From: a virus
Length of the DNA stretch: 27,663 nucleotides
Virus record (IMG/VR): IMGVR_UViG_3300030099_003185
Coordinates: 1 to 27,663 of that record
Direction: 5' to 3' (one strand)
The notes under the pieces are model-generated. The model did no database searches and was not told the origin of the DNA. It saw nothing but the letters and a program-made list of their open reading frames with translations. How positions within the stretch are numbered: the first letter of the stretch is position 1; every line of letters begins with the position of its first letter. This document shows positions 1 through 27,663 of the stretch, one piece after another. The position numbers and the translations under genes are program-made.

Positions 1-1305
1 ACAACAACAATCAAAACATGGCTCGATTGGTTTCCAGAAGAAGATTGGGGCAAGTTTTTATGGTCTGTGCCGTATACCCACCACATTCAAAAGAATGATA
101 TAGATCTCGAAGTTATCTTCCTCGCTTTGGATCGCCCAGAGGACGTAAAGAAGTTGCTCTCCCTAGAGTTAACAGGCATTTGGGTGAACGAAGCGAGGGA
201 GATTCCAAAGTCAATCATTGATGCATGCACTATGCGTGTCGGTCGTTATCCTTCAATGAAGGATGGTGGTTGCACATGGACAGGAGTTATTTGTGATACT
301 AATGCACCAGAGGAAGATCATTGGTGGCCTATAATGTCGGGCGAAGTGCCAGTGCCAGATCATATTCCACGCGAAGAAGCAAAGATGCTTATCAAACCAG
401 ACAACTGGGATTTCTTTACACAGCCATCAGGAATGACAGAAAAGAAGAACGAAGATGGAGATATAGAAAAATATGTTCCAAACGAGAGTGCAGAAAACAA
501 AAACAATATGCGCTCGGATTATTATCCAAACATTGTGCAGGGCAAAACTAAATCTTGGATTGATGTCTATGTAATGAATAGACTAGGCAGCATTAAAGAT
601 GGCAAGCCTGTCTATCCAATGTTTGCATCTGATATTCATATTGCAAAAGAAGAAATACCTGTTGCTGTTGGGATGCCTGTCTATATTGGCATTGATTTTG
701 GCCTTACTCCTGCTGCTGCCATAGGACAAAAGGTTCGAGGCAGATGGATGATATTGCAAGAGATTGTGGCTTTTGATATGGGCATAGTCAGGTTTGCAGA
801 GGTGTTGCGGCAGGAGATAGCAACTAGATATGCTGGTTGTGAAATTATAATATTTGGCGACCCTGCTGGCGACTTCCGCGCACAGACTGATGAGACTACG
901 CCATTTCAGATTATGCGTGGTGCTGGTCTTAATGCTCGTCCTGCTCCAAGCAATGATGTTGCTTTGCGGCTTGAATCTGTTTCAGCACCTCTTAGTAGAA
1001 TGATAGAAGGTTTATCAGGGCTTTTAATAGATCAGAGATGTCGCACTATTATCAAAGGCTTCGAGGGTGGTTATCAATATAAAAGGATGCAAGTGTCCGG
1101 TGAGCGTTATGCTGATAAACCTGATAAGAATCACTTCTCTCATATTCATGATGCACTGCAATACTTGATGCTTGGTGCTGGCGAGGGTCGGCAGATCTTG
1201 AGCAACATGAGCGTTCCCAATAAACCTTTCCAAGCAACAAGAGATTTTGATGTATTCTCTCGTAAGCCAAAGAAACGTAGAGAAGGCTTATGGGCAAGAA
1301 TGTAG
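1..1305 (+). CDS. Terminase large subunit (5' partial)
   Basis: This is the DNA-packaging motor ATPase and nuclease, which drives DNA into the prohead through the portal and cuts it. The frame is open from base 1 without a stop, so the N-terminus, including Walker A, lies outside the window; a GTG at 67 is probably an internal valine. Visible are a Walker-B-like stretch (LTGIWVNEARE), a coupling-motif-like TWTGVICDTNAP, and the RNase-H-fold nuclease acidic residues in IGIDFG, IIFGDPAGD and HIHDALQYL. It is followed by a late-promoter-like motif and the head genes. The family is confident; which packaging mode (cos, pac or terminal repeats) it uses cannot be told. Confidence 0.93.
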   Translation, partial: TTTIKTWLDWFPEEDWGKFLWSVPYTHHIQKNDIDLEVIFLALDRPEDVKKLLSLELTGIWVNEAREIPKSIIDACTMRVGRYPSMKDGGCTWTGVICDTNAPEEDHWWPIMSGEVPVPDHIPREEAKMLIKPDNWDFFTQPSGMTEKKNEDGDIEKYVPNESAENKNNMRSDYYPNIVQGKTKSWIDVYVMNRLGSIKDGKPVYPMFASDIHIAKEEIPVAVGMPVYIGIDFGLTPAAAIGQKVRGRWMILQEIVAFDMGIVRFAEVLRQEIATRYAGCEIIIFGDPAGDFRAQTDETTPFQIMRGAGLNARPAPSNDVALRLESVSAPLSRMIEGLSGLLIDQRCRTIIKGFEGGYQYKRMQVSGERYADKPDKNHFSHIHDALQYLMLGAGEGRQILSNMSVPNKPFQATRDFDVFSRKPKKRREGLWARM

Positions 1306-1329
1306 TTTTGTGCGTTGCAATTTATATTT
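1306..1329 (+). promoter_or_regulatory. Candidate phage late promoter, copy A
   Basis: TTTTGTGCGTTG at 1306-1317 is followed six bases later by ATAT (1324-1327). It starts directly after the terminase stop codon, 69 bp before the next start codon. The same arrangement recurs at 14474 and 27617, and with a 3-base shift at 4535. No sigma70 -10 box is found at the proper distance, so a dedicated polymerase or activator is more likely. Inference from repetition and position. Confidence 0.5.
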
Positions 1330-1374
1330 AGACAACGCTAGATCACGGTAAGTTATTTTATAAGGAGATCCCAA

Positions 1375-1593
1375 ATGTGTTTAGGTGGCGGTGGCGGTGG
1401 CGGCGCTCCAGCAGTTGATCCAGATGTTGAGATCGAGCGTGAAAACCAAGAAGCTGAAGAGCAAAGAAAAAAAGAAAAGGCAAAGCAGAAACAGCTTGAA
1501 GAAACTGTTGCAAGAAAACGAGGCGGTACAGGAATGCCTTCTCTTCTTACAAGCCAAGCTGGTGGTATTGGTTACTATAACGAGACTCTCTAA
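1375..1593 (+). CDS. Small Gly-rich, coiled-coil protein before portal
   Basis: A 72-residue protein of unknown function. It begins with MCL and a run of seven glycines, followed by a charged, probably helical segment (about residues 20-50, rich in E, K and Q), and ends in a Gly- and Tyr-containing tail. A strong Shine-Dalgarno (AAGGAG at 1362-1367) supports the start. Its stop overlaps the portal start by one base (TAATG), so the two are probably translationally coupled. Small MC-F/L-GG proteins directly upstream of the portal are common in T7-like podoviruses. A head-completion or portal-associated role is plausible but unproven. Confidence 0.85.
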   Translation: MCLGGGGGGGAPAVDPDVEIERENQEAEEQRKKEKAKQKQLEETVARKRGGTGMPSLLTSQAGGIGYYNETL

Positions 1594-3140
1594 TGGATAA
1601 TGTTGCCGAGCGTATGCTCAAAAAATATGAGAAAGCTAAATATAGTCGAGTAAATTTCGAGTCTATATTTGAAGAGTGCTATGAGTTTGCGCTGCCAATG
1701 AGGCAAAGTTTTTATCACGAAGTTGCAGGACAACGACGTGATGATAAGATCTTTGATGAAACTGCGGTTGTTGGGGTGCAAGAGTTTGCTTCTAGATTGC
1801 AATCTGGCTTAGTGCCAAACTTTGCTAGATGGGCAGACTTTATTGCAGGAAGTGAAGTACCGAAAGAGCAGCAAGATGAAGTAAACAATTCACTTGATGA
1901 GATTACAGATTATGTATTTGAAGTTATACAAAGCTCAAACTTTGGGCAAGAAGTACATGAAAGCTTCATGGATCTGGCTGTCGGCACAGGCGTCCTTCTT
2001 GTGGAAGAAGGTGATGCCATCAATCCTGTTCGCTTCAATGCTATTCCCCTTCCAAGTGTCTACTTGGATACTGGACCAGATGATAGCATTGACCACGTTT
2101 ATAGAGAAAGGACTCTTAAAAGCATCGAAATACCTGTGGCATATCCAAAGGGTATTATTGGAGAGAAGACGCTAAAGCATATTGAAAGAGAGCCAGAAAA
2201 AGAAATTAAGATTCTTGAGCTTGTTTGTAGAAACTATCAAGAGTTGAATGAACAAAGATTTGATTACTATGTAATTAATATTCCAGATAAAGAGATAATT
2301 TATTATGAGTTGTTTGAGGGTACAGGCTCAAACCCATTTGTATGTTTTCGCTGGTCTAAAGCCTCTGGTGAAATTTATGGCAGAGGTCCATTAGTCAATG
2401 CACTCAGTGCAATCAAAACTACTAACCTGACAATAGAGTTGGTGCTTGAAAATGCACAGATGGCTATATCTGGCGTATATCAAATGGATGATGACGGCAT
2501 CATTAATACAGATACAATCAACCTAGTGCCTGGCACTATCATTCCAAAAGCAATGGGATCTGCTGGTTTGCAGCCAATCAAGAATGCTGGAAACTTTGAT
2601 GTAGCAAATCTTGTGCTTGGAGATATGCGTAATAATATTAAACGCGCTCTTTACAATGACATGCTTGGAGATCCAAACAAAACACCAGCATCAGCAACAG
2701 AGGTTGCAGAACGTATGGCTGATCTTTCAAGACGGATTGGATCTTCTTTTGGTAGATTGCAAGCTGAAATGGTTCAGCCGATATTGCAGCGTGTTGTCTA
2801 TATATTAAAGAAACAAGGCAAGATTGAAATGCCATCTATCAATGGCAGAGAAGTTAAGGTAAGGTCCGTATCACCATTAGCACAAGCACAAGCAAATCAA
2901 GATATCAGTGCAGTATCAAGATATCTTCAACTGGTTGGGGGAACCTTTGGACCAGAGATATTAAATCTTCTTATCAATTCAGAGGACGTTGCTCTCTATC
3001 TTGCTAAGAAGTTTGGTGTTCCAGATACATTAGTACGAGACAGCGTTGAGCGTGAACAACTGCTACAAGCAGCACAACAGTTTGCACAAGCACAACAACA
3101 AGGTCGAGTACCAGATGCAGAAACACTTAGGACTGGATAA
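1593..3140 (+). CDS. Portal (head-tail connector) protein
   Basis: A 515-residue protein matching the T7 gp8 head-tail connector family in length and character. The portal forms the dodecameric ring at one capsid vertex through which terminase pumps DNA and to which the tail attaches. It begins with a helical segment (MDNVAERMLKKYEKAK), has the YGRGPLVNALSAIKTTN and PASATEVAERM segments typical of this family near residues 260-380, and ends in a Gln/Ala-rich tail. It sits between terminase and scaffold, the standard podovirus order. No strong ribosome site precedes it, and translation probably depends on coupling with the preceding gene. Confidence 0.95.
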   Translation: MDNVAERMLKKYEKAKYSRVNFESIFEECYEFALPMRQSFYHEVAGQRRDDKIFDETAVVGVQEFASRLQSGLVPNFARWADFIAGSEVPKEQQDEVNNSLDEITDYVFEVIQSSNFGQEVHESFMDLAVGTGVLLVEEGDAINPVRFNAIPLPSVYLDTGPDDSIDHVYRERTLKSIEIPVAYPKGIIGEKTLKHIEREPEKEIKILELVCRNYQELNEQRFDYYVINIPDKEIIYYELFEGTGSNPFVCFRWSKASGEIYGRGPLVNALSAIKTTNLTIELVLENAQMAISGVYQMDDDGIINTDTINLVPGTIIPKAMGSAGLQPIKNAGNFDVANLVLGDMRNNIKRALYNDMLGDPNKTPASATEVAERMADLSRRIGSSFGRLQAEMVQPILQRVVYILKKQGKIEMPSINGREVKVRSVSPLAQAQANQDISAVSRYLQLVGGTFGPEILNLLINSEDVALYLAKKFGVPDTLVRDSVEREQLLQAAQQFAQAQQQGRVPDAETLRTG

Positions 3141-3372
3141 TTTTGTTCGCAGCAAAGCGGATGATGAAAGGATATCAAAAGATATCCAAGCACTCTTCAA
3201 AACACCAAATGGCAAACAAGTCTTGCAGTATTTGCGTTCAATAACTATTGAATCAGTACAAGGGCCAAATGCCTCAGACGCAGAATTGCGTCATTTAGAA
3301 GGTCAACGATATCTTGTTGGCCTTATCACTCGTCGTATTAACCACGCAGAAAAGGTGTCAAAAAATGAATGA
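3115..3372 (+). CDS. Bbp19-like small virion-associated protein
   Basis: An 85-residue protein starting at an ATG 26 bp inside the end of the portal gene. An earlier in-frame ATG at 3046 would give an implausible Asn/His-rich leader and lies deep in the portal frame. The core reads FVRSKADDERISKDIQALF, then a PNGKQVLQYL segment, which resembles the Bbp19-type domain of Bordetella phage BPP-1 and relatives, where a small protein of this kind is encoded near portal and scaffold. Its function is not established. It overlaps the scaffold gene by 8 bp. The family assignment is from memory of the pattern and is moderately sure. Confidence 0.75.
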   Translation: MQKHLGLDNFVRSKADDERISKDIQALFKTPNGKQVLQYLRSITIESVQGPNASDAELRHLEGQRYLVGLITRRINHAEKVSKNE

Positions 3373-4075
3373 AGTAACAGATAATGTGGAAGTTGCAACT
3401 GAAGCAACAGAAGCACCTGTGATCGAGCGTCCTGAATGGCTTCCTGAAAAGTTTGAAACCCCAGAAGCATTAGCTTCTTCTTATGGAGAGTTAGAAACTA
3501 AATTAGGGCAAGACAAAGAAAACATTCGTAATGAAATAATGCAAGAGTTTGAGAATGAAGCTCTAGCTAATAGACCAGAAAATGTAGGCGACTACAAAAT
3601 ACCAGAAGGTATAGATGAGTCTTTAGCTGTAGATAATAAGTTATTTCAATGGTGGGCAAATCATGCATTTGAAAATGGTTACAGCCAAGAAGAGTTTGAA
3701 GATGGCATATCACAATATGCTGAGTTCTTTAATTCAACACAGCCAGATTTGAAATCGGAGATGGTTGCTCTTGGTGAAAATGCACAAGTAAGAATTGAAT
3801 CTGTAAATCAATGGGCTAATAGTTTCTTTCCAGAAGAATTACATGATGCATTTTTAATGATGGGTCAAACAGCAGTTGGTGTTAAAGCTCTTGAATATAT
3901 GCAATCTCAAGTAAAACAATCTTCATTGAACAATGCTTCTCAGCCAGCACAAACCATTACCATAGAAGATTTGCAATCAATGCAAAGAGATCCACGATAT
4001 CACGATCCAGTAAGAAGGGATGCGGCGTTTGTTAAAAAAGTCGATGAAGGATTTGCTACACTTTTCCCATCCTGA
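3365..4075 (+). CDS. Capsid assembly scaffolding protein
   Basis: A 236-residue acidic protein of the T7 gp9 scaffold type, which guides capsid shell assembly and leaves before maturation. The start at 3365 (MNEVTDN) has AAAGGTG upstream; a longer frame from 3314 would read through the preceding gene. The N-terminal region has the characteristic ERPEWLPEKFETPEALASSY segment. The middle is Glu- and Gln-rich and predicted helical, and the C-terminus (DPVRRDAAFVKKVDEGFATL) is basic, as expected for a capsid-binding tail. It lies directly after the portal cluster, the usual place. The call rests on motif and position. Confidence 0.92.
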   Translation: MNEVTDNVEVATEATEAPVIERPEWLPEKFETPEALASSYGELETKLGQDKENIRNEIMQEFENEALANRPENVGDYKIPEGIDESLAVDNKLFQWWANHAFENGYSQEEFEDGISQYAEFFNSTQPDLKSEMVALGENAQVRIESVNQWANSFFPEELHDAFLMMGQTAVGVKALEYMQSQVKQSSLNNASQPAQTITIEDLQSMQRDPRYHDPVRRDAAFVKKVDEGFATLFPS

Positions 4076-4577
4076 TGTTTTGTATGATAAAGATGATGTA
4101 AAGATTATAAGGTCTACATTAGACCATGCATCATATCTTCAACATCATTTGCGACAGACAGATGTTCGAGAGTGTATGATTCATGGCTCTACTCCTTGGA
4201 GAGCTTTGCACACTCCTTTAACAGTTAAGAATGCTGAAACATGGACAGGAATCTATCAAGAGGTTCCTGTCTGTATGTTTGGCACTGTGCCATTGGTTGA
4301 AGACAATGACATGAGAACAGCTTTGATATGGATGCTTGGCACTGATACTCTCAATCAAAAGTGGAGAAAATTTTTGCGTTTATCCAGACCTGTATCTGAG
4401 TATCTAATTGAAGGATATGATCTTGTTGAGAATGTTGTTCCTATAGATCATACCAGAACTATTCAGTGGCTTTCATGGCTAGGATTTATATTTGGAGATA
4501 CGCCAACCATGATAAATGGTTTTGAATGTGTGCGTTTTGTGCGTTGCGCTTTTCCTATAAAAGTGAGATTGCAATGA
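4044..4577 (+). CDS. T7 gp13-like protein (GNAT-like fold, DUF2833 type)
   Basis: A 177-residue protein resembling T7 gene 13 protein, a GNAT-like protein affecting virion assembly. Supporting segments are TWTGIYQEVPVCMFGTVP, TALIWMLGTDTLNQKWRKF and TIQWLSWLGF. The ATG at 4044 is preferred over 4020, whose ribosome site is only one base away from the codon; neither has an ideal Shine-Dalgarno, and both overlap the scaffold gene end. In T7 this gene follows the tail tubular genes; here it lies between scaffold and capsid. Its last codons (VRFVRCAFPIK) also carry the late-promoter-like motif at 4535, so protein sequence and regulatory DNA may be jointly constrained. Confidence 0.85.
   Translation: MKDLLHFSHPDVLYDKDDVKIIRSTLDHASYLQHHLRQTDVRECMIHGSTPWRALHTPLTVKNAETWTGIYQEVPVCMFGTVPLVEDNDMRTALIWMLGTDTLNQKWRKFLRLSRPVSEYLIEGYDLVENVVPIDHTRTIQWLSWLGFIFGDTPTMINGFECVRFVRCAFPIKVRLQ
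4535..4560 (+). promoter_or_regulatory. Candidate phage late promoter, copy B
   Basis: TTTTGTGCGTTGC at 4535-4547 is identical over 13 bases to the copy at 1306. A TATA follows at 4556-4559, three bases further on than in the other copies. It lies in the last codons of the gp13-like gene, about 140 bp upstream of the capsid start, the position of the strong phi10 promoter in T7. A coding explanation for the match is possible, but the placement is suggestive. Confidence 0.45.
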
Positions 4578-4676
4578 CACGGCCTGTTTTTAACTGACAG
4601 CCCCATATGGGATAACTGGATGATGAGCGAAACGGACAACCGCGCGAAACTGTAACTTTTGTAAGAGGACTGAAAA

Positions 4677-5492
4677 ATGGCGAATAGTATTGATACCGCC
4701 TTCATTAAGCAGTTCGAGTCCGAAGTTCACATGGCATATCAGCGCATGGGGTCTAAACTCCGTGGTACTGTTCGTACTGCTGGCAATGTGGCAGGAAGCG
4801 TTGTTCGTTTCCAAAAGATCGGAACTGGATCTGCCTCAACTAAATCTCGCAATGGTTCCATTACTCCTATGGAGCTGACCCACACAACTGTCGAAGCAAC
4901 AATGGCTGACCACTATGCGGCTGAGTTTATTGATAAGCTAGATGAGTTGAAAACAAATATTGATGAACGTCAGGCTGTGGCAACATCTGCTGCTGCTGCT
5001 CTTGGTCGTAAGACTGACGAGATTCTTTATACAGCAATGGATGCTGGTGCTAATAGTACACAGATTCATGATACAAGTTCTGCTTTAGAAAAAGCTGATC
5101 TGCTGTCTTTGTTTGAAACCTTTGGTTCAGCAAACATTCCAGAGGACGGAAACCGTTATTTGGCAATGCATCCTAAGGGATATGCTGACCTTTTCCTTAT
5201 CAATGAGTTTGCATCGAGCGACTTTGTTGGTGAGCAAAATCTGCCGTTTGCAGGTGGCATGACAATGAAAGAGTTTCTTGGATTCAAGATTTTTTCAACT
5301 GCTGCTATAACCGCAGGAAAGAATATGGCTTACCATTCATCTGCTGTTGGCCTTGGCGTAAATGCTGATGTTTCCACAGAGGTAAATTATATTCCTGAGA
5401 AGGCTTCACACCTTGCAACTTCAATGATGTCTATGGGCGCAGTAGTTATCGATGATAACGGTATCTACGAAGTCTTAGACAACAACTCATAA
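4677..5492 (+). CDS. Major capsid protein
   Basis: A 271-residue protein following the scaffold and gp13-like genes, taken as the shell-forming coat protein with the HK97 fold. It is shorter than T7 gp10 (about 345 residues) and closer to the compact capsid proteins of BPP-1-like phages. Visible segments include IDTAFIKQFESEVHMAYQR at the N-terminus, MADHYAAEFIDKLDELKTN for the long helix, and ILYTAMDAGAN. The start has AGAGGA about seven bases upstream. About 100 bp without a gene precede it, and a perfect 10-bp hairpin lies after the next gene. The assignment is by order, length and segment style. Confidence 0.92.
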   Translation: MANSIDTAFIKQFESEVHMAYQRMGSKLRGTVRTAGNVAGSVVRFQKIGTGSASTKSRNGSITPMELTHTTVEATMADHYAAEFIDKLDELKTNIDERQAVATSAAAALGRKTDEILYTAMDAGANSTQIHDTSSALEKADLLSLFETFGSANIPEDGNRYLAMHPKGYADLFLINEFASSDFVGEQNLPFAGGMTMKEFLGFKIFSTAAITAGKNMAYHSSAVGLGVNADVSTEVNYIPEKASHLATSMMSMGAVVIDDNGIYEVLDNNS

Positions 5493-5507
5493 GAGGAGGA
5501 TTAGGAA

Positions 5508-5771
5508 ATGGCTTATTCTGCATCTGGTCTTACTCGTATGGCAGGAGGTGGCGGTCATAATCTTTGGTATTATGATTCTGCTGATGCCTTGAGTGCAGTA
5601 CGTGCATCAGGATACTTTAATGATGCTGCCAGCATGATGAATGTTGGTGATGTTGTTTTTGTATATGACAATGATGCCCCAACTTTGGGTGTCTCTGTTG
5701 TTCTCTCAAACACTGGTTCTGTTGTAGACATCGCTGATGGCACTGCTATTACAGTGACAGACAGCGACTAA
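5508..5771 (+). CDS. Small head protein, possible capsid decoration protein
   Basis: An 87-residue Gly-, Ala- and Asp-rich protein directly after the capsid gene, with a very strong ribosome site (GAGGAGGA about 10 bases upstream). The sequence (TRMAGGGGHNLWYYDSADAL, later VVFVYDNDA and VVLSNTGSVV) looks beta-rich. Small proteins of this form are frequent immediately downstream of podovirus capsid genes and are candidates for head cementing or fibers. High expression together with capsid fits that role, but I do not recognise a characterised homologue. Confidence 0.8.
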   Translation: MAYSASGLTRMAGGGGHNLWYYDSADALSAVRASGYFNDAASMMNVGDVVFVYDNDAPTLGVSVVLSNTGSVVDIADGTAITVTDSD

Positions 5772-5776
5772 AGGGA

Positions 5777-5811
5777 TAGGGGAGGCTTGTTATACCGGCT
5801 GGCCTCCCCTA
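5777..5811 (+). terminator. Perfect 10-bp hairpin after the capsid genes
   Basis: TAGGGGAGGC at 5777-5786 pairs perfectly with GCCTCCCCTA at 5802-5811 around a 15-base loop. The position corresponds to T-phi of T7, the terminator after gene 10. No T-tract follows, so it may be a partial terminator, an RNA end stabiliser or a translational control hairpin. The tail tubular A start codon lies only 7 bases past the right arm and has no visible Shine-Dalgarno. Confidence 0.55.
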
Positions 5812-5818
5812 ACTTGAT

Positions 5819-6403
5819 ATGCCATCAGTAGCTAATTCAGATATAGATATCGCTGCTCGTGCCTTAATATTAATAGGCGCGGACCCTATAACGTCATTTA
5901 CAGAAACCTCTACTGAGGCTCTTGTTGCTTCAAATATATATGAGGATGTTGTTCAGTCTGCATTGTGTGCAAGCAGATGGAGGTTTGCAACAAATCAAGC
6001 TGAATTAAATAGGCTTACAGATGTTCCTACTGGAAGATTTGATTTTGCATATCAGTTGCCTTCAGACATGCTAATGCTTCATGCGTTAACAGTGAACGAT
6101 AATTTAATTGAGTATAACATTTATGGTGATAAAGCGTTTTCAAATACATCTGTAAATGACAAAGTAATCGCAGACTATGCTTTTAGGGTAGGCGAAGAAA
6201 AATTCCCCAGTTACTTTACAATTAGTGTTGAGTTTTCTCTTGCGACTACATTTGCTGTAGCGATAGCAAGAGATGAACAACTTGCTGCTTTAATGGAAAG
6301 CAAGGCAAGAGTTGCAATGCAACAAGCAAAAACTCTTGATAGTCAGCAACAAACAACACGAAAACTTGTTACATCGAGGTTTATTTCTGAAAGGCGTGGT
6401 TGA
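5819..6403 (+). CDS. Tail tubular protein A (adaptor, T7 gp11-like)
   Basis: A 194-residue protein that should form the adaptor ring between portal and nozzle. The N-terminus (SDIDIAARALILIGADPI, then FTETSTEA) has the pattern seen in gp11-like proteins: helix, IGA/G-x-P-I-xS, then E/ALVASNIYEDV. A later LCASRWRFATNQAEL segment is also typical. The start lacks a ribosome-binding site and sits against the preceding hairpin, which may lower its expression relative to capsid. The stop overlaps the next start (TGATG). The identity is supported by length, motif and the neighbouring gp12-like gene. Confidence 0.9.
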   Translation: MPSVANSDIDIAARALILIGADPITSFTETSTEALVASNIYEDVVQSALCASRWRFATNQAELNRLTDVPTGRFDFAYQLPSDMLMLHALTVNDNLIEYNIYGDKAFSNTSVNDKVIADYAFRVGEEKFPSYFTISVEFSLATTFAVAIARDEQLAALMESKARVAMQQAKTLDSQQQTTRKLVTSRFISERRG

Positions 6404-8634
6404 TGGCGAGGCTAAGAATACCGCTGAATAACTTTGCTTTTGGAGAAATCAGTCCATCACTTACATCGAGGACTGATACACCTGTCTATATTTCTGCTGC
6501 TGAAACAGTACAGAACTTTTTTATACGTTCTGAAGGTGGTGTGATTAGCAGACCTGGCACTCAAAGAATGTTTAATTTTACACACACATTCGATGCTAGT
6601 CTTACGCAACAGGTAAGATTAGAGCCATTTATTTTTTCAGATGATGAAAAATATATCATTGCTTTTTCAAATGCTAAAATTGAATGTTTCCGTATTCACC
6701 CAACTACAGGCGCAATAACTCTTGCAACCACCATCACACAAGATACAGATGGTAATTCTCTACCGATCAATAATACAAATCTTGTGCAGTTTACATATGC
6801 ACAAAAGGGTGACTTTATGTTTATCTGCCATACAAGTTTTCTTTGTAGGCAGCTTGTAAGAACAGGCTTAACTTCATTTGAAGTGCGTGTTTTTGATTTT
6901 GAAACATCATTGGATGGCAACAATGTGTTTCAGCCATATTATCATTTTCAAAGTAGCGGGGTCACAATATCCTCAGATAGCTTAAGTTCAGGAGCAGGTC
7001 GCACTCTTACTACAAGTGCAGCATATTTTGTTGCTGATCACGTTGGTGTGCGTTTATTGATTGGAGAAACTGAAGCATTAATTACAGGCTTTACTAACTC
7101 AACTACAGTAACAGCTACTCTCAAAGGTGATCTTTCTACACAGCTTGATCCAGATGCTATTCAAACAAAAGATGATTCAGACAAAATTGAAATCACACAC
7201 GCACTTCATGGTTTAGCCTCTGGTACTATAATAACCATTGCTGACGCTGGTGGCCTTGGTGGTATTTCTGCAAATAATATAAATGGTTTTAGAACTATAT
7301 CTAAAATTATTGATGAAAATAGATATGAAGTAACTGCTGGATCTACTGCAACTAGTGGCGCAATAGGTGGTGGTTCACCAGTAATTAAAAGTGCTGCTGC
7401 GACATCAGAATGGTTTGAACAATCATACAGTACGCTTCGAGGCTTCCCACAAGCAATTACCTTCCATGAAGATAGGCTCTGGTTTGGTGGAACTCCAAGT
7501 CAGCCTGATGGATTGTGGGGATCTAAAACAGGTAACTTTTTTAACTTTGATCTTGGTGATGGCAGTGATGATGATGCATTAGATCTTGATGCTAGTGTTG
7601 GTGTTACAAATCAAATAAGACATCTGGTTTCAAATCGTGATCTACAGGTTTTTGCTTCTCAGTCTGAGTTCTTTTTGCCTTCATTTACTGATAAACCAGT
7701 GACACCAGAAAATGCTAAAATATCTGTACAAACCCCATTTGGAACAGGCTTTGTTCGCCCACAATCTGTAGACGGAGCAACATTGTTTGTGCAAGCGACT
7801 GGTACTGCTGTAAGAGAGTTTGTGTTTACTGATAATGAAGGTGCATATGTAGCATCTATGGTATCACTTCTTTCTTCACATTTGATTAAATCACCAATAC
7901 AGCTAGCAGTTGTAAAAGGCTCTTTATCTAGGGCTGGTGCTTACGGCTTCTATCTAATGAATGATGGTACTATTGGTGTATATCATTCTAACAGACAAGA
8001 GAAAAAAGCTGGCTGGATGCGTTGGACTACAACAGGCAAGTTTCATTCTGTATGTGCTGTAGATGAAGATTTGTTTGTTTGCACTTCCCGTGATGATGGA
8101 TCAGGAACAACAAAACTATTTCTTGAGCAATTTAATACAAGCATGAAGATGGATTTCTGCAATGAGTTTACTGGCTCAAGTGGCGTCTTTTCTACTTCTG
8201 GTCATTTCTCTAACAATGCTGTTGTTGATGTTGTGGATGGTACAGAGTATCTGGGGCAATTTACGGTTGCTGGCAATAACGCAACCGTTACTTCTGTAAA
8301 GTCATCAACATCTGCACAAATTGGGTACAAGTTTATACCTGAGTTGAAAACGCTTCCTATCGATGCTTCTGTTGCTGGTGGTCCTTTGACTGGTAGACCT
8401 CGTAAAATAACTAAGGTTACATTGGACCTTGAAGATACATTGAGCGTTAGTGTAAATGGCACAGATATGATTATTCGTACTCTTCAGCAGGATCAGTCAA
8501 CAGCATTGACTGCTGTATCTGGCAAACAAGAGTTTCGAGTTCTTGGATATAGTAAAGATCCAAGAGTTACTATTAGCCAATCTGCTCCTCTTTCATTGCA
8601 GATAAATGGTTTAGTTACAGAGGTGGCTTTTTAA
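6403..8634 (+). CDS. Tail tubular protein B (nozzle, T7 gp12-like)
   Basis: A 743-residue protein forming the tail nozzle below the adaptor. The ATG at 6403 overlaps the previous stop and is preferred over a TTG one codon earlier. The opening segment (LRIPLNNFAFGEISPSLTSR, then DTPVYISAAETVQNFF and the GGVISRPGT motif) is diagnostic of the family. Further in are FHEDRLWFGGTPSQPDGLWGS and LFVQATGTAVREF, also conserved. The protein is beta-rich and slightly shorter than T7 gp12 (794). It overlaps the next gene by one base, forming part of a tightly coupled tail and core protein string. Confidence 0.95.
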   Translation: MARLRIPLNNFAFGEISPSLTSRTDTPVYISAAETVQNFFIRSEGGVISRPGTQRMFNFTHTFDASLTQQVRLEPFIFSDDEKYIIAFSNAKIECFRIHPTTGAITLATTITQDTDGNSLPINNTNLVQFTYAQKGDFMFICHTSFLCRQLVRTGLTSFEVRVFDFETSLDGNNVFQPYYHFQSSGVTISSDSLSSGAGRTLTTSAAYFVADHVGVRLLIGETEALITGFTNSTTVTATLKGDLSTQLDPDAIQTKDDSDKIEITHALHGLASGTIITIADAGGLGGISANNINGFRTISKIIDENRYEVTAGSTATSGAIGGGSPVIKSAAATSEWFEQSYSTLRGFPQAITFHEDRLWFGGTPSQPDGLWGSKTGNFFNFDLGDGSDDDALDLDASVGVTNQIRHLVSNRDLQVFASQSEFFLPSFTDKPVTPENAKISVQTPFGTGFVRPQSVDGATLFVQATGTAVREFVFTDNEGAYVASMVSLLSSHLIKSPIQLAVVKGSLSRAGAYGFYLMNDGTIGVYHSNRQEKKAGWMRWTTTGKFHSVCAVDEDLFVCTSRDDGSGTTKLFLEQFNTSMKMDFCNEFTGSSGVFSTSGHFSNNAVVDVVDGTEYLGQFTVAGNNATVTSVKSSTSAQIGYKFIPELKTLPIDASVAGGPLTGRPRKITKVTLDLEDTLSVSVNGTDMIIRTLQQDQSTALTAVSGKQEFRVLGYSKDPRVTISQSAPLSLQINGLVTEVAF

Positions 8635-9089
8635 TGGACCCAACACTTTTTGCTATTAGTACAGGATTAAAAGTTTTTGGAGCTATGCAATCTGGTCGAG
8701 CTGAAAGGCGTAGACAAGCTGCGATTGCAGCACAACAAGAACAAAATAAAAAATTTGAAAAATTACGTGCATTACAAGATCACAATGCTCGTATTGCTGC
8801 ATTTAGTGCTTATGAATCTACTGCAAATGCAGTAAGGGCAATTAATAGAAGGTCAACATCTGATAGATCTTATCAAGCTATAATGAAAGCTAGCAGAGAA
8901 AAATCTAGAGATGATTTAGACAGAGTAAGAGTGCAAAGTCTTCTTACGCAAAGCCGTATGGCATTTGCTGCGGCTGATGCAAGAGCATCAGGATCTTTAG
9001 CTATGCAACAGGCATTGTTGTCTGCTGGATCTGGAGTTGCAATGTCAGGTTACAAAATGCAACAGGTGACACCAACGGGAACAGGTTAA
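8634..9089 (+). CDS. Internal virion protein B-like (T7 gp14-like)
   Basis: A 151-residue protein with a mildly hydrophobic N-terminus (FAISTGLKVFGAMQSG) followed by a long, highly charged helical segment rich in A, Q, R and K, and a Gly/Ala-rich C-terminus. Size, composition and position between the nozzle gene and two large core proteins match T7 gp14, which is ejected at infection and inserts into the outer membrane. Motif evidence is weak because gp14-like proteins diverge strongly, so the call depends mostly on gene order. It overlaps both neighbours by one base (TAATG). Confidence 0.8.
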   Translation: MDPTLFAISTGLKVFGAMQSGRAERRRQAAIAAQQEQNKKFEKLRALQDHNARIAAFSAYESTANAVRAINRRSTSDRSYQAIMKASREKSRDDLDRVRVQSLLTQSRMAFAAADARASGSLAMQQALLSAGSGVAMSGYKMQQVTPTGTG

Positions 9090-11215
9090 TGGCAGTAATT
9101 AAACGCTTTCAAGGAAATCAAGTTTTTAATCAACCTGTTGGTGTTGTAAGGCCATCAAGTGCTGGTGTTCAATTTGGGCAAGCCATGCAACGCATGGGTA
9201 CTCAGATGTTCCAAGCTGCATATGAGCGTGAAGTTGTAAATCAAAAACAACTTGGCAAAGAAGCTGGTATGCAAGTCAATATTGAATTGCGTGATTCTGA
9301 TAACAAACTTGTAATTGCAAAAGCACCAGAGGGTTTGTCTCCTGTTGCTGAACGTGCAGCACAGCCAGTTATTGATAAGCGTTATGTTGATGCACTTAAC
9401 ATCGACATGAAAGAACGTGCTGCTAAAATAAGAGCAGATCATAAAAATGATCCAGAAGGATTTGATAAAGCCTATAGCACTTATATAAATGAAACTATAG
9501 ATCAAGCTGGCAGATATGCAGAGCAAGCACGAATCATAGGTGCAACTTATGCTGGGCAACACTCCGCTGCGTTATATGCAGAAAAATTAGAGTTTGAAGA
9601 TAGGATTGATTTTCAGAACTCTTTTGGAAATCTAAGGCAAGAGATAGAAGACATCCAAGCCTATGCATCATCGCCTGATGAGATAGGTGATAATACAGCA
9701 AGTAATCTTGCAAAGCGACATGATGATCTTGTTCGTGATGGTGGCATCATTGATCAATTTGCTCAAAAACATGGCGCGAGACTTGGCGTTACACAAATTT
9801 CAGAACTAAAGCATGCTGCAAATTCAGCGTTTTATGGCGGTAAAGCTATTTCTATAGCAGCTAAACTTGATGCTCTAGCAGAGTCTCAAAATCCATTTAT
9901 CAAAAGTAGCATTGTGACATCTCATTTACGCTATATGCAAGATGCTTTGCGTAAAGGCAGTGTAGATACATTGCCTGATGTTATAAAAACCAATCTTGCG
10001 AAATTGGGATTTGATAATGATTTTCTTACTGAAAAGGGTATGGGGCGTGTCAGAGATACAGTTGCATCAAAGATTGCTGTCATCGAAGGCAATAAACAAG
10101 AAATCTTTAACGCCGAAAGAGCAGAAAGACAACTGCAAATAATTTCTCGAAAAGTAGAGGCGGGTGTGTTGGTAAGTGGCGATGATGCACAATCATTGTT
10201 AAATACGGCTGGTATGACTGATGCCTATGCACTTGGTCAGAATATTGCAACTATTCTTGCAAATCCAGAAGATCCAAACCTACAGCCTTTTTATCGTGTA
10301 TTGATTGGCAACTCTGGTGAACTTCCGCAAACGGCAAAAGATTTGCTGTCTGATGAAGGCATTATTCGTGACATTGTAACAAATGATCCAAATATGCTGC
10401 CAGTGCTGCAAAACTTTTATAAGCAAGCAACAACATTTAACCGCGGTGGATTTAGCACTTCAGCCTCAAGAGGGTTAAGTGATGATGCTGCTATTTTTTG
10501 GGATACGTTCGATGCGTATAGTAACTCAGTAAGAACAATGAGTGTTGATCAGTTTTTTGCTCGTAAAACTGAAATAGACTCCATGCAGCCTAGTTTAAAA
10601 AATGACATGCTAAAAAAGAATCTTGGCAAAGATTTAAGTCTTTTGGATTTTGTTCAAGAGCAAACAGGTGCAGAAAATGCAGAACAGCTTAACTTTTTTA
10701 TGAGTTATGCTGATGAGCTTGTAATTATGCATGGCAAAGAAAAAGCAGGAAAGATTTTAAAATCATCTGGTAAAAAAGTATTTCGTAAATCTGATTTTAT
10801 TTTTGGTGATGCAGCATCACGATATGCACCAGAGATTGCTTATAATGATAATGAAATGACTGTTTTGACAAACTCTATTAACAATCAAATGAAGCGGTTG
10901 GGTGGTGGTTATCAAATTAAAACAAATGTTTTTCTTGCCCCTGATCCAAGAGAAGGATCTGTTCTGCCTGTTTATACGCTCGTTAATGAGAATGGTGTAC
11001 CATACATGGTTGGTTCAGAAGTGTTACAAGTTGGGCCGCAAGATGTTCTTGCTGCACGACAACTTGCGTCTCAAAAAACCATTGCTCAGTTGCGTGAAGA
11101 AGCAAGACAAGAGAGAGAGCGTTATCTGCGTCAAGAACAATCTCAAGGTGGAGGCAGTGCGCCAAGAGTTATTGATGATGAATTTCTTATAAATCCTAGA
11201 GAATTGCTTAATTAG
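9089..11215 (+). CDS. Internal virion protein C-like (T7 gp15-like)
   Basis: A 708-residue, mostly helical, soluble-looking protein without a signal peptide or membrane segment. It starts with MAVIKRFQGNQVFNQPVGVV, a common style for inner-core proteins of T7-like marine phages, and is close to T7 gp15 in length (747). It should form part of the stack inside the head and be ejected to build a DNA conduit across the periplasm. The C-terminus is rich in E, R and Q, ending in a Gly/Ser linker and an acidic tip. The call is by order, size and composition rather than catalytic motifs. Confidence 0.83.
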   Translation: MAVIKRFQGNQVFNQPVGVVRPSSAGVQFGQAMQRMGTQMFQAAYEREVVNQKQLGKEAGMQVNIELRDSDNKLVIAKAPEGLSPVAERAAQPVIDKRYVDALNIDMKERAAKIRADHKNDPEGFDKAYSTYINETIDQAGRYAEQARIIGATYAGQHSAALYAEKLEFEDRIDFQNSFGNLRQEIEDIQAYASSPDEIGDNTASNLAKRHDDLVRDGGIIDQFAQKHGARLGVTQISELKHAANSAFYGGKAISIAAKLDALAESQNPFIKSSIVTSHLRYMQDALRKGSVDTLPDVIKTNLAKLGFDNDFLTEKGMGRVRDTVASKIAVIEGNKQEIFNAERAERQLQIISRKVEAGVLVSGDDAQSLLNTAGMTDAYALGQNIATILANPEDPNLQPFYRVLIGNSGELPQTAKDLLSDEGIIRDIVTNDPNMLPVLQNFYKQATTFNRGGFSTSASRGLSDDAAIFWDTFDAYSNSVRTMSVDQFFARKTEIDSMQPSLKNDMLKKNLGKDLSLLDFVQEQTGAENAEQLNFFMSYADELVIMHGKEKAGKILKSSGKKVFRKSDFIFGDAASRYAPEIAYNDNEMTVLTNSINNQMKRLGGGYQIKTNVFLAPDPREGSVLPVYTLVNENGVPYMVGSEVLQVGPQDVLAARQLASQKTIAQLREEARQERERYLRQEQSQGGGSAPRVIDDEFLINPRELLN

Positions 11216-11226
11216 GAAAATGTTTG

Positions 11227-14200
11227 ATGGATGTTGGGCGTAGAGATTTTTTTATTGCTGCAAGTGCGGGATTTAAAGATGAAGTAGATCCAAGCTGGTA
11301 TGAGGCTTGGAAAGCAAATGTTGCATATCACAACATGCCAATTATTGAATCTGTTCAAGAGCATCAATTATTTGGAAAGGTAGAACGTGATCCAAACTAT
11401 GATGTTGTTTCTGATATAGGTGAGCAATATCTGCCTTATTACGAAGATCTGATAAGAGCAAAGAATCCAGAACATCTACAGTTTTTGAAAGAACGTGTTG
11501 ATCGATCTCTTGATCGCCGTATGACAATGCAACGTGGTCACTGGTCAGCTGCTTTAGTTGGTGGAATTACAGATCCATTATTTCTTACAACCTTTGTGCC
11601 AGGTCTTAATGCTATTGGGCTTGGCAAGACTGTGCTTAGTGCAACTGGCAGAGCATCAGCACTTGGCTTTGGTTATGGCATTGCATCAGAAGCAAGACGT
11701 GCTCCGTTTGCTGTTGCTGATGAGAAATACGAAAGTGTGCAGAACATTGCATCATCTACAGCGATTAGTGGTTTTTTTGGCGGTGCATTTAAAGGTGTGG
11801 GTTGGTTATCCCCCTTTATTGAATCGAGTGCGAAGAAAGTGGGTAGATTGGCACGTGGAGAGAAGATTAAGCATATATGGGGAGAAAATGCCACAAACCT
11901 TGATGATGGCTATGTAGGGCAGTCTGGTGGCGATTATGATGCTGTTGTAGGCAACCCTCTTGGTAGCCCATCTCAACGTGCATTGTCTGACCCTTCTTTG
12001 CCGCAAGATGTAAAGAAAGCTTTTGTTGATCTGGCTTACAATTCTTCTGTGCCAATTCAAGGAAATCGCGGTGGTTTAGCAACGCAGTCTGTAGCTCAAA
12101 GAGCTTTGCCTTATGAAGGTTTATATCGCAATGTTGAAATGCAGATGCGCGATCTTCATGCACAGCATATTGGTGTAAATAAAAAAGCAAAATCTATTGC
12201 TGGTGTTTACAGCCCATTTACGGCTGAGTTTGATGATTTTTTTGCTGATACTGTAAAGCGTTACATTCTTATGGATTCACCAGATCCACGTTTAGCAAGA
12301 CAAGCACTTGATGGCATTTCAGACGCGCAGCGTCAGGGTGCAGATTTGTTGCGTAAGACATTTATGGAAGTTGGAGAAGATGCAACCTTTACTGGTTTGT
12401 TTCCAAACAATGAGCAAATTAAAAAGAAGTTAGTAACGCTACAAGAACGCATAGATAAAAAAGCTGCAATTATTGCAGACATTGATTCTAAAACAAGGCC
12501 AGATGGCACTCTCTCAAAAAAAGCATTTGATAAACGTGCTGATTTGGAATTTGAGCAAGCCTCTATAAGAGGTCGCATAACAATGCTTGAGGCTGCACTT
12601 AATGCACCACCTCGCAAGAATTTTAAGTTTGGTATTTATTATAATAAAGAGTTGCTGCAGGGTGATGATGCTGCAAGAGAGGCTCTTACACAAAAGTTTG
12701 AACAACATTATCTGCGCGAACGATATAAAGAAAACTCTGTAACTTATGAAGATATTAAACAGGGGAATGTAAGTGCCAGAGAAGATGCAGAACGAACAGT
12801 ATCACGCATATTAGAAGAAGATGCCGACGACTTTGAAAGTGTAATGCCTGATGGTTCTATTGCTGGTGGAGCAAAACATTTACGTCATCGCAAAACTAAC
12901 ATTCCCGAACATGAGATTGTAGACTTTATTCATCTCTCTCCTGATGCATTGTTTTCTTATATGTCTCGTATGGGAAAACAAATTGCTTTTGCGGAAAAAT
13001 TTGCTGGCAGAAATGTTGATGAAGTTTTAGACGATATAACATCTTCAATGAAACAAGCAGGGTTGTCTGATAAAAAAATTGCTGAAACAAGGGCTGCATT
13101 TATAGGTGATTTTAGTCGTGTGATGGGTACATATAGACGTAATCCTGATCGGCTTGACAATCAGATGGCAAAAGTAATTAAGGGTGTTACTGGTTGGACA
13201 TATCTGCCTTTGGCGGGCGCATCTGCAATCACAGATGTTGGATCTATAGCAATGGCTCATGGCTTCAAGGATACGTTCAAGGCTGGGGCTGCTGAAATAC
13301 TTCAACGTGGCTATGCTGGCAATGTAATTAAAGAAGCGCAAATAGCTGGTGAGTTATTAGACATTACACGCAATGTTGCTGGGCGTGAAATAGTATCCGA
13401 CAGCATGAAAAGAATAGAGCCAAAAGGCGCAGAGAAATTTGTATCCATAGGCAACAAGGTTTTTTACACAGCTAATCTACTCGCACCTATTACCTTTGCT
13501 GGTAAAACGCTCGATCAGATAGCAGTAAACAACAAATTCATTCAGCTATCCCGAAAGATGGCGTCAGGCAAAATCAGTAAATATGATGCCGAATATTTAC
13601 GCCGATACGGCATTGATGAAGATATGGCTGAGTACATCTCAACTATGCCTGTTAGCAAACATGATTCAATGAATTTGTTTTTCGCCAACACAGATCAATG
13701 GCCCAGTGATACACCAGCAGCCAGAGCAAAAAGGCGCACTTATCAATCAGCTACAGCAGCACACGCAAACAATACGGTGATCATGGGGCAGACATTTGAT
13801 AAGCCCCTGATGGTAGATGGCATTGTGTTTATGCGTGACAATGCGTTCTTCCAGATGATGCGAAAAAAATTCCCTGAATTATACAAGATAGATAAGCAAG
13901 CATCCTTTGGATCGACTCGTCTTGTGCGTATCGAAAGCGGTGCAATGACATTGCCGTTTACGTTTATGAACTTTGCATTTGGTGCAAACAATAAAATCAT
14001 AGGAGCAATACGAGATCCTAATAGGCGTCATAGATTGCAAGGTGCAATCGCTTTGATTGGTCTCTCATATCTTTCGTTGGCGTGGAAGAAGCCTGATTAC
14101 TGGTTTGAAAAACGTGATAGCCCAGAGGTTTTGGCGCGAGTAATTGATCATTCTGGTTTGCTTGGCATCTATAGTGATCTTGGGTACATGGGCCTTTCTA

Positions 14201-14475
14201 TGGCGGTTAATACTGGCCTTTTGCCAGAAGAAGGTGTTGCTGGTATCAAGCCTAAATACATTAGTCCTGATGAAGAAGACAGGGCAATGGATGCACTTAC
14301 TGAACCGTTTGGTGCGCCTGCTGGATTAGCTTTGTCATATGGCAGAGCGGCAAGCGATTTCCTTAATGGCAGATATAATGAGGGTTCGGCTGAGTTGTTT
14401 TACAACGCTCCGTTTATTGGCTTGCCTTTTATAAGAGATGACGCAAGGGATTTATTAATTGGTGGGCGTAACTAA
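11227..14475 (+). CDS. Large internal virion / ejection protein (T7 gp16-like position)
   Basis: A 1082-residue protein, the largest in the window, placed like T7 gp16 after gp14- and gp15-like genes. The ATG at 11227 has AGGAAA upstream and is favoured over a TTG one codon earlier. A hydrophobic segment (about residues 100-160, GGITDPLFLTTFVPGLNAIG and following) precedes a coiled-coil region (LVTLQERIDKKAAIIADID), and further hydrophobic stretches occur near the C-terminus (LQGAIALIGLSYLSLAW, LGIYSDLGYMGLSM). I see no soluble lytic transglycosylase motif at the N-terminus, unlike T7 gp16. It is probably ejected into the cell envelope. Confidence 0.85.
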   Translation: MDVGRRDFFIAASAGFKDEVDPSWYEAWKANVAYHNMPIIESVQEHQLFGKVERDPNYDVVSDIGEQYLPYYEDLIRAKNPEHLQFLKERVDRSLDRRMTMQRGHWSAALVGGITDPLFLTTFVPGLNAIGLGKTVLSATGRASALGFGYGIASEARRAPFAVADEKYESVQNIASSTAISGFFGGAFKGVGWLSPFIESSAKKVGRLARGEKIKHIWGENATNLDDGYVGQSGGDYDAVVGNPLGSPSQRALSDPSLPQDVKKAFVDLAYNSSVPIQGNRGGLATQSVAQRALPYEGLYRNVEMQMRDLHAQHIGVNKKAKSIAGVYSPFTAEFDDFFADTVKRYILMDSPDPRLARQALDGISDAQRQGADLLRKTFMEVGEDATFTGLFPNNEQIKKKLVTLQERIDKKAAIIADIDSKTRPDGTLSKKAFDKRADLEFEQASIRGRITMLEAALNAPPRKNFKFGIYYNKELLQGDDAAREALTQKFEQHYLRERYKENSVTYEDIKQGNVSAREDAERTVSRILEEDADDFESVMPDGSIAGGAKHLRHRKTNIPEHEIVDFIHLSPDALFSYMSRMGKQIAFAEKFAGRNVDEVLDDITSSMKQAGLSDKKIAETRAAFIGDFSRVMGTYRRNPDRLDNQMAKVIKGVTGWTYLPLAGASAITDVGSIAMAHGFKDTFKAGAAEILQRGYAGNVIKEAQIAGELLDITRNVAGREIVSDSMKRIEPKGAEKFVSIGNKVFYTANLLAPITFAGKTLDQIAVNNKFIQLSRKMASGKISKYDAEYLRRYGIDEDMAEYISTMPVSKHDSMNLFFANTDQWPSDTPAARAKRRTYQSATAAHANNTVIMGQTFDKPLMVDGIVFMRDNAFFQMMRKKFPELYKIDKQASFGSTRLVRIESGAMTLPFTFMNFAFGANNKIIGAIRDPNRRHRLQGAIALIGLSYLSLAWKKPDYWFEKRDSPEVLARVIDHSGLLGIYSDLGYMGLSMAVNTGLLPEEGVAGIKPKYISPDEEDRAMDALTEPFGAPAGLALSYGRAASDFLNGRYNEGSAELFYNAPFIGLPFIRDDARDLLIGGRN

Positions 14476-14497
14476 TTGTGCGTGGAAGCATATATCA
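14474..14497 (+). promoter_or_regulatory. Candidate phage late promoter, copy D
   Basis: TTGTGCGT (14476-14483) followed by ATAT at 14492-14495 has exactly the register of the copies at 1306 and 27617, although the block diverges at one base within TTG (GTGG instead of GTTG) and at its 5' end. It begins at the stop of the large ejection protein gene, about 40 bp before the fiber start, the place of phi17 in T7. Confidence 0.42.
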
Positions 14498-14517
14498 ATG
14501 GATGATAGGAGTGAATT

Positions 14518-17394
14518 ATGACAATTAGTTTGAGTAACAATGCAGCGCGAGTTTCGTACTCTGTAAGCCAAGGGGCTACACAGAGTAGTTTTACCGTGTC
14601 TTTTGAGTTTTTTGATGATGATGATCTTTCCCTATATGTAGATGGTACTCTTAAAACTCTGACAACTCATTACACAGTATCAGGTGGAGATGGCTCTACT
14701 GGTACAATAACAATGACCAGTGGCAACAATGTTACTGGCATTAGTGGTGGCAGCACTGTTGTTATTACGCGCGATATTGATCTTGATCGTGTGACTGATT
14801 TTCCATCATCAGGTCCATTTGCTGTAGCAACATTAAATACTGAGCTTGATAGATTTACTGCTATTGCCGCTGATCAAAAAGATGAGGTCGATAGAGCATT
14901 ACGTCTTCAAGATTTTGATTCTGCTGTATCTATGGAGCTTCCGCTCAAAGCAGCACGACTAGGTACAGTGCTTGGTTTCAATGCATCAACAGGTGCGCCA
15001 GAAGCAGGACCAACTATAGCTAATGTTAATAGTCTTTCTGCTATTACAACAAATATAAACACGGTTGCTGGTATTCAAAGTAATGTAACTACGGTTGCTG
15101 GCATTTCTTCGAATGTTCAGACTGTTGCTGGCATTTCTGGAAACGTCACGACTGTAGCCGGCATCACAAGCAACATCTCATCTGTTGTCAGTAATGCTAG
15201 CAATATAAATACGGTGGCTGGAGCAATCACAAATGTAAACAATGTTGGCGGTTCTATATCTAATGTGAATACTGTCGCCGGGGCTATCTCCAACGTAAAT
15301 GCTCTAGCGGCATCTGCTGTGATTGCTGACATGGCTCTGCTTGGTAACGCTGATGTTATAGCCGACATGGCCCTGCTCGCCACCACTGATGTCATAGCTG
15401 ATATGAATACCTTGGCAACTAGCGATATTGTATCTGACCTAAACACATTGGCCACCAGTGATATTGTGTCTGATATCAATACACTGGCAACCAGCGATAT
15501 CGTCAGCGACTTAAACACATTGGCGACCAGTGACATTGTCAGCGATATAAATACGCTTGCCACGTCAGATATTGTCACTGACCTAAATCTACTGGCTACC
15601 AGCGATTTCGTTAGCGACCTAAACACATTAGCAACAAGCGCAAATGTAACAGCGGTCAATAACGTCAGCGGCTCAATAGCCAATGTAAACACAGTTGCGT
15701 CAAACCTTAGCGGCGTTAACAGCTTTGCCGAGCGTTATCGTGTATTAAGCTCAGACCCAGGCTCAGACAATGATGAGGGGGATTTGGTCTACAATACCAC
15801 AGACAACAACCTCAAATTTTTCAACGGAAGCTCATTTGTTGCTGTCGGTGGTGCTATCTCAAACATAGTTGAGGACACCACCCCTCAGCTTGGCGCTGAC
15901 CTGGACCTAAACAGCAACAATATTACTGGCACTGGCAACATTTCAACAACTGGTACTGCAACAATCACCACAAGTGGAAACACAGCACAGCTTACACTCA
16001 CATCCACTGACGCAGACGCCACTGGTGGACCCGGATTTGATTTATTAAGAAACAGCAGCAGTCCTGCGAACAGTGATAATATTGGATTCATAAGATTTCG
16101 TGGGAAAAATAGTAACGGTGATGAACACACCTACGGTTTTATACAGTCAAAAGCACTTACTGTGACTGACGGCAGTGAAGATGGCGGTTTTGAATTGCTT
16201 ATGAATAAAGGCGGTTCAAATCGTAGCAGAATGGAGGTTCTTGCTGGCGAAACAGTCTTTAATGAAGACAGCGTAGACGTAGACTTCCGTGTTGAGTCGA
16301 ACGGCAACACTCACGCGATTTTTGTTGATGCAGGAAATGATGTAGTCGGTATTGGCACATCCACACCAAACAGCTTTAACGCTAACGCAAAAAATCTTGT
16401 GGTGGGCACTGGCTCTGGCTCGAACGGCATTACTATTTTTGCAGGAAACTCATCAGACAGTGCGATATTCTTTGCCGATAATGGCAGCACCGCAACGGGC
16501 CAGATAAATTATAAACACTCAGACAATGCCTTTACCTTTCATATAAGTGGCGGCAGTGAGGGTATGCGCCTTGACAGCAGCGGTAATTTTCTTGTTGGAA
16601 AGACTGCCAGTGGCTCATTCACCGAATCTAGTGTTGAGTTGAACAACACAGGCTACGTTATGTCTGCGCGTAATGACGGAGCTAACATATTTCTGTCAAG
16701 ACAAGGATCTAGCGCACCAGAAGGTGCTATGATTTCCCTAAGCAAGGTCAATACAGAAATAGGTCGTATTGGTGTAAAATCATCAAGGATGTATATGGGG
16801 TCTAGTTCCACTGGCCTAGCCTTTGAAGGCTCTCAAGCTGATTCCATCTATCCAGTCTCAGCAAGTGGCGACGGGTCACTTAGAGACAACGCTATTGATT
16901 TAGGCTTTGCATCTTCACGTTTCGATGACATTTTTGCCACCAACAGCACAATCAACACATCTGACGAAAACGAAAAACAGAACATTACTAGCCTGACAAG
17001 CGCAGAGATAACTGCTGCAAAAGCCATAAGTAAGCTGTTCAAAACTTACAAATGGAAAGATAAAGTTACAGCTAAGGGTGATGCGGCTCGTACTCACACG
17101 GGTGTGGTTGCCCAAGAGGTACAAAAGGCTATGACTGACGCTGGGCTAGATGCAACAAAGTATGCCTTCTGGTGTTCGAATACTTGGTGGGAAGTTGAAG
17201 AGACAATCACTGATGATGATGGAAAAAAGCATACAGGAATGATGTCTTATCAGACAGAAGAAGAAGCCCCAGAAGACGCAACCAAACGCACACGGTTGGG
17301 TGTTCGATACCCAGAGTTGTTGGCGTTTATTGGCGCGGCTACAGAGCAAAGGCTAGCAGATATTGAAAGCCGCCTTGCGGCATTGGAGGAGTAA
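14518..17394 (+). CDS. Tail fiber with T7-type N-terminus and S74 autochaperone
   Basis: A 958-residue receptor-binding fiber. Residues 1-150 resemble the T7 gp17 virion-attachment domain (SYSVSQGATQSSFTVSFEFF, later SSGPFAVATLNTELDR). Residues about 180-265 hold loose repeats around TVAGI, and residues 268-375 hold nine 12-residue repeats. A Gly/Ser/Asn-rich shaft and tip follow. The C-terminus is an S74 intramolecular chaperone: Ser815 and Lys820 in TSDENEK form the expected S-D-x3-K cleavage site, then HTGVVAQEVQ and LGVRYPELLAFIGAATEQRL. Autocleavage before Ser815 would release a 144-residue chaperone after trimer folding. A good ribosome site (TAGGAG) precedes the ATG. Confidence 0.94.
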   Translation: MTISLSNNAARVSYSVSQGATQSSFTVSFEFFDDDDLSLYVDGTLKTLTTHYTVSGGDGSTGTITMTSGNNVTGISGGSTVVITRDIDLDRVTDFPSSGPFAVATLNTELDRFTAIAADQKDEVDRALRLQDFDSAVSMELPLKAARLGTVLGFNASTGAPEAGPTIANVNSLSAITTNINTVAGIQSNVTTVAGISSNVQTVAGISGNVTTVAGITSNISSVVSNASNINTVAGAITNVNNVGGSISNVNTVAGAISNVNALAASAVIADMALLGNADVIADMALLATTDVIADMNTLATSDIVSDLNTLATSDIVSDINTLATSDIVSDLNTLATSDIVSDINTLATSDIVTDLNLLATSDFVSDLNTLATSANVTAVNNVSGSIANVNTVASNLSGVNSFAERYRVLSSDPGSDNDEGDLVYNTTDNNLKFFNGSSFVAVGGAISNIVEDTTPQLGADLDLNSNNITGTGNISTTGTATITTSGNTAQLTLTSTDADATGGPGFDLLRNSSSPANSDNIGFIRFRGKNSNGDEHTYGFIQSKALTVTDGSEDGGFELLMNKGGSNRSRMEVLAGETVFNEDSVDVDFRVESNGNTHAIFVDAGNDVVGIGTSTPNSFNANAKNLVVGTGSGSNGITIFAGNSSDSAIFFADNGSTATGQINYKHSDNAFTFHISGGSEGMRLDSSGNFLVGKTASGSFTESSVELNNTGYVMSARNDGANIFLSRQGSSAPEGAMISLSKVNTEIGRIGVKSSRMYMGSSSTGLAFEGSQADSIYPVSASGDGSLRDNAIDLGFASSRFDDIFATNSTINTSDENEKQNITSLTSAEITAAKAISKLFKTYKWKDKVTAKGDAARTHTGVVAQEVQKAMTDAGLDATKYAFWCSNTWWEVEETITDDDGKKHTGMMSYQTEEEAPEDATKRTRLGVRYPELLAFIGAATEQRLADIESRLAALEE
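15319..15642 (+). repeat. Nine 36-bp (12-residue) tandem repeats in the fiber
   Basis: Nine in-frame units of 12 codons follow the pattern (V/I)-(I/V)-x-D-(M/L/I)-N-T-L-A-T-S-D; the middle five are nearly identical as protein (IVSDLNTLATSD type). The codons differ between copies (for example different Ser, Thr and Leu codons), so the protein repeat is conserved better than the DNA, which suggests selection on structure rather than very recent duplication. It probably forms a rod-like trimeric shaft segment. Confidence 0.9.
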
Positions 17395-17397
17395 ACG

Positions 17398-17745
17398 ATG
17401 GCAACGACAATGACATTTGAGTATCCGCAACTAGACCGTGTTGCTAAAGAAGGCAAAAAGGTAGATGTGGTTCAGACGATACATTGGAGACTAAACTGTG
17501 TCAGCGATTCTGACAAAGATGCTGACGGTAACTACTTAACAGCGGGTATGTACGGCACAGTCGCCACTCCTAAAGAGGAGGGTGCAGATTTTGTAGCATA
17601 CAACTCAATCACTAAGGATTGGTGCAAAGCAAAAGTGCTGGCTGATTTGGGCAAGACAGAAGCAGAACTGAAAGCTGCGCTTGATGCTAATATAGAAGAG
17701 CAGAAGACACCATCAATTCTCACCGGAACACCATCGGGGTGGTAA
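17398..17745 (+). CDS. Small fiber-adjacent protein (possible DUF7936-type)
   Basis: A 115-residue protein beginning 3 bp after the fiber stop, with a strong ribosome site (GGAGGAG) inside the end of the fiber gene. The pattern VDVVQTIHWRLNCVSDSD, then YGTVATPKEEG and a helical segment rich in Glu and Ala ending in TPSGW, matches a small protein commonly found next to fiber genes in marine phages. I believe it is catalogued as DUF7936, but that label is from memory. Function unknown; fiber assembly or tail-tip attachment is conceivable from position alone. Confidence 0.8.
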   Translation: MATTMTFEYPQLDRVAKEGKKVDVVQTIHWRLNCVSDSDKDADGNYLTAGMYGTVATPKEEGADFVAYNSITKDWCKAKVLADLGKTEAELKAALDANIEEQKTPSILTGTPSGW

Positions 17746-17746
17746 A

Positions 17747-17959
17747 ATGAGCGACAATGTAATTAGTATCAATGGCGTCGAGCATGACACCGAAAGTTTC
17801 AGCGACCAGCAGCGTTATTTGATTGGGCACATAAAAGACCTTGAGGGCAAGATCAACGGCTTTAAGTTTCAGCTAGATCAAGTCCAAGTTGCCCATCAAG
17901 TTTTTGTCGATCAGCTTATTAAGTCGGTTGAAAATGCGGATGAGGCAAAGTCTAATTGA
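17747..17959 (+). CDS. Small helical protein (DUF6447-like)
   Basis: A 70-residue protein with an N-terminal beta-hairpin-like ISINGVEHDTESFSDQQ and a long helix (LIGHIKDLEGKINGFKFQLD) suitable for a coiled coil. The form 'INGxEyDxxSlsdeq' plus helix recurs in small phage proteins found between fiber and lysis genes. No role is known to me. It starts 2 bp after the preceding gene and its stop overlaps the next start (TGATG). Confidence 0.78.
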   Translation: MSDNVISINGVEHDTESFSDQQRYLIGHIKDLEGKINGFKFQLDQVQVAHQVFVDQLIKSVENADEAKSN

Positions 17960-18129
17960 TGGCAAAGCCTACAGCCGCATCTGTACAGGCCCAGATTAAT
18001 ACTCATGAAGCTGTGTGCTCTGAACGCTGGAAAGAAACCATCCTGCGTATCAAACGTATTGAACACATTATGATTGGTACTGCTGGTACGACTATAGTTT
18101 TGCTTATTGGGCTAATTGTTAATGGATGA
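17959..18129 (+). CDS. 56-residue single-pass membrane protein
   Basis: A short gene supported by start/stop overlaps on both sides: TGATG with the preceding gene and ATGA with the following one. The N-terminal half is polar and helical (HEAVCSERWKETILRIKRIE) and the C-terminal half is one membrane segment (IMIGTAGTTIVLLIGLIV) ending in NG. The layout, amphipathic helix then one transmembrane helix, recalls XhlA-type lysis accessory proteins. It lies in a block of small membrane proteins before the holin and lysozyme. The existence of the gene is well supported; the lysis role is inferred. Confidence 0.7.
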   Translation: MAKPTAASVQAQINTHEAVCSERWKETILRIKRIEHIMIGTAGTTIVLLIGLIVNG

Positions 18130-18314
18130 TCCATGCATTTTTGCTGTTTGTATTTGTGGGCATTGGTGAGGACAAACGCCTCAAAAGTAATGATATGTAT
18201 TTTCGCTCTATCGATGACTGCGTGTACTTTGCACAACGGCTGCACAAGCAGGGTCAAACAATCACAGCTTATTGTCTGCCAGTTATAGTTCCGAAGGAAA
18301 CAAAGGTGTACTGA
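18126..18314 (+). CDS. Small protein with hydrophobic N-terminus
   Basis: A 62-residue protein whose ATG overlaps the preceding stop by 4 bp (ATGA). The N-terminus (MIHAFLLFVFVGIGE) is hydrophobic enough for a signal anchor or uncleaved membrane segment. The remainder (NDMYFRSIDDCVYFAQRL, then ITAYCLPV) carries two Cys that could pair outside the membrane. Similar 60-residue proteins with a 'MYF-S-D-C-FA' core are frequent in phage lysis regions. A spanin-like or envelope-located accessory role is possible but not shown. Confidence 0.75.
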   Translation: MIHAFLLFVFVGIGEDKRLKSNDMYFRSIDDCVYFAQRLHKQGQTITAYCLPVIVPKETKVY

Positions 18315-18784
18315 TGGACCCAATTACAGCAGCAGCTACAGCAGCCAGTGCCTTTAAGGCCGTTCAAAAGGGTTTCCAAGTCGCTCGATCTATTGAGGAC
18401 ATGGCATCAGATTTATCGAGATGGATGGGTGCGCTATCTGATCTTGAGCAAGCTGAGAAAGAAGCCAAGAATCCTCCTTTATTTAAGAAGTTATTCTCTG
18501 GGTCAACCGTTGAATCAGCCGCTTTTGAAGCCCTTGCTGCCAAAACCAAAGCAGAAGAGGATCGAGCGCAATTAAAACAGTACATACAATACAGCTATGG
18601 TCAGTCTAAGTGGGACGAGCTTGTCAGGATGGAAGGCAAGATTCGAAAAGAAAGACAAGAAACTGTCTACAAGCAACGAGAACTTAGACGCAAGTTTGTA
18701 GAGATTGTTGCTATCATCGCAACCATTATTACTGGTCTTGGCTTGATTGTTCTATTTGTTCTTTGGTTAAAAGGATTGAAGTAA
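18314..18784 (+). CDS. C-terminally membrane-anchored protein before holin
   Basis: A 156-residue protein. The ATG at 18314 overlaps the previous stop (TGATG) and is favoured over an upstream in-frame start at 18272 because of that junction and AAGGTG upstream. It has an Ala-rich N-terminus (MDPITAAATAASAFKAVQKG), a long charged helical body, and one C-terminal transmembrane segment (IVAIIATIITGLGLIVLFVL) ending in KGLK. Helix plus tail anchor could suit a lysis regulator, a spanin-like function or a virion membrane component. I do not recognise a characterised homologue. Confidence 0.75.
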   Translation: MDPITAAATAASAFKAVQKGFQVARSIEDMASDLSRWMGALSDLEQAEKEAKNPPLFKKLFSGSTVESAAFEALAAKTKAEEDRAQLKQYIQYSYGQSKWDELVRMEGKIRKERQETVYKQRELRRKFVEIVAIIATIITGLGLIVLFVLWLKGLK

Positions 18785-18993
18785 TGACTGTTGAAGATGT
18801 TGCAAGGAAAATGCTTGAGCTAAAAATATTGCCAAGGTTTTCTATTTTAGTAATGACGGGCGTTTATGTGCGCTGCATCGAATGGGCTTTATCACAGCCT
18901 GATCTTAGTACACAGCAAGCTAGCCTCATAAGCGTTGTTACAGGCGCAATGACAGGCTCTCTAGCTGTCTGGCTTAACTCGGAGAAGCACTAA
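18784..18993 (+). CDS. Small membrane protein, holin-like candidate
   Basis: A 69-residue protein with two hydrophobic stretches, RFSILVMTGVYVRCIEWAL and SVVTGAMTGSLAVWL, and a short charged end (NSEKH). The ATG at 18784 overlaps the previous stop (TAATG); a longer frame from 18763 is rejected on that ground. Two helices and small size fit a class II holin or a pinholin-like protein, and it is immediately followed by a second holin-like gene and lysozyme. Which of the two makes the lethal lesion cannot be told from sequence. Confidence 0.75.
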   Translation: MTVEDVARKMLELKILPRFSILVMTGVYVRCIEWALSQPDLSTQQASLISVVTGAMTGSLAVWLNSEKH

Positions 18994-19382
18994 TGTTACA
19001 GGCATTGATTGGGCCTGTAGGCTCGTTGTTGGGGACGTGGCTTGAAGGAAAGGTTGAGACAAAGAAAGCTGAAACTGTGGCGAAGGTTGCAACGGCGAAG
19101 GCTGAAGCAACGATTATGGAAAAGAAGGCCACTGGCGAGATTGACTGGGATCTGACTATGGCTGATGCTAGTAAGCATAGCTGGAAAGATGAATGGCTTA
19201 CTATTTTATTTTCTGTTCCTTTAGTCCTGGCTTTTTGTGGTGAGTGGGGTAGAACGATTGTTACTAATGGTTTTGCTGCGCTCGATGGCATGCCTGATTA
19301 TTATAAATATACATTAGGAATTATTGTGTCTGCCTCATTTGGTACAAGGGCAGCCACAAAATTCTTTGGAGGTAAGAAATGA
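18993..19382 (+). CDS. Holin-like protein (3TM holin family type)
   Basis: A 129-residue protein directly upstream of the lysozyme. The N-terminus has a short hydrophobic helix (LQALIGPVGSLLGTWLEG), followed by a charged Ala/Lys/Glu helix and the segment WKDEWLTILFSVPLVLAFCG, a turn with GMPDYYKYTLG, and a last membrane helix (IIVSASFGTRAATKFFGG). The order 'deW..l.fs.P' - membrane helix - 'P.WY.y.lG' - membrane helix is characteristic of the three-helix holin superfamily. It should permeabilise the inner membrane and release the endolysin. A four-base ATGA overlap couples it to lysozyme. Confidence 0.82.
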   Translation: MLQALIGPVGSLLGTWLEGKVETKKAETVAKVATAKAEATIMEKKATGEIDWDLTMADASKHSWKDEWLTILFSVPLVLAFCGEWGRTIVTNGFAALDGMPDYYKYTLGIIVSASFGTRAATKFFGGKK

Positions 19383-19831
19383 ATATTGCAAAGCTGCGGG
19401 TAGACCTTGAGTTAGATGAGGGTATCAAGCATGAGGTGTACCTAGATCATTTAAATTTGAAAACTGTAGGCATCGGTCATCTTTGTCGTGAAGATGAGCC
19501 TGAGTTTGAAATGGAAGTTGGTACGCCTGTATCTGATGAGCGTGTGCAAGTATTGTTTGAGCGTGATCTTGATGCTGTGCGGATGGATTGTATTAAGCTG
19601 TATCCTGACTTTGATAACTTACCAGAGGATGCAAAATTAATTATTGCAAATATGATGTTTAATCTTGGATATCCTAGACTGTCTGGTTTTAAGATGATGA
19701 AAGCAGCAGTAGATGCTGGCGATTGGGAAGAGGCTGCGGCACAGATGGAAGATTCAAAATGGTATCGTCAGGTTCCCAACAGAGCACAGCGTTTGTGTAA
19801 TCGTATGCGGCTGCTGGCTGTTCCTGTCTAG
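19379..19831 (+). CDS. Endolysin, T4-type lysozyme (GH24 muramidase)
   Basis: A 150-residue muramidase cutting the MurNAc-GlcNAc bond of peptidoglycan at the end of infection. The catalytic triad of T4 lysozyme (Glu11-Asp20-Thr26) is matched in exact spacing by Glu14, Asp23 and Thr29 within DEGIKHEVYLDHLNLKTVG, followed by the family GIGHL. Further downstream IIANMMFNLGYPRLSGFKMM and W-RQVPNRAQR are typical. No signal peptide or SAR helix is present, so export depends on the holin. Preceded by GGAGG and overlapping the holin gene by 4 bp. It ends head-on against a minus-strand gene. Confidence 0.95.
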   Translation: MNIAKLRVDLELDEGIKHEVYLDHLNLKTVGIGHLCREDEPEFEMEVGTPVSDERVQVLFERDLDAVRMDCIKLYPDFDNLPEDAKLIIANMMFNLGYPRLSGFKMMKAAVDAGDWEEAAAQMEDSKWYRQVPNRAQRLCNRMRLLAVPV

Positions 19832-20019
19832 GTTTCACTTGTCCATCTGATTCTTGCTTTGATGCTGTTCTGCTGAGATTTTTGCAGATCAGATATAACC
19901 TTCTGAAGAAACTGATGTTCCTCACTGTTGGATGATTCTATTTGCATAAAAGTCATTAGGGATTTGTTGAGTGATACCTGTGCCTTTTTATATAGCGATG
20001 CTTTTTCTCTAAATTTCAT
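19828..20019 (-). CDS. Small coiled-coil protein at the convergence point
   Basis: A 63-residue basic helical protein (MKFREKASLYKKAQVSLNKS and a Gln/Ser-rich middle). The ATG at 20019 has GAGAGGGA upstream and is preferred over a TTG at 20037. Its stop overlaps the lysozyme stop by 4 bp on the opposite strand. A hairpin separates it from the upstream early genes, so it may be transcribed at a reduced level or by read-through. Function unknown; the tight convergent overlap and ribosome site are the main support. Confidence 0.6.
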   Translation of the reverse strand: MKFREKASLYKKAQVSLNKSLMTFMQIESSNSEEHQFLQKVISDLQKSQQNSIKARIRWTSET

Positions 20020-20042
20020 TTTATTATTCCCTCTCAAAGAGT

Positions 20043-20066
20043 GGGCCAGTCCCGCAGAACTGGCCC
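20043..20066 (-). terminator. 8-bp hairpin, probable leftward attenuator or terminator
   Basis: GGGCCAGT (20043-20050) and ACTGGCCC (20059-20066) form a perfect 8-bp stem with an 8-base loop, 36 bp beyond the stop of the early gene at 20102. On the minus strand it is followed by a weak ACTCTTTGAG. It lies where the early operon would be expected to end and could also slow late transcription arriving from the left. Confidence 0.5.
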
Positions 20067-20101
20067 TTCCATCCCATTAAAATAGTGGGTTGGAAATTCA
20101 A

Positions 20102-20335
20102 TTAGCTATCGATTGCAGAACAAGATACAAAGTTGAGTCCTTGCCTCCTGTATGTTTTGTGTTGTTTCATTATTTTTTCTTCTACTTTTAGCTTGGCTTC
20201 TTTTTTCGAGAAAGCACTTACATTGTATTTTTTTGTAAATACAATCTCAACTTCAACTTCATGTTTCACAGGAGTATCCAAAAATTCATCTTCTGTGTAA
20301 TTACTTGAAGTTAACTTTTCAAAAAGTGCTAACAT
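20102..20335 (-). CDS. Hypothetical early protein
   Basis: A 77-residue protein of unknown function downstream of the SSB-like gene. The ATG at 20335 is chosen because AAAGGA lies seven bases upstream and the frame then begins 19 bp after the preceding stop; an upstream ATG at 20380 would overlap that gene. The sequence has a charged beta-like section (KHEVEVEIVFTKKYNVSAFS) and a Lys/Glu helix (KKEAKLKVEEKIMKQ). No motif I recognise. Its position at the end of the recombination genes suggests an accessory early role. Confidence 0.7.
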   Translation of the reverse strand: MLALFEKLTSSNYTEDEFLDTPVKHEVEVEIVFTKKYNVSAFSKKEAKLKVEEKIMKQHKTYRRQGLNFVSCSAIDS

Positions 20336-20354
20336 TTCATATCCTTTCACGATA

Positions 20355-20777
20355 TCAGAACTTGATATCTTCGATATCAAATGGTGGTGCGTTGTTTTCT
20401 ACTGGGGTTTCTATTGGTGCTTGTGATGTTTGATCATCATGTCGAGGGGGTGCAACACTCAGCTTTAGATATTGCATACCTTCTTGCGATTTCTCACGGT
20501 AGGCAAAGATCCTGCCTTCTCCAAATGGACCTGAGTAAGCATATTTCTTTTCTTCATCATCTTCCTCGAACATGACGCTACATTGTACATAAAGAACCAA
20601 ACGCTTCTTTTGGTTTTCTGATACAGGCTCCGCAACAACAAGTATCTTGGGCAGAAAATCATCGTTAGGATCTGTGCTGAACTCATGTACGTTTAGTTTT
20701 CCTGATAAGATAACCTCACCAAATCTATTATCTACAGGAAAGGCAGTGCCTTTGTTTGGTTTGATTTCATACGCCAC
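20355..20777 (-). CDS. Putative single-stranded DNA-binding protein
   Basis: A 140-residue protein with a beta-rich N-terminal body (GTAFPVDNRFGEVILSGKL, LVLYVQCSVMFEE, YLKLSVAPP) and a disordered Pro/Gln tail that ends in an acidic, aromatic tip (PPFDIEDIKF), the hallmark of SSB proteins that recruit partners. The start is GTG, supported by AAGGAGG upstream and a one-base overlap with the ERF stop (TAGTG). Next to ERF and an exonuclease it would complete a single-strand annealing module. The OB-fold is inferred from composition and position, so a DUF736-like protein remains possible. Confidence 0.68.
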   Translation of the reverse strand: MAYEIKPNKGTAFPVDNRFGEVILSGKLNVHEFSTDPNDDFLPKILVVAEPVSENQKKRLVLYVQCSVMFEEDDEEKKYAYSGPFGEGRIFAYREKSQEGMQYLKLSVAPPRHDDQTSQAPIETPVENNAPPFDIEDIKF

Positions 20778-21280
20778 TAGAACTTACCTCCTTCAGCAGC
20801 TTTCTTTTCTTCGTTAAGTTTTTGCACCATTGTGTTTTGTGGTGCATTGGGTTTGGTTGCTTCGTTTCCATCATCATCTTCTGACGGCAGACCATATGCT
20901 GCTTGTAATCCATATCGTTTGGCATATGTGATGCCGCTTCCCATTGCTTGTGGGCTTGTAAGATCTTTGGATCTGACAGGACATTGGCTTACACGCTTTT
21001 CGCCAGTAGGTGCATGATATATTTCTGTCTGTACTACTTGCACAACTGTGTCACCAATTTGTGCAAGTTGTAGCGGCTGCATAAAGAACAGGCCAAACTG
21101 GTTTCCTTGTCGGGCAGCAGTCATTACCTCTTCAAGCGTAGAGTATGTGCTTTTGAAGTGTGGGTTTTTGCCATCCTTGGTTGCAGATATAGCTAGCTTT
21201 TGAAATTCAAGCATTGCTTCATCAAAGTTTTTTACGGTTCCAGATTGGCTACCGTTAGATGTTTTCTTTTGTTCAGCCAT
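20777..21280 (-). CDS. ERF family single-strand annealing protein
   Basis: A 167-residue recombinase of the ERF family (P22 Erf type), which anneals complementary single strands in phage recombination. The diagnostic segments are present: NPHFKSTYSTLEEVM near residues 39-53 and SPQAMGSGITYAKRYGLQA with the following EDDDGNEA near residues 109-141. An Ala/Lys/Glu C-terminal tail follows. A strong AAGGAGG precedes the start, and it overlaps the exonuclease gene by 8 bp, so the pair is coupled. Together with the nuclease upstream it forms an exonuclease-annealase pair equivalent to lambda Exo-Bet. Confidence 0.93.
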   Translation of the reverse strand: MAEQKKTSNGSQSGTVKNFDEAMLEFQKLAISATKDGKNPHFKSTYSTLEEVMTAARQGNQFGLFFMQPLQLAQIGDTVVQVVQTEIYHAPTGEKRVSQCPVRSKDLTSPQAMGSGITYAKRYGLQAAYGLPSEDDDGNEATKPNAPQNTMVQKLNEEKKAAEGGKF

Positions 21281-22076
21281 TTGCTGCCTCCTTATTGTTG
21301 ATGCTTACTCGACAAGCACCTCGCTTGTCTCTTTTTACTGATACTCGTCCATCTCTAGACAAGTCACAGAATACCTCTCGCTCATTGTCATTGATCATCG
21401 AGCGTAAATCTTTCTTTGCTTGCTCATGTTCTTTTGCTTGGTCTTGTGTTGACATAAAAGTATGAGCTGCATCTACAAAATGATTGTTGTCTGTTGCATC
21501 TCTTGCAACCAATCCATTGACCTCGATCTTGCTCCAATCAATCTTTTCACTGATGATGTCATTAGGCGGTTCTGTGTCTGTACGAACGTATTCCCAAAAC
21601 CTTTTCATCAAGCTGCGATATCTTTCCATGATCTCATTGTCTCTTTTAACAATGCATGTATCCCAATCATTGCCAAAGATCACAGACATATGTGTTTGAT
21701 ACCTATTTGATATCCACATGTAGAATTGTATCTGCCCCATATACTTATCGAGTATGTCAGACATTTTGTTGAAGTTACTTGTGTGCTTGCACTCAATGAT
21801 GTCACCATTTTGCAAGATGCCATCGAGGGTTCCTTTTAGTGGTATGCCTTCATAGTTCATGCCTACTTCTTTTTGCACTGTCTCAACTATGTTTCCTGTC
21901 TGTATCTCGAACCAACGCATATTGAACAATTCTGTTTCAGATCCAAGATTGACACGAAATATATTGGATAAATCGTCAGGTTCTTTGCGACCAGTTTTAA
22001 TAAGCCAAAGATCGTGCCAATTACCATTCTCAATGGCATACAGATCTGAGCCTCCGATAAAGCCTTTTCTATTCAT
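21273..22076 (-). CDS. YqaJ/lambda-exonuclease-type nuclease
   Basis: A 267-residue 5'-3' exonuclease candidate of the PD-(D/E)XK fold. The ATG at 22076 has CAGGAG upstream; a longer frame reaching 22205 would run through a hairpin and is rejected. Active-site elements are GGSD at residues 8-11, an acidic GSETE near 45-49, GTLDG with Asp85, IIECKH with Glu95 and Lys97, and MGQIQFYMW with Gln115 and Gln117. It would resect double-strand ends to make substrates for the ERF protein encoded next. A large hairpin sits in its leader. Confidence 0.9.
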   Translation of the reverse strand: MNRKGFIGGSDLYAIENGNWHDLWLIKTGRKEPDDLSNIFRVNLGSETELFNMRWFEIQTGNIVETVQKEVGMNYEGIPLKGTLDGILQNGDIIECKHTSNFNKMSDILDKYMGQIQFYMWISNRYQTHMSVIFGNDWDTCIVKRDNEIMERYRSLMKRFWEYVRTDTEPPNDIISEKIDWSKIEVNGLVARDATDNNHFVDAAHTFMSTQDQAKEHEQAKKDLRSMINDNEREVFCDLSRDGRVSVKRDKRGACRVSINNKEAANG

Positions 22077-22099
22077 TTGTAACTCCTGTGCTGTTGTAG

Positions 22100-22143
22100 T
22101 TGGGTTGGCATGGCCTCCGTGTAATAGGCCATGCTCAACCCAA
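22100..22143 (-). promoter_or_regulatory. 17-bp stem-loop in the exonuclease leader
   Basis: TTGGGTTG plus GCATGGCCT (22100-22116) pair with AGGCCATGC and CAACCCAA (22126-22143) around a 9-base loop; the only irregularity is one bulged base at 22135. No T-tract follows on the minus strand, so it is not a standard terminator. It ends about 24 bp before the exonuclease start and could be an RNA processing site, attenuator, protein-binding site or a stabilising 5' leader. Confidence 0.6.
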
Positions 22144-22174
22144 CCGCCCTGCTTTCTCCCCCTACAAGGAGCAA

Positions 22175-22238
22175 AGTCGAGGGAGGGGAAAAAACTTTGG
22201 ACCATGACTGGGCGAAGCCATGCAACAGTCCCTCGACT
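22175..22238 (-). repeat. 10-bp inverted repeat with terminator-like T-run
   Basis: AGTCGAGGGA (22175-22184) and TCCCTCGACT (22229-22238) are exact inverse copies 44 bp apart, enclosing a smaller structured segment and, read leftward, a run of six T (22189-22194). It could form the base of a larger RNA structure in which transcription from the replication genes ends or pauses before the recombination genes. Confidence 0.45.
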
Positions 22239-22242
22239 GCCT

Positions 22243-22258
22243 ATTGCACTATTGCACT
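22243..22258. promoter_or_regulatory. Operator-like dyad O4 (TGCA-N4-TGCA)
   Basis: ATTGCA-CTAT-TGCACT has the same TGCA-N4-TGCA core and spacing as the sites at 26621 and 23605. It lies just beyond the stop of the preceding replication gene, at the start of the leader of the recombination genes. No clear promoter is seen, so the assignment is weak. Confidence 0.3.
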
Positions 22259-22856
22259 AAATACTCTTTTTTGCAATGCACTTTTGCAGTGCGTCTAAAA
22301 GATATTTTCTTGGCAAGTAGCGCGGTTCGATATGTTTGTAAAATTCTGCAAAGCTGGGATAAAACGTAGAACGCTTTTTGATTTCCTCAAATGCTTGCAT
22401 AACAATGTCGGCAGGGTACTTTGCAAGCTCTGCTGCAAGGGTTCGACCTTTTGTTGCTAGCATTGTAGCATCAAGATCTTTGGGAAGCGTCAGCAACGGT
22501 AAGATCGTTGCAATACACTTTTCAATATCTTTGGGAAGCATGCCAGCTAAACTACGATTTACATTTCTGATTGCCTGACAAATATTTTTTTCTTCATACT
22601 TGCCAATACTGTAACCAAGCAATGTAAAATCGCTAGCATGTTTAGCTTTCATTGATGGCACTAAGGTAAGCACTGAATCTGTCACTTTGCGTGTTACTTG
22701 TGCTGGATCGTCTACCTTGAGAAGCTGAGCTACCGCTTGTTGTTTGTCTGTTGCCGAAAGATCTACGACACCAAGTTCTGTAGGCGGCATCGACGTCGAT
22801 GAACGTACTGCCTTTAGATTTGTGGTGGTCACGGAAGATAGCTGCTTCATGGTCAT
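22257..22856 (-). CDS. Replication-associated protein, possible helicase loader
   Basis: A 199-residue protein immediately downstream of the initiator gene, the slot of lambda P. The first 25 residues are Ser/Thr-rich and low in complexity; the C-terminal half (TLAAELAKYPADIVMQAF, then STFYPSFAEFYKHIEPRYLP) resembles segments found in phage replication proteins that end with a 'W/Y-P-x3-E' motif. Start at 22856 is supported by GGAG seven bases upstream, which makes this gene overlap the initiator by 215 bp in another frame. A later ATG at 22652, just before the initiator stop, has no ribosome site. Loader function is inferred from position. Confidence 0.65.
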   Translation of the reverse strand: MTMKQLSSVTTTNLKAVRSSTSMPPTELGVVDLSATDKQQAVAQLLKVDDPAQVTRKVTDSVLTLVPSMKAKHASDFTLLGYSIGKYEEKNICQAIRNVNRSLAGMLPKDIEKCIATILPLLTLPKDLDATMLATKGRTLAAELAKYPADIVMQAFEEIKKRSTFYPSFAEFYKHIEPRYLPRKYLLDALQKCIAKKSI

Positions 22857-23280
22857 GGTTTAGCTCCAATTTTTTCTGTTCTAGTCTGATGGCATCAATA
22901 GATTGAATCAACTCTGTTGAAGGAGTCCAATCATCTGGAATCTGACACCTCTTCTTTCTTTGTTTATTGGTTATTGATAGGTTACTGTCGCTCTCTGCGA
23001 CACCACTGTCGCTGTGTGCGACAGCTATGTCGCTCAGTGCGACACGATAGATGTTGCTTTTGAAAGCGTTCTGCGTTCGATGTATATACCCAGCTTGTTC
23101 AAGATCATTCAGCTTTCTTGCAACAGATGCTCGATGCATACCAGTGCGTTCAGCAAGAGTGATAGTGCTAGGCCAACACTCACCTTTGTCATTGGCGTAA
23201 TCACACAATGTAACAAGAAGCCATTTTGCCAATGGATCTTGTATAGGCAAACGCATAGCATCAGCCATTAGTGTGAACAT
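22642..23280 (-). CDS. Lambda-O-like replication initiator (winged helix)
   Basis: A 212-residue protein. Residues about 17-77 form a winged-helix domain (KWLLVTLCDYANDKGECWPS, then LAERTGMHRASVARKLNDL and a wing to SNIYRV). A short repeated linker (VALSDIA, VAHSDSG, VAESDSN) follows, encoded by three iterons. The C-terminal part has PDDWTPS and FRDHHKSKGSTFIDVDAAYR plus TW, the aromatic pattern common in phage replication proteins. The ATG at 23280 is selected for GGAG six bases upstream. It should bind the origin in its own gene and recruit the host helicase with the downstream protein. Confidence 0.85.
   Translation of the reverse strand: MFTLMADAMRLPIQDPLAKWLLVTLCDYANDKGECWPSTITLAERTGMHRASVARKLNDLEQAGYIHRTQNAFKSNIYRVALSDIAVAHSDSGVAESDSNLSITNKQRKKRCQIPDDWTPSTELIQSIDAIRLEQKKLELNHDHEAAIFRDHHKSKGSTFIDVDAAYRTWCRRSFGNRQTTSGSSASQGRRSSTSNTQSDRFSAYLSAINES
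22986..23044. repeat. Three 17-bp iterons: probable replication origin
   Basis: TGTCGC-N5-GCGACA occurs three times at 22986-23002, 23007-23023 and 23028-23044, with an exact 21-bp period (two helical turns). Each is a perfect 6+6 dyad; only the 5-bp centres and 4-bp linkers vary. An AT-rich stretch (about 22950-22985) lies on the 3' side in gene direction, the same order as iterons and AT-rich region in the lambda ori inside gene O. They are the likely binding sites of the initiator in whose gene they lie. Confidence 0.85.
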
Positions 23281-23591
23281 ATAGCTCTCCACTCTCTTTG
23301 TTTGCGGTTACTTCTTCCTTTGCGCTTTTCACCTGTAAGTTCTATCAACCCTTTTTTTTCAAGTTCATTGAACCTACTACTTACACTTGAATTTGATGTG
23401 ATGTTTGGATGAGTGATTTGCACATACTTCCACACCTCATCATGAATACATGGTCCAATAGATTTGATTGCATCTAATACAATCTGTTGCATCTTTGTAG
23501 GATCAATCGACTCAGCAGCTTCATAGCTTGTCGATGGATCATTACGGCGAACCAGTTTATATGCTGGAATTTCAAATAGATCTTCGTTCAT
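23268..23591 (-). CDS. Winged-helix DNA-binding protein
   Basis: A 107-residue protein with an N-terminal KLVRRNDPSTSYEAAESID motif, a form ('DP-TS-EAA') common in small phage proteins, and a winged-helix region (VLDAIKSIGPCIHDEVWKYV, then SSVSSRFNELEKKGLIEL) ending in a basic wing (GEKRKGRSNRKQREW). AAGGGAG precedes the ATG. It lies just upstream of the initiator and overlaps it by 13 bp. It may regulate early transcription or assist replication; an operator-like dyad sits 14 bp before its start. Confidence 0.82.
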   Translation of the reverse strand: MNEDLFEIPAYKLVRRNDPSTSYEAAESIDPTKMQQIVLDAIKSIGPCIHDEVWKYVQITHPNITSNSSVSSRFNELEKKGLIELTGEKRKGRSNRKQREWRAICSH

Positions 23592-23604
23592 GTTGCGCTC
23601 CCTT

Positions 23605-23620
23605 GTTGCAAGTATGCAGT
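23605..23620. promoter_or_regulatory. Operator-like dyad O3 (TGCA-N4-TGCA)
   Basis: GTTGCA-AGTA-TGCAGT matches the early-promoter operator at 26621 in core, spacing and one whole half-site. It lies 14 bp upstream of the winged-helix gene start, within the intergenic gap 23592-23682. A weak promoter-like pair on the minus strand (TTGTAT, 17 bp, TAAACT) precedes it, so a repressor bound here could block that start site. Confidence 0.4.
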
Positions 23621-23642
23621 AGTTTAAGACATAGGTTGACGT

Positions 23643-23668
23643 AATACAATGCCTAATAGCATTATATT
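23643..23668. promoter_or_regulatory. AT-rich 10-bp imperfect dyad
   Basis: AATACAATGC (23643-23652) pairs with GCATTATATT (23659-23668) with a single mismatch and a 6-base loop, in the gap between two minus-strand genes. On the plus strand it runs into TTTTT, so it could end stray rightward transcripts. On the minus strand it contains a TATAAT (23666 to 23661). Either an operator/promoter or an antisense terminator. Confidence 0.4.
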
Positions 23669-23682
23669 TTTGGGTGGATTGA

Positions 23683-24018
23683 TTACCTCCTAGAGATCCA
23701 TCGAATTAACTTAGCAGCTAGTGGATTACTAGCTTCGATGCAGATAAAGTTTGGCCCTGACTTCTGTTTAAGAAGGTAGATATCTGCTGGCTGCTCTTTA
23801 TGTGTTTTTGTAAGGAATGAGAAACCTCGTCCTGTTGCCTGATATTTAGATTCGGCAATCAGAACTTCGGTTTCTGTGGTGATTTTGATGTCACCTGAGA
23901 ACTCTCCACCCATCGATCCACTGAGCGGTTGACGTTTCGCTTTCGCCCCATGGTTTTGTAGCCACTCGACCCACCATCTTTCGTGATAGCTTCCTTTGTT
24001 GCGCTGAGATGATGCCAT
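23683..24018 (-). CDS. PDDEXK nuclease, Holliday-junction-resolvase-like
   Basis: A 111-residue basic protein with the layout of small phage resolvase-like nucleases: RNKGSYHERWWVEWLQNHG (Gly and Glu of the first motif), then RQPLSGSMGGEFSGDI with the metal-binding Asp, then VLIAESKYQ with the E-x-K pair, and a helix with Gln later. AGGAAG lies upstream of the ATG. It would process branched DNA before packaging or during recombination. A gap of about 90 bp with dyads follows before the next gene. The fold call is confident, the precise substrate less so. Confidence 0.82.
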   Translation of the reverse strand: MASSQRNKGSYHERWWVEWLQNHGAKAKRQPLSGSMGGEFSGDIKITTETEVLIAESKYQATGRGFSFLTKTHKEQPADIYLLKQKSGPNFICIEASNPLAAKLIRWISRR

Positions 24019-24152
24019 CGTTCTTCCTCATAACAAGAGACACAAACAAGAACGCCATGAGCAAGTATTACATACCAAGGCGTCGTAGTTTTACATGCCT
24101 GGCATTTTTGTGCTTTACCTACTTTGTCTTGTTTTGATTTCGACTTTCGCAT
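23859..24152 (-). CDS. Zinc-ribbon-like protein overlapping the nuclease gene
   Basis: A 97-residue frame whose first 44 residues lie outside the nuclease gene and contain KCQACKTTTPWYVILAHG and VCVSCYEEERWHH, a Cys-x2-Cys ... Cys-x2-Cys metal site with 17 residues between pairs. The remaining 53 residues run in a different frame over the start of the nuclease gene and are basic and low in pattern. The start has only a weak ribosome site and overlaps the previous gene by 38 bp. The Cys spacing argues for a real gene; the C-terminal part may be an overprinted extension. Confidence 0.6.
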   Translation of the reverse strand: MRKSKSKQDKVGKAQKCQACKTTTPWYVILAHGVLVCVSCYEEERWHHLSATKEAITKDGGSSGYKTMGRKRNVNRSVDRWVESSQVTSKSPQKPKF

Positions 24153-24369
24153 CTAATGCATCCAGCCAACAAATGAACAAGAAGTTCGATGGCACTCGTT
24201 TGAATTGTTCCCACTTATGTACAAGAGAACTGGCACATCCTATTCTGTCAGCCAATACCTCTTGGCTTATACCTTGCTCTTGCCGTAGAGATATTAAACC
24301 TGTGACAACATCAGACCAGTTGTCAGAGATTGGTTGCGGTTTTTTGTAATGCGTAAACTTTGATCGCAT
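24115..24369 (-). CDS. XRE/Cro-type helix-turn-helix regulator
   Basis: An 84-residue protein with a Cro/CI-like helix-turn-helix: LISLRQEQGISQEVLADRIG then CASSLVHKWEQFKRVPSNFL. The ATG at 24369 has AAAGG six bases upstream and is preferred over a TTG two codons earlier. It overlaps the preceding HTH gene by 47 bp and the following zinc-ribbon gene by 38 bp. No oligomerisation or cleavage domain is present, so it is more like Cro than a full repressor. It is a candidate for binding the TGCA-N4-TGCA dyads, but this is not shown. Confidence 0.82.
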   Translation of the reverse strand: MRSKFTHYKKPQPISDNWSDVVTGLISLRQEQGISQEVLADRIGCASSLVHKWEQFKRVPSNFLFICWLDALDAKVEIKTRQSR

Positions 24370-24541
24370 CCTCAACCTTTTTGGCAGTAGATAGGTGCAG
24401 ATCTGTGCCGTTGATTGCTCGATAAAAGGTACTGGTTGGTGTGCCAGATTCCTTAAATGCTTTCAATAACGACACATCTGCTTTATCTGCGGCAACTTGT
24501 AATTGATGTATGTAACTAATCATAAGCTGCTTATACTGCAT
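24323..24541 (-). CDS. Small helix-turn-helix protein
   Basis: A 72-residue protein with a lambda-repressor-like DNA-binding helix pair: LLKAFKESGTPTSTFYRAIN then LHLSTAKKVEDAIKVYAL. The start is uncertain: ATG at 24541 or the in-frame ATG at 24523, neither with a good ribosome site. Both lie in a stretch with short dyads (24522-24550), which suggests autoregulation. Its gene overlaps the XRE-type gene downstream by 47 bp, so the two regulators are made together. Confidence 0.75.
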   Translation of the reverse strand: MQYKQLMISYIHQLQVAADKADVSLLKAFKESGTPTSTFYRAINGTDLHLSTAKKVEDAIKVYALQKTATNL

Positions 24542-24550
24542 ATATGCGAA
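24535..24550. promoter_or_regulatory. Operator-like dyad O2 over an HTH gene start
   Basis: ACTGCA-TATA-TGCGAA shares ACTGCAT and the TGC at the right spacing with the operator at 26621, although the second half is degenerate. It overlaps the start codon of the HTH gene at 24541. Within it GCATATATGC (24538-24547) is a perfect palindrome, and ATAAGC-T-GCTTAT (24522-24534) lies next to it. Confidence 0.35.
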
Positions 24551-24560
24551 TTAGACAAGG

Positions 24561-24812
24561 CTAACAATCAGGATCAAAGTCATGCCACTCTTGCATAGCA
24601 TCTGGTTGCCCATCATTGAGCAGATCAGGGTTTGTTTCTGTGCTTTCCCTATAGTTTGATGGCCCATTTGGGTAATCATCGTTTATGATTTCATAACCTT
24701 TTGCGTTCATCTCCTCTCGAATAACAATATCAATGTCACTCATTGATCTGCATTTACTGTCAATGACTGCATATTGATAGGCTTCGTTGTATGCTTTTTC
24801 TATTTCACTCAT
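24561..24812 (-). CDS. Small acidic early protein
   Basis: An 83-residue acidic protein (MSEIEKAYNEAYQYAVIDSK, later DFDPDC at the end) of unknown function. GAGGAG nine bases upstream and a one-base overlap with the preceding small zinc-ribbon gene (TAATG) support the start. Such small acidic early proteins often act as DNA mimics or host-takeover factors, but nothing specific is visible here. Confidence 0.72.
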   Translation of the reverse strand: MSEIEKAYNEAYQYAVIDSKCRSMSDIDIVIREEMNAKGYEIINDDYPNGPSNYRESTETNPDLLNDGQPDAMQEWHDFDPDC

Positions 24813-24937
24813 TAGTTTTGCTCCTCATCCCCAAGCCACTCGTCTACGCACTCGTCACAAATGTAACCCAAATCGTCACACTCGTCACAGCCATCGTTGC
24901 GTCCTATGATTACTGGCCTATTGGTTCGGTCAAGCAT
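24812..24937 (-). CDS. 41-residue zinc-ribbon microprotein
   Basis: A very short gene encoding a protein with two CDEC motifs (DGCDECDDLGYICDECVDEW), i.e. Cys-x2-Cys-x8-Cys-x2-Cys, a compact metal-binding site. It is acidic, with a basic N-terminus (MLDRTNRP). The ATG overlaps the stop of the preceding tiny gene by 8 bp and its stop overlaps the next start (TAATG), so it fits the coupled gene chain. The Cys pattern strongly favours a real product. Function unknown. Confidence 0.7.
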   Translation of the reverse strand: MLDRTNRPVIIGRNDGCDECDDLGYICDECVDEWLGDEEQN

Positions 24938-25019
24938 CGGCTGTTTTCTTTTGTTGTTTTTCTATAGTTTTAAGTACGGCCATTAGCTGTGCGTAATTAC
25001 TTACTGTTGGTTTACTCAC
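24930..25019 (-). CDS. 29-residue possible microprotein
   Basis: A GTG-started frame with GGAG seven bases upstream that overlaps the preceding stop by 3 bp (GTGA) and the following ATG by 8 bp. The product is one basic helix (NYAQLMAVLKTIEKQQKKTA). It fills an otherwise empty gap in a densely coupled operon. It could alternatively be only a translational bridge between the flanking genes. Confidence 0.4.
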   Translation of the reverse strand: MSKPTVSNYAQLMAVLKTIEKQQKKTADA

Positions 25020-25255
25020 CATGCATCTCCAATCACTTTTAAGTTTTGTCCATCGAACAAATAGAGTTTTGAAGGAATCATTTTCTTTGTCGTCTTACAT
25101 CTTTTAGCTGTGACATACTCATCCCAAGCTGGGTATTTATCAGGCCATATTGCGGCCTGACGTCTAATTTTTTGTGCAATCTGTTTGAGTGTTTTGCCAC
25201 AGGACCATACTGTAATGTCTCCACCTGTTTCATTTAGTTTGCAGTAATAAATCAT
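25016..25255 (-). CDS. Hypothetical early protein
   Basis: A 79-residue basic protein of unknown function. The ATG at 25255 overlaps the ArdC-like gene stop by one base (TAATG); an upstream in-frame start at 25291 is rejected because it lies inside that gene. It contains YYCKLNETGGDITVWSCGKT, Lys/Arg-rich helices, and ends with SKLYLFDGQNLKVIGDAW, which looks like a beta-hairpin. No motif recognised. Confidence 0.72.
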   Translation of the reverse strand: MIYYCKLNETGGDITVWSCGKTLKQIAQKIRRQAAIWPDKYPAWDEYVTAKRCKTTKKMIPSKLYLFDGQNLKVIGDAW

Positions 25256-26085
25256 TATGCTGCTTCCTTCTTTGCTGTTTGTGCTTCCCAAATATAGTTG
25301 ACTGCTTTCGATGCTGCTGATGCTGCACTGAATATAAACTTGCTGTCATTGTCGAGAGCCTTGAGCCAATGCTCGATGTAGCTTGCATGGTCCTCTCGAA
25401 CCTTTGCCTCAAGGCCAAGCTGTGCCATCAAAAACGCCGATCCCATCTCAGCAACTAACTCTTCGATGGCATAGTCGGTTTTGTTGCGACTGAAGTTTCG
25501 TTCGAGGCGAAACTTGTGTCCTGTCCAGTGAACAAGTTCATGGAATAATGTGCTGTAGTAATCCAGTGCAGATCTGAAGTCTTCGAACTTGGGCATGTTG
25601 ATGTAATCATGTGTTGGATTGAAGTATGCTTTTGATGCACCATTACGAACATCTGCTTTTGTTCCTGATACTAGATCATCCGCTACTGTGTCTTTTGGAT
25701 CTGTGTTGATGTAATCTTGCACAAGAGGCGGTTGGTATTTGTCTGGCAGTCCATCGATCTGGTCTGCATTGAAGACTGTGTACCATTTGTAGCATCTATA
25801 TGTTTCGTCATCTTTTGTTGTGACTGGTGCTGAATAACATACTGATGTGCCGCGCTCTCCTTTGCGAACTTGACCACCAATTTCTTTGGCTTGTCTGTAT
25901 GTCATCCATGTGGGTGCAGTTCTTCCCTGCATCCAAAGCAGAATAACATTGATGCCTTGATACATTTCACCATTGAAGCGTAGAGGCATTGGCATGCCTC
26001 CACCATTCCAAGGCTTGATCCAAGGGGGAGTGCCAGCTTCAAGCTGCGCTTTGATCTGCCGTGTTACATCATCAAACTTGCTCAT
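25255..26085 (-). CDS. ArdC-like antirestriction / ssDNA-binding metalloprotease-type protein
   Basis: A 276-residue protein with the two-part layout of ArdC: an N-terminal ssDNA-binding domain (VTRQIKAQLEAGTPPWIKPW, RFNGEMYQGINVILLW, EIGGQVRKGERGTSV, a highly characteristic string) and a C-terminal zincin-like domain with the active-site HELVH at residues 182-186 and a downstream Glu in EELVAEMGSAFL. Plasmid ArdC proteins protect incoming DNA from restriction; the phage version may do likewise or act in early DNA handling. GAAGGAG precedes the ATG, which overlaps the previous stop (ATGA). Confidence 0.92.
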   Translation of the reverse strand: MSKFDDVTRQIKAQLEAGTPPWIKPWNGGGMPMPLRFNGEMYQGINVILLWMQGRTAPTWMTYRQAKEIGGQVRKGERGTSVCYSAPVTTKDDETYRCYKWYTVFNADQIDGLPDKYQPPLVQDYINTDPKDTVADDLVSGTKADVRNGASKAYFNPTHDYINMPKFEDFRSALDYYSTLFHELVHWTGHKFRLERNFSRNKTDYAIEELVAEMGSAFLMAQLGLEAKVREDHASYIEHWLKALDNDSKFIFSAASAASKAVNYIWEAQTAKKEAA

Positions 26086-26309
26086 ATGTCTGCTCCTTCT
26101 TTGCCACTGATCATTGCTTGATAGTCTTCAAACGCTTGAACCTGTCTATCGATGAATTTGTTTTCATCGAAAGTTGGATCAGCGTCTTTGATTGCATGTG
26201 CGATTGAAACAACTTCACTTGGATGTGTAATTGTTGGCGTCAACATTTTGTGAATTAGTTCCAGAGTTGATCCTGTTACCGTCACTGTCTTCTTTTGAAA
26301 TACGCTCAC
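26082..26309 (-). CDS. Hypothetical early protein upstream of ardC-like gene
   Basis: A 75-residue protein from a GTG start with GGAG seven bases upstream. It starts 95 bp inside the preceding zinc-finger gene in another frame and ends in an ATGA overlap with the ArdC-like gene. The sequence is helical with LELIHKMLTPTITHPSEVVS and an acidic C-terminus (DENKFIDRQVQAFEDYQAM). A shorter version could start at an internal ATG. No family recognised. Confidence 0.65.
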   Translation of the reverse strand: MSVFQKKTVTVTGSTLELIHKMLTPTITHPSEVVSIAHAIKDADPTFDENKFIDRQVQAFEDYQAMISGKEGADI

Positions 26310-26430
26310 GTTCTTGCTCCATTAGACTGTTTGTTGGTGAACACACACATAGAGTCCAATAGACATCACCACTTCCATCGGACTCTCGAATCCATCCATC
26401 ATGCTTATCTTTACAATGATGGCATGTCAT
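26215..26430 (-). CDS. Small zinc-finger-like early protein
   Basis: A 71-residue protein starting at the ATG at 26430 with GAGG six bases upstream (an ATG at 26442 lacks a site). It begins TCHHCKDKHDGWIRESDG and continues DVYWTLCVCSP, giving Cys-x2-Cys and a later Cys-x-Cys that could hold one zinc ion. The rest is a charged helix (MEQERERISKEDSDGN) that ends in an Asn-rich tail, encoded where the next gene already begins in another frame. It overlaps the first gene of the operon by 20 bp. Confidence 0.65.
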   Translation of the reverse strand: MTCHHCKDKHDGWIRESDGSGDVYWTLCVCSPTNSLMEQERERISKEDSDGNRINSGTNSQNVDANNYTSK

Positions 26431-26584
26431 TTTGTGCCTCATATAGATCTTCTAATGCATGAATGTTTTTGATTTCGTCATCGTAGATTTTCTGGGAATG
26501 ACAATCAGCGCAGTACATATCGTCTGCTTCTGAATCATAAACTGTTGCGTTACGTTGATCGCAAATTGCACATTTACTAAACAT
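26411..26584 (-). CDS. 57-residue zinc-ribbon protein, first gene of early operon
   Basis: A short gene 32 bp downstream of the early promoter's -10 box. The product has CAIC (residues 5-8) and CADC (residues 25-28), a Cys-x2-Cys-x16-Cys-x2-Cys ribbon, followed by an acidic helix (KIYDDEIKNIHALEDLYEA). AGGA eight bases before the ATG supports the start. As the first product of the leftward early operon it would be made early. Function unknown; metal-ribbon proteins in this position may bind host transcription or nucleic acid. Confidence 0.75.
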   Translation of the reverse strand: MFSKCAICDQRNATVYDSEADDMYCADCHSQKIYDDEIKNIHALEDLYEAQNDMPSL

Positions 26585-26615
26585 GATAGATCCTATTGAC
26601 TGTTGAATTGATTTG

Positions 26616-26644
26616 ATTGTACTGCATAGTTGCAGTGATTACAA
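26616..26644 (-). promoter_or_regulatory. Early leftward sigma70-like promoter
   Basis: On the minus strand TTGTAA (26644-26639) and TACAAT (26621-26616) are separated by exactly 17 bp, giving 4/6 and 5/6 matches to the sigma70 consensus. The expected start is about 25 bp before the first early gene (26584). All genes from there to 19828 run in this direction with short overlaps, so it probably drives much of the early operon. Confidence 0.62.
26621..26636. promoter_or_regulatory. Operator-like perfect dyad O1 in the early promoter
   Basis: ACTGCA-TAGT-TGCAGT is a perfect 6+6 inverted repeat with a 4-bp centre that occupies the spacer between the -35 and -10 boxes of the early promoter. A protein bound here would exclude RNA polymerase. 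Related TGCA-N4-TGCA sites are at 24535 (degenerate), 23605 and 22243. Confidence 0.6.
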
Positions 26645-26715
26645 TAATAAATGAATTGATTTCGTCAGCGATTTTTGGCGCAAAGATTACATAGCTTGTC
26701 AATCAGGAGGGCTGC

Positions 26716-26761
26716 GGCGCATGCTGCTTGGGCTTCCTGCGTTGCCCAGGCGCATGCGCCT
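26716..26761. repeat. GC-rich nested inverted repeats
   Basis: AGGCGCATGCGCCT (26748-26761) is a perfect 14-bp palindrome. Its GCATGCGCC also pairs with GGCGCATGC at 26716-26724, enclosing a smaller TGGGC/GCCCA stem. The stretch is far richer in G and C than the early operon beside it. It lies between the terminator of the right-end gene and the early promoter, with no convincing gene in 26585-26813. It could be a protein-binding or structured-RNA element. Confidence 0.5.
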
Positions 26762-26773
26762 AATGCCAGACAG

Positions 26774-26804
26774 AAAAAAACCCCAGCGACCGGAGCCGCT
26801 GAGG
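26774..26804 (-). terminator. Intrinsic terminator of the right-end gene
   Basis: Read leftward, CCTCAGCG and CGCTGGGG (26804-26781) form an 8-bp stem with one G-T pair and an 8-base loop, followed by seven T (26780-26774). It begins 10 bp beyond the stop codon of the gene at 26814. This is the clearest intrinsic terminator in the window. Confidence 0.88.
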
Positions 26805-26813
26805 CTTGGGAGT

Positions 26814-27305
26814 CTATTCTGCTGCTTGTTGCATGTACTTGGCAGCGAGTTCCTTTCTGCGTTTTGCACCAATGTCTATCCTTGGTGCGGCTCGTTTCTT
26901 TGAGGTGTATGTAAACTTGTCTTCGGTACACTCCTCGTAAGCTGCCTTCTGATCTACGACGAACGCTTTCAACATCTCGATCTCTTGATCGATATTGTCC
27001 ATGCGTTCATCGATGCGGTCAGAAGCCAGATCTGTGCTGTGCATGCCACCACGCGCTGCACCGTACTTAGCGACTACCACCAAAAGCTGATCGTCTGAGA
27101 TTTGGTCTGCGCCCTCGATCTGGATCTTGTCATCGACCAGTTGATGTATGTCCTTCTCCTTCTGGTCAATCAACCACTCTGCTTGTTCTACAGCTTTGCG
27201 AGCTAGATTTTGAATGAGATATACGCGAGATCTTCCACCGTTGAGATCTTGATTTGGGAAAGAACTGTTGTATCCGCTTGCGAAGTGATTAGATGTGTTG
27301 CTCAT
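26814..27305 (-). CDS. Right-end hypothetical protein, probably strongly translated
   Basis: A 163-residue protein. The ATG at 27305 has a full AAGGAGG five bases upstream; a longer frame to 27524 would translate inverted repeats and is rejected. The N-terminus is polar (MSNTSNHFASGYNSSFPNQD), the middle is helical and acidic (LIDQKEKDIHQLVDDKIQIE, later DERMDNIDQEIEMLKAFVVD) and the end is basic (SKKRAAPRIDIGAKRRKEL). It has its own terminator and lies apart from the early operon in a GC-rich block, like a moron or an immediate-early gene. I do not recognise the family. Confidence 0.8.
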   Translation of the reverse strand: MSNTSNHFASGYNSSFPNQDLNGGRSRVYLIQNLARKAVEQAEWLIDQKEKDIHQLVDDKIQIEGADQISDDQLLVVVAKYGAARGGMHSTDLASDRIDERMDNIDQEIEMLKAFVVDQKAAYEECTEDKFTYTSKKRAAPRIDIGAKRRKELAAKYMQQAAE

Positions 27306-27616
27306 GAGAACCTCCTTGTTGAGCTGTGACGGGACTACCCGCCGATAAGCGAGGGAATGCACCGCGACAGGGCAGGGAGCAACCCGCAACACGGAGTGGA
27401 GCGGGCAGCGGGTTGCAGCGCACACAACAAACAAGCCACTACGCGCCACGCGCGGAGTGACTAGTTGTGCGCGACCCTGCAATGGCGTGGGGCATAAGGA
27501 ATCGCAGGCGGGTAGGGCTGGCATAGTGAAACATGGCGGGGCGATATGACAACCATCTATGAACGGAGCAAGTGGATGCGGCAGGGCTTTTCCAATGAAA
27601 GATCGCCTGTGAGTGC
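27306..27616. other. GC-rich noncoding region with inverted repeats
   Basis: About 310 bp without a credible gene on either strand. GCAACCCGC (27379-27387) pairs with GCGGGTTGC (27408-27416). GCGCACACAAC (27418-27428) pairs with GTTGTGCGC (27464-27472) apart from a 2-base bulge, with CACT/AGTG nested inside. It lies where leftward early and rightward late transcription would diverge if the genome continues to the right, so a control region, structured leader or replication/packaging site is possible. No clear sigma70 promoter for the gene at 27305 was found. Confidence 0.55.
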
Positions 27617-27640
27617 TTTTGTGCGTTGACAGCGATATTC
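27617..27640 (+). promoter_or_regulatory. Candidate phage late promoter, copy C
   Basis: TTTTGTGCGTTG at 27617-27628 is followed by ATAT at 27635-27638, in the same register as the copies at 1306 and 14474. It points rightward out of the window. An overlapping TTGACA (27626-27631) has only a weak -10 candidate 17 bp on. If the genome continues to the terminase region it would be the first late promoter. Confidence 0.45.
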
Positions 27641-27663
27641 AATGTCTGTGAGAAAAGGGGGGG

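Follow-up and report, generated by a model that had tools for sequence, protein, structure and literature searches.

Gene layout and copies of the motif

The DNA analysed here, referred to as the window, corresponds to one entire IMG/VR record of 27,663 bp from a podovirus-like phage. Its plus-strand genes encode the terminase large subunit (TerL), portal, capsid, tail, internal virion protein, fibre and lysis functions, and they are followed by minus-strand genes for Erf, RecE-like, O-like, RusA-like and anti-restriction proteins. A collection of 50,697 phage records contained no DNA-level match to the window. The closest isolate by portal protein (62%) is Pelagibacter phage EXVC031P Hodr, which is without the TTGTGCGTTG site described below, and the lineage is known almost only through metagenomes. 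A sister record, G019, supplies the piece that is absent from the window; it has sites A, B, C and D, and its variant site E is identical to that of the window. The genes and sites discussed below are as follows (all on the plus strand):

1-1305, terminase large subunit gene (terL), 5' end missing (phrog_10250), upstream of site C
1308-1317, site C, terL/portal, TTGTGCGTTG, 2 nt past the terL stop
1593-3140, portal (head-tail adaptor) gene (phrog_332, 2e-91), downstream of site C
4537-4546, site D, before the capsid gene, TTGTGCGTTG in the coding end of ORF 4020-4577
4677-5492, major capsid gene, ATG at 4677 (phrog_3437, 3e-55), downstream of site D
14476-14485, site E, before the fibre gene, TTGTGCGTGG, immediately past the stop of ORF 11224-14475
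14518-17394, tail fibre gene (phrog_7121, 2e-48), downstream of site E
27619-27628, site A, before terS, TTGTGCGTTG running on into TTGACA
27657-27663, first G-run of a conserved pair between site A and terS, at the record end

The repeated motif noticed in the preliminary description is real: exact copies of the 12-mer TTTTGTGCGTTG start at 1306, 4535 and 27617, always on the plus strand, compared with no exact copy in 100 dinucleotide shuffles. The fourth copy, at 14476 on the same strand, is the variant TTGTGCGTGG, and the 13-base identity reported between the 4535 copy and the first one is correct. The 4535 copy is, however, not intergenic, as it lies within the 3' end of ORF 4020-4577, where it encodes R-F-V-R-C. 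An ATAT beginning six bases after the motif had been described as part of the pattern. It is indeed present in this register at 1306, 14476 and 27617, but relatives rarely have it (1/18, 0/34, 4/49, 0/42 and 0/3 sites in the five site classes), which rules it out as a component of the motif. The window ends with a G7 run, 28 nt past the final TTG of the last 12-mer; beyond this point G019 reads GGGGGGGAACAAGGGGGGG. The spacing of the G-run pair is 3-8 nt.

Conservation of the motif in related genomes

Conservation was analysed in 32 full or near-full genomes, comprising the window, 30 IMG/VR relatives and Hodr. All 69 exact matches to the core TTGTGCGTTG, a 10-mer, in this set lie on the late strand, and the opposite strand has no match; each motif-bearing genome has 2-5 exact sites. 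These sites occupy five orthologous places: before terS, between it and the divergent early operon (A), between terS and terL (B), between terL and the portal gene (C), before the capsid gene (D) and before the fibre gene (E). At 155 related loci, TTGTGCGTTG again stood beside the same genes, with diverged flanks. Both the recurrence of the motif before the same genes in relatives and its late-strand-specific occurrence at strategic late-gene positions are thus borne out.

In class C, 63 of the unique regions downstream of terL have a gap of at least 30 nt, and 54 of these 63 contain the exact 10-mer, mostly 0-3 nt past the stop codon; regions where the next gene adjoins immediately were mostly without it. 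The class E place is shared by about 15 full relatives with the consensus TTGTGCGT[T/G/A]G. Literature searches found no described late-promoter motif for this lineage, and TTGTGCGTTG looks like an unreported late-gene on-switch in many uncultured marine phages.

Constraint on the nucleic acid

Codon usage at site D was compared in 56 genomes that had been picked by the peptide and not by the DNA. Codon homozygosity was 1.00 for F (TTT), 0.93 for V (GTG) and 1.00 for R (CGT), and no column of invariant F, V or R in the capsid gene was as uniform as these three codons. Just outside the 10-mer, the R codon before it (0.60) and the third base of the C codon (0.58) vary normally. The class B motif and the A that follows it form TGA in 24 of 24 sites, and in 20 of them the open frame of the upstream gene ends there. 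The frozen codons of site D and the TGA of class B together indicate a constraint at the level of the nucleic acid, whose limit coincides with that of the 10-mer.

Promoter architecture

A TATAAT matrix was scored at every distance from the motif (51 registers, 300 shuffles). Classes A, B and C, each scored on its own, shared the same best -10 register, at a spacer of 18 and in each case above all 300 shuffles, and the -35 hexamer at this spacing begins with the last TTG of the motif. Class A reads TTGTGCGTTGACA, i.e. a full -35, then NATAAA-like bases and then the two G-runs. The corresponding elements of the window are (plus strand):

27626-27631, site A -35, TTGACA
27650-27655, site A -10, weak, after the 18-nt spacer, GAGAAA
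1315-1320, site C -35-like, TTGCAA
1339-1344, site C -10-like, weak, TAGATC

The TTGACA located 23-26 nt upstream of the G-run is kept in nearly all relatives with the G-run pair, motif-less ones included; G002, G003 and G006 have no TTGTGCG box, yet retain TTGACA at 23-26 nt before the G-runs. This indicates that the box was added to a sigma70-like promoter, where it lies upstream of the -35 and extends into it, covering about -43 to -34. A consensus promoter scan gave no match at the window sites, and such poor hexamers are expected for activator-dependent promoters. The earlier impression that the sites do not look like sigma70 promoters is therefore not supported: a -35 and a -10 separated by an 18-nt spacer can be recognised in three classes out of five, with TTGACA as the -35 at site A. 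A -10 at spacer 18 was absent in class D by the matrix scan and in class E by eye, and at site E only some 40 nt separate the motif from the start codon; the lack of a -10 at D and E is the main gap of the promoter explanation. An RfaH/ops-like elongation element was rejected as a reading of the motif, since class A is unsuitable for it, the motif there being upstream of the conserved -35.

A candidate regulator encoded in the early operon

The preliminary description had invoked a single-subunit RNA polymerase or a phage activator encoded outside the window. The activator is the better half of this proposal, but its location need not be outside, as a candidate is present within the window:

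24115-24369, minus strand, early operon, 84-aa XRE-type helix-turn-helix protein, candidate regulator

Of 26 records retrieved via early-operon genes, 24 contain the 10-mer; the remaining two are short fragments. The distribution of the motif (at least two copies) and that of the XRE gene (this recognition-helix type) were compared on a tree of TerL, capsid and portal proteins, leaving out G001, whose contig ends at the place of the gene, and G005, which is intermediate. The two agreed in 30 of 30 genomes, with four parsimony changes each, which are few independent events, and none of 50,000 simulations was as concordant as the observed pattern, where the label "XRE present" was set by the recognition helix after the data had been seen. 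With a plain cut-off instead, XRE was present in 19 of 20 motif-bearing and 3 of 11 motif-less genomes. G008, G011 and Hodr, all motif-less, encode distantly related XRE proteins whose recognition helices differ. When the recognition helix was compared with site variants, G009 was seen to have both TTGTGCATTG and TTGTGCGTTG. An unbiased scan of all ORF families ranked the XRE gene with those whose phyletic distribution best fitted that of the motif, and other genes were likewise enriched in motif-bearing genomes.

The AlphaFold model of the protein (pLDDT 89) has an XRE domain. Its best structural matches are the restriction-modification (R-M) controllers C.Esp1396I (Z 10.9) and C.AhdI (Z 10.2), themselves small XRE helix-turn-helix proteins like the candidate; other XRE proteins score close behind, so that the match is to the fold. 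A RusA-like resolvase gene adjoins the XRE gene and is among the neighbours that could be assigned. The protein of G019 is 97% identical to that of the window. No copy of the gene was found in cellular genomes.

Other genes were rejected as regulators. The first divergent early gene (26814 to about 27305, minus strand) belongs to no DNA-binding family and has few relatives, and the 289-aa gene after site B is missing from the motif-bearing G009 and G016. The winged-helix-like gene at 23271-23591 has relatives also in the motif-less G006 and G011.

Function of the motif

Taken together, these observations make it moderately probable that TTGTGCGTTG is the site of a putative XRE regulator, placed over the -35 of weak sigma70-type promoters and switching on the late modules. 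The regulator would be made early, from the early operon, and would occupy TTGTGCGTTG next to sigma region 4; host RNA polymerase would then read the weak promoters towards the late genes, and the packaging, portal, capsid and fibre modules would be switched on from several points. Binding of the XRE protein to TTGTGCGTTG, activation instead of repression and the timing are predictions, as is promoter activity at the pre-capsid and pre-fibre copies. Many XRE proteins are repressors. Activation is nevertheless more likely than repression, given the weak hexamers, the restriction of the sites to the late strand and the absence of an integrase match in most near-complete motif-bearing genomes.

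T4 MotA, Mu C and lambda CII are phage middle or late activators that work at the -35 or over it. The arrangement proposed here resembles theirs in that a short conserved box lies over or replaces the -35 of several weak phage promoters used by the host polymerase. It differs in the XRE fold, in the box itself and in the -35 retained at site A, and the likeness is one of arrangement. R-M controller proteins activate promoters from sites adjoining or overlapping the -35. They bind as dimers to partly symmetric sites and control R-M genes; the phage site is in contrast asymmetric, 10 bp long and repeated before structural modules.

The main rival, especially for sites D and E, is that the XRE protein represses in the manner of the stoperators of cluster A mycobacteriophages (L5, TipsytheTRex), blocking initiation at A, where the site overlaps a promoter, and halting elongation as a roadblock in the short gaps B-E. 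Late genes would in this way stay silent during lysogeny or the early phase of infection. We regard this as unlikely, though it has several points in its favour. The sites of L5-type repressors are asymmetric, oriented with transcription and located in promoters and short intergenic spaces (PMC9283540), as are the phage sites, which are found at a promoter as well as in narrow gaps by stop codons. D and E have no recognisable -10, the motif-bearing G007, G022 and G030 have an integrase, and the controller protein C.Kpn2I has been reported as an elongation roadblock (PMC6237814). On the other hand, stoperator phages have more than 20 sites, compared with the 2-5 exact sites per genome found here, none of which is on the early strand, where a lysogeny repressor would be needed. 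The fixed -10 spacing of three classes is a further difference, and in B and C it would be left unexplained. The stoperator repressor has 183 residues in two domains (HTH and Stoperator domain); the 84-aa protein, with its single XRE/HTH domain, is without the second DNA-binding domain of the L5 repressors. Finally, an integrase was mostly not found, with no match in eight motif-bearing records of at least 31 kb.

The two modes could also be combined, with the XRE protein acting as an activator at A, B and C and exerting stoperator-like elongation control at D and E, the capsid site being coupled to a structured leader RNA. We consider such a dual role rather improbable; if true, the coupling at the capsid gene would determine how much head protein is made relative to tail protein in this marine phage lineage.

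About equally doubtful is the proposal that the sites are promoters read by another phage protein or by a host regulator, and that the XRE gene co-occurs with them for a different reason. Co-occurrence is not binding, and further genes are enriched in motif-bearing genomes; however, the XRE gene and the motif change together four times on the tree, and the product of the gene has a DNA-binding fold, whereas the second candidate, the winged-helix-like gene, has relatives in motif-less genomes.

Like the class III late promoters of T7, to which they had been compared, the sites are short, repeated before late modules and in a single orientation. A single-subunit RNA polymerase encoded outside the window is nonetheless a very improbable reader. 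No such polymerase was found in this lineage: PF00940 was absent from the window record, which is incomplete, and from 11 near-complete relatives and isolates (T7 control, 1e-110), and the -35/-10 architecture, with its sigma70-like hexamers, is unlike that of T7 promoters. That the repeat is a functionless 12-mer, its capsid copy merely encoding a conserved R-F-V-R-C, can be dismissed almost entirely: this copy is indeed coding, but exact copies arose in no shuffle, the motif is conserved at the non-coding C and E, and both the 69:0 strand bias and the synonymous freezing confined to the motif refute a chance repeat or coding coincidence.

To our knowledge, few studies have addressed how podoviruses without their own RNA polymerase switch on late genes in marine hosts. 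The named site, the preferred XRE candidate and the natural presence/absence pairs G016/G006 and G009/G011 make this late switch directly testable. Within the group, the site can also be used for contig orientation and annotation.

A structured RNA in the capsid leader

A separate element was observed between the stop of ORF 4020-4577 and the capsid ATG:

4578-4644, plus strand, structured RNA core in the capsid leader, 67 nt, with covarying helices

Covariation was assessed by counting pairs on a named structure; the helices showed 79 double-change cells, whereas shuffles gave 29 and slid controls no more than 25. No Rfam family matched this RNA, which contains two similar GCC/GGAYAAC internal loops. 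It is present also in motif-less relatives, and is thus independent of the motif, and it falls in the leader that a transcription start at site D would make.

Capsid-gene leader RNA

Alignment of 38 related loci (alignment A2: L001:5488-5553 and 37 further loci) revealed a covarying RNA structure in the leader of the capsid gene:

Window 4578-4644 (+): covarying RNA structure, 67 nt, capsid-gene leader

The structure has two internal loops, GCC/GGAYAAC, which are alike, and it is kept even in relatives with a capsid identity of 75%, as well as in the genomes that do not contain the late-strand 10-mer. Comparison with Rfam returned no matching family.

Additional features of the window and its relatives

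In most relatives, two runs of G6-G8 spaced by 3-8 nt, usually of the form GGGGGGGAACACAAGGGGGGG, are located immediately 5' of terS:

Window 27657-27663: first G-run, the exact end of the record
L161:16392-16411: G-run pair in a related locus
G019, sister record of the window: G-run pair

This pair could serve in packaging, as a cos/pac site, or fold into a G-quadruplex. The start of the ORF at 26814-27524 (-) was called too early; its homology begins only near MSNTSNHF, at about 27305, and therefore a divergent intergenic region of ~310 nt lies ahead of site A, which precedes terS.

Many class C sites, located in the terL/portal gap (L085, L089, L130 and others), are followed by the palindrome TGCATNNATGCA, positioned in the spacer that separates the -35-like and -10-like hexamers. 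It is possibly a second operator, or a hairpin in the read-through mRNA.

Within the O-like replication gene, we found:

Window 22984-23046: a 21-nt unit repeated three times in tandem, with the inverted core TGTCGC..GCGACA in every copy

By analogy with lambda O, these are probably origin iterons.

In some relatives the early region contains an additional 10-mer, which lies downstream of the XRE (small helix-turn-helix) gene and is antisense to it:

G029:26697; G025:20381 (oriented); G035:4168; G039:28407: extra 10-mer copies, late strand

Integrase genes were found in a minority of this otherwise integrase-less lineage (G007, G022, G030 and Vibrio phage 1.257.O), which suggests that temperate members are scattered through it.
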